64,000 nucleotides of DNA from Asparagopsis taxiformis (Eukaryota > Rhodophyta > Florideophyceae > Bonnemaisoniales > Bonnemaisoniaceae), in NCBI GenBank assembly GCA_030407315.1, contig JALQPE010001955.1:115163-179162 (forward strand), read 5' to 3'. Position 1 is the first letter of the stretch. The number at the start of each line of letters is the position of its first letter. A model generated the notes under the pieces. It did no database searches. It was not told the DNA's origin and saw only the letters and a list, made by a program, of their open reading frames with translations. A program made the translations under genes and the position numbers. Positions 1 through 64,000 of the stretch are shown piece after piece.

Positions 1-1527
1 CTTCTTGAAGGTGCGAAGTGTCCCGGAATGGGAGGCAGTGGTGGTGGTGAGGTCTGGGGAGCTGAGGCGGTGGACAATGCACTGTTTGATGAGCTTTGAG
101 ATGCCTAGGTGGAGATTGTGCAGAGGCTCGAAGGAGAAAATGTTGTAGGGGTCTAGGGGACTGTTGGTGGGTAAAAGAGCGGTCGATTCGAGGACAGAGT
201 GTTGTTCGAGGAGAGAGAGAGCTTCGAGCGGAGCAGTTGTATGCTCCTGAGCGCTCTTTTGGCGTGCAGAGCGTGTATCATCAAGGGAGCGGGGCTGGTG
301 TGGCGCGCTGGATTCAAGTTGAGTGGCGGGGATGTAGCAGCGGTGGCAGGGATGTGTGGTGGTAGTGCTGTTGCGAGTGCATGAGAGCTCTTTGGCCTCT
401 GGAAAGTCGCAGCAATAATTGGCTAGGATGGGAAAGCATTGGCGGGCAGTTGCAGTGGAGTCTGTGCAGGGGAACCCGGAAGAGAACGCGGTGGATAGGG
501 ACGAAAACACTTTTTCGAGTGCTTTATGAAGAATATCAATTTTGCGAGCGCGACTAGCAGAACTAGAGGTTGTCGGCATTTCATCACCGAACAAGGCGTT
601 GGACGAAGGGTTCACAATGTACGGAAGATACCCGACGATGGTGAGGCCGGTACGGATGCAGTGGCGACGGAGGGGGGCGGAGAAGTTGAGCAGCGTGACG
701 TGTATGGGGTATGCGACGATTGCGGAGCTCTTGAGGCTTGTGCTGCTCTTGTCGGAGTACACTTGGAGGAGGCCGGCAAAGGAGGAAGGTGTGGGATCAG
801 TTTCCTCTGCCCATACGACCTGTGGATCTTCCGAGAGCTGCACGCGCTGTCTAGTAACCTGGTGCAGCGTTTTCGCGAATTCTGTGTGTAGGGGATGAGA
901 AAATATTGCGGTGCCGTCTGGGGCGGTCTGTGGGGAGGGGTGGAAGAGAGTATTTTGGTCGTTAGCCAGTGCTAACTGCCTGCGGAGCATGTCGACTGGG
1001 TCGCGGAGGTACAGCTGTGCCGAGTACTTACCAGTTTTGTCTGGAATGATGTGGCTCTTGTAACCTTCGGTGCGGAAATGTGTTTCGACCATGGAAGCGG
1101 TAACGTGGCGACATTCTTCTACGGTGCGAACGGCGCTGTTGAACTTTTCTAGGGAGAATGCGGGGTCTTGTAGGATGGTGATGACTTCGCTCACGCGGCC
1201 AGCGCCGGCCTTGTACTCGAGGGTTGTGAGACTGGCGGCGAGGGATTGCACGAGGAGGTCTGCGCGGGAGGGGGTTGAGGTTGGTGGCAGTGAAGCGTCA
1301 CAGGGTGAGTCGCTGGAGGAAGCACGACCAGATTCTGGGTCTGGGGAGCTGGGTTGCGGGGAATCATGGTCGCCGTTTCGAGCAGGCTCATGGGTGACGG
1401 CAGGGACACGAGCGTTGTTGAAATGTTGGGGAGAGGGGTTGAAACGGTAGCGACACGTTCGCTCATGCAGCGTGAGCGCATAAGCATCTACGCAGTAGTA
1501 GAAGCACCCTTCATACTTGCATTCCAT
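1..1527 (-). CDS. Plavaka/CACTA-like transposase, 5' part (copy A, cut by window edge)
   Basis: The reading frame starts at ATG 1527 and stays open for 509 codons to base 1; the C-terminus lies outside the window. Residues 3-25 hold a Cys/His cluster (CKYEGC ... HERTC) like a degenerate zinc finger. Around residue 250 is GLLQVYSDKSST followed by AYPIHVTLLNFS, around 369 CCDFPEAKE, around 390 HPCHRC, and around 470 FEPLHNLHLGISK. This order resembles Tnp2-type transposases of the Plavaka/CACTA group. The role would be DNA cut-and-paste of the element, in the nucleus. The start is chosen because one extra base upstream of the ATG, relative to the copy at 59369-62369, breaks any longer N-terminus. 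From residue ~503 this copy continues differently from the downstream copy, and it is probably the less damaged one. Family assignment rests on motif reading only. Confidence 0.7.
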   Translation of the reverse strand, partial: MECKYEGCFYYCVDAYALTLHERTCRYRFNPSPQHFNNARVPAVTHEPARNGDHDSPQPSSPDPESGRASSSDSPCDASLPPTSTPSRADLLVQSLAASLTTLEYKAGAGRVSEVITILQDPAFSLEKFNSAVRTVEECRHVTASMVETHFRTEGYKSHIIPDKTGKYSAQLYLRDPVDMLRRQLALANDQNTLFHPSPQTAPDGTAIFSHPLHTEFAKTLHQVTRQRVQLSEDPQVVWAEETDPTPSSFAGLLQVYSDKSSTSLKSSAIVAYPIHVTLLNFSAPLRRHCIRTGLTIVGYLPYIVNPSSNALFGDEMPTTSSSASRARKIDILHKALEKVFSSLSTAFSSGFPCTDSTATARQCFPILANYCCDFPEAKELSCTRNSTTTTHPCHRCYIPATQLESSAPHQPRSLDDTRSARQKSAQEHTTAPLEALSLLEQHSVLESTALLPTNSPLDPYNIFSFEPLHNLHLGISKLIKQCIVHRLSSPDLTTTTASHSGTLRTFKK

Positions 1528-1979
1528 GTCGAGTTTTGACGCAAAAGGGAGGATTGCGAGCTGAACAGGGGAGACTGTGCCGTCCAGATGCGACCAATTT
1601 TATTTTTGTGGTGCTTTCGAGACTTGGAATGTAACGTGTTCGTTCGTAGTTTTTTGGGTAGTAGTTTTGTGCTCACTCCAGCTGACATCCCAACGGTGGA
1701 ATTTAACCGAGAGTTCAATCATTTCCAACTGTTACATCACATTGCGTGCTGGCAACGTGTGCATGGAAGGACGAACGACTGCCCTGGGACATGAATTTTC
1801 AATTAATTCATTTGTAATAATAAACTTTTTTATTTCCAAACTTCGTGGAATCTGAATGTGCTTTACAGCGGATATGCCACGGATCATGTAATGAAAGCAA
1901 ATGGATTCTCATATATATGATTATATGTTTATATTCGTTGTTCTCGATCCGGATCTCATTGTTCGGGGAATCAGAGACC

Positions 1980-2054
1980 ATGGCTTGGGCCATACTCAAT
2001 CTCACTGCCGGCGATGATTTCGAGTATGCACAGCAAGACTTAAGCGGACGCTGA
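1980..2054 (+). CDS. Short conserved reading frame (24 codons), possible first exon
   Basis: ATG at 1980 opens a frame beginning MAWAILNL and containing EYAQQDLS. The same frame occurs in the arm at 55155 (22 codons, MAWAIINL) and at 62816 (41 codons). Several differences between copies change amino acids, and frame length varies. It lies just upstream of the micro-exon array on the same strand, so it may be the first exon of that gene. No donor site is obvious. Function unknown. Confidence 0.25.
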   Translation: MAWAILNLTAGDDFEYAQQDLSGR

Positions 2055-2128
2055 AAGCTGTCCGGTCGACGCCGCAGGCTCCACTCCGCCCTCATCACCG
2101 ACTGAGATTCTTTGACCGACTTTGCTTT

Positions 2129-2166
2129 GTACGTGCGCGAATCTTGATCAAGATTCGCGCACGTAC
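2129..2166. repeat. 38-bp perfect palindrome (copy A)
   Basis: A perfect inverted repeat centred on TGATCA at 2145-2150. Each 19-base arm reads GTACGTGCGCGAATCTTGA inwards. It is repeated exactly at 62965-63002 but absent from the related arm near 55310. It could be a protein-binding site or a cruciform-forming sequence of the transposon. Confidence 0.85.
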
Positions 2167-2179
2167 CTTCGTTCCATCC

Positions 2180-3240
2180 TCTGCCCTCGAGGGTATGCGT
2201 TGAGGGAAGCGTGGGTTTTGAGTCTGACTATTTCCGTTGATGCGATATTTTTCATGGGAAGCCTGTTGACTGATGGTGTGTATTGAGCGGAGGATAGAAG
2301 AGAGGTACGTGAAGTTTTGAAAGTATGCTGTGAGGGAAGGTTGATTTTGAGTCTGACTGTTGTGGTTGATTCCGATGTTGTGTAGATGATGCAGGAATGT
2401 TGATGACGGAAGGTAAGTTTCATTGAGTGCCAAGATGTGCTTTGCGAAGATATGGACTTCTGACTATGATTATTGTTAATTGCAAGGTTTTTGGATCATG
2501 ATTTGTATTGTGTGTAGGATGGATGAGAGGTACATTTGCGAGTTCTCAGGGTATGTAGCGAGGGAAACGTTGGTTTTCAATCTGACTGTTGCGATTGAAT
2601 CCGATGTTGCGTAGGTGATGGAGGAATAGTGATGACGGAAGGTAAGTCACATTGGGCGCCCAGACCGGTTGTGCGAAGATGCGGAATGCTGACTACTTTT
2701 CTTGGCTACACGATTACGTGATTTATGGTTTTTATTGTGTGCAGGATGGAACAGGTAAGGTAAGTGTGCGAGTTTTGAAAGTAAGCAGCGAGGGAAGGTT
2801 GGTTTTGAGTCTGACTATTTCCGTTGATGCGATATTTTTCATTGGAAACCTATTGAGTCATGGTGTGTATTGTGTGGAGCGAAGGTAAGTGTGCGAGTTT
2901 TGAAAGTATGCTGTGAGGGAAGGTTGGTTTTGAGTCTGACTGTTGTGGTTGATTCCGATGTTGTGTAGATGATGCAGGAATGTTGATGACAGAAGGTAAG
3001 TTTCACTGAGCACCAAGACTTGTTTTGCGAAGATATGGACTGCTGACTTTGATTATTCATTGCAAGGTTTTTGGATCATGGTTTGTATTTTGTGTAGGAT
3101 GGATGATTCACTCATCCTCTCGGAGAGGTAAGTAAGGGAGTTTCTAGGATATCTGTCGTGGTAAGCGTTGCTTTTGAATCTGACTGTTGGGGTTGATGTT
3201 TTGTATGTGATGCAGGAGTGGTGAAGCAGGAACGGCAGGA
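2180..3240 (+). other. Array of micro-exon/intron-like units, copy A
   Basis: Candidate exons are 2386-2412 (27 nt), 2518-2529 (12), 2615-2641 (27), about 2745-2754 or 2759, 2969-2995 (27), 3098-3127 (30), and a last exon from 3215. Most are preceded by TGTAG, CGTAG or TGCAG and followed by GTAAG, GTAC or similar. The gaps are ~85-110 nt and carry TCTGACT or GCTGACT, which fits a branch point. The 27-nt and 12-nt exons keep one frame with phase-1 junctions, giving a repeating peptide near D-A-G-M-x-M-T-E-G-W-M-R-G. Copy A ends early: its last exon meets TGA within about ten codons. The 10/15-nt exon at 2745 either shifts frame or adds a stop, so the gene may be decayed. Confidence 0.45.
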
Positions 3241-3564
3241 CTGAAGGAGAGTGAAGAAGGGATCTAGGAAGATGGGGAATGAAGCTGTGAGGTGTTTCTG
3301 GTATGTGTATATTTTCGGGCATACGATAGAAGTGAGAGTGGGTTTCAAGTGGTGTAAGATTTTGCTGACCATGTTCGTGTTTGATGTCTTGATGATTTAA
3401 TGGGCTGGGGTGGTGTCGAGGAAAGCGGGGATGGTATTGGGAAGGAGCGTATTTTTTGTAATCTAGGTCGTGAGGGTTCTTGAAGTATGTGCGGATGGTG
3501 GTGCATGGCGTTCGGATGGTAGGGAGAACGCGATAGTGAGGGAGATGAGTGATCGACGATATGC

Positions 3565-3720
3565 TGACAGGTATGTTGTATTCTGGCTGTATACGTATTT
3601 CGTATTCTGGCTCGATACATATTACGTATTCTGGCTGGATACGTATTTCCTATTCTAACCGGGTATTTATTTCCTATTCTGACCAGATATGTATTCCCTA
3701 TTCTAGAGAGACGTATTGTA
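3565..3720. repeat. Short tandem repeats (TATTCTGGCTGGATACGTAT-like)
   Basis: About seven degenerate ~21-bp units alternating TATTCTGG/TATTCTAA with ATACGTATT. The same block stands at the same place in the arm at about 57070-57220. It probably belongs to the subterminal region of the transposon. Confidence 0.6.
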
Positions 3721-3827
3721 TACGAGCAGTTTCGTAAATGAGAGAATAAAATACGGTACGATATGGGCCCTGAATTTACCATCCGCTGTGATTTCTTCCC
3801 TCCCGGTTTTCGCTGATATATTGTATA

Positions 3828-4045
3828 CTGGATGTCGGGTCCTAGTATTCCGCCATATGTACGAGAGAAAGTGGATGTCGGGTCCTAGTATTCTGCCAAA
3901 GGTACTAGAGAAAGTGGATGTCGGGTCCTAGTATTCCGCCAAACGTACTAGAGAAAGTGGACGTCGGGTCCTAGTATTCCGCCAAAGGTACTAGAGAAAG
4001 TGGATGTCGGGTCCTAGTATTCCGCCATATGTACTAGAGAAATTG
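3828..4045. repeat. 43-bp subterminal tandem repeats
   Basis: About five copies of a 43-bp unit containing GGATGTCGGGTCCTAGTATT and GTACTAGAGAAA. About seven copies occur at the matching place in the arm at 57332-57640. Copy-number variation and position next to the terminus suit transposase-binding subterminal repeats. Confidence 0.75.
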
Positions 4046-4173
4046 GACGTTCGCATCCAAAAAATTTTTATTTTTTTTTGGACGCGGACGCTCATTTGTT
4101 CTAGTAAATCTCGGGGCCGACTAGGACCCGTACTAGAGAGACTGGACGTACGCGTCCACTTCCGAAAACACAG
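4046..4173. repeat. Plavaka-like right terminus
   Basis: It contains inverted GACGTCCGCATCC / GGACGCGGACG stretches around an A/T-rich centre and ends ACTTCCGAAAACACAGACG. The end is inferred because the sequence after 4173 matches 37653 onward, while the sequence before it matches the arm ending at 57763. Confidence 0.65.
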
Positions 4174-4489
4174 ACGTACTCAGCAGATTGCTTGCTACTT
4201 TTTAATATTAGTCTATAACGTTGTATGATTTTACTAGCTAGGCCGTAGGGGGAGACTAGTTTCAACCCTTGACGACGCGCAGATTTCGACTACGAGAGCC
4301 GTCACTGTGATAAAGTCTTGGTATAATTTTCGTCTATCTTCCCACCTACACTAGGCTACCTATATATATACAGGGTATAACGTGAACAGAGACCACGTGA
4401 GGTAAAATACTCCTGAGAGCTGCTCACAGCCGTACAGACCTTTGCTGAGCAATTTTCCCGACTTCAAACTTCGCTTCTCATCTTAACCA

Positions 4490-4870
4490 AGATGGGAGAA
4501 GGACGAAACTCCCTGCTGCTTACAGCCGAAGCCGTTTACCAGGGTTCCTTACAGCAAAGTCATCGTTACGATGACTTTGCTGTAAGAAAACAAATCATTA
4601 CAGCAGCCAAGATTTCTTTACCGGGTAAAAAAATTGTGGCCGCTGTAATGATTTGCTTTCTTACAGCAAAGTCATCGTAACGATGAATTTGCTGTAAGGA
4701 ACCGTTTCCTTGCAGTGGCCAAAGAATTTTTTACCGGGTAAAACATCAGCAAGAAATTTTACCGGGTAAAAAATTGTGGCCGCTGTAATGATTTGCTTTC
4801 TTACAGCAAAGTCATCGTTACGATGACTTTGCTGTCAGCATCCCCGGTAAACGGCCCGCACTGTAATGGG
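4490..4870. repeat. Palindrome block in X (37-nt palindromes plus TTTACCGGGTAAA)
   Basis: Three copies of a palindrome with arms TTACAGCAAAGTCATCG meeting at GTTAC or GTAAC, starting near 4549, 4662 (one arm altered to GATGAATTTGCTG) and 4800. They are interleaved with short TTTACCGGGTAAA palindromes. The block opens CTTACAGCCGAAGCCGTTTACC and closes near CCCCGGTAAACGG, giving it MITE-like inverted ends. It lies downstream of the minus-strand methyltransferase gene. 4871-5142 shows nothing else I recognise. Confidence 0.85.
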
Positions 4871-5142
4871 GTGACTGCTTCTCCTACATCGCTCTGTTAC
4901 TGGTGTTCTACATGCTGCGTTGCTACACAATTTCGCACTCACATCTTTCTAGTTTCTCTCCTTTTCGTATCCATAGGTATAGCAGTAGAAAAGTGGATAG
5001 TTTGCACTCCAGGCCGCAGATGCCTTCCTGCAGTCATGTCACGATTGTTGTAGTGTAGTCTATAATGTCTAGCGCTCTTGGAAGATGATGCACAGTCTAT
5101 TGTCTCTGTCAATGCGTGTTTACTCAAATCTATCAAAGTAGC

Positions 5143-8100
5143 TCAGTTAGCTGGCCAATATTTTCTACCATAGTCAGCAAATATCTCCTCATCAGCTTCA
5201 ACGTCTCTGGTCAGAACGACCTTGACAGCATGGGGATTCTTGATATTCGAAGCAAAGTCCGGTTTGTCTATGGCATCGCCTTGTCGAAACTCGGCTGACT
5301 GTGTTCGACTCACCTCGGTCGCTTTCTCCGTTCCGTCAATGACCCGACAATCATTGAGGTAGCTGGTACAATTATAGACCGCTGGAACGAGCCAGACCTT
5401 CCGAACAGGTGCACCCCTCCCTATGTACGTGGTTTCCAATTCCATGTTGTAGTCCTGGAACCTCTCTCCTGTGCACCCAAATCCTTCCAGGTCGTACATC
5501 ACTGATCTCTGCGGTTCCGAGTCTCGAATCTTCGCATAGAAAATCGTCCCGTTGTACCAGCCAATGACCGTCCCCTTCTTCAGTTTCTTCGCCGCGAATA
5601 CGCCAAACCCACCACCTCTTACCTCCGATTGCGAAACATAGACACCGTAGAATGCGGCATCAGCAGCCAGAATCGCGTCCGGGTCTATGCTCCAAAACGA
5701 GTGCATGTCCTCGGCCGGCCACTGGTCCATAGGCACCCCGCTCAATCTGTGAAGCATAGAACCGTCCTTCTTCATTGACGCAACGAACACAAGCAGATGG
5801 TTCGGCAATGCTGTCACAGCAGGTAAACCTTCTGGTGCATCCGAGATGTGCTTCTGACGAAGCCTTGGAGCTTTTCCTGTGACCGGTACCGACTCGTCCC
5901 CAAGAATACTCTCCACCTCACGCTGCAAGATCCCCCCATATCGCCCGGCTTTCACCTCACTGACGAAAGCATGCAGTATCCACTCCTGCGATGCATCGTG
6001 GCACCTTTTTTCCTTCTCACACCCAATGAACCGACGATACGTACCATCCCTCAACGTCATACACGCTATGGCTGTGCTGTATGTTCCCGAGAAGAAATCC
6101 ATCACGATATCGTTCTGCTTCGAAAATCGTTCCAGAAGCTCACGAAGAGTGGTCAACGCCTTCTGCTCATGGCGCAGTCGGTTGTTCTGCCCATCGTATT
6201 GAGCTTCACCAGCCGACAACCTCGGAACGTTGTCAATCGCGTTGGTGAACCCAGGGTGCCTCGATATGTCCGGATTGTGCAACCTGTAATCCACCATATC
6301 GTATGCAGCCATACCCTTCCCCCGCTTATACGCATGGATAACGAAATCGTGCATATTATGCAGTGTGCACGTTTTCGTCGATGGATTGGACGTAAAGCTG
6401 TGTGGTCGGCGAGATAGCACGACTGGAACACTGTCCACAATCATCTTGCCAGGCTCGGCATTTCTGATTGCATCCATCCATGCCACGAGTTGGCGCACGC
6501 TGGAATAGATTAGAGCATGACCGCCAGGCCGAAGAACTCGAACTATTTCACACGCAACACTCGCCAACTCTTCCGGCTCCAGAATATCGTACTCCGAGTT
6601 TTCTCTGCCGCCTTCCCGCCTCGTGTTGAATGGAGGATCAGTGAGCACAAGCTGAACACTGTCCTCCAACACGCCATCTTCCAGGAAACTAATTTTGTCC
6701 TCCACCTCTTTGGCTACATCAGTGGCGTCACAATTCACAGTGTGAATGTAACGCCCCATCACAGCTTCCAGCTTGGTGACATATTCCGGCTTGGATTCCT
6801 TTCCGACGTCAACGAGCGGTGCTTCTGTAGGCGATACAGTGTCAACCTCCATAGCGTCATCCTCGGCCGCACCTTCTCTTGTTGCTGTTTCGCTAGCAAC
6901 CGCCGCATTATCGTCCTCTCCACCACCGCGCTCCAGCCTAGCCTTCTTCCTCTGTGGCTCCAGACTATCCTCTTCTATATCCTCGCTGCCATTGTTTGGC
7001 ACTGCTGCGGATATTTCCATCTGCGCAGGTGCACCTTCAAGGATGCCAGGCTCGGGCGTATCCTCAAGACTGTGCAACTCATCCATGGTCAGAGGAAGCT
7101 TTCGTTGCTCTCGGGTTCGCAATAACCAAGCCTTCAGCCTCCTCTGACCATCCAGGGCATGAGACGTGTTCAACTTGGCTCGCATGAACGAGTTCAATCC
7201 GAACTTGTCAGGAGTGTCGAAAAGCAAGGCTCGAAGTCTCTGCATCAGCTGACCACGCTCGGCGAACACATTCACCTCAGTGACACATTGGCGTATCGAC
7301 AGCAGGAAGGCGCTTGTCAATGATCGCAGCCTTGCATCCACAGCCACTGGAAGGTCGGCACAGAACCCGTTTTCACTGTCTACAGTTTTCGGGACAATGG
7401 TCAGGTTTTTCCGATGCTCCTCGACCGCGCAGCCATCAGACCGATTCGGGAGTGACCTGAAGCAAAGGCTCGCAGGATCGAATACCATGAACGGCCAGCA
7501 CATCGATTCAACATCCTCATACCCCAACACTCTTGCCCCGGTATCCCACGCAGCTAACACACGGTCGACAACAAATCCAAGCTGGTTGGCTTGCGCACTG
7601 GATGTTGCAATTCCAATCATTCCACCACCACCAATGGCCCCGGATGTGGCTCTGGCCCGCCTAGATGTCACACTGCCCATCTCCTTACTGCGAATAGCCA
7701 AGATACACTGGCACATCATAACCATCAGCCTCCTGAACCGCTTCTGGCTAGCCTGCAAAGAATCTTGCATGTCGGATGTAGCGCCGTCCAGAAAGTACCT
7801 TGCTCGAAAGCAGTTCGCGGTTCAGTGGAGAGGACAATTCTCCGCGGGGTGTCTTGCCAAACATTTCGACGGCACGAGAACTAGTCACCCCCACCTGTTT
7901 CGGAAACTCAACCATCCTCGGAGAATCACCCATCTCTGCATTGAGTCCCCATGCATGACAAAACATTTGCCACAGACGCAAATCAATCGCACTCGAATCT
8001 TCTGCTCGGTGATACGGCCGAAGCACAGCCAGGATAGACATGCATGAGCTGTACTGCGGTTTACCACTCAGGCTTGAAGCAATTTGGCCGCTTGGATCGC

Positions 8101-8611
8101 AGGACTTGATCCAGCCCAACACATCGGCCATCCTCACAGACGAAATATGAGCGTACTTGTCCTTTCCTTTTTGGACCCAGTACTCGTCTCTGAGATCAAC
8201 GGCGATCATCAGATACTCAACAAACATCATGCGCCTTTGCAGGCCTGCAATGTCGTTGGATGTCGTCGCTCTCACACGGTCCAGCACAACAGCAGTACTG
8301 CTGTTGGTGTCCGCCACGATAGACTCTTCTCGCATAGGAATCGTAACGCCAGGAGGAAAGACGCCCTTCTCCATTCCACGTACAATTGCCATGCAGCGGT
8401 GCGCTCCATCCAATATCTCCAGAACGCCTTCTCGAAGCCTGCCAGTCACGGGATGAGCTGTGTCATAACCGCTGTTGCGAATGCTCTCCATGAGCGCTTC
8501 CACATGACTTGCATCAACATCGCGAATCGATACGAATTTGCTGACTTGATTGGGGTCGATGAACACCCATCCGTCGTGCTTTTCACCGTGATTGTGGAAC
8601 GTTCCTTCCAT
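5143..8611 (-). pseudogene. ParB-like / amino-methyltransferase / SET fusion, frameshifted copy X
   Basis: Near-identical to the intact gene at 39611-43078, but one extra T at about 7800 (ACCTTGCTCG against ACCTGCTCG) shifts the frame after about residue 270. As it stands, the ParB/helical N-terminus (ATG 8611) is separated from the methyltransferase-SET part, whose frame runs from about 7770 to 5143. Both pieces could still be made separately if an internal ATG at 7770 is used. Other differences are substitutions (for example DLEGFGCTGER against GPEGFGCTGQR). Domain detail is given for the intact copy. A sequencing or assembly error in a short repeat cannot be excluded. Confidence 0.75.
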
Positions 8612-9124
8612 GGCGAACAAAGGTAGAGTTTATAAGAAAGGGATAGTTGGTTGCTGCTTGACCAGGGTGGCGCAAAGCAGAAGTTGGTTGTTTAAAACAA
8701 AGTGTCAGCGAGTGGTAGCACTTCGGTGGCTGTTTCCTTTCCACCCCTGTCCGAACCTTTACAAGATAACTACATAGACTGTTAGCTCAATAATCAATGT
8801 AATACTAAAGTAATACTCAAAATATTTTTCCATGCAATTTATTGGGCCCCGTAACATCTCTAAGCGTATCTTTGTAGTCCAATCGTATGCATCCGACATT
8901 CACTTCTACAACGATTATTCACATCAAATTTTATGCTGCAATCAGTTCATGGCAGACATCATCCACACTGACGTGTCAATTTTGTCAATTGTCCATTCTA
9001 TTTCTACACCACCTAAACATCTCTTCTGGACCTTTCCAATCCTCCTAGTATATACTACTCTTTAGCAGAAGGTAACGGTTAGGCTTTCACTAATACAACA
9101 ATTCTATCCCATAGCTATCCCAAC
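8612..9124. promoter_or_regulatory. Divergent intergenic region (X)
   Basis: 513 bp between the divergent starts at 8611 (-) and 9125 (+). It is A/T-rich and has no open frame worth naming. Its near-copy is 43079-43591. It must hold both promoters; I see no convincing core motif. Confidence 0.4.
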
Positions 9125-10486
9125 ATGCTTCCTCTCGCTCCAAACGACCTTATAGAAGTTCAATGGGAACTTCGGCCGTTTGGGAGGAAACGAAAAATTG
9201 TGTGGTGGTCTGCAATCGTCAAGGAAATTACTCAGGTCAAGACTGAAACAGACCCATTCCTCCATGCATTGCTCGAATACAAAGCTGAATATGGTTTCGA
9301 CTCTACCCTTTCTCAAGTCAAGATTTCAGATCGTAACGAGCTCGTCGACAAGGATTCCGGAAGGGTTCTCCCGTGGCGAAGTGGTGAGCTTCGCAGTATG
9401 GACTCACCTGCATCCCCAGCAGAGAGAGACCCGGACTACGGCATTGACTACACTCGCCACCGCCACCGCGGCATCCTTCAGGATTGCACTGCGGATCAAA
9501 TGAAGAAGACCATAGCAGAAATGCTGGCAAGATTGGAAAAGCTGGAGTCAGCTGCCAAACATCCTCTTCCCCCTCCATTCGATTCCAACAGTTCCATGAC
9601 CTCCTCTGCTCTGACTGTATGTAGCATTCTGTTTCAGAAGCTTGGTGTGTACACGGACAAGCCCCTCTCCCTCCGGATGACAAAATCCGAGCACTCCAGG
9701 GGAATGCGACAAACATCGCAAGAAGAAATCAGAGTACAGGCTGACTGCTCCCTTGCTCAATTCCGCACTATTGCCATTCAATGCAAGGCGAAAGAGAATC
9801 GTGATGTTCTCTTCCTGCCGTCCTTTGAGGACATCACCTTTCCCTCTGGAAATGAGTCGGATCTTTCCATCATTTTCCCCACCTTTCAGGCACTATGTGA
9901 CTCCATAGGTACCTCGCAACACGGGTTCCAGAAAATATTGGTGAAGAGCAGGGCGGAACGCGATGGAGGCAGCTCATCGATTGTCCGAATTTTAGGAAAT
10001 CTAGTCGACGTTGACTGCTCTCATGATGCTCCTTCTTCCGCATTTCTCGTCGGCTCATCTGCTTACGTCCTGTCCAGCCCAGACCAACGTATGACAGTTC
10101 TTTGCGGAGACTCCTACGAGTTTGACCATGTCAACAATACATTTTTACATCCCCTATGTCTTAGCCAACTATCACAGTCTAGCATCGTGGACTCTTTCCA
10201 CCTACGTGATAAGGCTACTGTTACTTATGGAGCAACGTTTTCGTTACTGTGGAGACGTATTCAGCGCCGAGCTTGTTACAGCACTTTCCAGCCTCTATCA
10301 ACCGCAGAGACGTTTGGTACACTACATCTACGCTTACCTTGCTGTATTTTCAGTGGTACTACTATATGCCAGGAGCTTGAAGACATTGGCTATGAGGCTA
10401 TCTCTCGTCTTGGCTTCAATGCGGATTCAGACACTACCCACCCACCCTCTCCTCCACCTGCCACCTGCAGTCCGGAGCAAAAATGA
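9125..10486 (+). CDS. Tudor/SH3-like N-terminal domain protein, copy X (453 aa)
   Basis: ATG at 9125. Residues ~5-85 read as a small beta-barrel reader: NDLIEVQWELRPFGRKRK, then VWWSAIVKEIT, then LLEYKAEYGFDS and ISDRNELVD ahead of LPWR. The pattern WWxAxV ... LxYxAxxGF is typical of Tudor/Agenet-like folds that bind methylated residues or other chromatin features. A short coiled coil follows near residues 120-145 (MKKTIAEMLARLEKLESA). The remaining ~300 residues are not recognised. The gene is divergent from the ParB/methyltransferase/SET gene and convergent with the coiled-coil gene. Copy Y (43592-44953) has the same length with a handful of substitutions, so the frame is probably under constraint or very recent. 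Role as a chromatin reader is inferred. Confidence 0.65.
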   Translation: MLPLAPNDLIEVQWELRPFGRKRKIVWWSAIVKEITQVKTETDPFLHALLEYKAEYGFDSTLSQVKISDRNELVDKDSGRVLPWRSGELRSMDSPASPAERDPDYGIDYTRHRHRGILQDCTADQMKKTIAEMLARLEKLESAAKHPLPPPFDSNSSMTSSALTVCSILFQKLGVYTDKPLSLRMTKSEHSRGMRQTSQEEIRVQADCSLAQFRTIAIQCKAKENRDVLFLPSFEDITFPSGNESDLSIIFPTFQALCDSIGTSQHGFQKILVKSRAERDGGSSSIVRILGNLVDVDCSHDAPSSAFLVGSSAYVLSSPDQRMTVLCGDSYEFDHVNNTFLHPLCLSQLSQSSIVDSFHLRDKATVTYGATFSLLWRRIQRRACYSTFQPLSTAETFGTLHLRLPCCIFSGTTICQELEDIGYEAISRLGFNADSDTTHPPSPPPATCSPEQK

Positions 10487-10761
10487 TAAAGCACACCTAT
10501 CCGTAGTTATCCTGTTCCTGGGTATTCCATTCTAGAGCTCCTGTGGCCATCAATTTCTAGTAAAGACGGATACCCTCGCCCCTTCCTACTTCGACTATTC
10601 CACTACCTGTCTCTGCGCTTTTCCTTCGACTTGACACTATCGTCTGACTGGTTTCCTGATGTCTCGCATCTATCTACTTCCATCTATTACAAAATTCACC
10701 TCAACAGAAATTTTATTTCTTCATTCTTCGTCTACTACACCGAAACTGGTTTCATCCGATA

Positions 10762-12287
10762 CTACTCCCCTTCATTCTCGATTTCATCATCGACGAATAC
10801 CTTCACATATTCTGCATCTCCTCCGTCCTCTTCCATAGACCTGAAGCTCTCCTCCAGCACTGATTCCCCCCATCGTCTACATTCAGTTCTTCATATCTAT
10901 CACGCGATATAGTCAAAACCTCCTCATTCATGAACCGACTACTCACCCGCTCCCCGGGAAGAAGCAGTTTCACTGCTTCATTGATTTCCCGGATTTGCGC
11001 TCCTTCCACCTCTGTTCCACTTTGAAATTTCAAAATCGTTCGGAACCCGTATGCAAGTATGTAGATGAATTGCAAGGAGTATTCTGAACGTCGCAGGAAC
11101 ATGTTCTTATCAGAACATTGCGTGTAGGCGACTGCAAAGTTCAGTGCAACCTCTACTAAATTGATCCTCCTAGTCAAAAACCTCTTGTCCGGTTCTCCAA
11201 TTATTTGAACTTCGTACTCGACTTTGAATAGCATTTCTTTTCGCGACGCAATGAAGTCGCGAAGAATCTTCATATTCTTGTCATCCATTGCTGCACGCTC
11301 CGCTGCATTCATTTTCCTCTGCGCCGAGTACAGACTTGGAACTGACTCAATGTCCAGCCCACCGTCGTGCAAATGATGCTCCATTCGGACTGAACCTTGA
11401 AACCCACTGTATAGAACGAATCCAAGATCTCGGATGAACCGGTTTCGCACATGATCTCTGGACTTGTTCATAAACCCGGTCACTGCCGTCAGTGCCGATT
11501 TCGTCACAGTGATGCCTACCTCCTTTCTGTGCAACGGCCCATTGTCTCCAACCTTTCTTCGCTTCTGCTTTCGAGCGGCCCCATCACTTCCCTCGGACGT
11601 CCCATGCATTCCATCCATGCGAGCAGAGTCCGTTCCGCGAATTGTCTCCTCAATGGTCCCGGTAGTCACATACCCCCGCGCCCTCCACCGTTCGATACCT
11701 TCCGACGTTCCATTGGAGCTGGAACGGTCTCCTCCCTCTCTGAAAGAATTGTTTTGACACGTATTCTTGATTAAAGAGGTCACAACTTGGCAGCGCAATT
11801 CAATGTGGTTCCGGCCGGCAAGCGTCCTATTGAACACATCCTTTCGCTCATTGCTCTGCCTGGCGAACATCAGCGTATTGATTAGCTGGCATCCGTTGAA
11901 ATGCCTATCCCTCTTATCCACCATTGCCTTCGTGTACGTTGGAACAACAGCACACAGCACAGCACACACCTTTTCGAACGTGAACGATTTCTCCGCATCC
12001 TGCGCAATGCGGAGACGTTCCCTGTCCTTCTCGGAGGCGATCTTCTTCGGATGTCCTTGTCCTTGGCTCAGAAGCCCATCGACGATGCTCTTGACCTCCT
12101 GCATATCGGTGTTTAGCATGGAGACAGTCTTGGCGACATTTCCGAGAGTCTCGCGTAATTGAATGGTGCTCTTCTCGACGGCATCCATTTTATCACTTAG
12201 GGCTTTCAGCTCTGCAGTGATGTTCGAAAAGCCCTCACGCGTTATTTCGGAAAATGCGGCGATGCTTACGGAGGTTTCGGGATTCAT
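10762..12287 (-). pseudogene. Coiled-coil protein, frameshifted copy X
   Basis: Start taken at ATG 12287 (MNPETS...), because the frame upstream begins with a non-ATG codon and differs between the copies. A run of six C at 10866-10871, seven in the intact copy, shifts the frame over the last ~35 residues, so the acidic tail is lost; the shifted frame stops at 10803. The rest matches the intact gene at 45229-46755. It converges with the Tudor-like gene, leaving ~275 bp. A homopolymer miscall is possible. Confidence 0.7.
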
Positions 12288-12829
12288 GTTGAACTTGCAA
12301 TTGGAGTTTGCTAAAAGGAGAAGTGGAGAAGTGCTTTGAAGGAAGGATGTCACGCTTAGTACAGCAGTGTTGTAGCAAATATCATTCCAGTGGATGCATC
12401 CATCCTGTTCTACTCTACATAATAATAATGCTTCTCAGTGCTCCGTAACGGTTATTTTTCATAATTTAGTGGTGGATGGTGCGTATTCTTTCCTTTGCCA
12501 CCACCCACGTCCTGTGCATACCACACCTCGCTACCAGACTGACGTCTCCTACTAGACACTTTCAATGCAAAGATAGATAGGTATAATTTGAAATGCTAAA
12601 CTCAACATAATATAGCTACTCTGTACATTCTCTCCTTACGGTGAGACAAACGAGATATGTTCAATCTTCCCAATCTTTCATTCTACGTCCTATTCAACAT
12701 CTAGCTTCCCTGCACCCAACTATCTGTAAAGCACCATCACAATTACTATAGTCGTATACCACACACCATTCCAGTATTTACCTTCACACCAACACTATGC
12801 ACCACATTTCCTGTCAAGTCCACTCCACC
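12288..12829. other. Upstream region of the coiled-coil gene (X), no gene seen
   Basis: A/T-rich, with no usable open frame. It should carry the promoter of the minus-strand coiled-coil gene. It matches 46756-47275 with small indels. Confidence 0.4.
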
Positions 12830-13199
12830 AGACAGTGTTGTGAACCAATGCACGGTACTACCCGCAGACAATACAATTTGCTATCTACACTACTGTCTAC
12901 AGATTTACCCAGACAGTGCAGTAATACAATACAATGCATTGCCTCAGACAGTAAAATGTACTGTCTGCACATACTGTCTGGCGGCAACACTTCCGGACAG
13001 TAAAATTTACTGTTCTGGACAGTAAATTTTACTGTTTTTGGTACTGTCCAGATTTCGTGCCAGTTTACTGCTGCAGCAGTATTCTGAAATTTCCAGACAG
13101 TAAATTTTACTGTCTCCGCGCACTGTCTTGGCCAGACAGTAATTTTTACTGTCTCAGACAGTAAATTTACTGTCTTTTTTCATTCTCAACACCGTAGTG
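12830..13199. repeat. Right subterminal ACAGT palindromes and terminus of copy X
   Basis: Clustered AGACAGT/ACTGTCT pairs separated by A/T (for example CAGACAGTAAATTTTACTGTC) run up to the terminal TCAACACCGTAGTG at 13186-13199. Copy Y ends in the same way at 47657. The reverse complement opens the element at 21028. Confidence 0.85.
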
Positions 13200-13428
13200 G
13201 TGTGTTACGAACCTGCCAACGGGCACGCGCTGCCGCGAACTCGAAGCACGGGCTGCGTAAGCCATACGACACCCGACGGGGCAGACGCCACAACAAAAAA
13301 TTGTGGGGAGGGGCTTAACGCTAACCCCTCCCCCGCTGCAGACGACCTGCCAAACGCAAATTACGAAGCTCAACGGAGCCATGCGATTACGCAAAGAAAC
13401 AAGACGAAGTTTACGAAGTAACACGATG

Positions 13429-15653
13429 CTAGAGCCGACGTGGCCTACGAACTAACCTAGGAACGACCTGGTAGCGACGGGAACGCTTGCCCGCAGGGTC
13501 ATACGGACCAGGGCCTTCGCCGCGGCTATCGTGGCTGCGGCTGCGAGTGGGCTGAACGAAGCCCGGCGCGTACGGATCGACGGTCTGCGTGGCCACGGGG
13601 GCTCGCTCGCGACGCGACGCGACGCGGGATCCCTAGCGTAAGGATCCGCAGTCCCGTGACTGCGCGTATCCGAAGGGTACGCCGCCGCGTGGCCATACCC
13701 AACGGGGTTTCCGTAGCCGCCGCCACTTGCGTATCCATAAGGATCATTACGAACGCCAACGGGCGGCGCGTAACTACGAGTCGCCGCGGCGAGACGCTCG
13801 GAAATCGCGCGTTCCTTTGCCAAGCGGGCAGTCAGGTCCAACGTCTGGGCCCTGAACTCTTCGGCTGCGCGAGCCACGGATGAGATGAGGGAACGAATAA
13901 CCCAGCCGTCCGCACGAGGCGGAGCGGCCATCGACGTACCGAGAAGCCTACGGGCGTCCTCATCGGAGACGCGGTCGTCCAGGCTAACGAAGCGTGGCGC
14001 GCGTTCGGCCGGCGTGGCCACATCCGAGCGACCGACACGGGCAACGTCGCCCCCTTCCGTGGCCTCGCGAGGCACAATTTCACGAGGATCCGGCGCACGC
14101 GGCGCTTCATCTTGCTGGTCACGACGGCCAGAACGTGACCCGCGAGGTCGATTACTGCCACCGAGGCCGCCGTAGTAGCCAGAACGATTGCCACGACGGC
14201 GTTCGACTCGGGAAACGTCCCGCGGTACGTACGCGCCGTCGCTGCGTACCTGGACGAACTCTTGGTTGTCCCCGGTCGCGTAATCCGGGCGCACAACGAG
14301 ATACTCCGGCCCCAACGCGAGGGCGCCGCGAGTCTCCGCCACCACGCCGGTGACGGAAACGAACATGTCGGAGCCTTCGACCGGCATTGCACGAAGCAAT
14401 TCGTAATCTGCCAGGTAGTCCAGCGTGGACTCCGGCAGCAGGCACGCACGCCCAAACACACGCCGCTCCAGGTAAAGCGAGCAAGCGAACATCGCTGCGT
14501 ACTCAACGTCCACCGCCGTGAGGAAACGTTCCTTCACCTCCGCAGGCGCGTCCTGCATCGTTCCGGTGAAGTAATGTACCACGCGAGGTAATAACGTAGA
14601 TGACCCGCGGGGATACGGATACGCACCTACCACGTCTGGCAGCGTGGGGAAATAATCCCTACCCGGAACACCTAGCGAGGTGGACGCGTGCGACACACGA
14701 AAGTCGTCCGCGTCGGCGTAACGGAGCGCGAAGTAGTCGTCGTACGATATGACGCGGTTGCCCATAACGCTCAACGAGAGCGCGGTTTTCCACTCGACAC
14801 GCTGCCGCTCCGTCAATGTCCGCGGACACACGTACACGGACGCCAACGCAGTAAACGGCGGTTCCTCGGGCGTCCCCTTCCATAAGTATGCGTCCATGAT
14901 GTCTACGTAGACCGCATCGTTAGCGTCGCGCAACCACGAACGGTCGCAACGAATTGACGCCGGGATCTGGTAACGTTCCGATCCCGCGGGCCCGTGGGCG
15001 AAACGACGCCCGGCACGACGCCCCCACGAATCTTCGGCTATGCGCATGTACTCGAGTACTGCGCGTGCGTCCAAACGATCTTTGGCCAGCGTGGCCACAT
15101 CCTCGTCCGACACAGCCACCCGAGGCAGCACCGCCCACGCGTGGGATAGGGAACTCGCGTCGAGCGCGACGCCGTTGCGATCGGAGGTTACGACGGTTCC
15201 CGCGGGAACGTCCAACCCCGACGAGTCCCGACGGGGAGACCGGGGTGAACCCTCACGACGAGGTTCGCCAGCGCGCGACGCTGCCCCGGCACGACGTAAA
15301 CGAGCGGCCGCGGCCATCGCAGCCACTCCACGACCAGAGGGCACGACCTCCGGCACTATCGGTGACTCCGGACTCGAGACAGACGCCGCGGCGTCGCCAT
15401 CAGCAGGGGCAGCGGCCCCTACAGCCTCGACAGGCGGAACGGGAGCCGTCGGGCGTGACGATGAGGCAACGGCCTGCGGAGCAACGGCTTGACCCGCCCC
15501 AACGGACGGGGCGGGTGCGACGGACGCTTCCGTCGCTGGCGGCACACCGACCCTGGCGAGGGAGGGAGCGCCCTGCGAAGGGTTCCTCGCTCCACCTCCA
15601 GCAGAGCCGGCGGGCCGCGGAGTGTTAGCATCGGTGCTACGGGTCGTAACCAT
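13429..15653 (-). pseudogene. Gag-like protein of a GC-rich retroelement remnant
   Basis: Start taken at ATG 15653 (MVTTRSTDAN, in an ACCATGG context). Low-complexity Ala/Pro/Arg first third, a folded-looking middle (for example WRRAG... none recognised; ERQRVEWKTALSLSVMG, then LPESTLDYLADYELLRAMP), an Arg/Gly-rich stretch (RRRGNRSGYYGGLGG) like an RNA-binding tail, then a short coiled coil. The frame seems to break near 13610 in a GCGTC-repeat tract: past it the current frame runs to 13452, while another frame reads more naturally to a stop at 13429. An in-frame upstream ATG at 16016 would add ~120 residues including a hydrophobic stretch near residues 88-117. GC is clearly higher than in the flanks. 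No polymerase follows, because copy X ends 230 bp downstream. Gag identity is inferred from composition; no CCHC knuckle is seen. Confidence 0.35.
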
Positions 15654-16900
15654 CGTGGTTACGCTGTACGCAATATTCACGACGAGTGCAACGAGCACAA
15701 GGACGAAAGCCACGCGGGCAAGACGGAACGAGAGAACGAGGAGAACGGAGGCAGCCAGGGGTACCCAGCGGGGGAAAAGGGAGTGCGGAAAGGAAAGGCA
15801 ACGGCCTGGATGTCGATGGTGAGAGGAAGGGTGAGCGACGATCGCTAACACGTTAAGCCGTGGCTTAAATAACCTTCCGACGACCGTTGTCGTAATGCCC
15901 GTTGGCAGATTCACGAAATGGCCGCGGCCTGCGTGCGTATCACGCTGAATCGAAGCACACCCGCGTGGTGGAATTGGACACTGCATTCGACTGCAGGAAA
16001 CGCCTACGCGGGGCATTGACGGACGATGCCGACGGGCGGGCCTCGATGATTACGAAAGAGCCGGAGCGCACGTGCGCGCTCCGGCGCCGTGGCGATTCGA
16101 TCAGCCAACTGGGCCGCGTACGGTTAAACTAGATTTTTCGGGACAACTGCCACGTCCGCAGTTGTACCCGAAGAGGCGCCACGGCCCCGTGTCTCAGGCG
16201 CGTCCTGACGGGTCTCGCGTGGCCGGGACGTCCACGTGTGGGGGTGGGGCTGTGTAGTATACGTGGCAATTCCGAAATTGCAAATATTTACGTTTTCCGC
16301 GGAATTCGAATTTCGGCGGACACGACCGGCGACAGCAATGCACGAACATTGCTGGCGCATGCGCGCGCGCAACCGGCACACGTGTGCAACGAACGTATTG
16401 GCAACGGCCAACGGACCAACGGGTCCCTACGTGTGACCCACAAGGTCCTTTCCCATTCGGGGACGTTACGAGCAGTGTTTACACTGTAAAGCGATGCCAT
16501 CGTGGCTATATAGGTATTGGCATCGTGCCGGGAGGGAAAGGGGACAAGACAACGAACGAGCAACGGCTCTAGTCTACGACTGACTTCTACGTTTTACGTT
16601 TACATTTTGCCTAGCGAGGCTTCGTCTCCGTCGAGCTGCGTACTCCCTACCCATCGCCGCACGTAAGGCTGATTGCGTGTAGTGCCTCCGGGCTTGGTTG
16701 AGAGCGCCTCCGGTGACGTACCACCTCGTTTGCTAACGTAATCCTCGCGTGGATTGTTGCGTCGTGACGCTCGTGTCTACTCGCTAACCACTCTACCTCC
16801 TACCGTTCTAACAATACAGTCAAACACCAGCGGGTGGACTGCTCGTTTCGTTTCGTAAGGACAGCGTGTCCACTGGCTCGTACCAGCTACTACGTCTAAC
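15654..16900. other. GC-rich non-coding stretch, possible LTR/leader of the Gag-like element
   Basis: No convincing gene apart from the optional N-terminal extension to 16016. GC stays high to about 16500. A plus-strand TATATA stands at 16507-16512. I could not find a second copy to prove a long terminal repeat, nor a primer-binding site. Confidence 0.25.
16507..16512 (+). promoter_or_regulatory. Possible TATA box
   Basis: GGCTATATAGG context, about 420 bp upstream of the truncated coding region on the same strand. It is isolated in otherwise GC-rich DNA. Assignment is by motif only. Confidence 0.25.
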
Positions 16901-19800
16901 GAACTATCGTTCCACACACAGGACGCAAACCGCTTGCGCTGGGTTACTCAGCCTCTGGATGTGTACTACCTTCGCCGCAAGGACGACAGTGATCTTCAGC
17001 CTCATGAAATCATCCACAAGAGTGCAGAGTCGAACCATACGACTGGGACGCAACTGACGGAGCGCTCCCTGGTTCGAATCTTGTCGTTCATCCAGCAGTT
17101 CATCCGTACGATTGCTGTTGCAAATAACGTGGAAAACGCTGGCGACTTGCGTGAGTCTGATGTCATCCGAACATTGTTCGAGGCGCAGTTCATGGGGATG
17201 ATGAATTCAACGAACACGGCCCGGCGGTGGACGCGTTTGGCTATAGCAACGCTGAAGCATCCTGTTCTCGACGACGTGTTGCGTGAGCTGAACAATTCCG
17301 AGTGCCGCAACGAGATTGGGATAACGCACCTGGACCACAAGATAGTGCGCGAGTTGCTGGAAGAAAACTGTCTTCGTCTTGCGTGGTCTTTCGGAGTACT
17401 TGAACCCTGCTCATGGTGGACGTCCGGATGGACGCTTTGACGTGAACGACTTCTATACATACGTCCGTCGCGTGACTGCAATAGCAAATTCTCTGTACGC
17501 CGCGTTTGGGCGCCCAAAGAGTATTATGCGCAAGTCATTTCTGAGCACAGAGATGGCAATTGGGTCGGTTAAGCAGCCGAAGGAGTTGCAATGGCATCTC
17601 ACCAATGCCATTGCAATGTATAGAGGGGACGACCGGAGCAGTGAGGTTCGAATGCGACGGAGAACCACGCGTTTACAGGATTTGGAAACGAACTTGAAAG
17701 ATTTTTTCAATCCGAAATTGAAGAAGAAGACTAAGGCTCGACGCAAACGCTGCCCTTCTGCTGCCAATGTGAGACTTACTCACAAGAAGCAGCGGAATGT
17801 CGAACATGAGCCTGCCTCGCATGGCATCCGCCGCCGTTCACAGCGACTTCGCTCGACGGGGAGCACACGCCTCGAGGAAGAAGAGCCGGTTGTGGTACAA
17901 CAATCCGCCGGGGAAGAAGAGCAGGCCGTTGTTGATAAACCCACCGATCAACAACAAGCCACTGCTTCCGGTGATGAGGTTGACGAAGACTCCGCCCGTT
18001 CCCCCGATTCTGCCGTTGAGATTGTCCCCCAAGATAACCAACGTGCTGGTGCGACTCCCTCCAACCAAGAATCTGTCCATAACGTTTCGGACGAGGAAGA
18101 AAACAACAGTGCAGATGAGGGCCATGTCAAAAGCAAGGGGTTCCGCGAAGTGACAATTACACTCACTGTTCCGGAAGGAGTCGAAGTCGATGAAGACGGT
18201 TACATCGTTCGTGACTCTCCTTCTGAACACGACCTCCTGTTCGACGACCGTATGCCATCTCTTCCTGACGATTTCGAAGTCAAAGACCGAGACGAAGGGC
18301 ATCATCTGGCGCAGCGTCCCGCGGACGTCATCGCATCGGTGAGGGTTGGCTGTCTGCCCCCGATTGAGCTCAGGTTGTTATTGGAGAGTGTGGAAATCGA
18401 TGAGGAGGGCAGAGAGGTGAGGTATTTGAAGCAAGTGGCGATGGACCCTGTGTTTGAGGGGCTGCATATTCCGGAGCAACATCGGGCTCGTCATCTTGTT
18501 TTCGAGATCGACACCATCTATCCGATGTTTTTCGCAGCGTGGAAGATGGCTGCCAAGGCGATGTGTGAGCCTACATCGACTTTTCTACCCTCGAGGCTGG
18601 ACTTCGCCCAGGTTGCGCGAATGTCTACAAGCTGGAAGGATTCGTATGAGGCCGGCACTGGTATGGCGTACTTCCACAATTGCCGAACGGAAATCAACGA
18701 GCGAGGGTATACGGTGATGCACAATTTCGCGGATGTAAGCTACCTCGATGCGTCGGACAAGTTCCCATTTGACTTGGGTCTCATGGAAGAAATTCCTAAC
18801 CAGGAATTGTTTCGGTACTTCTTGGGAACATGGGAGGGGGAGGAGGTGCACAAGGACCCTGGGAACCGGCAGCTGTGGAGTCCCATTGTCAATACTGGGG
18901 ACGATGAAACAGATGAGAAGAACCGGAATGAGGGGAGGGCTCGCTTCACGTCTACGCGCCACTGCCTGGTTGACTATGCCGAGAATGATGAGACGCATAT
19001 CGACCGGTTCAAGTTTGTGAAGCGGCGAGCCCTGCTGGATGTGTGGTTGGGAATCCTTGTCCGGCTGATAGGGCTGGAGGAGTGCGGTTTACCGGGAGAA
19101 AAACTTGTCATGCCGGCATCTGGGGGACGGTTTTTGATAACGGGAAAGGGGTGTCCTCGGCAGGTCCCACACAATGATTTCCCTGTTCCTCCTCGCGACC
19201 GCAAAGATCAACTTCCGGGTTACTTTGTTATTGCCAACGGAGATGACCCATTCCCTATCTGGGTGTGTCCAGGGTCCCACAAGTACGTCTTTTCCAAAGC
19301 GCTGGAATTAGATATATACGCCAAGACGATGAAGCTGAAGAAGGTAATCGTTCCGCCACGTTCGGGTCTTCATCGGTGACGGCCATGTACAACATGCCGG
19401 GGCAGGGCATGTCGACAGAGTAGTGTCACACACGACAACGAGGTATCACACGTATTTCAGGAATGCGTCGTATCCGATTCCCGACAATGTTTCGTTTGGT
19501 TTCATCAGGCGGTTGGGATTCGAAGAAGAAGTAATCGCCAATGCTCCGCACCGGTCTGCCAGGCAAAGTCAACCGGCACCTGTCAATGTTCGCCACAAGA
19601 CAGTTGTTCTCATCCCGGTCAAGAAAGATCGTAAGCCGAAGACAGGGCAGCTCGGAATGATGCGGATGAAGACGGCAGAACGCAAGCCAGAACGCAAGCC
19701 TATATCCTACACAATTAGTGATGTCCCGTTCATGCCTATTATGCCGGGAGATCCTGATTATGATGAGGACGAAGACGGAGAAGAATTTTCCGACGGCTAG
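16901..19800 (+). pseudogene. ParB-family helical region / 2OG-dioxygenase-like protein, truncated and frameshifted
   Basis: Two overlapping frames (to 17440, then from about 17379 to 19379) and a third (to 19800) form one decayed gene. The first two parts align by eye with the helical region after the ParB domain in the proteins at 29034 and 33871, for example ARRWTRLAIATLK where they have YINIAKGF, and FYTYVRRVTAIANSLY where they have LLALLAIYDMAEVV. The ParB domain itself is missing, replaced by the Gag-like remnant. A charged linker with a basic KLKKKTKARRKR cluster follows. The C-terminus looks like a double-stranded beta-helix dioxygenase: HND near 19168, then IGDGHVQHAGAG and TTRYHTYF after a frameshift near 19365. 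Frameshifts lie near 17390 and 19365. Confidence 0.6.
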
Positions 19801-19929
19801 ATAGCTTAACAACAACTACTTTAGGAAGCAATTATCGAGAATATAATCATCTCCTTTATCACTTTCAATCGTGTTTAGGTGGGACCGTAGGAGGGTGCGG
19901 TTGAAGGCGCCGAGAGGAGGGGGTTTTAG

Positions 19930-20283
19930 GAAAGTGAGGAGAAAGAGGGGGAGGGGGTGGCGTCTGTTCTGGCTGTGGTGAGTGGGGATGTGATGGAGAA
20001 GAAGGGGGTTATTGTATTTGGGGAGGGAGGGGAGTGGGAGGAAGGGTGCGAAGTGGGGGGTTGATATGTGTTTCAGAGCGGGGAGGTTTCTGGGGAGACG
20101 GCGGGGGAGCGGGAGCGTGGGCCGGTGGTGGTGTATACGGTATCGAAGATGCGGATGGCGTGGGGCATGGAGCAGCTGAGGGAGGGTGGGGTGGAGCAGG
20201 TCGGGTACGGGATGGGGAGTGAGAGGTTTTGGAAGAGTAGGCTGCAGGGGAAGTTTGTGGAGAGGGCGAAGGAGAGGGGTTGA
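19930..20283 (+). pseudogene. Decayed exon-like reading frame, unknown protein
   Basis: 118 codons in one frame with a single internal TGA at 20062-20064 and a terminal TGA at 20281. The codons before and after the internal stop read like protein (VASVLAVVSGDVMEKKG, then VVVYTVSKMRMAWGMEQL), although the strand is very G-rich. TTTTAG just before 19930 and TTTCAG just after the internal stop could be 3' splice sites, but the implied second intron would be only ~24 nt. Not recognised. Confidence 0.3.
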
Positions 20284-21027
20284 GGGTAGAGGAGAGAGGG
20301 TATTGAAGAACAATACGTTTCAAAGGTGATGGGGGAGAGCATAGTCGAGGGGATAGGGGGTGTTTTTCCCTATTCTGAGGTAGTATGAGGACTGGTTATA
20401 CGAAATCTGTACGGTAAAGCCGAAAAGTAGGTATGGAATGGAGGTGTGCACCGTGGAAGCGGGGACAGGTAGCTGAAAATGCGCGCTAGAGTGGTATTGG
20501 GGGTGTTTGAGGTACAGTACGGGGGAGGTGAGCACCAACTGGAAGGGGGTGTGAGCGAGAGGATGAAAAAATTGAAGACGAAATTGGAGTCGACCGACAA
20601 GGGAAAATAGAGTGGTCGCCGTGATGGATGCGGACATCCATGTCGAGCACGGCGGCAGAAATTTCTGGGGTCGAAATTTTTGAATTTCTGAACCGGCGCC
20701 CGTCCTAGGTGGACATAGACATGGCGGAAGTCCATCCCGAGGGGGACATCCGTGGTACTAGAAACAATGAATGTCGCCCTAGTAATACTAGACGTACTAG
20801 ACCGCATGGACGTCCGGTTCTAGGCGGACATCCAAAAATACTGGAGAACATGGACGTCCCCCTAGTAATACTAGGTGTACTAGAGGTTGTGGACGTCCGC
20901 GTCCATTTCCGAGAACACAGACGTAAATAACGCGGTTCAACCCAAAGGTTGCGTCGCTGTTACTCTTCCATTCTCGACAAATATTCCAAACGTTCCACGC
21001 TTTCCTGTCGCAGTTCCACACTCCCCT
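20284..21027. other. Non-coding, with a diverged Plavaka-like terminus
   Basis: No gene seen. From about 20700 it holds GGACGTCC and CTAGTAATACTAG repeats and ends GTCCATTTCCGAGAACACAGACG at 20924, close to the termini at 4173 and 57763. This marks the end of a related but diverged element. 20925-21027 is the left flank of the giant element. Confidence 0.5.
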
Positions 21028-21041
21028 CACTACGGTGTTGA
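21028..21041 (+). repeat. Left terminal inverted repeat
   Basis: CACTACGGTGTTGA. It matches the reverse complement of 47644-47657 and of 13186-13199 over all 14 bases. After it come AAAAGGGGG here and GAATGAAAA at the other end, so the perfect repeat is short. Confidence 0.85.
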
Positions 21042-21049
21042 AAAGGGGG

Positions 21050-22215
21050 CCTCAGACAGTACTGCGAGACAGTGATTTTTACTGTCTGAGACAGTAAAAA
21101 TCACTATGCGGCAAATGAAAATTAATGCCACACTTGGAGACAGTGATTTGCACTGTCTGGCAGACAGTACGGAACACTGTCTGCAGACAGTAAAAAACAC
21201 TGTCTCACAGTACTGTCTGAGGCAGTGAATGGAGACAGTAAAAATTAATGATTTATTCAATAGTTGGATATGATGTAATTTACTGTACTGGGCAGTGTTG
21301 GCGGATAGTGTTTTGTATTGGCCAAGGCAACATGGCCGGATAGTGAAATACGCTGCCTGGGACAATAGATGGAACCAACACGGTGCACTGTCCTGGGCAG
21401 TACCTGGAGACAGTGATTTTCACTGTCCTGGGCAGTACCTGGAGACAGTGATTTTCACTGTCCTGGGCAGTACCTGGAGACAGTGATTTTCACTGTCCTG
21501 GGCAGTACCTGGAGACAGTGATTTTCACTGTCCTGGGCAGTACCTGTAGACAGTACTTTGTGCTGCCTGGGCAGTACCTGTAGACAGTATTTGTGCTGCC
21601 CTGGGCAGTGTAGACAGTATTTCGTGCTGCCCTGGGCAGTACCTGTAGACAGTATTTCGTGCTGCCTGGGCAGTACCTGTAGACAGTATTTCGTGCTGCC
21701 CTGGGCAGTACCTGTAGACAGTATTTCGTGCTGCCTGGGCAGTACCTGGAGACAGTATTTCGTGCTGCCCTGGGCAGTACCTGGAGACAGTATTTCGTGC
21801 TGCCTGGGCAGTACCTGGAGACAGTACTTTCACTGTCCTGGGCAGTACCTGTAGACAGTATTTTGCTGCCCTGGGCAGTACCTGTAGACAGTATTTGTGC
21901 TGCCCTGGGCAGCACCTGTAGACAGTATTTGTGCTGCCCTGGGCAGCACCTGTAGACAGTACTTTGTGCTGCCCTGGGCAGCACCTGTAGACAGTACTTT
22001 GTGCTGCCCTGGGCAGCACCTGTAGACAGTATTTCGTGCTGCCCTGGGCAGCACCTGTAGACAGTACTTTGTGCTGCCCTGGGCAGCACCTGTAGACAGT
22101 ATTTCGTGCTGCCCTGGGCAGCACCTGGAGACAGTATTTCGTGCTGCCCTGGGCAGCACCTGGAGACAGTATTTCGTGCTGCCCTGGGCAGCACCTGGAG
22201 ACAGTAAAAGTAGTG
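21050..22215. repeat. Left subterminal repeats (ACAGT palindromes and a 35-bp tandem array)
   Basis: 21050-21290 holds loose AGACAGT...ACTGTC palindromes. From about 21395 to 22215 there are roughly 23 tandem units of ~35 bp, each with CAGTACCTGGAGACAGT or CAGCACCTGTAGACAGT followed by a CTGTCCTGGG or GCTGCCCTGGG half. Long apparent reading frames here are a by-product of the array. The array is longer than the 0.37-kb set at the right end. Confidence 0.9.
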
Positions 22216-24006
22216 TCCTGATATAGTAAAATTCGGTGTCTGGGAGTGGTGGATGAGATGGAGCGTCACGCTGTCGTGGGCATCTTTCTGGGGTAGAGGA
22301 AGGCAGTTCTAGCGCTATGAGGATGGGGCATGGACGGTATTCATATGGGAATGGACAGAATAGTACGGCTAGGAATTTTTATTTCGTAGTGACTATGAGC
22401 TAGCGAGAGGTATACGCGGTAGGATAGGTAGCAATCTAAGAGGGTGCGATATGGGAAGCTTCACTCTGGATTTGTTTATTTGCGCAGGCTACATTGAGAA
22501 TAAACAATCCCTATGTTAAAAATGCTACTACAACTAACACTATTCCGACGAGTAAAACTAAAACTACTAGAAAAGTCTAGAAATCTATCAACTGATTGAG
22601 CTGCATGAATAAGCTAGGAAATGAAGAGAAGAAGAAAAAATGATGTAGAGAAAGGAAACAAGTTAGTGACGTTGAATTGGAGAGGGAAATTGATGGTGAT
22701 TAGGAGACTAACGTACCTTAACAAATACCATTGCATCCCAAATTGAGATATGTACTCACAGGCAGAAAAGAAAAGTAGTGGAGAAGTGGTAAGAGAGAAA
22801 GATAAATGAAAGTAGAAGTGGAACACTCACCGACTGGAAACCTGAGAAAGAGAAAACGAATAGAAAACTGGGTTAGTGGCGTGAGTTGTGGAAACGTACC
22901 ATCATGGTTCATATCCGTCGGAGACAAAGCAACAACTTTGGCTTTGGAAGCAGTATTGATGATCTACAACTTACGCTTTGGAAGCAGTATAGATGATCTA
23001 TACTGCTTCCACAGCCGGGTTGTTGCTTTGTTTCCGACGGATATGAAGATGGAAACAGGGATTTCCAGAATCTGTTGTTTAAGTAGCACTCTGCGGGCGG
23101 AAATGACGTGTAGGAGAACAATAGAGGGATGAATTTGAAACGGAGCGGTGCGATGGGAGGCCCAGAAAAACGATACCTAGGGTGCGAATTACGCTTTGAA
23201 GCACATGACCTGGCAGAACAGGCGCAAAATTATTGTATCTTCTACCGCCTTCTCTAGTCTATAATGACGTCATCACTACAGAAATATAGGAAAAACACTA
23301 GCATATGGGGCCTACTGGAAAGGGGGAGGCGAGGAGTAGGAAAAATGGCGCACTTTCCTGGACGAGGAGTCCGCGCTTCCAGTGATGATTTGGACGGTAT
23401 ATATCGATGACGTCATTGCATGCTCTGAGCACACTTGGCAGGCAGTCAAAGCGGGCCACGTGGATGTGGGCGGCTAGGAAACAGCAGTGTGGGAGAAATT
23501 TTATAATTTTCATGTTGCAAGCGAGCAGTGAATCTGCATTGCAATATATAAATTTATGCTAATTTAAGATATCACACCGAGTACGATTCAACGAGAGATT
23601 GTGCTTTCAACTTGTAAATAGGGCCGAAAATGGTAGAGTATACGAGTAGGAAGTACGTGTATGAGAAAATCAGATTCAGTATTAGTGCCTAGAGCATCAC
23701 TGCGAAATAAACGGCCGTTTTCCGGAAATGGATACATCTTGGCTGGGTTTGTGGTTAGGGGATGCGATACAAGATAGCAAAACGATGTTGAGTCCGGATG
23801 AAATAGCAATCAATGTGCATAAAGCAATGAGCATAGGGCAAAGCATTGTGGTGAACCAGTTCATTGGATCGAATGAAAGCCTGGAAAGGTTTCGTAACGG
23901 TTAAAAGTAGTAGTACTGTATTGAGATAGTAGTCATGTCATAGAAGTTTAGAGTTGTATTCTATGCAACAAAACTGAGCGAAGAAGAAAAGAACAAAAAC
24001 ATCAAG
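22216..24006. other. Leader region of the transposase gene, with a foldback
   Basis: No convincing coding region. It contains the foldback at 22908-23047. The rest is A/T-rich and should carry the transposase promoter. Short frames crossing the foldback look fortuitous. Confidence 0.4.
22908..23047. repeat. 140-bp nested foldback
   Basis: Outer arms TTCATATCCGTCGG at 22908 and CCGACGGATATGAA ending at 23047 extend through ACAAAGCAACAAC and its complement. Inside, GGAAGCAGTATTGATGATCTA is followed by a near-perfect palindrome GGAAGCAGTATAGATGATC ... TACTGCTTCC at 22981-23010. Transcribed, it would form a long hairpin upstream of the transposase. Confidence 0.75.
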
Positions 24007-27000
24007 ATGGCTCCGAGACGGACTCCTATTCGAAAGAAAACCACAAGTCGTAGGACAAAGGCGAGATTCGATTCACTCAATGTGGCCAGTCCCAGTAAAC
24101 AGCTTCCTGGGAAACTGCAGGGAGAAATCCGCAGCAGTGATGCAGCCTGCATGAACAAAGAAATCCCGAGAGGTAATGAGCTACGACGTGAGTGTACCAC
24201 AGATGACCTATTGGAGTCCCCAATCCCTATGGGTGACACAATAGAAGGTTGTATTGATGTGTACAGCAACAACGATGAAGCTGGAAGTGACATCTACGTA
24301 GCATCGAGCACGCTAATGGAATCGGAAGAAGCAACCGGACGAGGTTCTGATTCCATTTCAACTGGAGGCCCGATAGACCGAAATGCTGGGGATGAAGCAT
24401 GTGGTGATTTCAAGGCATTACTACAATGGCCTGCGATGTATGGGGCTCTTCAGCTGAGTGGAACTCAAAGAATGACAAGAGCCCACTATGAAGGTACCCT
24501 GTTCGGAATGAATTTCCGCAGAGATCCAAGTGAGCACGTCCCGTCGGACTCTGTGATGCGACAGAAGATACTACCATTCTTGAGGAAACACTGCTATGCA
24601 AAGAGCTGTGACATCGAGTTTCCGATAGACCTTCGAAAGAGCGGAGCAAGAGCTGCACAGCATCGAGGTGCAGTAGGAACCCGTGGAACAACAGATGACA
24701 GAGACAATTGTGGAGGAATGGCGAAAGTTCGTATTGTACTCCCAAGCACATGGGCTCTGAAAGATGTCCAGACTCGACCAATCTTTAAAGCATTCCGCAG
24801 TGATGCGAACAATCGAAGCTCGGAAGGAGAAAAATCAACCGCAGAGTGCAGCATTGAAGATTCGTTCATTGCAAAGTGCAGGAGGGGTGTTTTGAGCGAC
24901 CCATTCGTTCGCACAGCAGTTGTTCCCATTGACAGCGATGGGAAAAAGGGTTTGAAGCACATTTATGTACCTGATGGAACAGCAATTCGAATCCGATGTC
25001 ATCCAGGAGCTCGTCAGGTTGCCGTCATCGAAAGAGCAAAAGGGTTCAGGAAGAATGACAGAGATGGTGGGAAACCGAAGAGGAGAAGAGTGGCGGTTAC
25101 GTCGTTGTGGGAACTTCATGCTAGGACCATAGTTACCTATGAGGCTCGACACGACGGTGAGCATGATGTGCATGTCGAAAAATATCTGCAGCCGCGAATG
25201 TCACATCTATTGGAATGGGAGAGGCAGCATGCTCTGCGAGCGATATCGCAATGTGTAATCGGAGCAGGAGCCAAGGGAAAAGGAACACGAGCTGGGGACG
25301 TGATAACCGTTCTATTACCAATTGGAATGGAAGAGGGTGATATTGTTCCACACGTCGTATTGGTGAACAGGTATTTGAAAGAGCAGGTCGGAGAAGCATC
25401 CACCATGTTACTTTGCTTTTCACCGGGCGCGAGCTTTGCTGAAGCCAGAAACCCGCCCGATAGACTAGGAAGCCCCAACTATGAAGAAATTCGTGTTTCA
25501 GGGGTGTTCTCGGATGGTTTCGGAGACCACAGGTCGCAATGGCACCCAGCGTCTCCGCGAGAAGATGCACCATGTTGGGGAAAGCTGGAGGATGGTCGAA
25601 ACTACTTTGTTTACCGATTTCTCCTTTACACGGATGACTTTGAACCATTCACAAGCAGGAAGGGAAGTTTTGGTGGATGCTATATGTTACCTCTCAATCT
25701 ACCGCCTCGGAAAAGGGGAAGCTACCAAGCGGTTCGAGTGATTGGTTTGCCACCTCCGGGAGTGTCCACAAATTGTGTATTGCGATATATCGTTCAAGAT
25801 ATAGTGCGAGGAAGCACAGAGGGTTTCCCAACGAAAAATGCAGAGGGAGAAGATATTGTGGTATTTCTAGACCCAGTGGGGAGCATTGGAGACTATCCTG
25901 CAGTTTCACATACCCTGGATGTTCTTGGACACACATCAAACTCTCCGTGCCACATCTGCAGTTTCCGCAAATATGACCTGAGCAGTACTGGTGGCACGAA
26001 GAATGCATACACTTCGGTAGTGAACGGGCAAACATCGACGCATGCCAGGAGCAAGTATCGGAATGCATCGACACGTAAGGATGCCACAGAAACCCAGCTT
26101 CGCACTCTCGGACTGGCTGCAGAAGAAGGGGAAGATTTACCATTTCATGTCCTGAGCACTTCCTTGGAAGCAGTGCAGGAAGAAGTACCGAAGACGGAAA
26201 ACGGAGTTTCAGTTGTCCCAGCAATTTTTGACCCGTACCGTTCCGCAGTGATAGCACCTGACCATCTATTGTCTGGACTGGCACAAGATGTACTGAACGC
26301 TTGTATTTCAGCTGCCAGCCCACGAATTCGAGAGGTAGCTGAATTGCAAATTCTGGGCGCTCTGAAGAAGTTCAGGATGGGAAGGCAGAACCGTTTATTT
26401 GGAACCAACAATCTGCTTTCCATGAACATGAGTGACATATTCAGTGTGCTTCTGATAGCACCTATGGCATTCGAAAACGCAGCTCGAATGATGGATGGGA
26501 AAGGGGAAGGTCATCGTGAAAAATTTGATGGGGCCGTCAAACTAGTAGTGATGTTTCAGAAGCTGGTTTCGTGTATTAGTTTCATGCCCGTATGGTGGAA
26601 AGACGGTCCCCATGAAGTAGAGACGGCTGACGGAGAAGGTGGCAGGAATGAATACATTCTGGGAAGAACTGTAGACTACGTGGAGACGTTGAATGAGTAT
26701 TGTCGGAAAGTGAAGGGAGCAGGAGCACATTTGGACAAGCCTAATGTTCATCGTCTTGTCGAGTTTTGTGTTCATACGCTTCCTGCCTACGGCTCTGTGA
26801 AGCACGTGCAGGAGCTTATATTCGAACGGATGCATCAGCCGCTGAAGAAAGGTGTGAGAATGTCCAATCACCAAAGCGAACAGCTTTCAGCGCTGGAATT
26901 AGTTCTTGCGGATGACTGGCAGACGAGAGTGGCCATTGTTTTGCGCGAAATCGGCATGGAGCCACAACATTGGTCCTCGTCCGAATGCTCTCAAATGGTC

Positions 27001-27810
27001 AACGTTCTTTCACAGGAGCTAGGGAGAGAAATAGATGTGGAAGACGAGGTAGTGAAAAACTGCTTCCAGGAACCGGTTCTCCAGCTTCTCTCCCAGCGTC
27101 GAGGAAAGATATTGTCGGCGGATGGTGAAATTGTGACGTGGAGAGGGCATGGAGGTATATCTATTGACGAGGTCAAGGAGTACATGAATGGAAAATGTGA
27201 TATGGCAGAGGGTGCTGTAGGTGTTTTCAAACGGTTCTTTACCGAAAGGTACGGAAGCGGAACAAGCGGGTGTGGAAAGTATGCCGAATGGGTGAGAAGA
27301 GTTTCTAGAAGCACTACGACAGAGTGGGGAAGGAAAACAGTGCAGAGGTCTGGCTCTCTAGAATCAGGAGCTATCATCCATGCTGTTTGCCCTGAACAGA
27401 TGAAATGTGAGGATGGTGCAACTTCACAAGCGATTCTGTACCCGGCGTCTCGTCTCACATCAGAGATAATGCGGGGAAGAATTAATTATGAACCGCGGTT
27501 TTTTATTGTTCTAGCGTTCTTTATCCTGAGGAACGAGAGTGCGAGAGATGAGCAAGGTACAGCTTATGGAGTTTGCCTGGGTTTGCAAAAAACTGATGAA
27601 GGAGTGTTCAAGGTCGAAGAGAGGCGACGAACAGTAATTGTGGAGATGAGTGAGGGAGTCACTGAGGTGTTTGGTATGCACTATTGCAATGGGAGTGTAT
27701 GCGAATATGATGAGAACATGAGGGAGGTAAGGCACGGACCCGGACTGCTGGAGGGTGGAGAGATATATGCACTATGTAGGCGAGACGGATTTCCACCGAG
27801 GGCTGCATGA
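24007..27810 (+). CDS. Tnp2/CACTA-like transposase (1267 aa), intact
   Basis: ATG at 24007, uninterrupted to 27810. The basic N-terminus (MAPRRTPIRKKTTSRRTK) suits nuclear entry or DNA binding. Around residues 620-650 the sequence VVFLDPVGSIGDYPAVS ... GHTSNSPCHICS matches the Tnp2-type pattern of an acidic residue, DxPA, GH, then CxxC. Around residue 940 FERMHQPLKKGVRMSN resembles the C-terminal conserved block of the same families. The expected role is to bind the terminal and subterminal repeats and cut-and-paste the element. It is the only transposase between the terminal repeats and is followed by a palindrome block. Acidic catalytic residues are not assigned individually. The possibility of spliced forms is open, but the single frame makes introns unnecessary. 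Confidence 0.7.
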   Translation: MAPRRTPIRKKTTSRRTKARFDSLNVASPSKQLPGKLQGEIRSSDAACMNKEIPRGNELRRECTTDDLLESPIPMGDTIEGCIDVYSNNDEAGSDIYVASSTLMESEEATGRGSDSISTGGPIDRNAGDEACGDFKALLQWPAMYGALQLSGTQRMTRAHYEGTLFGMNFRRDPSEHVPSDSVMRQKILPFLRKHCYAKSCDIEFPIDLRKSGARAAQHRGAVGTRGTTDDRDNCGGMAKVRIVLPSTWALKDVQTRPIFKAFRSDANNRSSEGEKSTAECSIEDSFIAKCRRGVLSDPFVRTAVVPIDSDGKKGLKHIYVPDGTAIRIRCHPGARQVAVIERAKGFRKNDRDGGKPKRRRVAVTSLWELHARTIVTYEARHDGEHDVHVEKYLQPRMSHLLEWERQHALRAISQCVIGAGAKGKGTRAGDVITVLLPIGMEEGDIVPHVVLVNRYLKEQVGEASTMLLCFSPGASFAEARNPPDRLGSPNYEEIRVSGVFSDGFGDHRSQWHPASPREDAPCWGKLEDGRNYFVYRFLLYTDDFEPFTSRKGSFGGCYMLPLNLPPRKRGSYQAVRVIGLPPPGVSTNCVLRYIVQDIVRGSTEGFPTKNAEGEDIVVFLDPVGSIGDYPAVSHTLDVLGHTSNSPCHICSFRKYDLSSTGGTKNAYTSVVNGQTSTHARSKYRNASTRKDATETQLRTLGLAAEEGEDLPFHVLSTSLEAVQEEVPKTENGVSVVPAIFDPYRSAVIAPDHLLSGLAQDVLNACISAASPRIREVAELQILGALKKFRMGRQNRLFGTNNLLSMNMSDIFSVLLIAPMAFENAARMMDGKGEGHREKFDGAVKLVVMFQKLVSCISFMPVWWKDGPHEVETADGEGGRNEYILGRTVDYVETLNEYCRKVKGAGAHLDKPNVHRLVEFCVHTLPAYGSVKHVQELIFERMHQPLKKGVRMSNHQSEQLSALELVLADDWQTRVAIVLREIGMEPQHWSSSECSQMVNVLSQELGREIDVEDEVVKNCFQEPVLQLLSQRRGKILSADGEIVTWRGHGGISIDEVKEYMNGKCDMAEGAVGVFKRFFTERYGSGTSGCGKYAEWVRRVSRSTTTEWGRKTVQRSGSLESGAIIHAVCPEQMKCEDGATSQAILYPASRLTSEIMRGRINYEPRFFIVLAFFILRNESARDEQGTAYGVCLGLQKTDEGVFKVEERRRTVIVEMSEGVTEVFGMHYCNGSVCEYDENMREVRHGPGLLEGGEIYALCRRDGFPPRAA

Positions 27811-29033
27811 TTTTTAGGGAAGAATAAAATGAATAACCAGATGCATCACATATGAATTGTACACTCTAGGGCGGTGGTGGATTGGTGCAAAGTAGTGGGG
27901 AGAGGATCTGAGAGGATGGAGGGAGGTATGCTTACAGCAAAGTCATCGTTACGATGACTTTGCTGTAAGAAAACGTTTCCATTACAGTGGCCAAGAATTT
28001 TTTACCGGGTAAAAAAATCGTGGCAGCTGTAATGATTTGCTTTCTTACAGCAAAGTCATCGTAACGATGACTTTGCTGTAAGGAACCGTTTCCTTGCAGT
28101 GGCCGAAGAATTTTTTACCGGGTAAAAAATCAGCAAGAAATTTTACCGGGTAAAAAAATTGTGGCCGCTGTAATGATTTGCTTTCTTACAGCAAAGTCAT
28201 CGTTACGATGACTTTGCTGTAAGAAAACGTTTCATTACAGCGGCCACAATTTTTTACCCGGTAAAGAAATCATGGCTGCTGTAATGTTTTCTTTTCTTAC
28301 AGCAAAGTCATCGTAACGATGACTTTGCTGTAAGAAAACGTTTCATTACAGCAAATTCATCGATAGTTAAGGTTAAGTAACCAACTTTAGGATGTCCAGA
28401 GGACCTGCTCGTTGTAAGGAATAAGGAATATTGATCAACTGACGAAGAGGAAGCATTTTGAATCGACTAGGGTAGGAACGCAATGAGATTTGGTATGCAA
28501 GAAAACTGAATCGCAGTAGTGAATAGGTAGTTGAAATGAATTCATATTGATGTTCTTTGGTGTATTGTCCATTGGAGCACATTGAAAACCATTTATATGA
28601 TCACCGTTTAAATAGTCTATGAATCCTTTGCAGCCGAGTACGCCAATAGGAAGAAATTCAAGCAGTGGCCTGCACGGGAACCGTTCATTTGTGAGTAGCA
28701 AAAGTTAGTGTAGAAATGAATTTTTCAGACTTGTAGGAGAGGTGGATCGTAGTAAATGTATAAAACTCACGTAGAATCGATTGATAGGAATCAATGGTAC
28801 GGAAGAAGAAGCGAGGTGGAGAGTGTGGATGAAATAGGTTGTTGGAATATGAATGATAATTGACGTGGTGAGGTAAACGGGTTCGATTGCATTATATGCG
28901 CTAGAGGTACATACTATTAGGTGTAGATTGATGGAAAGGGCTAAACGCTTTGTGGAGGTATCAGGATCAGGTAGAGTCAGAGGTGCTGAGCGGGTGCAGC
29001 GTAAGGTTCATCAGGACTGAACGTAGGTAGGGA
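27811..29033. other. Intergenic: palindrome block then A/T-rich leader
   Basis: The palindrome block occupies about 27930-28375. From 28376 to 29033 I see no gene; it should carry the promoter of the next gene. Confidence 0.4.
27930..28375. repeat. Palindrome block after the transposase
   Basis: Four 37-nt palindromes (TTACAGCAAAGTCATCG arms) start near 27931, 28045, 28187 and 28297, spaced about 110-140 bp, with TTTACCGGGTAAA-type palindromes between them. The centres alternate between GTTAC and GTAAC. Confidence 0.85.
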
Positions 29034-32000
29034 ATGTCTTGTCCGGACAGTATAAGAGAGGAAGCTGAGAGACGGGAAGCGCACTCGGAGGTACCACAAT
29101 TGTGGATTTCATCGTCTACACAACATTTGAACAGAGAACCGATTGAACGAACTGAGATTGCAGGGATTACAATGGGAGACAATAGTATCATGAATACTAC
29201 AGCGGAGAAGAGCAATTCTCCTTCTGCTGAAGAGAAAAGCATCACTATTGCTCAGTACAGCTCTTCTAAAGTGCAAGTTGATCCTCGCAAAGTGAAATTT
29301 CCGACAGTGACCTCCCGTTTGGTGCGACCGGGTCGTGTAAACGAACTGGCCAGCATTTTCATGGATAGAGGTTTCTCTACCACTGGAACTATGATTACAG
29401 TCTGCAAAATGGAAGATAACGAAGGAGACGAGTTTTACTGCATCGATGGCTCTCATCGCATAGCTGCTCTGCAACTATGCCTGGAGAAGTACTCAGGAAA
29501 GAACAGGGATTCCTTGGAATTGGTTTGGGTACAACAGTTGATTGCGCCGAACGGGCGTCTAATTTTCGATGCGCTGGAGGTTCTGAAACTGTCTCTCGAA
29601 GCCAATATACAAACTCACGATGTCGCTTCTGTGAGCATTGCCGACAATGTGTGTGCGGTCATAGAGTTTCTCAGGTTTTCCAACCAGATGGATCTTCCTG
29701 TTGTCCGGCTTATTCCTATTCTGAAAGAAGTGAGCTATATTCTGCCGTCCGACAGGAACCGTTCGGAGAACTCGTATAGGCAGTACATCAACATTGCGAA
29801 GGGGTTCAATCGCACAGACAGCGTTGCTTTCGTGTACTGGAGCTCTATCCCTAGCGTTTACAATGCTTTGGATAGGAACAGAGAAATCGAGGATGCAAGA
29901 ACCGAGGGAAGAGATCCGGACTTTTCTCGAATTGACTCTGCCGATATGTACGGGTGCGTGCTCGATCTTGTCAATAACGCAATATTCCGCAATGGCACGG
30001 ACGGACGCGGGACGCGCGATAAGGAGTGGTTCCAGTGGTTTGTGCTCGAGATGACAGCGTCGTGGACAAGGATGAGGAGGAAGAGAGGACTTGTCAGAAA
30101 TATCGGAAGCGGAAGTCCGTTCACGATGCGCACTTGGCTACTGGCTCTGTTGGCCATCTATGATATGGCAGAGGTCGTCCGCAAGTGGTTGAACTCTGCA
30201 ACGATGGAGGAATTCGTGCGAACGGATTTGGCAGCAGAAAACGCGAAGGAGGTCGGGGATAATGATCATCGCATTGGAGAGCGCATTGTATTCGTCCTTG
30301 TCGACTTTCATGACGACGTGGTAGACAGTAGCAGTCTGAGAACCAAGAACGGGATGTTTACAAACAGTTTTTACGACAAACTGGAATATGCTACCGGGAC
30401 AAAGGCAATGCAGGAGACGAAAGCGGAGGAGGAGAGGGAACGGAATCGCATGACCCCCGGAGAAATAGAAAAAGCACTTGTTGATGGCGCCAAAGCAGAA
30501 GACGAAGAAGCACCTACTGCCGCAGAACAGGGAAATAATTCTACAGAGAAGGAAACTGTGGAAACTTCTGGTCCTGTTCAAGCAGAAGAAGGAGTATCTG
30601 CCGAAGCCCAAGCAGAGCAGGAAGTTTCTGCTGTTGTGGAGGAAGAACAGGAAATTACTCCAAATGTGGTGGCTGAAGAAGTGATTCCTGCTGTCGCGAC
30701 GAAAGCAATAGAAGAGGCACCTCTGAGCACCCCGAAAGAAGCAGAAGACCGTCCTGCCGCAGCAAAAGAGGGAGGACAGGAACGTCCTGCCACGCGTCTT
30801 GCAGCAGCTGAGAAGAGGGAAGCAGAACGTCTTGCTGTTCTCCAAAAAGAACAGGAACGTCTTTCAGCTTCAAGGGCAGAGCGGGAAAGTCGTGCCAGGG
30901 ATAATTCGCCGGGAAGGATTGTCAGAGAAGATCTTCCTCAGGGAAGGAAACAAAGCGGCGATACGCAAAGTCTGGATATCAACTTGGACAATAGTGGTCG
31001 CATGGACATAGACACGCCTGGACAACAAGCTGGAGATGCGCAGAACCGCTCTGTGATATTGAAACTTCGAATCAGGACACCAGAAACTTACAGCACTAGC
31101 CCGGCCGAAGTGGACAAGGAGAATTCGGGAAGAAGCAGGAGTTCTGGTGGAAGCGGCGATGAAAACGAGTCCAGGTTGGATAAGAAGCGAAGAAGGGAAG
31201 ATACTAGCGCGAAGTTTTCTGAGCCCAATACGCCGGATGACAACATTGAGATTGGGCCTCCCCGGGAAAAGAAGAGTAGAGTCAATGCAAGAAAACGAAC
31301 GACTGGAGAAGAAGCACCACTCTTCACTGACGAGCAAGAAAACTCCCTTCCAGACCGCACATTCGCAGAGGACATACCTGAGAAGCTGCCTTTATGCGTT
31401 CCTTCCAACTCGAGAATGAAGTATTATATCACAGAAGAAGACATTGATACAATCCGGACGGAGATAATGGAAGCAGCTGCAGGCTACTCTACTTTGGTAT
31501 GTCCCCTCGGTTCTTGTGAAAGCCAACAATACTTCAGCTACCAGAGAAGAATGATCGACGAGCTTGGTTACGTGGTGTTGCAAGACATTTTCTCTTCTAC
31601 TACAGTGGGAGCAGCTACGCACGAGTTATTCACACAGATGGCCAGCACATTCCAAGGTACTACAAGTGGCTCAAGTGCAAGTCAGAAGAACCCGTGGAAA
31701 CCACTTCGACCGAAAGACAGCACTGGTGTATTCAAGACGGACCGGAAAAGCATCTGCGATGACCTTGAGCAAGAAAGCGCGCGGCAGTACAGGAACAAGC
31801 TGATTCTGGAGCTAGGTAAGGCGATTTGTGCGGAGAACCTGAAGCTCGGGTTTGGAAGAGAAGAAGCGGTGGTCTTTCCAGAAACGGGTCTTCGTCTGAT
31901 TTTGACCGCAGAAGGTAGTCAGGAGCAACTTATGCATACCGATGTTCCCGTCCGTGAGGGAACTGGAACTGGTCCTCTCAACTCGCCATCATATTTCATG

Positions 32001-32294
32001 ATGGCTGCTGGTGCGGATGGGTTCATCATTCGTATCGCCAAGTTCAGCCATGTGTGCCTAAGTCATCCAGCGAAAGACAAGTACCGCGTGCCAGTGACGA
32101 ACGTGCGCATCCCACCGTATTCCCTGCTTGTATGCCGAACGGACGTGTATCACGGAGGAATGGGATTCGCGGAGGGTCGTTCTTCGGTGAGGTACCAGCA
32201 TCCTATCCGGTCCCATCTATCACTGCGAACTTCCAGGGAGAAGTTGCTACAGCCTCCCTTCAATGTCAACTACTGGGAGCGTTTAGATATCTGA
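29034..32294 (+). CDS. ParB-like / 2OG-Fe(II) dioxygenase-like fusion (1086 aa)
   Basis: ATG at 29034 (a later ATG at 29171 would also keep every domain). ParB-like N-domain at ~80-150: VQVDPRKVKFPT, VNELASIFMDRGF, then DGSHRIAAL at 138. A helical region follows (~160-420), shared with the genes at 33871, 39611 and 16901. Residues ~460-640 are Glu/Ala-rich, and basic clusters near 710-760 (KKRRRED, REKKSRVNARKR) look like nuclear signals. C-terminal ~800-1086: HTD at 968-970, YHGG with His at 1040 and VRYQHPIRSH near 1056 fit the HxD...H...R set of 2OG-Fe(II) dioxygenases. Substrate unknown; oxidation of a DNA base or protein is possible, but TET/JBP membership is not shown. Intact and flanked by palindrome blocks. 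Confidence 0.65.
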   Translation: MSCPDSIREEAERREAHSEVPQLWISSSTQHLNREPIERTEIAGITMGDNSIMNTTAEKSNSPSAEEKSITIAQYSSSKVQVDPRKVKFPTVTSRLVRPGRVNELASIFMDRGFSTTGTMITVCKMEDNEGDEFYCIDGSHRIAALQLCLEKYSGKNRDSLELVWVQQLIAPNGRLIFDALEVLKLSLEANIQTHDVASVSIADNVCAVIEFLRFSNQMDLPVVRLIPILKEVSYILPSDRNRSENSYRQYINIAKGFNRTDSVAFVYWSSIPSVYNALDRNREIEDARTEGRDPDFSRIDSADMYGCVLDLVNNAIFRNGTDGRGTRDKEWFQWFVLEMTASWTRMRRKRGLVRNIGSGSPFTMRTWLLALLAIYDMAEVVRKWLNSATMEEFVRTDLAAENAKEVGDNDHRIGERIVFVLVDFHDDVVDSSSLRTKNGMFTNSFYDKLEYATGTKAMQETKAEEERERNRMTPGEIEKALVDGAKAEDEEAPTAAEQGNNSTEKETVETSGPVQAEEGVSAEAQAEQEVSAVVEEEQEITPNVVAEEVIPAVATKAIEEAPLSTPKEAEDRPAAAKEGGQERPATRLAAAEKREAERLAVLQKEQERLSASRAERESRARDNSPGRIVREDLPQGRKQSGDTQSLDINLDNSGRMDIDTPGQQAGDAQNRSVILKLRIRTPETYSTSPAEVDKENSGRSRSSGGSGDENESRLDKKRRREDTSAKFSEPNTPDDNIEIGPPREKKSRVNARKRTTGEEAPLFTDEQENSLPDRTFAEDIPEKLPLCVPSNSRMKYYITEEDIDTIRTEIMEAAAGYSTLVCPLGSCESQQYFSYQRRMIDELGYVVLQDIFSSTTVGAATHELFTQMASTFQGTTSGSSASQKNPWKPLRPKDSTGVFKTDRKSICDDLEQESARQYRNKLILELGKAICAENLKLGFGREEAVVFPETGLRLILTAEGSQEQLMHTDVPVREGTGTGPLNSPSYFMMAAGADGFIIRIAKFSHVCLSHPAKDKYRVPVTNVRIPPYSLLVCRTDVYHGGMGFAEGRSSVRYQHPIRSHLSLRTSREKLLQPPFNVNYWERLDI

Positions 32295-32514
32295 TGAAAT
32301 TAGTTCTTAATAGCATTCTATGGCAGGCATCAAGGCCGCCTTCAAGTAAACGATGAAAGTTAGGCTAGTACATGACGTTTGCGTATGTAGACGGGTCGAG
32401 AGATATACAATACTCAATTTAATATGAGAAGGGGAGGAAACTATGGTGGGCACTACTAGAATAGAACAAGGTAATATCGCAGTCGTCTTTGGTTACAACA
32501 TTGAGGTGAGGAAG

Positions 32515-32815
32515 GCTTACAGATGATGCAGTTTCGCTGGGGTGCTGACAGCAAAGTCATCGTTACGATGACTTTGCTGTAATGATTTGATTTCTTACAG
32601 CAAAGTCATCGTAACGATGACTTTGCTGTAAGAAATCAAATCATTACAGCGGCCACAATTTTTTACCGGGTAAAAAATTCTTGCTGATTTTTTTACCCGG
32701 TAAAATTTTCTCACCACTGTAATCAAACCTTTCCTTACAGCAAAGTCATCGTAACGATGACTTTGCTGTAAGCATCCCGGGTAAACGGCTTCGGCTGTAA
32801 GCGGTTGGGAGTTTC
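32515..32815. repeat. Palindrome block between the dioxygenase genes (1)
   Basis: Three 37-nt palindromes start near 32548, 32595 and 32736. The block closes GGTAAACGGCTTCGGCTGTAAG, the reverse complement of the opening seen at other blocks (CTTACAGCCGAAGCCGTTTACC), so the unit has its own inverted ends. Confidence 0.85.
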
Positions 32816-33339
32816 GTCCGTCTCCCACCCTGGGAAGGGTGAGAAGGGAAGTGTGGAGCCGGGAACATCGTACAACGATGGTTTGGACGACTGTTGACGG
32901 CTCTGGGGAGCACTCTGCGTCGTGCAAGCCTGGTTTGCGCTGGCTGCACTACCTGGTATTGAACGGTTCTGTGCGCAAAGTTTACTCATGAAGGAGGTAG
33001 GGTGTTGTGTACCACACCAACCATAGTTACTAACATTTGCAGTGTACTCTAGTGATGTAATTATTATTCTAGTTTCTAGCTATACAATGATATTAAGTAA
33101 GTCAGATGTGCACAGAGCATGGTCTAAGCCTAGCACGGTAGAGAAAGATGGAAGAAAGATTGAAGGGTAGGCATGCAGAGGTATGAAGGCAGCAGTATGT
33201 GTAGACTATGGCAGTGGTAAGAAAATATTTCATGCACCAAAGGGTGGGTAGAGTGACATTAGAGAGGTGGTGTGTAGGGGGAAGGTAGGTGGAGATGATG
33301 AAGGAGGACAACAGAAACGAGAGCGAGGGTTGAGACCAA

Positions 33340-33665
33340 CGGCTTACAGATGGAGCAGTTTACCAGGGATGCTTACAGCAAAGTCATCGTTACGATGACT
33401 TTGCTGTAAGGAAAGGTTTCATTACAGTGGCCATGATTTCTTTACCCGGTAAAAAAATTCCTGGCCGCTGTAATGAAAACGTTTTCTTACAGCAAAGTCA
33501 TCGTAACGATGACTTTGCTGTCAGGAAACAAAACATTACAGTGGCCATGATTTCTTTACCCGGTAAAAAAATTCCTGGCCTCTGTAATGAAACGTTTCCT
33601 TACAGCAAAGTCATCGTAACGATGGCTTTGCTGTAAGGATCCTTGGTAAACTGCCTGAGCTGTAA
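33340..33665. repeat. Palindrome block between the dioxygenase genes (2)
   Basis: Three 37-nt palindromes start near 33372, 33485 and 33598, one with an altered arm (GATGGCTTTGCTG). Between them are two almost identical TTTACCCGGTAAAAAAATTCCTGGCC segments. Confidence 0.85.
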
Positions 33666-33870
33666 TTGTCGTACAACGAAAAGTGATGTGGAAGGTTCGG
33701 ATTGGTCAACCGCTGAATATCATTACCAGGGTGTATACTAATAGGAATATGTCAGATCTCTAAGTTTCGCCTATCTTACTCAGCTTACGCAGCAAAACAG
33801 CTTGTCGTTCAGATCTTCTTCTCTCTTTCTCAATCTTTCACTCTTCGTTTGTCAATCACTCACCAAAGCA

Positions 33871-36800
33871 ATGGCTCAACAATCCCCCAACGCTTTCGAC
33901 CGCCAGGTGCGCTCTGCCAGCCGCCGTGACAACGATTCTCCCACTCCTTCTCCCTCTCCTTCTCCCTCTCCTTCTCCTTCTCTGGCCCCCCCTGTCCCCA
34001 TGGACGTTTGCGAAGCTGCTGCAGCGCTGACCCAGCTCAGCCCAGCACCTAAGCCCGTCCCCTCCCCCCCTTCCGCTTCCGATCCCGCGGTTGTCCCGAC
34101 AATCGACGCTGGCGTTCCCGCAACTCCGCTTCCGGCTCAATCTGCCGAAGCGGCGCCAGCCGTCGAGGGATCTGGTGCTCCTCTGCCCAGCTCGCCTGCT
34201 CCGGACATGATCATCGCGTCCGGCAGCGACTTGGCAGAGGATGCGGAGAAGGTCGATGATCACAACGCTCGTGACATCGTACCGAACAAGCCTCTCCGCA
34301 GCACCAGGCTGGCCTACCCTGGCACAGTGCCCATCCCGGTGGATGTGGACTACGACATAAGTCCGGAGAGCTGCCGAAACATTCCAGTCTTCATTTCCCC
34401 CCTGGATGTTTCTCCTCCGGCAGTCGTGTCCAGGGTGGTCAGGCCGCATCGCGTTGATGAGTTGAAGAAAACGTTTCTCACTCAGGGATTTTCCGTGATT
34501 GCTTCACGCGTGTCCGTCTGCGAGGTGATTGATTCCAATGCAAAAGTACGACTGCAATATGTCGATGGATCTCACCGAGTGACCGCGTTGAAGGCCATTC
34601 TCGAGTCGGCTGGACCTGCTCCTGCGAAGGACAGTCCAGAGTGGGAGGAGTTTGTCAAGTCTGACATCTACCGTCGCTTTGGAACTATTCCAGTCGACTT
34701 TCTCCTCCCACCGACTCGGCTTGGCCGGGATGTCTTCTGCTCCGAAGAAGTACTCCCGCTTTCACGGCTGATGAACTTCCACACCCACAATGTCAGCGAG
34801 GTAACAGTTGCTGACAATGTGTGCTCTGTGATGGAGTTCATCAATATCCACCGCCTGGGAAAGAAGAAGATCGAGCCGACCGTTCAATACATAAAAGAAC
34901 GGAAAGCGCTGAGCTGGATTCGTCCGAGACAGCTCATGCGCTACGTCTCGATCGCGCGAGGGTTCAAGACCATTGAAAGCCCTGCTTTCAAGTACTGGTC
35001 GAGCATCCCGAACAGGCCGGAGTTCGTGCAGTTCTCTTCGACCGAGGATCTGGCTGGGTGTACGGTGAACTTGTTGTTCAATGGGTCGTTCAGGAGTGCT
35101 CCGGATGTGCAGAAGTGTTTCATCCTGGAGATGACGGCGCGCTACACTTGTAGCCGTCGGTCGGCCGGGCTGAAACCGTACTCGGTTGGTACCATTGGGC
35201 AGGAATGGATTGCTGGTTTGTTGGAAATCTTCGGGTACGTGAAGGAGGTGGCCGAGTACTGGAACGTGTCGGATGTGTTGAGGATGCTGGATGGGTCAAT
35301 TCCCAGCGTGGGTGACCCGAGCAAGAGCTTCGACATTCGCTCGCGCGTTGTCGAAGTTCTTGCTCAGATGGTCCCCAAGAAGGGGTGCTGGGCAGACTTC
35401 CGTCCCAAGGAAGGCCCCCCCGATGGTTACAGTTACGAAAATATTTTTCCCCGTAAGAAGTCTGTCTTCGGGAAGGACGCCAGGAAAATGCTCCTGCGCG
35501 TCACTGGGTACCGCGACATGCAAATGCGGAAACGCTTTCACGCGATGTACCCAGACATCCCACATGCTGCGCTCCCAGCCACATGTGGTGATGATGCCCC
35601 CATCCCTTCCTCTTCCAATTCCTTGCCCATCCCTTCATCCTCCATTCCTTTGCCCCCACCACCTCAACTGGAATCTTCCAGCAATTCCGAGGTTGCCCCT
35701 GTTCCTGTCTCTACCCCTGCCGTGTCTGCATCCTCCCCTGCGGTGACCCCGGTCAAGCCGACTGCGCGTGGTCCCCAGGATGGCAGCGAACGCTCTGGTC
35801 CAGTTTCCCACGCCGGGACTGGTACCCCCAACCGTCCTGTCCAAGCCGCGCAGGAGCAGGTCTCACCGGCTTCGCAGCCTGAGCCTGCGACTCCGGCTGC
35901 CGAGCAGCACCCTGCTGCTCCGGCCCCCGCTGTCGAAGCTTCCCGTTCTGCATCTGCTAGCAGTTCGGGAAGCTCCAGCGATGACAGCTTCGTCCCTTCA
36001 CCATCCGGTGGGGTTGGACAGAAGACGGTTGCGAGGATTTCGACGGAGGGCCCTACTCCCGAGAATGTGGTCGAGGGCAGCAGTGCGAAGGGCGGTGCAG
36101 ATCCTGACGAAGATGTCATTGAAGTCAGTGATTCTGCACCGCCCGGAGTGGAAACTTCTGGGAGGAAAGTGATGCCCAGAAGGAGTACCCGCCTGCAAGC
36201 GAGTCGTTCCGGTCGTGGTGGAACGGCGGGTGGTGCTGTGGAGGTCGTCGAGCTGGAGAGCGCCCCCGAGGATGCGGGTGAAAACTCCATCCTCGGGAAG
36301 CGTAACTTGGAAGCCGCTTCTGCGACGCCCGAGCCTTCTACCAAAAAGAGAAGGCTCGGTGAGACTTCATCAAAGTCGTCGTCAAAGAAATCCAAGTCGG
36401 CTTCCCGAGGTCGCTCTCGGGAGCCGGTTCTCCAGTTCGACGACGCCCAGGAGAATCCCATTCCCGACAGCATCGTCGATGAGAATGTGGCCGCCGTTCT
36501 CCCCAGCGCAATTGCGTCTGGCAGCCGGATGAAGTACTATATGGAAAGTACGACGGTGGAGACGGTTCGGGCGGAAATGAGGGCGGCAGCATTCCAGGCA
36601 GCTGCATCGCCGGGTGCTGAGGATACGGTGGTGGACAGGTACTTTGCGGTGAAGAAGGCATTGTTGGAAAACTTGGGGGTTATTGTTATGGAAGGCCTGT
36701 TGGCATCGTCCACGGCTGGTAATGCGACGCATGAGTTGTTCGGTCACTTCGCTAGGCAGTTCCCGCTGGTTGAGGAGGTTGAAAAACCCTCCCAGCAGTC

Positions 36801-37518
36801 TGATTCTAACGATGACGACAGGGAGCCACAGGACGAGCCGCCAGCTTTCGCAAAGCCCGGCTTCGATCCTTCGCCGTGGCAGTTCATCCACAACGTGGGT
36901 GATGCGAAGGACCGCATCGATGGTGGTCGTGGGCGCCTCTCTCTGCCGCGGCGTGAGTTGTGCGACAAGTTGGAGGAGGGGAATTTGGAGATGTATAAGA
37001 ACAAGTTGGTGGCAGAGCTTGCTCTTGGTGTTTGTGCGGAGTTCTTGAAGTTGGGAATGGAGGGTGAGGATCCTGTCTTCTTCCCGAAGACAGGATTGCG
37101 GCTGCTTCTTACAGCAGATGGGGCTGCGGACCAGGATGGGCACACGGACTTCAAGGTAGCGACGAATAGTGTTGGAAGTCCTACCACGTCTCCATCATAT
37201 TTCATGATGTCGAGCGGAGCCGATGGGTTCTCTATAGTAGTTGCCCCTTATAGTCATGTATGCCTGGCCAGTCCGGGCGCCGATATGTGGAAGGTTCCCC
37301 CTCTCATCTTTTGGGTGCCACCCTATTCCGTATTGGTTGGTCGCGGTGACCTTTACCATTACGGGGTCGGCTTCAGCCGAGGAGATCTTCCTGCAGGCGA
37401 GAAGTTAGTCTATGGCCTGCCCACGCGCGGCCACATCTACTTGAAGACGGAGAAGGACGTCCTCACGGACCACATCCACACCGTCGAATATTACAAGTAC
37501 GATAGGAGCAATAGATAG
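33871..37518 (+). CDS. ParB-like / 2OG-Fe(II) dioxygenase-like fusion (1215 aa)
   Basis: Start at ATG 33871 (MAQQSPNAFD); the open frame upstream lacks ATG and lies in a pyrimidine-rich leader. Residues 1-165 are Pro/Ser/Ala-rich with a PTPSPSPSPSPS run. ParB-like domain ~170-245: ISPLDVSPPAVVSRVVRP, DELKKTFLTQGFSV, DGSHRVTAL from 232. The shared helical region (ADNVCSVMEFI, YVSIARGFK) follows, then a low-complexity linker with basic clusters (TKKRRLGE, SSKKSKSASRGR). C-terminal domain ~880-1215: HTD at 1091-1093, LYHYGVGF with His at 1163, PTRGH near 1184, consistent with a 2OG-Fe(II) dioxygenase. It shares QEN-x-I/L-PD and SRMKYY signatures with the gene at 29034, so the two are paralogues. 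GC is higher than in that paralogue. Intact; substrate unknown. Confidence 0.65.
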   Translation: MAQQSPNAFDRQVRSASRRDNDSPTPSPSPSPSPSPSLAPPVPMDVCEAAAALTQLSPAPKPVPSPPSASDPAVVPTIDAGVPATPLPAQSAEAAPAVEGSGAPLPSSPAPDMIIASGSDLAEDAEKVDDHNARDIVPNKPLRSTRLAYPGTVPIPVDVDYDISPESCRNIPVFISPLDVSPPAVVSRVVRPHRVDELKKTFLTQGFSVIASRVSVCEVIDSNAKVRLQYVDGSHRVTALKAILESAGPAPAKDSPEWEEFVKSDIYRRFGTIPVDFLLPPTRLGRDVFCSEEVLPLSRLMNFHTHNVSEVTVADNVCSVMEFINIHRLGKKKIEPTVQYIKERKALSWIRPRQLMRYVSIARGFKTIESPAFKYWSSIPNRPEFVQFSSTEDLAGCTVNLLFNGSFRSAPDVQKCFILEMTARYTCSRRSAGLKPYSVGTIGQEWIAGLLEIFGYVKEVAEYWNVSDVLRMLDGSIPSVGDPSKSFDIRSRVVEVLAQMVPKKGCWADFRPKEGPPDGYSYENIFPRKKSVFGKDARKMLLRVTGYRDMQMRKRFHAMYPDIPHAALPATCGDDAPIPSSSNSLPIPSSSIPLPPPPQLESSSNSEVAPVPVSTPAVSASSPAVTPVKPTARGPQDGSERSGPVSHAGTGTPNRPVQAAQEQVSPASQPEPATPAAEQHPAAPAPAVEASRSASASSSGSSSDDSFVPSPSGGVGQKTVARISTEGPTPENVVEGSSAKGGADPDEDVIEVSDSAPPGVETSGRKVMPRRSTRLQASRSGRGGTAGGAVEVVELESAPEDAGENSILGKRNLEAASATPEPSTKKRRLGETSSKSSSKKSKSASRGRSREPVLQFDDAQENPIPDSIVDENVAAVLPSAIASGSRMKYYMESTTVETVRAEMRAAAFQAAASPGAEDTVVDRYFAVKKALLENLGVIVMEGLLASSTAGNATHELFGHFARQFPLVEEVEKPSQQSDSNDDDREPQDEPPAFAKPGFDPSPWQFIHNVGDAKDRIDGGRGRLSLPRRELCDKLEEGNLEMYKNKLVAELALGVCAEFLKLGMEGEDPVFFPKTGLRLLLTADGAADQDGHTDFKVATNSVGSPTTSPSYFMMSSGADGFSIVVAPYSHVCLASPGADMWKVPPLIFWVPPYSVLVGRGDLYHYGVGFSRGDLPAGEKLVYGLPTRGHIYLKTEKDVLTDHIHTVEYYKYDRSNR

Positions 37519-37969
37519 CATATCAGAAGTATTAAAACCTATACTACTGTTCCCTGCTATAAAGTTCTGTCTTTCTCATCTCAACATTGTTACCTTAGCC
37601 CATTTTTCAGTTCTCATCTATACATCTGTCCTTCATCTCATAGTTTAGTGCTACTCAGCAGATTGCTTGCTACTTTTTAATATTAGTCTACAACGTTATA
37701 TGATTTTACTAGCTAGGCCGTAGGGGGAGACTAGTTTCAACCCTTGACAACGCGCAGATTTCGACTACGAGAGCCGTCACTGTGATAAATTATTTGTAGA
37801 ATTTTCGTCTATCTTCCCACCTACACTAGGCTACCTATATATATACAGGGTATAACCTGAACAGAGACCACGTGAGGTAAAATACTCCTGAGAGCTGCTC
37901 ACAGCCGTACAGACCTTTGCTGAGCAATTTACCCGACTTCAAACTTCGCTTCTTACCTTTACCAGGATG

Positions 37970-38345
37970 AGAGAAGGACGAAACTCCCTGCTGCTTACAG
38001 CCGAAGCCGTTTACCAGGGTTCCTTACAGCAAAGTCATCGTAACGATGACTTTGCTGTAAGGAACCGTTTCCTTGCAGTGGCCGAAGAATTTTTTACCGG
38101 GTAAAAAATCAGCAAGAAATTTTACCGGGTAAAAAATTGTGGCCGCTGTAATGTTTTGCTTTCTTACAGCAAAGTCATCGTTACGATGACTTTGCTGTAA
38201 GAAAACGTTTCATTACAGCGGCCACAATTTTTTTACCCGGTAAAGAAATCATGGCTGCTGTAATGATTTGTTTTCTTACAGCAAAGTCATCGTAACGATG
38301 ACTTTGCTGTCAGCACCCCGCCGGAACTGCCAAAGCTGTAAGCAG
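37970..38345. repeat. Palindrome block before the methyltransferase gene (1)
   Basis: Three 37-nt palindromes start near 38022, 38164 and 38276. The opening CTTACAGCCGAAGCCGTTTACC is present. This block is one of two in Y where X has a single block. Confidence 0.85.
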
Positions 38346-38796
38346 TCTGGCTTCACCCTCTCCCCCATTTCTCTACTCCGCCTTCAGCATCCCAGCCTCT
38401 CTGGTGACGACTGACGCCTTTCGTTTCCCCCCTCACGCCCCCTCTCGCAATGAAATACTCGTCTATTACCACGATAGGCTACTCGTACTGCCGCCTTAAT
38501 TTTCCTCTACACACACCCTCCCATCCGTCTCTTCCGTACTACGATCTTAGGCTATCCTACCTTACGATTATAGTTGTATAGTGAGTAGCTAGAGTCCTAC
38601 TTATTGACGACTATAGTGCACCGGAACCGGCGCCGGTTCCCGCCCGGGCGGGTTGAATATATATTTTATGCCGTGAGGCACAGGTACCATATGGTCGCTG
38701 TGGCTCACGGCACAAGGAGTAGATTTTGCGACCAACAGCCGTCCAAACCATCCTCCCGTGATGTTCCCTACTTCACACTTCGCTTCTCATGTGAGA

Positions 38797-38874
38797 CAGC
38801 AGGGAGTTTCGTCCTTCTCCCATCTTGGTAAAGGTACCTTTACCAAGAAGGGAGAAGGACGAAACTCCCTGCTG
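38797..38874. repeat. 78-bp near-perfect hairpin
   Basis: Arms of ~38 bases with one mismatch, beginning CAGCAGGGAGTTTCGTCC and centred on GGTACC. Its right arm is also the opening of the next palindrome block. The same GGGAGTTTCGTCC motif caps the block at 32515-32815 in inverse orientation. Confidence 0.85.
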
Positions 38875-39335
38875 CTTACAGCTGAAGCCGTTTACCAGGG
38901 TTCCTTACAGCAAAGTCATCGTTACGATGACTTTGCTGTAAGAAAACAAATCATTACAGCAGCCACGATTTCTTTACCGGGTAAAAAAATTGTGGCCGCT
39001 GTAATGAAACGTTTTCTTACAGCAAAGTCATCGTAACGATGACTTTGCTGTAAGGAACCGTTTCCTTGCAGTGGCCAAAGAATTTTTTACCGGGTAAAAA
39101 ATCAGCAAGAAATTTTACCGGGTAAAAAATTGTGGCCGCTGTAATGTTTTGCTTTCTTACAGCAAAGTCATCGTTACGATGACTTTGCTGTAAGAAAACG
39201 TTTCATTACAGCGGCCACAATTTTTTTACCCGGTAAAGAAATCATGGCTGCTGTAATGATTTGTTTTCTTACAGCAAAGTCATCGTAACGATGACTTTGC
39301 TGTCAGCATCCCCGGTAAACGGCCCGCACTGTAAT
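38875..39335. repeat. Palindrome block before the methyltransferase gene (2)
   Basis: Four 37-nt palindromes start near 38904, 39015, 39157 and 39271. The last part (to CCCCGGTAAACGG) matches copy X at 4800-4860. Confidence 0.85.
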
Positions 39336-39610
39336 GGGGTGACTGCTTCTCCTACATCGCTCTGTTACTGGTGTTCTACATGCTGCGTTGCTACACAATT
39401 TCGCACTCACATCTTTCTAGTTTCTCTCCCTTTCGTATCCATAGGTATAGCAGTTGAAAAGTGGATAGTTTGCACTCCAGGCCGCAGATGCCTTCCTGCA
39501 GTCATGTCACGATTGTTGTAGTGTAGTCTATAATATCTAGCGCTCTTGGAAGATGATGCACAGTCTATTGTCTCTGTCAATGCGTGTTTACTCAAATCTA
39601 TCAAAGTAGC

Positions 39611-42600
39611 TCAGTTAGCTGGCCAATATTTTCTACCATAGTCAGCAAATATCTCCTCATCAGCTTCAACGTCTCTGGTCAGAACGACCTTGACAGCATG
39701 GGGATTCTTGATATTCGAAGCAAAGTCCGGTTTGTCTATGGCATCGCCTTGTCGAAACTCGGCTGACTGTGTTCGACTCACCTCGGTCGCTTTCTCCGTT
39801 CCGTCAATGACCCGACAATCATTGAGGTAGCTGGTACAATTATAGACCGCTGGAACGAGCCAGACCTTCCGAACAGGTGCACCCCTCCCTATGTACGTGG
39901 TTTCCAATTCCATGTTGTAGTCCTGGAACCTCTGTCCTGTGCACCCAAATCCTTCCGGGCCGTACATCACTGATCTCTGCGGTTCCGAGTCTCGAATCTT
40001 CGCATAGAAAATCGTCCCGTTGTACCAGCCAATGACCGTCCCCTTCTTCAGTTTCTTCGCCGCGAATACGCCAAACCCACCACCTCTTACCTCCGATTGC
40101 GAAACATAGACACCGTAGAATGCGGCATCAGCAGCCAGAATCGCGTCCGGGTCTATGCTCCAAAACGAGTGCATGTCCTCGGCCGGCCACTGGTCCATAG
40201 GCACCCCGCTCAATCTGTGAAGCATAGAACCGTCCTTCTTCATTGACGCAACGAACACAAGCAGATGGTTCGGCAATGCTGTCACAGCAGGTAAACCTTC
40301 TGGTGCATCTGAGATGTGCTTCTGACGAAGCCTTGGAGCTTTTCCTGTGACCGGTACCGACTCGTCCCCAAGAATACTCTCCACCTCACGCTGCAAGATC
40401 CCCCCATATCGCCCGGCTTTCACCTCACTGACGAAAGCATGCAGTATCCACTCCTGCGATGCATCGTGGCACCTTTTTTCCTTCTCACACCCAATGAACC
40501 GACGATACGTACCATCCCTCAACGTCATACACGCTATGGCTGTGCTGTATGTTCCCGAGAAGAAATCCATCACGATATCGTTCTGCTTCGAAAATCGTTC
40601 CAGAAGCTCACGAAGAGTGGTCAACGCCTTCTGCTCATGGCGCAGTCGGTTGTTCTGCCCATCGTATTGAGCTTCACCAGCCGACAACCTCGGAACGTTG
40701 TCAATCGCGTTGGTGAACCCAGGGTGCCTCGATATGTCCGGATTGTGCAACCTGTAATCCACCATATCGTATGCAGCCATACCCTTCCCCCGCTTATACG
40801 CATGGATAACGAAATCGTGCATATTATGCAGTGTGCACGTTTTCGTCGATGGATTGGACGTAAAGCTGTGTGGTCGGCGAGATAGCACGACTGGAACACT
40901 GTCCACAATCATCTTGCCAGGCTCGGCATTTCTGATTGCATCCATCCATGCCACGAGTTGGCGCACGCTGGAATAGATTAGAGCATGACCGCCAGGCCGA
41001 AGAACTCGAACTATTTCACACGCAACACTCGCCAACTCTTCCGGCTCCAGAATATCGTACTCCGAGTTTTCTCTGCCGCCTTCCCGCCTCGTGTTGAATG
41101 GAGGATCAGTGAGCACAAGCTGAACACTGTCCTCCAACACGCCATCTTCCAGGAAACTAATTTTGTCCTCCACCTCTTTGGCTACATCAGTGGCGTCACA
41201 ATTCACAGTGTGAATGTAACGCCCCATCACAGCTTCCAGCTTGGTGACATATTCCGGCTTGGATTCCTTTCCGACGTCAACGAGCGGTGCTTCTGTAGGC
41301 GATACAGTGTCAACCTCCATAGCGTCATCCTCGGCCGCACCTTCTCTTGTTGCTGTTTCGCTAGCAACCGCCGCATTATCGTCCTCTCCACCACCGCGCT
41401 CCAGCCTAGCCTTCTTCCTCTGTGGCTCCAGACTATCCTCTTCTATATCCTCGCTGCCATTGTTTGGCACTGCTGCGGATATTTCCATCTGCGCAGGTGC
41501 ACCTTCAAGGATGCCAGGCTCGGGCGTATCCTCAAGACTGTGCAACTCATCCATGGTCAGAGGAAGCTTTCGTTGCTCTCGGGTTCGCAATAACCAAGCC
41601 TTCAGCCTCCTCTGACCATCCAGGGCATGAGACGTGTTCAACTTGGCTCGCATGAACGAGTTCAATCCGAACTTGTCAGGAGTGTCGAAAAGCAAGGCTC
41701 GAAGTCTCTGCATCAGCTGACCACGCTCGGCGAACACATTCACCTCAGTGACACATTGGCGTATCGACAGCAGGAAGGCGCTTGTCAATGATCGCAGCCT
41801 TGCATCCACAGCCACTGGAAGGTCGGCACAGAACCCGTTTTCACTGTCTACAGTTTTCGGGACAATGGTCAGGTTTTTCCGATGCTCCTCGACCGCGCAG
41901 CCATCAGACCGATTCGGGAGTGACCTGAAGCAAAGGCTCGCAGGATCGAATACCATGAACGGCCAGCACATCGATTCAACATCCTCATACCCCAACACTC
42001 TTGCCCCGGTATCCCACGCAGCTAACACACGGTCGACAACAAATCCAAGCTGGTTGGCTTGCGCACTGGATGTTGCAATTCCAACCATTCCACCACCACC
42101 AATGGCCCCGGATGTGGCTCTGGCCCGCCTAGATGGCGCACTGCCCATCTCCTTACTGCGAATAGCCAAGATACACTGGCACATCATAACCATCAGCCTC
42201 CTGAACCGCTTCTGGCTAGCCTGCAAAGAATCTTGCATGTCGGATGTAGCGCCGTCTAGAAAGTACCTGCTCGAAAGCAGTTCGCGGTTCAGTGGAGAGG
42301 ACAATTCTCCGCGGGGTGTCTTGCCAAACATTTCGACGGCACGAGAACTAGTCACCCCCACCTGTTTCGGAAACTCAACCATCCTCGGAGAATCACCCAT
42401 CTCTGCATTGAGTCCCCATGCATGACAAAACATTTGCCACAGACGCAAATCAATCGCACTCGAATCTTCTGCTCGGTGATACGGCCGAAGCACAGCCAGG
42501 ATAGACATGCATGAGCTGTACTGCGGTTTACCACTCAGGCTTGAAGCAATTTGGCCGCTTGGATCGCAGGACTTGATCCAGCCCAACACATCGGCCATCC

Positions 42601-43078
42601 TCACAGACGAAATATGAGCGTACTTGTCCTTTCCTTTTTGGACCCAGTACTCGTCTCTGAGATCAACGGCGATCATCAGATACTCAACAAACATCATGCG
42701 CCTTTGCAGGCCTGCAATGTCGTTGGATGTCGTCGCTCTCACACGGTCCAGCACAACAGCAGTACTGCTGTTGGTGTCCGCCACGATAGACTCTTCTCGC
42801 ATAGGAATCGTAACGCCAGGAGGAAAGACGCCCTTCTCCATTCCACGTACAATTGCCATGCAGCGGTGCGCTCCATCCAATATCTCCAGAACGCCTTCTC
42901 GAAACCTGCCAGTCACGGGATGAGCTGTGTCATAACCGCTGTTGCGAATGCTCTCCATGAGCGCTTCCACATGACTTGCATCAACATCGCGAATCGATAC
43001 GAATTTGCTGACTTGATTGGGGTCGATGAACACCCATCCGTCGTGCTTTTCACCGTGATTGTGGAACGTTCCTTCCAT
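39611..43078 (-). CDS. ParB-like / DNA amino-methyltransferase / SET-domain fusion (1155 aa), intact
   Basis: Start at ATG 43078 (MEGTFHNH). ParB-like domain ~16-95: WVFIDPNQVSKF, VEALMESIRNSGY, LDGAHRCMAI. The helical region shared with the dioxygenase proteins follows (for example ATTSNDIAGLQRRMMFVEYL). An acidic linker with KKARLERGG leads to a methyltransferase: TDPPFNTRREGG with DPPF at 658-661, LRPGGHALIY, then MDFFSGTYST at ~838 and FIGCEKEK. DPPF before the FxG motif is the order of beta-class N6-adenine/N4-cytosine enzymes. The last ~170 residues form a SET domain: GGGFGVFAAKKLKKG, SYLNDCR, EEIFADYGRKYW, matching lysine methyltransferases. One protein could thus methylate DNA and a protein such as a histone, guided by a ParB-like DNA binder. 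Activity is inferred. Divergent from the Tudor-like gene. Confidence 0.75.
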   Translation of the reverse strand: MEGTFHNHGEKHDGWVFIDPNQVSKFVSIRDVDASHVEALMESIRNSGYDTAHPVTGRFREGVLEILDGAHRCMAIVRGMEKGVFPPGVTIPMREESIVADTNSSTAVVLDRVRATTSNDIAGLQRRMMFVEYLMIAVDLRDEYWVQKGKDKYAHISSVRMADVLGWIKSCDPSGQIASSLSGKPQYSSCMSILAVLRPYHRAEDSSAIDLRLWQMFCHAWGLNAEMGDSPRMVEFPKQVGVTSSRAVEMFGKTPRGELSSPLNRELLSSRYFLDGATSDMQDSLQASQKRFRRLMVMMCQCILAIRSKEMGSAPSRRARATSGAIGGGGMVGIATSSAQANQLGFVVDRVLAAWDTGARVLGYEDVESMCWPFMVFDPASLCFRSLPNRSDGCAVEEHRKNLTIVPKTVDSENGFCADLPVAVDARLRSLTSAFLLSIRQCVTEVNVFAERGQLMQRLRALLFDTPDKFGLNSFMRAKLNTSHALDGQRRLKAWLLRTREQRKLPLTMDELHSLEDTPEPGILEGAPAQMEISAAVPNNGSEDIEEDSLEPQRKKARLERGGGEDDNAAVASETATREGAAEDDAMEVDTVSPTEAPLVDVGKESKPEYVTKLEAVMGRYIHTVNCDATDVAKEVEDKISFLEDGVLEDSVQLVLTDPPFNTRREGGRENSEYDILEPEELASVACEIVRVLRPGGHALIYSSVRQLVAWMDAIRNAEPGKMIVDSVPVVLSRRPHSFTSNPSTKTCTLHNMHDFVIHAYKRGKGMAAYDMVDYRLHNPDISRHPGFTNAIDNVPRLSAGEAQYDGQNNRLRHEQKALTTLRELLERFSKQNDIVMDFFSGTYSTAIACMTLRDGTYRRFIGCEKEKRCHDASQEWILHAFVSEVKAGRYGGILQREVESILGDESVPVTGKAPRLRQKHISDAPEGLPAVTALPNHLLVFVASMKKDGSMLHRLSGVPMDQWPAEDMHSFWSIDPDAILAADAAFYGVYVSQSEVRGGGFGVFAAKKLKKGTVIGWYNGTIFYAKIRDSEPQRSVMYGPEGFGCTGQRFQDYNMELETTYIGRGAPVRKVWLVPAVYNCTSYLNDCRVIDGTEKATEVSRTQSAEFRQGDAIDKPDFASNIKNPHAVKVVLTRDVEADEEIFADYGRKYWPAN

Positions 43079-43591
43079 GGCGAACAAAGGTAGAGTTTTT
43101 AAGAAAGGGATAGTTGGTTGCTGCTTGACCAGGGTGGCGCAAAGCAGAAGTTGGTTGTTTAAAACAAAGTGTCAGCGAGTGGTAGCACTTCGGTGGCTGT
43201 TTCCTTTCCACCCCTGTCCGAACCTTTACAAGATAACTACATCGACTGTTAGCTCAATAATCAATGTAATACTAAAGTAATACTCAAAATATTTTTCCAT
43301 GCAATTTATTGGGCCCCGTAACATCTCTAAGCGTATCTTTGTAGTCCAATCGTATGCATCCGACATTCACTTCTAGAACGATTATTCACATCAAATTTTA
43401 TGCTGCAATCAGTTCATGGCAGACATCATCCACACTGACGTGTCAATTTTGTCAATTGTCCATTCTATTTCTACACCACCTAAACATCTCTTCTGGACCT
43501 TTCCAATCCTCCTAGTATATACTACTCTTTAGCAGAAGGTAACGGTTAGGCTTTCACTAATACAACAATTCTATCCCATAGCTATCCCAAC
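43079..43591. promoter_or_regulatory. Divergent intergenic region (Y)
   Basis: 513 bp between the ATG codons at 43078 (-) and 43592 (+), nearly identical to 8612-9124. No gene seen. It must contain promoters for both genes, suggesting joint expression. Confidence 0.4.
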
Positions 43592-44953
43592 ATGCTTCCT
43601 CTCGCTCCAAACGACGTTATAGAAGTTCAATGGGAACTTCGGCCGTTTGGGAGGAAACGAAAAATTGTGTGGTGGTCTGCAATCGTCAAGGAAATTACTC
43701 AGGTCAAGACCGAAACAGACCCATTCCTCCATGCATTGCTCGAATACAAAGCTGAATATGGTTTCGACTCTACCCTTTCTCAAGTCAAGATTTCAGATCG
43801 TAACGAGCTCGTCGACAAGGATTCCGGAAGGGTTCTCCCGTGGCGAAGTGGTGAGCTTCGCAGTATGGACTCACCTGCATCCCCAGCAGAGAGAGACCCG
43901 GACTACGGCATTGACCACACTCGCCACCGCCACCGCGGCATCCTTCAAGATTGCACTGCGGATCAAATGAAGAAGACCATAGCAGAAATGCTGGCAAGAT
44001 TGGAAAAGCTGGAGTCAGCTGCCAAACATCCTCTTCCCCCTCCATTCGATTCCAACAGCTCCATGACCTCCTCTGCTCTGACTGTATGTAGCATTCTGTT
44101 TCAGAAGCTTGGTGTGTACACGGACAAGCCCCTCTCCCTCCGGATGACAAAATCCGAGCACTCCAGGGGAATGCGACAAACATCGCAAGAAGAAATCAGA
44201 GTACAGGCTGACTGCTCCCTTGCTCAATTCCGCACTATTGCCATTCAATGCAAGGCGAAAGAGAATCGTGATGTTCTCTTCCTGCCGTCCTTTGAGGACA
44301 TCACCTTTCCCTCTGGAAATGAGTCGGATCTTTCCATCATTTTCCCCACCTTTCAGGCACTATGTGACTCCATAGGTACCTCGCAACACGGGTTCCAGAA
44401 AATATTGGTGAAGAGCAGGGCGGAACGCGATGGAGGCAGCTCATCGATTGTCCGAATTTTAGGAAATCTAGTCGACGTTGACTGCTCTCATGATGCTCCT
44501 TCTTCCGCATTTCTCGTCGGCTCATCTGCTTACGTCCTGTCCAGCCCAGACCAACGTATGACAGTTCTTTGCAGAGACTCCTACGAGTTTGACCATGTCA
44601 ACAATACATTTTTACATCCCCTATGTCTTAGCCAACTATCACAGTCTAGCATCGTGGACTCTTTCCACCTACGTGATAAGGCTACTGTTACTTATGGAGC
44701 AACGTTTTCGTTACTGTGGAGACGTATTCAGCGCCGAGCTTGTTACAGCACTTTCCAGCCTCTATCAACCGCAGAGACGTTTGGTACACTACATCTACGC
44801 TTACCTTGCTGTATTTTCAGTGGTACTACTATATGCCAGGAGCTTGAAGACATTGGCTATGAGGCTATCTCTCGTCTTGGCTTCAATGCGGATTCAGACA
44901 CTACCCACCCACCCTCTCCTCCACCTGCCACCTGCAGTCCGGAGCAAAAATGA
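43592..44953 (+). CDS. Tudor/SH3-like N-terminal domain protein, copy Y (453 aa)
   Basis: ATG at 43592, same length as 9125-10486. Residues 5-85 carry the barrel-like pattern (VQWELRPFG, VWWSAIVKEI, LLEYKAEYGF, RNELVD, LPWR); residues ~120-145 form a short coiled coil. The substitutions that change residues (for example Leu9Val, Gly to Arg in LCRDSYEF) are few and conserve the frame. Head-to-head with the ParB/methyltransferase/SET gene, which by context makes it a candidate reader or partner for that enzyme. The C-terminal two thirds is not recognised. Confidence 0.65.
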   Translation: MLPLAPNDVIEVQWELRPFGRKRKIVWWSAIVKEITQVKTETDPFLHALLEYKAEYGFDSTLSQVKISDRNELVDKDSGRVLPWRSGELRSMDSPASPAERDPDYGIDHTRHRHRGILQDCTADQMKKTIAEMLARLEKLESAAKHPLPPPFDSNSSMTSSALTVCSILFQKLGVYTDKPLSLRMTKSEHSRGMRQTSQEEIRVQADCSLAQFRTIAIQCKAKENRDVLFLPSFEDITFPSGNESDLSIIFPTFQALCDSIGTSQHGFQKILVKSRAERDGGSSSIVRILGNLVDVDCSHDAPSSAFLVGSSAYVLSSPDQRMTVLCRDSYEFDHVNNTFLHPLCLSQLSQSSIVDSFHLRDKATVTYGATFSLLWRRIQRRACYSTFQPLSTAETFGTLHLRLPCCIFSGTTICQELEDIGYEAISRLGFNADSDTTHPPSPPPATCSPEQK

Positions 44954-45228
44954 TAAAGCACACCTATCCGTAGTTATCCTGTTCCTGGGTATTCCATTCT
45001 AGAGCTCCTGTGGCCATCAATTTCTAGTAAAGACGGATACCCTCGCCCCTTCCTACTTCGACTATTCCACTACCTGTCTCTGCGCTGTTCCTTCGACTTG
45101 ACACTATCGTCTGACTGGTTTCCTGATGTCTCGCACCTATCTACTTCCATCTATTACAAAATTCACCTCAACAGAAATTTTATTTCTTCATTCTTCGTCT
45201 ACTACACCGAAACTGGTTTCATCCGATA

Positions 45229-46755
45229 CTACTCCCCTTCATTCTCGATTTCATCATCGACGAATACCTTCACATATTCTGCATCTCCTCCGTCCTCTTC
45301 CATAGACCTGAAGCTCTCCTCCAGCACTGATTCCCCCCCATCGTCTACGTTCAGTTCTTCATATCTATCACGCGATATAGTCAAAACCTCCTCATTCATG
45401 AACCGACTACTCACCCGCTCCCCGGGAAGAAGCAGTTTCACTGCTTCATTGATTTCCCGGATTTGCGCTCCTTCCACCTCTGTTCCACTTTGAAATTTCA
45501 AAATCGTTCGGAACCCGTATGCAAGTATGTAGATGAATTGCAAGGAGTATTCTGAACGTCGCAGGAACATGTTCTTATCAGAACATTGCGTGTAGGCGAC
45601 TGCAAAGTTCAGTGCAACCTCTACTAAATTGATCCTCCTAGTCAAAAACCTCTTGTCCGGTTCTCCAATTATTTGAACTTCGTACTCGACTTTGAATAGC
45701 ATTTCTTTTCGCACTGCAATGAAGTCGCGAAGAATCTTCATATTCTTGTCATCCATTGCTGCACGCTCCGCTGCATTCATTTTCCTCTGCGCCGAGTACA
45801 GACTTGGAACTGACTCAATGTCCAGCCCACCGTCGTGCAAATGATGCTCCATTCGGACTGAACCTTGAAACCCACTGTATAGAACGAATCCAAGATCTCG
45901 GATGAACCGGTTTCGCACATGATCTCTGGACTTGTTCATAAACCCGGTCACTGCTGTGAGTGCCGATTTCGTCACAGTGATGCCTACCTCCTTTCTGTGC
46001 AACGGCCCATTGTCTCCAACCTTTCTTCGCTTCTGCTTTCGAGCGGCCCCATCACTTCCCTCGGACGTCCCATGCATTCCATCCATGCGAGCAGAGTCCG
46101 TTCCGCGAATTGTCTCCTCAATGGTCCCGGTAGTCACATACCCCCGCGCCCTCCACCGTTCGATACCTTCCGACGTTCCATTGGAGCTGGAACGGTCTCC
46201 TCCCTCTCTGAAAGAATTGTTTTGACACGTATTCTTGATTAAAGAGGTCACAACTTGGCAGCGCAATTCAATGTGGTTCCGGCCGGCAAGCGTCCTATTG
46301 AACACATCCTTTCGCTCATTGCTCTGCCTGGCGAACATCAGCGTATTGATTAGCTGGCATCCGTTGAAATGCCTATCCCTCTTATCCACCATTGCCTTCG
46401 TGTACGTTGGAACAACAGCACACAGCACAGCACACACCATTTCGAACGTGAACGATTTCTCCGCATCCTGCGCAATGCGGAGACGTTCCCTGTCCTTCTC
46501 GGAGGCGATCTTCTTCGGATGTCCTTGTCCCTGGCTCAGAAGCCCATCGACGATGCTCTTGACCTCCTGCATATCGGTGTTTAGCATGGAGACAGTCTTG
46601 GCGACATTTCCGAGAGTCTCGCGTAATTGAATGGTGCTCTTCTCGACGGCATCCATTTTATCACTCAGGGCTTTCAACTCTGCAGTGATGTTCGAAAAGC
46701 CCTCACGCGTTATTTCGGAAAATGCGGCGATGCTTACGGAGGTTTCGGGATTCAT
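45229..46755 (-). CDS. Coiled-coil protein of the element, intact (508 aa)
   Basis: Start at ATG 46755 (MNPETSVSIAAF); codons upstream differ between the copies and lack ATG. Residues ~15-85 form a heptad-like coiled coil (ITAELKALSDKMDAVEKS, LRETLGNVAKTVSMLNTD). A polar linker with RKQKRRK follows, then a helical C-terminal half (ALTAVTGFMNKSRDHVRNRF, NLVEVALNFAVAYTQCSD, YSLQFIYILAYGF) and an acidic tail. Family unknown. A degraded relative at 57764-59291 keeps the same order, so the family also exists outside this element. By position it may be an accessory protein, for example binding subterminal repeats as small CACTA proteins do, but no DNA-binding motif is evident. It converges on the Tudor-like gene. 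Confidence 0.6.
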   Translation of the reverse strand: MNPETSVSIAAFSEITREGFSNITAELKALSDKMDAVEKSTIQLRETLGNVAKTVSMLNTDMQEVKSIVDGLLSQGQGHPKKIASEKDRERLRIAQDAEKSFTFEMVCAVLCAVVPTYTKAMVDKRDRHFNGCQLINTLMFARQSNERKDVFNRTLAGRNHIELRCQVVTSLIKNTCQNNSFREGGDRSSSNGTSEGIERWRARGYVTTGTIEETIRGTDSARMDGMHGTSEGSDGAARKQKRRKVGDNGPLHRKEVGITVTKSALTAVTGFMNKSRDHVRNRFIRDLGFVLYSGFQGSVRMEHHLHDGGLDIESVPSLYSAQRKMNAAERAAMDDKNMKILRDFIAVRKEMLFKVEYEVQIIGEPDKRFLTRRINLVEVALNFAVAYTQCSDKNMFLRRSEYSLQFIYILAYGFRTILKFQSGTEVEGAQIREINEAVKLLLPGERVSSRFMNEEVLTISRDRYEELNVDDGGESVLEESFRSMEEDGGDAEYVKVFVDDEIENEGE

Positions 46756-47275
46756 CTTGACCTTGCAATTGGAGTTTGCTAAAAGGAGAATTGCTTTGAA
46801 GGATGTCACGCTTAGTACAGCAGTGTTGTAGCAAATATCATTTCAGTGGATGCATCCATCCTGGTCTACTCTACATAATAATAATGCTTCCCAGTGCTCC
46901 GTAACGGTTATTTTTCATAATTTAGTGGTGGATGGTGCGTATTCTTTCCTTTGCCACCACCCACGTCCTGTGCATACCACACCTCGCTACCAGACTGACG
47001 TCTCCTACTAGACACTTTCAATGCAAAGATAGATAGGTATAATTTGAAATGCTAAACTCAACATATTATAGCTACTATGTACATTCTCTCCTTACGGTGA
47101 GACAAACCAGATATGTTCTGTTCTCCCAATCTTCCTTTCTCCAACGTCCTATTCAGCATCTAGCTTCCCCGCACCCAACTATCTGTAAAGCACCATCACA
47201 ATTAATATAGTCGTATACCACACACCATTCCAATATTTACCTTCACACCAACACTATGCTCCATATTTCCTCTAA
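46756..47275. other. Upstream region of the coiled-coil gene (Y), no gene seen
   Basis: A/T-rich and close to 12288-12829. Promoter expected; no motif assigned. Confidence 0.4.
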
Positions 47276-47657
47276 GTCCACTCCACCAGACAGTGTTGTC
47301 AAACAATGCACGGTACTACCCGCAGACAATACAATTTGCTATCTACACTACTGTCTACAGATTTCCCCAGACAGTGCAGTAATACAGTACAATGTATTGT
47401 CTCAGACAGTAAAATGTACTGTCTGCACATACTGTCTGGCGGCAACACTTCCGGACAGTAAAATTTACTGTTCTGGACAGTAAATTTTACTGTTTTTGGT
47501 ACTGTCCAGATTTCGTGCCAGTTTACTGCTGCAGCAGTATTCTGAAATTTCCAGACAGTAAATTTTACTGTCTCCGCGCACTGTCTTGGCCAGACAGTAA
47601 TTTTTACTGTCTCAGACAGTAAATTTACTGTCTGTTTTCATTCTCAACACCGTAGTG
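47276..47657. repeat. Right subterminal ACAGT palindromes and right terminal inverted repeat
   Basis: Repeated AGACAGT/ACTGTCT pairs around A/T cores, ending TCAACACCGTAGTG at 47644-47657. Nearly identical to 12830-13199. The base after 47657 is already inside the first unit of the large inverted repeat. Confidence 0.85.
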
Positions 47658-49199
47658 CAAATTAGACACCTTGATTTGAATTGAAATTTGGGCTATTCTC
47701 AAAAACATGCACATGTGAACATGTTTTTGAGATGGGGGTCTGCCGTACGGCACAATCGACCCGCCCAAATCGATGATTTTTCACAATTTTTTTCTGCCCG
47801 AAATTTTAGAATTTCTGGGCTCGCCAGCAATGCAATTGAGCCGGACATCCACCGGACGTCCATTTCAGGTTGGTCGTGTGCTGCCCACATCCATGCATTG
47901 CAGCAACTAAGCAGGCGGGCTCACTACTCATACAAAGTGCACGGAATATGAGTAACGTGATGTGTGAGTGTTGTTTGTCGTGAGGATGTAAGGTGGGACC
48001 ATGATGAAACAGGGAAAAAGATGTCTCCCTAGCATAACTTGGGCTTGAAGCCTGGAATCGACCCTTCGTAAGACGCGATTTTGGCTTACAGTTAGTGCTT
48101 ACCGAAGCCAGTGACGGCCCCGGTCGGGGCGGCAGCCGGTTCCTGGGGCCGTTGTGGCCAAATTAGACACCTTGATTTGAATTGAAATTTGGGCTATTCT
48201 CAAAAACATGCACATGTGAACATGTTTTTGAGATGGGGGTCTGCCGTACGGCACAATCGACCCGCCCAAATCGATGATTTTTCACAATTTTTTTCTGCCC
48301 GAAATTTTAGAATTTCTGGGCTCGCCAGCAATGCAATTGAGCCGGACATCCACCAGACGTCCATTCTGGGTTGTTCGTATGCTGCTCACATCTACGCATT
48401 ACAGCAACCACGCAGGCGGGCCCACTGCTCATACGAAGTGCACGTAGCATGTGCAGCATGATGGATGAGCAGTGTTTGTCGTGAGAAAGTGGGGTGGGAG
48501 CATGTCGAAACAAGGACCAAAACTTCGCCCTGGCGTATTGAGCCTGAGCCTGGAATCGACCCTTCGTGAGATGTGGCTTTGCTTACAGTTGGTGCTTACA
48601 GAAGCCAGTGACGGCCCCGGCCGGGGCAGCAGCCGGTTCCTGGGGCCGTTGTGGCCAAATTAGACACCTTGATTTGAATTGAAATTTGGGCTATTCTCAA
48701 AAACATGCACATGTGAACATGTTTTTGAGATGGGGGTGTGCCGTACGGCACTTTCGACCGCCCAAATCGATATAATTTTGCAATTTTTTTCTGACTGAAA
48801 TTTTAGAATTTCTGGGCTCGCCAGCAATGCAATTGAGCTGGACATTCACCGGACGTCCATTTCAGGTTGGTCGAGTATTGCACATGGATACAGTTTTGCA
48901 GCTATTTCTCAGCCCAACATTTTAGAATTTCAGGGCTGACCAGCAATGTAACCGAGCCGGACTTCTACTGGACGTCCATTTCAAGTTAGGCTAGTGCTGC
49001 ACATTTGCTCGCATCGCAGCAACTAAGCAAGTGTTGACAGCACCGAGATGCCATGCAGACAAGGGAGAATCGGCTGCAAACGGCTTCCCTGGTCGGCGGC
49101 TGGATGTCTGGATGTGAATGGCTGCAAGCATGGAAATCTTGCTACCGCACAGCGCATACACACTGCAGCAGCACATCACTGACGCATGCGAAAGTTGGG

Positions 49200-49340
49200 T
49201 GCTGCAGTGCGTGGTTGTTTGTGTGTTTGTGTGTTGTGTGTTGTGTGTTTGTGTGTTTGTGTGTTTGTGTGTTTGTGTGTTTGTGTTTGTGTGTTTGTGT
49301 GTGTCTTTGTGTCTTTGTGTCTTTGTGTGTGTATGACGAA
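49200..49340. repeat. TG-rich microsatellite (TGTGTTTG units)
   Basis: About 135 bp of GTGTTTGTGT-type repeats in the left arm. The mirrored site in the right arm (about 53262-53295) has only ~30 bp, a clear length difference between otherwise matching arms. Apparent reading frames here are artefacts. Confidence 0.9.
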
Positions 49341-50146
49341 CCTTGTGGTATCCCTAGGCGTGCACTGGTACAAAAAGTTTGGACTGCCCCATCGGTCGTA
49401 CTTTGGCGCATTTACATGCATCGGAGAACGACCAAGGAGGTAGAGCAGCAATCACTGTTGGCTGAGCGTCCAAACTGGAGGGCTTGGGGCAATGGTTCTA
49501 TAGCAGTCATTTATAGGACGCCCACCGTTGATGACTGAGATCCACGGTGGGTTTAGTATTCATGGTGTTGTCCTGCATTGGCGGACGTCGAAGACGAGTA
49601 CTTCCAGTGAGCGTCCAAGGTGAACAGCTCAGCAGAGGATTATGATGTGGATGTGAAGGCATGGATGAGGCCAGCAGGAACGTTTCTGCAAGATGGGCGT
49701 GAGTGGGTAAGTGAGCGGGGAGGGGCCGCTCGGGGCGCTTGGTAGCTTCTGGGGCCGTTGTGGCCAAATTAGAATCAAGCCTATGTCCGGCAGACGTCCT
49801 GAATTGCTTTATTTTTTGGGCTATTCTCAAAAACATGCACATGTGAACATGTTTTTGAGATGGGGGTGTGCCGTACGGCACTTTCGACCGCCCAAATCGA
49901 TGTATTTTTGCATTTTTTTTCTGACTGAAATTTTAGAATTTCTGGGCTCGCCAGCAATGCAATTGCGCTGGTCATTCACCGGACGTCTATATGCGCTCAA
50001 GCGATTGCTGTCTGCTTCAAATACCTGATACATTATTGCCCCACACGACATAAAGTCCCCCAACATGCGACGCCCATCAAACATAAACATTTTCATGCTC
50101 TTACTACATTCTAGTCGCACACATACATCCATCTTCAAACAAAAAA

Positions 50147-50573
50147 TGTCATTTAAACACCACCAGTCCCGCTTCATCGTACGCCAATACCGCCCAGTCG
50201 CCCAGCAGACAAGCTAGCCGTGCAGAAAATAAGCACTGCCATCTACGACGGAAACGACTGGATCTCATCATCGCTCTCAGCATTTCCAACAAGCCCAACA
50301 TGTTTCCCCTACGTCACCCTGCAAAACGATACCATTGTATACTTCTGCATTCTCCGTCAATTGCATTCATTCAATCTGCGCAATGAATTCTTCAATCTCG
50401 AAACCGGCCGGGTTTTCTGCCCATCCTGCAATAAGGGCATTGGAGAAAGTTCTCTAGCAATGGCCACTAAAGCCTTGATGCAACTACACGGTGCTGATTG
50501 CTTCTATCGCTTCCTCAAATCTGTCGACATTTACAACATACCATCCATCCGACACATTTCCAAACTAAACTAG
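50147..50573 (+). pseudogene. Small gene in the inverted-repeat spacer, copy 1 (unknown)
   Basis: ATG at 50147 opens MSFKHHQSRF for 23 codons to TAG; a second frame then runs to 50573 with ADKLAVQKISTAIYDGN, a CPSC pair and FYRFLKSVDIYNIP. The second frame resembles the copy at 51681-52000, which suggests one ~140-aa protein broken by a frameshift. No family recognised. Confidence 0.3.
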
Positions 50574-51680
50574 ACTGTTCATTGACAAACTCGTGTGTAG
50601 CCCCATTTAGACCACTCACCACTGGTATCTGCTGAGTCACCGCGCACTGCCCTGGTGCTCCCTCCTGAATTCGCTTGGGCTGTCTCAATACATTCCGTAC
50701 TATGCCTATGAAGCAGTCCCGTTATGGATCAGCGTTCTGCGTGTTCAGCACATCATCCCCACGTTACCAGAGCTGCAATTTCTCAGCGGTACGGGTATCA
50801 TCAATCCTTAGCACAGATGTGATACAGCAGCCGATGCAGGTCAATTTCTAGACTCGTAATTTTGCACTCAAGAAGGGAGATCGGTATGGAAATTGTCCAG
50901 GCATAACAAACCGCCTGTCCTGCTCTCCTGCAGAGCAAGCTCCATCGATCCAGTCGATCAGGAACCTGACGACATGTAGTCGGCGTTCGTTCCGGACGCG
51001 GAAAGGGCAAATTTTTGTGTGGCGTTTGCAGATTCAGTCGCAACGGGAAGCGATGAAACTTTCCGCATGGCGTTTGACTGCGGTTTATCTGAGACAGACA
51101 TCGAGCGATCGGTGTTTCTGTCCAGATGAAGCTGGAGATCAATGCCGTATTTGAGCTGATAATTGGAGCAAAGATTTGAAACAAATTTTCTGTGCAAATT
51201 TACGACACGACACGGCGGAGGGTGGATAACTCAACGTTAGATGTTATTGGTTGAGCCAACATTACAAGACCGTACCGACGACACGCGCAATCATTGATTT
51301 TTCGCTCATTGCTTAGAGAGCAAAACTGTCCAATGGTCGTATCAAGTTAGACCAGCACATATTTCCGCAACATCTTGGTGGAACGAAGTCGGTGCTCACG
51401 AAAGCCTGAGAGCTGCCTTGAGTCGAGGATTTTGTACGCCGCCTTATCTGTGGTAGTTTCATACTGCGTTGTTTCACCGTTGGACTTGTGCCACGCACAC
51501 TTGGATCTCTCTCCATACGTACGTGTAGATAAGATGTGAATTGAGCTACAATAGCATACCAAACTGGAAACCAGTATCTACATGCTTTGTGAGAATATAA
51601 TGCCTCTTCCTCGAGAAAAGGCCTCCTTCGGAATACTAGATTTCATTCAACCATATCCATCCATCTCCCATCGCTTCAGC
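50574..51680. other. Spacer of the inverted repeat, no clear gene
   Basis: Short frames on both strands only. A minus-strand frame near 50958-51197 looks partly protein-like (KVSSLPVATESANATQ) but cannot be supported. No repeats matching other regions were noticed. Confidence 0.3.
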
Positions 51681-52000
51681 ATGAAATCATCACCATTCCA
51701 TCCATCACAACGTTCGTCTCTATCCAAACACTACTCTCCACACATCTCCCCGATCTTTCAGTCCGACCGTACCCGGCGGCGGCCGAGAGAAACGTACTGG
51801 CCATTGTTAAAAGTATCTACGACGGCAATGAGCGCATATATTAAATCATTCTCTATGTGCACACAGACCCTGATTGCCTCTCGTTTGTGGCAGAAATGAA
51901 ACAAACACAAAGACTGCAACTCGTCCATGCGAGAAGCAAAAGCTACAGATTTTTAGCAAGTATCGATAGCTACAAAGAACCACTGCAACGTTTATTCTAG
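51681..52000 (+). pseudogene. Small gene in the inverted-repeat spacer, copy 2 (unknown)
   Basis: ATG at 51681 begins MKSSPFHPSQRSSLS. After a shift of frame the sequence reads AERNVLAIVKSIYDGNERIY, a TAA, then ILYVHTDPDCLSF and SYRFLASIDSYKEPLQ to a stop at 52000. These blocks parallel copy 1 (AVQKISTAIYDGN, VYFCILRQLHSF, FYRFLKSVDIYNIP). It is therefore a second, more decayed member of the same unknown family. Confidence 0.3.
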
Positions 52001-52609
52001 ACTTGTATACATTTTCATTAGCACTTACATTACCATACACGAATAGTATTGCATTAAAGATTTTTATGAGAATGACAGGGGTCAGCGGCCGGGTTCCCTC
52101 CAGCTCAGCTTGGCTCAGCTCCGGATGCAGATGTGGTGAAGGGAAGAGAGAAAAGTCAGATATTCTACCATGATCTGATTTGATTTGCAATCTGAGAACT
52201 TCTTGACTCCCAAAAGGTGTAAACAGTATCCCTGCATATTGGCATCGACCAAAAGAACTGCAGCACTAACTCAATTTTCATTGCAGAGATCAGCACAACG
52301 TATTCGTCTTGAGTGTCACAAGTTGCAATTAGATGGCGCTGACTCGAAGCTAGGAGAGTTGGTAGTTGTGCCGAGTCGGCGTCTTCGGTTTGATCGCTCG
52401 TGTAAATATCCAAGCAAAATGGCAGGCAAGGAGATACAAAGCCACGCAACAATCAAGCTTACCACATTCCCCAGCCAGAATCACCATAGAAATCCTTGCA
52501 GTCTGCATCACACAGATCATCTTACGCAGTGCGTGCTGCCCAGGTCGTTATTCGGCCCTATCCAGAAACACTTTCAGGCCTAGTGCAACCAGTAGATCTG
52601 AAATGGAAA
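52001..52609. other. Rest of the inverted-repeat spacer, nothing recognised
   Basis: No convincing coding region, RNA gene or repeat was seen between the second small pseudogene and the right arm. Confidence 0.4.
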
Positions 52610-55479
52610 TGGACGTCCGGTGAATGACCAGCGCAATTGCATTGCTGGCGAGCCCAGAAATTCTAAAATTTCAGTCAGAAAAAAAATGCAAAAATACATC
52701 GATTTGGGCGGTCGAAAGTGCCGTACGGCACACCCCCATCTCAAAAACATGTTCACATGTGCATGTTTTTGAGAATAGCCCAAAAAATAAAGCAATTCAG
52801 GACGTCCGCCGGACATAGGCTTGATTCTAATTTGGCCACAACGGCCCCAGAAGCTACCAAGCGCCCCGAGCGGCCCCTCCCCGCTCACTTACCCACTCAC
52901 GCCCATCTTGCAGAAACGTTCCTGCTGGCCTCATCCATGCCTTCACATCCACATCATAATCCTCTGCTGAGCTGTTCACCTTGGACGCTCACTGGAAGTA
53001 CTCGTCTTCGACGTCCGCCAATGCAGGACAACACCATGAATACTAAACCCACCGTGGATCTCAGTCATCAACGGTGGGCGTCCTATAAATGACTGCTATA
53101 GAACCATTGCCCCAAGCCCTCCAGTTTGGACGCTCAGCCAACAGCGATTGCTGCTCTACCTCCTTGGTCGTTCTCCGATGCATGTAAATGCGCCAAAGTA
53201 CGACCGATGGGGCAGTCCAAACTTTTTGAACCAGTGCACGCCTAGGGATACCACAAGGTTCGTCATACACACACAAACACACAAACACACAAACAACCAC
53301 GCACTGCAGCACCCAACTTTCGCATGCGTCAGTGATGTGCTGCTGCAGTGTGTATGCGCTGTGCGGTAGCAAGATTTCCATGCTTGCAGCCATTCACATC
53401 CAGACATCCAGCCGCCGACCAGGGAAGCCGTTTGCAGCCGATTCCCCCTTGTCTGCATGGCATCTCGGTGCTGTCAACACTTGCTTAGTTGCTGCGATGC
53501 GAGCAAATGTGCAGCACTAGCCTAACTTGAAATGGACGTCCAGTGGAAGTCCGGCTCGGTTACATTGCTGGTCAGCCCTGAAATTCTAAAATGTTGGGCT
53601 GAGAAATAGCTGCAAAACTGTATCCATGTGCAATACTCGACCAACCTGAAATGGACGTCCGGTGAATGTCCAGCTCAATTGCATTGCTGGCGAGCCCAGA
53701 AATTCTAAAATTTCAGTCAGAAAAAAATTGCAAAATTATATCGATTTGGGCGGTCGAAAGTGCCGTACGGCACACCCCCATCTCAAAAACATGTTCACAT
53801 GTGCATGTTTTTGAGAATAGCCCAAATTTCAATTCAAATCAAGGTGTCTAATTTGGCCACAACGGCCCCAGGAACCGGCTGCTGCCCCGGCCGGGGCCGT
53901 CACTGGCTTCTGTAAGCACCAACTGTAAGCAAAGCCACATCTCACGAAGGGTCGATTCCAGGCTTCAAGCCCAAGTTATGCTAGGGAGACATCTTTTTCC
54001 CTGTTTCATCATGGTCCCACCTTACATCCTCACGACAAACAACACTCACACATCACGTTACTCATATTCCGTGCACTTTGTATGAGTAGTGAGCCCGCCT
54101 GCTTAGTTGCTGCAATGCATGGATGTGGGCAGCACACGACCAACCTGAAATGGACGTCCTGTGGATGTCCAGCTCGATTGCACTGCTGGCCAGCCCAGAA
54201 ATTCTAAAATTTCGGGCAGAAAAAAATTGTGAAAAATCATCGATTTGGGCGGGTCGATTGTGCCGTACGGCAGACCCCCATCTCAAAAACATGTTCACAT
54301 GTGCATGTTTTTGAGAATAGCCCAAATTTCAATTCAAATCAAGGTGTCTAATTTGGCCACAACGGCCCCAGGAACCGGCTGCTGCCCCGACCGGGGTCAT
54401 CACTGGCTTCTGTAAGCACTAACTGTAAGCCAAAATCGCGTCTTACGAAGGGTCGATTTCAGGCTCAACACGTCAGGGACAGGTCTTGGTCCTTGTTTCA
54501 TCATGGTCCCGCCCTACTCTCTCACGATCAACCTGAAATGGACGTCCGGTGGATGTCCAGCTCGATTGCATTGCTGGCCAGCCCAGAAATTCTAAAATTT
54601 CCGAAAAATCAATTTGGTGGCTCAGCATCTCCTGTGCAGAAAACTCTCGCACTCATTTCTGATATACGTTTTGACGTGTTTTTTACTTTTAAGCATCAGG
54701 AAAGGCGTTACGGAAAATTGGGACTACGCCACTTGTGAGCCGCGTCGTCTGAGATAGCGAGTAGAGTTTGTTGTATAGTATTTATATTGTACTCCAAATG
54801 TGCGTTCGAGACCTCGTTTGTAATGTTCTCGTGGTTTTGTGGGTATCAGTTTTGTGCTCACTTCTGGCAGCCCAATGGTGGAATGTGCCTGAGCGATCAA
54901 TCATCACCGCTAGGTCACACATTTTGCTGGCAACGTGCGCTTGGAAGGATGAATGACCGCCGTGGGAGATGGATTTTCAATTAATTCATTTGAAATAATA
55001 AAATTATATTAATTGCGAACTTCATGGAATAAGTTTGTGCTTTACAGTGGATATTACAGGGATCATTTAAGGGAAGCAAATGGATTGTGATATATATGAT
55101 TATACCATTCCGATGTTCTCGATCCGGATCTCATCATTCGGGAGTTCAGAGACCATGGCTTGGGCCATTATTAATCTCAATACCGGCGATGATATGGAGT
55201 ATGCACAGCAGGACTTAAGCTGACGTTGAAAGCTGTCCAGTCGACGCCGCAGGTTAACCTGTGGAATTCCACTTCTCCGCCGTCACTGGCTGAGGTTCTT
55301 TGGTCGTGTTTCCTTTGTTTGGTGTAGAGGATAGAACGACGGTGAGTATGCCAGTTTGGAGAGTATGCAGCGAGGGAAGCGTGTGTTTTGAGTCGTACTG
55401 TTGTCGTTGATGCGATATTGATTCATTAGAAGCTTCGTGAGTCATGGTTTGCATGTTGTGAACCATGGGAGGCAGGTAA

Positions 55480-56902
55480 GTAAGTGAGTCTCGCGGGTGT
55501 GCAATAAGGGATGCATGGGTTTTTAGTCTGACTGTTCTGGTTCATTTTGATGTTGTATAGGTGGTGCAGGAATAGTGATGAAGTAAGGTAAGTTTCATTG
55601 AGCTGAAAGACGGGTTTCGCGATGAAATGGAATGCTGACTACATTTTTTCGTTGCACGATTTGTGAATTATTGGTTGTATTGTTTGTATGATGCAACGAG
55701 ATGAAGAGGTTAAGTGCGTCCTGAGGGTATGAAGCGAGGGAAGTGTTTGTTTTAAATGTGACTGTCGTCTTTTATGCAATATTTATTTATTGGGAGCTTA
55801 GTGAGTCATGGTGCATATTTGCTGAAGGGTGGAAAGGAGGTAGGTGAGCATTTGAGGGGTGCAGTGAGTGGAATGTGGGTTTTGAGTCTGACTGCTGTGG
55901 TTGATGTTGATTTTGTGTAGGTGATTCTGGAATGGTGATGACGGAAGGTAAGTTACATTGAGCGCCTAGTTAAGTTGCGCGAAGATATGGAATGCTGACT
56001 ACATTTTTTTGTACAATTTTTGACTTATGGTTTCTATTGTGTGCAGGATACAACGAGGGTAAGTGAGTTCTGAGGGTATGCAGCGAGGGAAGCATGGGTT
56101 TTCAGTCCGACTGTTGTTGTTGATTTCGATTTTTTGTAGGTGATGCAGGAATGGTGATGACGGAAGGTAAGTTGCATTTAGCGCGCAGTCCGGTGGTGCG
56201 AAGATGCGGAATGTTGACTTCATTTGTTGGTTGTGAGATTTTCGACTTTTGGTATGTATTGTGTGTAGAATGAAACGAGAGTAAGTGAGTTCTGAGGGTA
56301 TGCATCGAGAGAAGTGTTTGTTTCGAATCTGACTATTGCAGTTAATGCGATATTTATTCATTGGAAGCTTATCCAGTCATGGTGCGTATTGTGTCGAGCG
56401 AAGGAAAGTGCGGAAGTTTTGAGAGTATGCTGAGAGGGACATGTGGGTTTTGAGTCCGACTGTTGTGGTTGATTTCGATTTTATGCAGGTGATGCTGGAA
56501 TGGTGATGACAGAAGGTAAGTTTCATTGAGCGCCAAGACTTGTTTTGCGAAGATATGGACTGCTGACTTTGATTATTCATTGCAAGGTTTTTGGATCATG
56601 GTTTGTATTGTGTGTAGGATGGATGAGAGGTAAGTAAGGGATTTTCTAAGATATCTGGCGTGGTAAGCGTTGCTTTTGAATCTGACTGTTGGGGTTGATG
56701 TTGTGTATGTGATGCAGGAGTGGTGAAGCAGGAACGGCAGGACTCAGGGAGAGTGAAGAAGGGATCTAGGAAGATGGGGAATGAAGCTGTGAGGTGTTTC
56801 TGGTATGTGTATATTTTCAGGCATACGATAGAAGTAAGAGTGGGTTTCAAGTCGTGTAAGATTTTGCTGACCATGTTCGTGTTTCATGTCTTGATGATTT
56901 AA
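55480..56902 (+). other. Array of micro-exon/intron-like units, copy B
   Basis: Candidate exons: 55561-55587 (27 nt), 55921-55947 (27), 56047-56058 (12), 56140-56166 (27), 56269-56280 (12), 56489-56515 (27), 56618-56629 (12), and a last exon from 56718. The last exon continues the phase-1 frame for ~61 codons (VVKQERQDSG ...) to TAA at 56900. Two exons (55561, 56269) carry a stop in the common frame. Intervening sequences have GTAAG donors, CTGAC and TGTAG/TGCAG acceptors. Spacing is less regular than in copy A. Confidence 0.45.
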
Positions 56903-57331
56903 TGGGCTGGGGTGGTGTCGAGGAAAGCGGGGATGGTATTGGGAAGGAGCAGATTTTTTGTAATCTAGGTCGTGAGGGTTCTTGAAGTATGTGCGGATGG
57001 TGGTGCATGGCGTTCGGATGGTAGGGAGAACGCGATAGTGAGGGAGATGGGTGATCGACGGTATGCTGACAGGTATTTTGTATTCTGGCTGGATACGTAT
57101 TCCATATTCTAGCTGGATACATATTCCGTATCCTGGCTTGATACGTATTTCCTATTCTAACCGGGTATTTATTTCCTATTCTGACCAGATATGTATTTCC
57201 TATTCTAGAGAGACGTATTGTATACGAGCAGTTTCGTAAATGAGAGAATAAAATACGGTCCGATATGGGCCCTTAATTTACCATCCGCTGTAATTTCTTC
57301 CCTCCGGGTTTTTGCTGATATATTGTATACT

Positions 57332-57640
57332 GGATGTCGGGTCCTAGTATCCGGCCAAACGTACTAGAAAAACTGGATGTCGGGTCCTAGTACTCCGCCA
57401 AACGTACTAGAGAAAGTGGATGTCGGGTCCTAGTATTCCGCCGAACGTACTAGAGAAAGTGGATGTCGGGTCCTAGGATCCCGCTGAATGTACTAGAGAA
57501 ATTGGATGTCGGGTCCTAGTATTCCGCTGAATGTACTAGAGAAATTGGATGTCGGGTCCTAGTATTCCGCCGAACGTACTAGAGAAAGTGGATGTCGGGT
57601 CCTAGTATTCCGCCGAACGTACTAGAGAAAGTGGACGTCC
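57332..57640. repeat. 43-bp subterminal tandem repeats, copy B
   Basis: About seven units with GGATGTCGGGTCCTAGTATT and GTACTAGAGAAA. The homologous array at 3828-4045 has about five. Confidence 0.75.
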
Positions 57641-57763
57641 GCATCCAAAAAATTTTTATTTTTTTTCGGACGCGGACGTTCATTTGTTCTAGTAAATCTC
57701 GGGGCCGACTAGGACCCGTACTAGAGAGACTGGACGTCCGCGTCCACTTCCGAAAACACAGAC

Positions 57764-59291
57764 GATCGCGGAGCTGGAAAAAAAGTGTTTAGCCAGGACA
57801 TAGCAAACAAGGCGCTCACCACGGAGATAGTTGCGTTGGAGGCTAAGGTGAAGACTCTGCAGGCGGAAAATGCCAGCCTTACTGCAATTGCGAGAACAGG
57901 TAGAATCAGTGATCACGGTGGCGGTAAGTCGAAAATACAGAAAGCCATTCCTGTGAAATACCTTGGAGTTCTTAGGGCGGTTGAGGAAAACCTGACAAAG
58001 TGGTGCAAGAACGAGACTATGGAGCTGGACCCTATAGCGGAACAAACGCAGAGACGTTGGACTGGACGTACCATCGAGGTAGAGCCAGTAGAAGGGACAC
58101 TTTGGAGCGAAAACGGTGTAGGATATATTGCTACCCCTCCGGGCTATATCATCAAGAATCTGCAGTGGTATACACCTTCGTACAGGGACGAGAGTGATCT
58201 GCTGAATGACTTGGTGCGACACGTACTGCGTCAAAGTCCGTGGTGTGATGTGTTTTCCGATGAGGAGCAGCGTGTGTGCTGTCAAGAGGCTGTGGCGGGG
58301 AGCAAGGAATTGAAAGTGAAGGTGACGCAGAAAACTGTCCGATGTGATGAGTGCACGGAAGCGTAATGCGAGGGACAGATTGTTCGGTTCGCTGGGGTAC
58401 ACGAAATTAATGTCTAGATGCACGATGCTGACGACGCCAGCTGAGATGGACGTGCGAGAGGATCAAAAGCGCGAAGCGTCTGAGAAGCTTTTGAAACGGG
58501 AAAGCAACGGTGATTTGGATATGGGGAGGTGGCGAACGGCACCGTTCTCAGAGCTGCGATACAGCAAAGGCATGGTTCCTGACAGCTTCGAAATGGAAGT
58601 GAATGGTGATTCATGGTTTAACAACTGAGTAGCTGTGAATGTGCTGGACATCTTCAGGGGTTATTCGATACGACCAGAACAAGTAATGGACATAGAGACG
58701 AGCATACTAACGCTGGCGCGCCTGGATGCTTGGCTAGTGACTACTGTGGAGTGTTTGGATGAACCGAAGGGGAAAGGAGGTGCACGGCAGAAGGAGTTTA
58801 CAAGGCGGTACAGTCAATATGTGGGGGTAGCTTTTCAGCAATTAGTTGGTATGGTGGTGTACTGCATGTCTTGTCTCCAAGGCTCGCAAGCAAGGGAAGA
58901 AACGGACGTTGTCGAGAGCGAACAGCGGACTAGTGCACAGTCACGGCATGTGTTTGCAAGCCGTACTGTGACGAGAGAGGCTGTTGAAGTGTGGCAAAGC
59001 GGAGAGGGGTCTGGAATTGTTCATGTCGTTGATGATGTAAACCGTTGCTCATCACTTGTTCTGGTGTCCGAGGATTGGATTCAATCGCATATTACGTCAA
59101 AGCTCGGTGCTGTAATGGATTGTGTGATTGCGCAAGGACTAATTGGCGCAGAACTTTTCGTCGTTGACCCATATGCTGGACACCTCAGTGCAAACCTGAA
59201 TGTCGAAATCAATGCCCCACAGTATGGGGGCATGGAGCGGCGTCATGCAGCCACTGCTGATAACGGTTTTGGCGTAATGGAGGATGGTTGA
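57764..59291 (+). pseudogene. Relative of the element's coiled-coil gene, 5'-truncated and frameshifted
   Basis: Three consecutive frames (to 58366, about 58344-58628, and 58635-59291) read as one decayed gene. The first has a coiled coil (IVALEAKVKTLQAENASL). The second and third parallel the coiled-coil protein at 45229: RDRLFGSLGY for RNRFIRDLGF, ILTLARLDAWLVTTVECL for NLVEVALNFAVAYTQCSD, and RRYSQYVGVAFQQLVGMVVY for RRSEYSLQFIYILAYGF. The coding sequence begins directly at the Plavaka end (57763), so that insertion probably removed the 5' part. The homology is by eye. Confidence 0.45.
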
Positions 59292-59368
59292 AATTAGTGC
59301 AGTAAATGTGACGTTGACTAGAAGGCTTATCATGTAGTACATTATCAATAGAGTGCTGCGATTTAGAT

Positions 59369-62300
59369 TTATTCTTCTTCATTATCATCTGTGAACTGGT
59401 AATCAGTGTTGGTGTAGAAGCGGTTGAGATAGAAACGGTGGTCCGACCAGTGCATTTGTTTCGTAAATGGCTTGACTGGAAAGTTACTTTGTACGATGTG
59501 CACAGTGCCAGATATAGTAGATGCAGGAATGAGGTCAAACCAAGGACCACCTGCACTGTGGGATGCAGTGTCATTGCTGTCAACGGATCCGTTGTCCGGG
59601 TCCCATGTGGACCACTTTAAACAAATGCACCCAAGTGATTTTTCCACAGCGGTTTTTGGGGCAAAGCAGGTCATATACTGAACGAAAGCGAGTTCTACAG
59701 GTTGAAACAGGTTTGGAGACTGCAGGCGTACCAGTGCCAGGACGCGCCCTACCCATATGGTTCTGTAGTCATCGGCAGTTCCGGAGATGACGACAAAGGA
59801 GTACTGCGATCTCTTTGCGGGGCCGAATGATGAAGTTGCAAAGACGCGCTGCTGCTTGTGCCTCGACACGTTTGTGGGGCGAAGCATGCCACTGTGCGGG
59901 TCAAAGTCGTCGGCATCTGGGACGTACCCTCTCATGACGTAGGCGGACTTTACCACGGTGACGGAAATGTCCATGTCATGTATTGGAGGGCCTTCTGCCG
60001 TGGCGCGCAGTCTAGCGAGGGTGAGGAACGCTTGTGCAGCTGTGTCACCGAGTTGCTGGAATAGCGTTATGGTGCCAGACGGGAACGAGGAGTTGTGCAG
60101 AGGCAAAAGAGTGGCAGGATCGGGCTGTCCGTCGATATCTGCAACGAGGAGGGTTGCATCGGGCAGCAGGGAGGCAAAGTCGTGCAGTGCAACGGTGAAT
60201 CCGTCGCGAACGAGTACTGCACCGTCTGTGGGCGATATCATGCGTGGGTTTCCCAATGTGTTCAATGGGGTGTGACCAGTTGGAGTGGCCAAGGAGAATT
60301 CCATGTGGCGAATAGTCTCTTCCATGGCTGTGGAGCACCTTCGAGAGGTTTTCCTATAACTCTGTTTGAACAGAAGATGCGAGTGTTCGTAGGGGCCTGC
60401 ATCAATGTGTTCCAGGGCGCCATATCTCTGCAAGTCAGCGGGAAGATGGTCAAGAAGATGGAACTTGAAAGTTTTCAGACCTGCGGTGTGGAATGGGCCG
60501 AGGGTGGAGAGTATTGATTGTTTGAAATAGGAAATGGAGTTCTGGAGGCTTTCTAGTTCGGCGGCAGTCCAGTGCTTAATGCGACCGCGTTTCATGACCC
60601 ATGCGACGAGGTCAGAGTATTGCGTGCAGATGGAAGTGAGGGGGGCTGTCTCTACTTCGTCACAGCATGTGTCAATGAATGCTGCGATGAAAGGGAACAC
60701 CATCTCGACATGGTGATAGTCTTTGGCTGCGAGCATGCCGCGTATGCCGTCCTCCGTGAAGAGGCCGTTCAAATTGGTGCCCTTCTCACCCTTGGAGAAG
60801 TCGACATGAAGACCGGTGATGTAGTAGTCGCGTTCGATAGCGGACAGAATGCTGTTTGAGCCGGCGAGAATGGGAGGCAGTGGTGGTGGTGAGGTCTGGG
60901 GAGCTGAGGCGGTGGACAATGCACTGTTTGATGAGCTTTGAGATGCCGAGGTGGAGATTGTGCAGAGGCTCGAAGGAGAAAATGTTGTAGGGGTCTAGGG
61001 AACTGTTGCTGGGTAAAAGAGCGGTCGATTCGAGGACAGAGTGTTGTTCGAGAAGGGAGAGAGCTTCGAGCGGAGCAGTTGTAAGCTCCTCAGCGCTCTC
61101 TTGGCGTGCAGAGCGTGTATCATCGAGGGAGCGGGGCTGGTGTGGCGCGGTGGACTCAAGTTGAGTGGCGGGGAAGTAGCAGCGGTGGCAGGGATGTGTG
61201 GTGGTAGTGCTGTTGCGAGTGCATGACAGCTCTTTGGCCTCTGGAAAGTTGCAGCAATAATTGGCTAGGATGGGAAAGCATTGGTGGGCAGTTGCAGTGG
61301 AGTCTGTGCAGGGGAACCCGGAAGAGAACGCGGTGGATAGGGACGAAAACACTTTTTCGAGTGCTTTATGAAGAATATCAATTTTGCGAGCGCGGCTAGC
61401 AGAACTAGAGGTTGTCGGCATTTCATCACCGAACAAGGCGTTGGTCGAAGGGTTAACAATGTACGGAAGATACCCGACGATGGTGAGGCCGGTACGGATG
61501 CAGTGGCGACGGAGGGGGGCGGAGAAGTTGAGCAGTGTGACGTGTATGGGGTATGCGACGATTGCGTAGCTCTTGAGGCTTGTGCTGCTCTTTTCGGAGT
61601 ACACTTGGAGGAGGCCGGCAAAGGAGGAAGGGGTGGGATCAGTTTCCTCTGCCCATACGACCTGTGGATCTTCCGAGAGCTGGACGCGCTGTCTAGTAAC
61701 CTGGTGCAGCGTTTTCGCGAATTCTGTGTGTAGGGGATGAGAAAATATTGCGGTGCCGTCTGGGGCAGTCTGTGGGGAGGAGTGGAAGAGAGTATTTTGT
61801 TCGTTAGCCAGTGCTAACTGCCTGCGGAGCATGTCGACTGGGTCGCGGAGGTACAGCTGTGCCGAGTACTTACCAGTTTTGTCTGGAATGATGTGGCTCT
61901 TGTAACCTTCGGTGCGGAAATGTGTTTCGACCATGGAAGCGGTAACGTGGCGACATTCTTCTACGGTGCGAACGGCGCTGTTGAACTTTTCTAGGGATAA
62001 TGCGTGGTCTTGTAGGATGGTGATGACTTCGCTCACGCGGCCAGCGCCGGCCTTGTACTCGAGGGTTGTGAGACTGGCGGCGAGGGATTGCACGAGGAGG
62101 TCTGCGCGGGAGGGGGTTGAGGTTGGTGGCAGTGGAGCGTCACAGGGTGAGTCGCTGGAGGAAGCACGACCAGATTCTGGGTCTGGGGAGCTGGGTTGCG
62201 GGGAGTCATGGTCGCCGTTTCGAGCAGGCTCATGGGTGACGGCAGGGACACGAGCGTTGTTGAAATGTTGGGGAGAGGGGTTGAAACGGTAGCGACACGT

Positions 62301-62369
62301 TCGCTCATGCAGCGCGAGCGCATAAGCATCTACGCAGTAGTAGAAGCATCCTTCATACTTGCATTCCAT
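59369..62369 (-). pseudogene. Plavaka/CACTA-like transposase, copy C, internally deleted
   Basis: ATG at 62369 matches the start of copy A (1527). The N-terminal frame carries the Cys/His cluster, CCNFPEAKE, HPCHRC and FEPLHNLHLGIS, and runs on to 60786. The C-terminal half is in another frame, from about 60870 to 59369: LSAIERDYYITGLHV, then LKTFKFHLLDHLP, YEHSHLLFKQSYRKTSRR, a conserved C-terminal block of Plavaka-type enzymes. At about 60869 the sequence departs from copy A, which continues in the first frame, so an internal segment was probably lost with a frameshift. As written the gene would not make a full transposase. Confidence 0.65.
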
Positions 62370-62815
62370 GTCGATTTTGACGCAAAAGGGAGGATTGCGA
62401 GCTGAACAGGGGAGACTGTGCCGTCCAGATGCGACCAATTTTATTTTTGTGGTGCTTTCGAGACTTGGAATGTAACTTGTTCGTAGTTTTGTGGGTAGTA
62501 GTTTTGTGCTCACTCCAGCTGACATCCCAACGTTGGAATTAAACCGAGAGTTCAATCATTTCCAACTGTTACATCACATTGCGTGCTGGCAACGTGTGCA
62601 TGGAAGGACGAACGACCGCCCCGGGAGATGAATTTTCAATTAATTAATTTGTAATAATAAACTTTTTATTTCCGAACTTCGTGGAATCTGAATGTGTTTT
62701 ACAGCGGATATGCCACGGATCATGTAAGGAAAGCAAATGGATTCTCATATATATGATTATATGTTTATATTCGTTGTTCTCGATCCGGATCTCATTTTTC
62801 GGGGAATCAGAGACC

Positions 62816-62941
62816 ATGGCTTGGGCCATACTCAATCTCACTGCCGGCGATGATTTCGAGTATGCACAGCAAGACTTAAGCGGACGCAGAAAGCTGTCCG
62901 GTCGACGCCGCAGGCTCCACTCCGCCCTCATCACCGACTGA
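62816..62941 (+). CDS. Short conserved reading frame, copy C (41 codons)
   Basis: Begins MAWAILNLTAGDDF and continues past the position where copy A has a stop (GRRK in place of GR-stop), ending ALITD. It lies directly before the 38-bp palindrome and the micro-exon array. Function unknown. Confidence 0.25.
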   Translation: MAWAILNLTAGDDFEYAQQDLSGRRKLSGRRRRLHSALITD

Positions 62942-62964
62942 TATTCTTTGACCGCCTTTGCTTT

Positions 62965-63002
62965 GTACGTGCGCGAATCTTGATCAAGATTCGCGCACGT
63001 AC
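62965..63002. repeat. 38-bp perfect palindrome (copy C)
   Basis: Identical to 2129-2166, centred on TGATCA. Exact retention in two copies that differ elsewhere suggests recent copying or selection on the site. Confidence 0.85.
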
Positions 63003-63009
63003 CTTCGTT

Positions 63010-63960
63010 CCATCCTCTACCCTCGAGGTCCGTTAATGCGATATTTTTCATTGGAAGCCTGTTGACTCATGGTGTGTATTGAGCGGAGGATGGAAGAGAG
63101 GTACGTGAAGTTTTGAAAGTATGCTGCGAGGGAAGGTTGGTTTTGAGTCTGACTGTTGTGGTTGATTCCGATGTTGTGTAGATGATGCAGGAATGTTGAT
63201 GACGGAAGGTAAGTTTCATTGAGTGCCAACATGTGCTTTGCGAAGATATGGACTGCTGACTATGATTATTCATTGCAAGGTTTTTGGATCATGGTTTGTA
63301 TTGTGTGTAGGATGGATGAGAGTTACATTTGCGAGTTCTCAGGTTATGTAGCGAGGGAAACATTGGTTTCCAATCTGACTGTTGCGATTGATTCCGATGT
63401 TGCGTAGGTGGTGGAGGAATAGTGATGACGGAAGGTAAGTCACATTGGGCGCCCAGTCCGGTTGTGCGAAGATGCGGAATGCTGACTACTTTTCTTGGCT
63501 ACACGATTACATGACTTATGGTTTTTATTGTGTGCAGGATGGAACGGGTAAGGTAAGTGTGCGATTTTTGAAAGTAAGCAGCGAGGGAAGGTTGGTTTTG
63601 GGTCTGAATGTTGTGGTGATTCCGATATTGTGTAGGTTGATGCAGGAATGGTGATGACGGAAGGTAAGTTTCATGGAGCGCCAGGATGTGTTTGCGAAGA
63701 TATGGACTGCTGACTTTGATTATTCATTGCAAGGTTTTGGATCATGGTTTGTATTGTGTGTAGGATGGATGAGAGGGAAGTAAGGGAGTTTCTAGGATAT
63801 CTGGCGTGGTAAGCGTTGCTTTTGAATCTGACTGTTGGGGTTGATGTTTTGTATGTGATGCAGGAGTGGTGAAGCAGGAACGGCAGGACTCAAGGAGAGT
63901 GAAGAAGGGATCTGGGCAGATGTGGGATGAAGCTGTGAGTGTTTCTGGTATGTGTATATT
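63010..63960 (+). other. Array of micro-exon/intron-like units, copy C
   Basis: Candidate exons include 63182-63208 (27 nt), 63311-63322 (donor weakened to GTTAC), 63408-63434 (27), a GATGGAACGG unit after TGCAG near 63540, a ~28-nt unit near 63637, GATGGATGAGAG near 63764 (donor changed to GGAAG), and the last exon from 63864. The last exon stays open in the common frame longer than in copy A. Several donors are damaged, so this copy may be non-functional. Confidence 0.4.
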
Positions 63961-64000
63961 TTGGGGCATACGATAGAAGTGAGAGGGGTTTCAAGTGGTG

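Follow-up and report, generated by a model that had tools for sequence, protein, structure and literature searches.

The segment at 21028..47657 (+ strand; 26,630 bp) of the window – the 64,000-nucleotide stretch of Asparagopsis taxiformis DNA that we analysed – is a mobile element with defined boundaries and many copies. The scored matches found elsewhere in the genome share its ends, as do two colinear copies on other contigs, C337 and C44. We put it at about even chances that the element is a giant, recently active cut-and-paste transposon of the CACTA/EnSpm–Plavaka (CMC) group carrying an epigenetic kit directed at itself.

Ends, copies and target sites

The left terminal inverted repeat (TIR), CACTACGGTGTTGA, occupies 21028..21041 (14 bp, + strand); the right, at 47644..47657 on the - strand, is the exact complement of CACTACGGTGTTGA and ends at 47657. 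The perfect 14-base repeats beginning CACTA that the original prediction described are thus present at 21028 and 47657, and the 14-bp sequence occurs 1,431 times (722 + 709) in the 141-Mb genome, against zero occurrences of a reversed-pattern control. That other copies should share these boundaries was borne out: all 40 left-end matches scored among 1,159 candidates, one of them the window copy, begin at query base 1, and all 40 right-end matches scored among 905, none of them the window copy, show 100% identity across 848 bp and finish at the final base. The remaining rows of these searches (41 left, 40 right) are short secondary matches inside the same repeat-rich ends. The subterminal ACAGT motifs also proved to be as described: the left subterminal region (21028..22228), which includes a 35-bp tandem array (21388-22206), holds 44 ACAGT/ACTGT motifs in 1.2 kb, and the right (47280..47657) holds 19, as palindromes, in 378 bp, giving densities of 37/kb and 50/kb compared with 1-2/kb in the interior and flanks. 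Both the CACTA..TAGTG termini within a short TIR and the clustering of subterminal repeats are as in CACTA/EnSpm elements.

Evidence that the genes travel as one unit comes from the two further copies read whole. Six long open frames lie between the TIRs in the window, as predicted, with start codons corrected for ORF3, ORF4 and ORF6. C337 carries the same six genes, colinear and all open; C44 carries them colinear with five of the six open, ORF3 being frameshifted. The order is therefore kept in both, and the search for copies with both termini yielded in addition five end pairs spaced 25.3-27.6 kb apart. A second, shortened copy (4177..13199, + strand) lies upstream in the window; it comprises the right third – ORF4 (frameshifted), ORF5 and ORF6 – matches at 98% over 8.7 kb and terminates at a right TIR. 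At C1608 and C788 the right end is absent, within the stretch read, from where full length predicts it, so that not every left end heads a copy of standard length; at C2657 the contig stops about where the right end is expected. The copies differ by so few synonymous and nonsynonymous changes that selection cannot be read from them.

Mobility is recorded at four insertions for which an empty site was found. Exactly 2 bp were gained at the junction in three (C19, AG; C104, GA; C74, GC) and 1 bp in the fourth (C168). Nine loci span the joined flanks of C19: two differ only by a 2-bp gap plus one substitution, and in the other seven a tandem part of the flank has larger indels. The joined flanks of C104 are spanned by 19 scored places, each of length 238 against a query of 240 letters; those of C74 are spanned by 21, each 243 against 244, which places a compensating base outside the 66 bases read. 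Among ten flank pairs judged, 2 bp match in four (C19, C104, C74 and C615), the chance of at least four such matches being 0.0024 (1/16 each); in C44, C632, C168 and C2208 the match is limited to 1 bp (T), and in the window copy and C64:23292-38829 there is none. This count excludes C64:3-19326 (two left-flank bases only; match, AT), C10:63817-72570 (where a nested left end, at a shared site, forms the second end) and C337 (the contig ends at the TIR). The canonical CACTA target duplication is 3 bp; that length is rejected here, given three 2-bp and one 1-bp empty sites and a 3-bp match in none of the ten flank pairs. Of the 2-3-bp duplication anticipated at empty sites, then, the 2-bp form is found in three of four, C168 departs from it with 1 bp, and 3 bp is never seen. 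The window copy is without a target duplication of its own: a repeat forms its right flank, and where that repeat is uninterrupted its context mismatches the left flank.

Superfamily and gene content

ORF1 (24007..27810, + strand; 1267 aa, open) resembles a CACTA/Plavaka-like transposase at motif level, with NLPP..R, GDYPA, CxxC and ExxHxxxK identified by eye. It has no Pfam match at E <= 10, TNP2/Transposase_21 included, so the element is CACTA-like only in its ends and motifs. The original assignment to a CACTA-like element stands as regards ends and subterminal repeats, and its Tnp2-like transposase is putative; neither a 3-bp duplication nor a Pfam transposase match was found. According to PMC12730594, target duplications are 2 bp in PlavakaA and 2-3 bp in Plavaka B, and Plavaka termini are TGT..ACA or CATCA..TGATG; the CMCT clade has CA..TG termini and 2-5-bp duplications, and its transposases carry C(2)C and H(3-4)H between the second D and the last E. 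The duplication length of our element is that of Plavaka (A or B) but its CACTA..TAGTG termini are not, while termini and duplication both fit CMCT, with the exception of C168 (1 bp). In ORF1 the C2C lies at residue 648, and H(3-4)H is found only upstream of it. PF18759 (Plavaka) has no match in ORF1, and hhalign of ORF1 against neighbouring Plavaka frames was not significant. A separate frame in the window (60786-62555) matches PF18759 at 1.7e-21.

ORF2 (29034..32294, + strand; 1086 aa) and its paralogue ORF3 (33871..37518, + strand; 1215 aa from the first ATG) share the same two parts, a ParB-like N-terminus and a dioxygenase-like C-terminus (34% identity over 334 residues, E 6e-42). Landmarks in ORF2 are DGSHR at 138, HTD at 968 and a distal H at 1040. 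The pattern V..R.V....V..L.......G...DG.HR..A is common to ORF2, ORF3, ORF4 and a gene of another family at locus L082. PHROG ParB-like families match weakly (best 5e-4; two of four members), and the best PHROG for these regions, phrog_4272 (3.7e-7), has no stated function; GmrSD_N (0.053) and DndB (0.089) score alongside an unrelated DUF1583 (0.039). No Pfam ParB family matches the ParB-like regions, and family scans including Pfam, PHROGs and NCBIfam report no HTH domain in ORF2-ORF4. Support for putative ParB-like domains in ORF2-ORF4 is accordingly weak, yet converging. In the C-terminal part, H968, D970, H1040 and R1059 of ORF2 are invariant in three aligned sequences (23-40% alike), and this conserved HxD...H with a distal R is the basis for the putative Fe(II)/2OG dioxygenase reading. 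Neither C-terminal domain has a TET/JBP or other dioxygenase match in Pfam or PDB, or a named PHROG; PDB sequence searches with the ORF2 C-terminus and three alignments gave nothing beyond a single row at chance level for two of the alignments, and two AlphaFold models (window sequences only) were unusable at pLDDT 30. The two predicted ParB-like/dioxygenase-like fusions are present as open frames, and both of their parts are putative. Similar fusions recur in other repeat families of the genome. The frame at 17379-19379 belongs to a high-copy family, with 66 further scored matches at 97-99%.

ORF4 (39611..43078, - strand; 1155 aa from the first ATG) joins a ParB-like N-terminus to an N6/N4 DNA methylase (DPPF) and a SET domain. 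The two latter assignments are solid by family matching (PF01555, E 2.3e-16; PF00856, E 4.2e-6), and among PDB sequences ORF4 has only weak methylase matches (E 0.002). The predicted triple fusion therefore stands for methylase and SET; the scores for its ParB-like part, and so for the pairing of ParB-like and N4/N6 methylase domains in one protein, are weak (phrog_4272, 1.7e-5; phrog_1033, ParB-like, 0.003). ORF5 (43592..44953, + strand; 453 aa), once proposed to be Tudor-like, has no family match in Pfam (E <= 10), PHROGs or NCBIfam, and we drop that label. ORF6 (45229..46755, - strand; 508 aa from the first ATG) begins with a coiled-coil-like stretch; its matches are weak (phrog_11209) or below cut-off (DUF1664, BORCS6, IcmG/DotF). 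Protein database searches with ORF4, ORF1 and an ORF2+ORF3 alignment gave one entry each, 99-100% identical to the query, among 8,000 candidates scored per search; distant relatives may lie beyond that depth.

Intergenic palindromes and a possible role of the cargo

What might direct the accessory proteins to the element? The strongest indication is a 35-bp palindrome present in 17 copies, all intergenic: four between ORF1 and ORF2 (27933..28332), 3 + 3 between ORF2 and ORF3 (32547..33635) and 3 + 4 between ORF3 and ORF4 (38025..39304). Three more lie in the shortened upstream copy and none elsewhere in the window; genome-wide there are 6,755 exact occurrences, against zero for a control. In three rearranged relatives, which form one subfamily and are not independent, palindrome columns differ at 3/319, 7/287 and 2/210 (0.9-2.4%) and other columns of the same alignments at 232/1223, 225/1147 and 87/643 (13.5-19.6%), gap columns being counted as differences and repeated units not necessarily orthologous. 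We regard the palindromes as candidate binding sites, and the arrays, of which the original prediction made no mention, as the best sequence evidence bearing on self-recognition.

A possible sequence of events is as follows. The ORF1 transposase would act at the CACTA ends and subterminal ACAGT repeats, and would be the source of the 2-bp duplication seen at empty sites. The ParB-like domains may recognise, or spread on, the palindrome arrays and so hold ORF4 – a beta-class DNA methylase–SET histone methyltransferase – on the element; ORF2 and ORF3, as HxD...H Fe/2OG-dioxygenase-like proteins also held there, could act on bases or marks by oxidation or removal. Self-marking would be the likeliest outcome, serving either to maintain expression of the element's chromatin or to label self DNA for the transposase. 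In its most specific form, which we advance tentatively, ParB-like readers on some 17 parS-like palindromes bring two oxidising enzymes, along with the methylase–SET writer, exclusively to the element, competing giant families carrying different versions.

It is possible, if short of probable, that the palindromes are unconnected with the ParB-like proteins and are terminators or promoters, transposition enhancers, fold-back elements or nested repeats, purified by unequal exchange and gene conversion. Their confinement to three intergenic stretches fits such an origin, as does the gain and loss of units between copies; tandem units homogenise easily, and homogenisation could also keep palindromes pure. 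Exchange would, however, be expected to homogenise the spacers too, and only the palindrome columns are conserved. Were the targets of the cargo to lie in trans, in host chromatin or in rival transposons – a case we judge rather unlikely – the similar ParB/dioxygenase-like genes in other high-copy families (such as that with 66 scored matches) would find a ready place, since families so equipped may counter one another; but the restriction of the palindrome in the window to the element and its shortened copy, together with its absence from the L082 locus, favours an address in cis.

Gene capture by transposable elements is common, and the broken ORF3 of the C44 copy is what might be seen if the accessory genes did nothing for the element and were mere passengers of Pack-type capture. 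This we consider very unlikely: six frames are open in both the window and C337 copies, two paralogous fusions sit in one element, and more dioxygenase-like genes occur in other repeat families. Scarcely credible is an assembly artefact, a chimeric contig of unrelated repeats. The flanks of the window copy, C2208, C615 and C64 are not contiguous in the related sequence matched by one flank, and 1-bp indels lie near some junctions; for the element itself such an artefact is contradicted by the two colinear copies on other contigs, the five end pairs and the clean empty sites, the window copy's own flanks excepted.

Known relatives and significance

The giant EnSpm/Plavaka elements that Petroll and colleagues reportedly described in 2025 in the red alga Bostrychia moritziana are like ours in red-algal host, great size, several accessory genes and CACTA/EnSpm group. 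A close counterpart of ORF4 is the ParB-like/DNA methylase accessory protein of the giant Ectocarpus transposon Sola1-1_Ec32, for which self-modification has been proposed by its authors: it combines ParB-like and N4/N6 methylase parts, is of similar length (1104 vs 1155 aa) and lies on the strand opposite to the transposase (PMC12477816). That element is Sola-1, not CACTA-like, and the portion of the source used here mentions no SET domain or ParB/dioxygenase partner (PMC12477816). Fungal transposons including Plavaka and EnSpm carry TET/JBP, and are alike in being CMCT DNA transposons with a base-oxidising enzyme (PlavakaA also in its 2-bp duplication); the dioxygenase-like domain of our element differs in having no TET/JBP match and in its fusion to a ParB-like domain (PMC12730594). 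The same paper places SET histone methyltransferases on HarbingerS and MuDR elements, which are of a different superfamily; in ORF4 the SET domain forms a fusion with a DNA methylase. In Amoebidium, giant Plavaka repeats reach 50 kb and have intron-poor genes and a Plavaka transposase, but their cargo, in the part of PMC11244446 used here, is tyrosine recombinases.

Among the papers searched, none brings ParB and dioxygenase together with base modification and a transposable element. Both ParB–methylase accessory proteins and giant EnSpm elements of red algae are already in print; among the systems compared here, the combination of transposase, putative DNA- and histone-marking enzymes and palindrome arrays looks new.

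Modification of eukaryotic DNA at adenine and other non-CG positions is a matter of debate, and little is known of the enzymes that write it. The present element, from a red seaweed of practical interest, is intact and high-copy; it offers a DNA methylase–histone methyltransferase fusion, candidates for erasers and a candidate recognition site of defined sequence. If the self-directed reading is true, the element would reproduce in a eukaryote the logic of bacterial partition and DNA modification; and it allows the question of whether transposons write their own epigenetic identity to be tested directly.

Termini, copies and nesting

That 21028-47657 constitutes a mobile unit is in our view practically certain. 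The sequence CACTACGGTGTTGA opens the element at 21028 and its exact complement closes it at 47657; in the genome searched (141,494,207 bp in 3,156 contigs), where the window corresponds to C1830:115163-179162, this 14-mer occurs 1,431 times, against 0 for a reversed control, and one exact 23-base right-end form is present at 341 of the 1,431 sites. Left-end searching gave 1,159 candidates; the 40 that were scored, one of them the window's own, all begin at base 21028. Of 905 right-end candidates, the 40 scored all finish at base 47657, with 100% identity across 848 bp. This agrees with the check that the original prediction proposed; deviating ends, named there as one refuting result, were absent among the scored copies. 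Nine further left ends, read individually, have nine different flanks.

Two copies whose whole sequence was read, C337:91920-118325 and C44:50859-78046, follow the window copy in colinear order: identity is 99-100% in the long blocks and 94-96% in the left-end array, about 1 kb is repeated in C44 at 98%, and the breaks in alignment belong to the palindrome arrays and the tandem array of the terminus. The proposal that the six genes form one unit is borne out by this colinearity and by C337, where all six frames are open with 0-8 base changes per frame. In C44 a frameshift interrupts ORF3, and the other five frames are open. Five additional end pairs, on C632, C615, C168, C2208 and C74, are spaced 25.3-27.6 kb apart, a reading of ends only; C1608 and C788 speak against this, the right end being absent there at the expected place.

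Element copies also insert into other copies, since the left flank at C225 reads by eye as ORF1 (the wider flank matches ORF1) and that at C135 matches ORF3 at 98%. Three rearranged relatives have two left ends in common, an outer and an inner one, separated by about 6.47 kb. On C117, C135 and C101 (loci L047, L048 and L053) this second left end lies at the identical spot in all three loci read; it reads as a nested insertion, later amplified in this subfamily.

Target sites, classification and neighbouring repeats

Comparison of the filled C19 site, GCGGAG[element]AGGCCC, with the empty GCGGAGGCCC reveals a 2-bp gain, the empty site being otherwise clean at two of nine spanning loci. Likewise, the one empty site read for C104 shows a 2-bp gain of GA, and the one read for C74 a 2-bp gain of GC; the scored empty places number 19 and 21, respectively. 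At C168 one T was gained relative to 8/8 empty-site loci, and the flank there carries several further 1-bp indels. Among ten flank pairs judged, four match over 2 bp (chance 0.0024), four over 1 bp, two not at all and none over 3 bp. The element therefore has CACTA ends without a CACTA duplication. ORF1, the transposase candidate, has CACTA/Plavaka-like motifs and no match in a Pfam search. The CACTA-like label holds for ends and motifs only, and on its sequence features we place the element in the CACTA-Plavaka (CMCT) neighbourhood rather than within CACTA proper.

The right end abuts a stretch of about 7 kb (47658-54528) whose long inverted arms, in pieces of 0.7-1.3 kb, are 93-99% alike; this stretch may be a fold-back or long-TIR element in its own right. 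Another repeat family, with its own tandem repeats, occupies both window ends (57331-63872 and 1-4176) and encodes a Plavaka transposase (PF18759, E 1.7e-21). A large minus-strand open frame at 13455-16016 (854 aa) is probably another repeat gene, because its DNA shows 75% similarity to the C632 copy's left flank.

The gene cargo

ORF4 combines a ParB-like N-terminus, a DNA methylase (PF01555, E 2.3e-16) and a SET domain (PF00856, E 4.2e-6); we have hardly any doubt that the latter two domains are present, and their activity is predicted. DPPF at 661 precedes DFFSG at 841, a beta order that, by motif rules, we take to denote the N6-adenine type; adenine-methylase matches in NCBIfam are sub-threshold.

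ORF2 and ORF3 are paralogues (34% identity, E 6e-42). Both have a ParB-like domain of the DG.HR type, and in their C-terminal domain four residues, H968, D970, H1040 and R1059 (ORF2 numbering), are the same in the two proteins and in the L082 gene. This pattern conforms to the rule for Fe/2OG dioxygenases; family and fold tests of these C-termini gave no confirming match, and we consider membership of the dioxygenase superfamily more likely than not. The ParB-like regions weakly match PHROG ParB-like families, GmrSD_N and DndB, which we group as one superfamily; Pfam matches all fall below cut-off, alongside unrelated matches of similar strength. Membership of the ParB-like superfamily nonetheless appears very likely.

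A different gene is represented, in truncated form, by the frame at 17379-19379; among 3,657 candidates, 66 further matches to it were scored at 97-99%. One full version of that gene (L082:927-5027; 1,366 aa) also combines a ParB-like domain of the DG.HR type with an HxD...H C-terminus, and is a predicted ParB-like/dioxygenase-like fusion of a second high-copy family. At C74 the insertion target (L072, L073; 21 scored uninterrupted places) holds a gene that resembles the dioxygenase-like ones and would be the third of its kind (HLD, RSH, EHAGPG). Dioxygenase-like domains therefore recur in several high-copy families; the ParB-like half was seen outside the element in L082, the C74 gene being examined for dioxygenase-like motifs only.

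ORF5 has no match in family searches, which thus lend no support to its Tudor-like label. ORF6 has a coiled-coil-like N-terminus, and all its matches are weak.

Palindrome arrays and proposed self-marking

The palindrome TACAGCAAAGTCATCGTWACGATGACTTTGCTGTA is present in 17 copies (12 exact, five with one mismatch) in the spaces that separate genes 1 and 2, 2 and 3, and 3 and 4; TTTTTACCSGGTAAAAA and CATTACAGCGGCC, which are also repeated there, are interspersed among them. Outside the element the window has three more palindromes, all in the truncated copy upstream (4177-13199); genome-wide there are 6,755 exact palindromes against 0 for the control. In the three rearranged relatives 20 of 22 palindromes are exact and two have one mismatch. 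With gaps scored as differences, 3/319, 7/287 and 2/210 palindrome columns differ, against 232/1223, 225/1147 and 87/643 other columns of the same alignments (13.5-19.6%); the relatives belong to one subfamily and together count as a single instance of conservation. Its simplest reading is constraint on a candidate binding site, the rival being that homogenisation keeps the palindromes alike. That the ParB-like domains bind the palindromes is in our view a little less likely than not, and self-marking, the predicted outcome of the cargo, is rated alike.

Passages of PMC12730594 describe TET/JBP enzymes as cargo of fungal Plavaka and EnSpm elements and mention SET-carrying transposable elements; a Gypsy element with a Tudor domain is reported as well. 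Idea and kind are therefore already in print. In the available portions of related work, the Bostrychia paper being outside the comparison, no description was found of a SET-methylase fusion, ParB/dioxygenase-like fusions or conserved palindrome arrays, for which priority cannot be claimed.

As to the host, contig C469 holds 11 of the genome's 13 phycobilisome matches and, from a 177,170-bp repeat offset, reads as a circular plastid, which points to a red alga. The text of PMC12115072 gives the A. taxiformis L6 assembly as 142,472,235 bp in 3,308 contigs with 33.48% DNA transposons; Plavaka, EnSpm, CACTA and ParB have 0 occurrences in its main text. One of its figure legends places adenine-specific and site-specific DNA methyltransferase genes on the bromoform-cluster contig; these might be genes of elements like the giant transposon described here.
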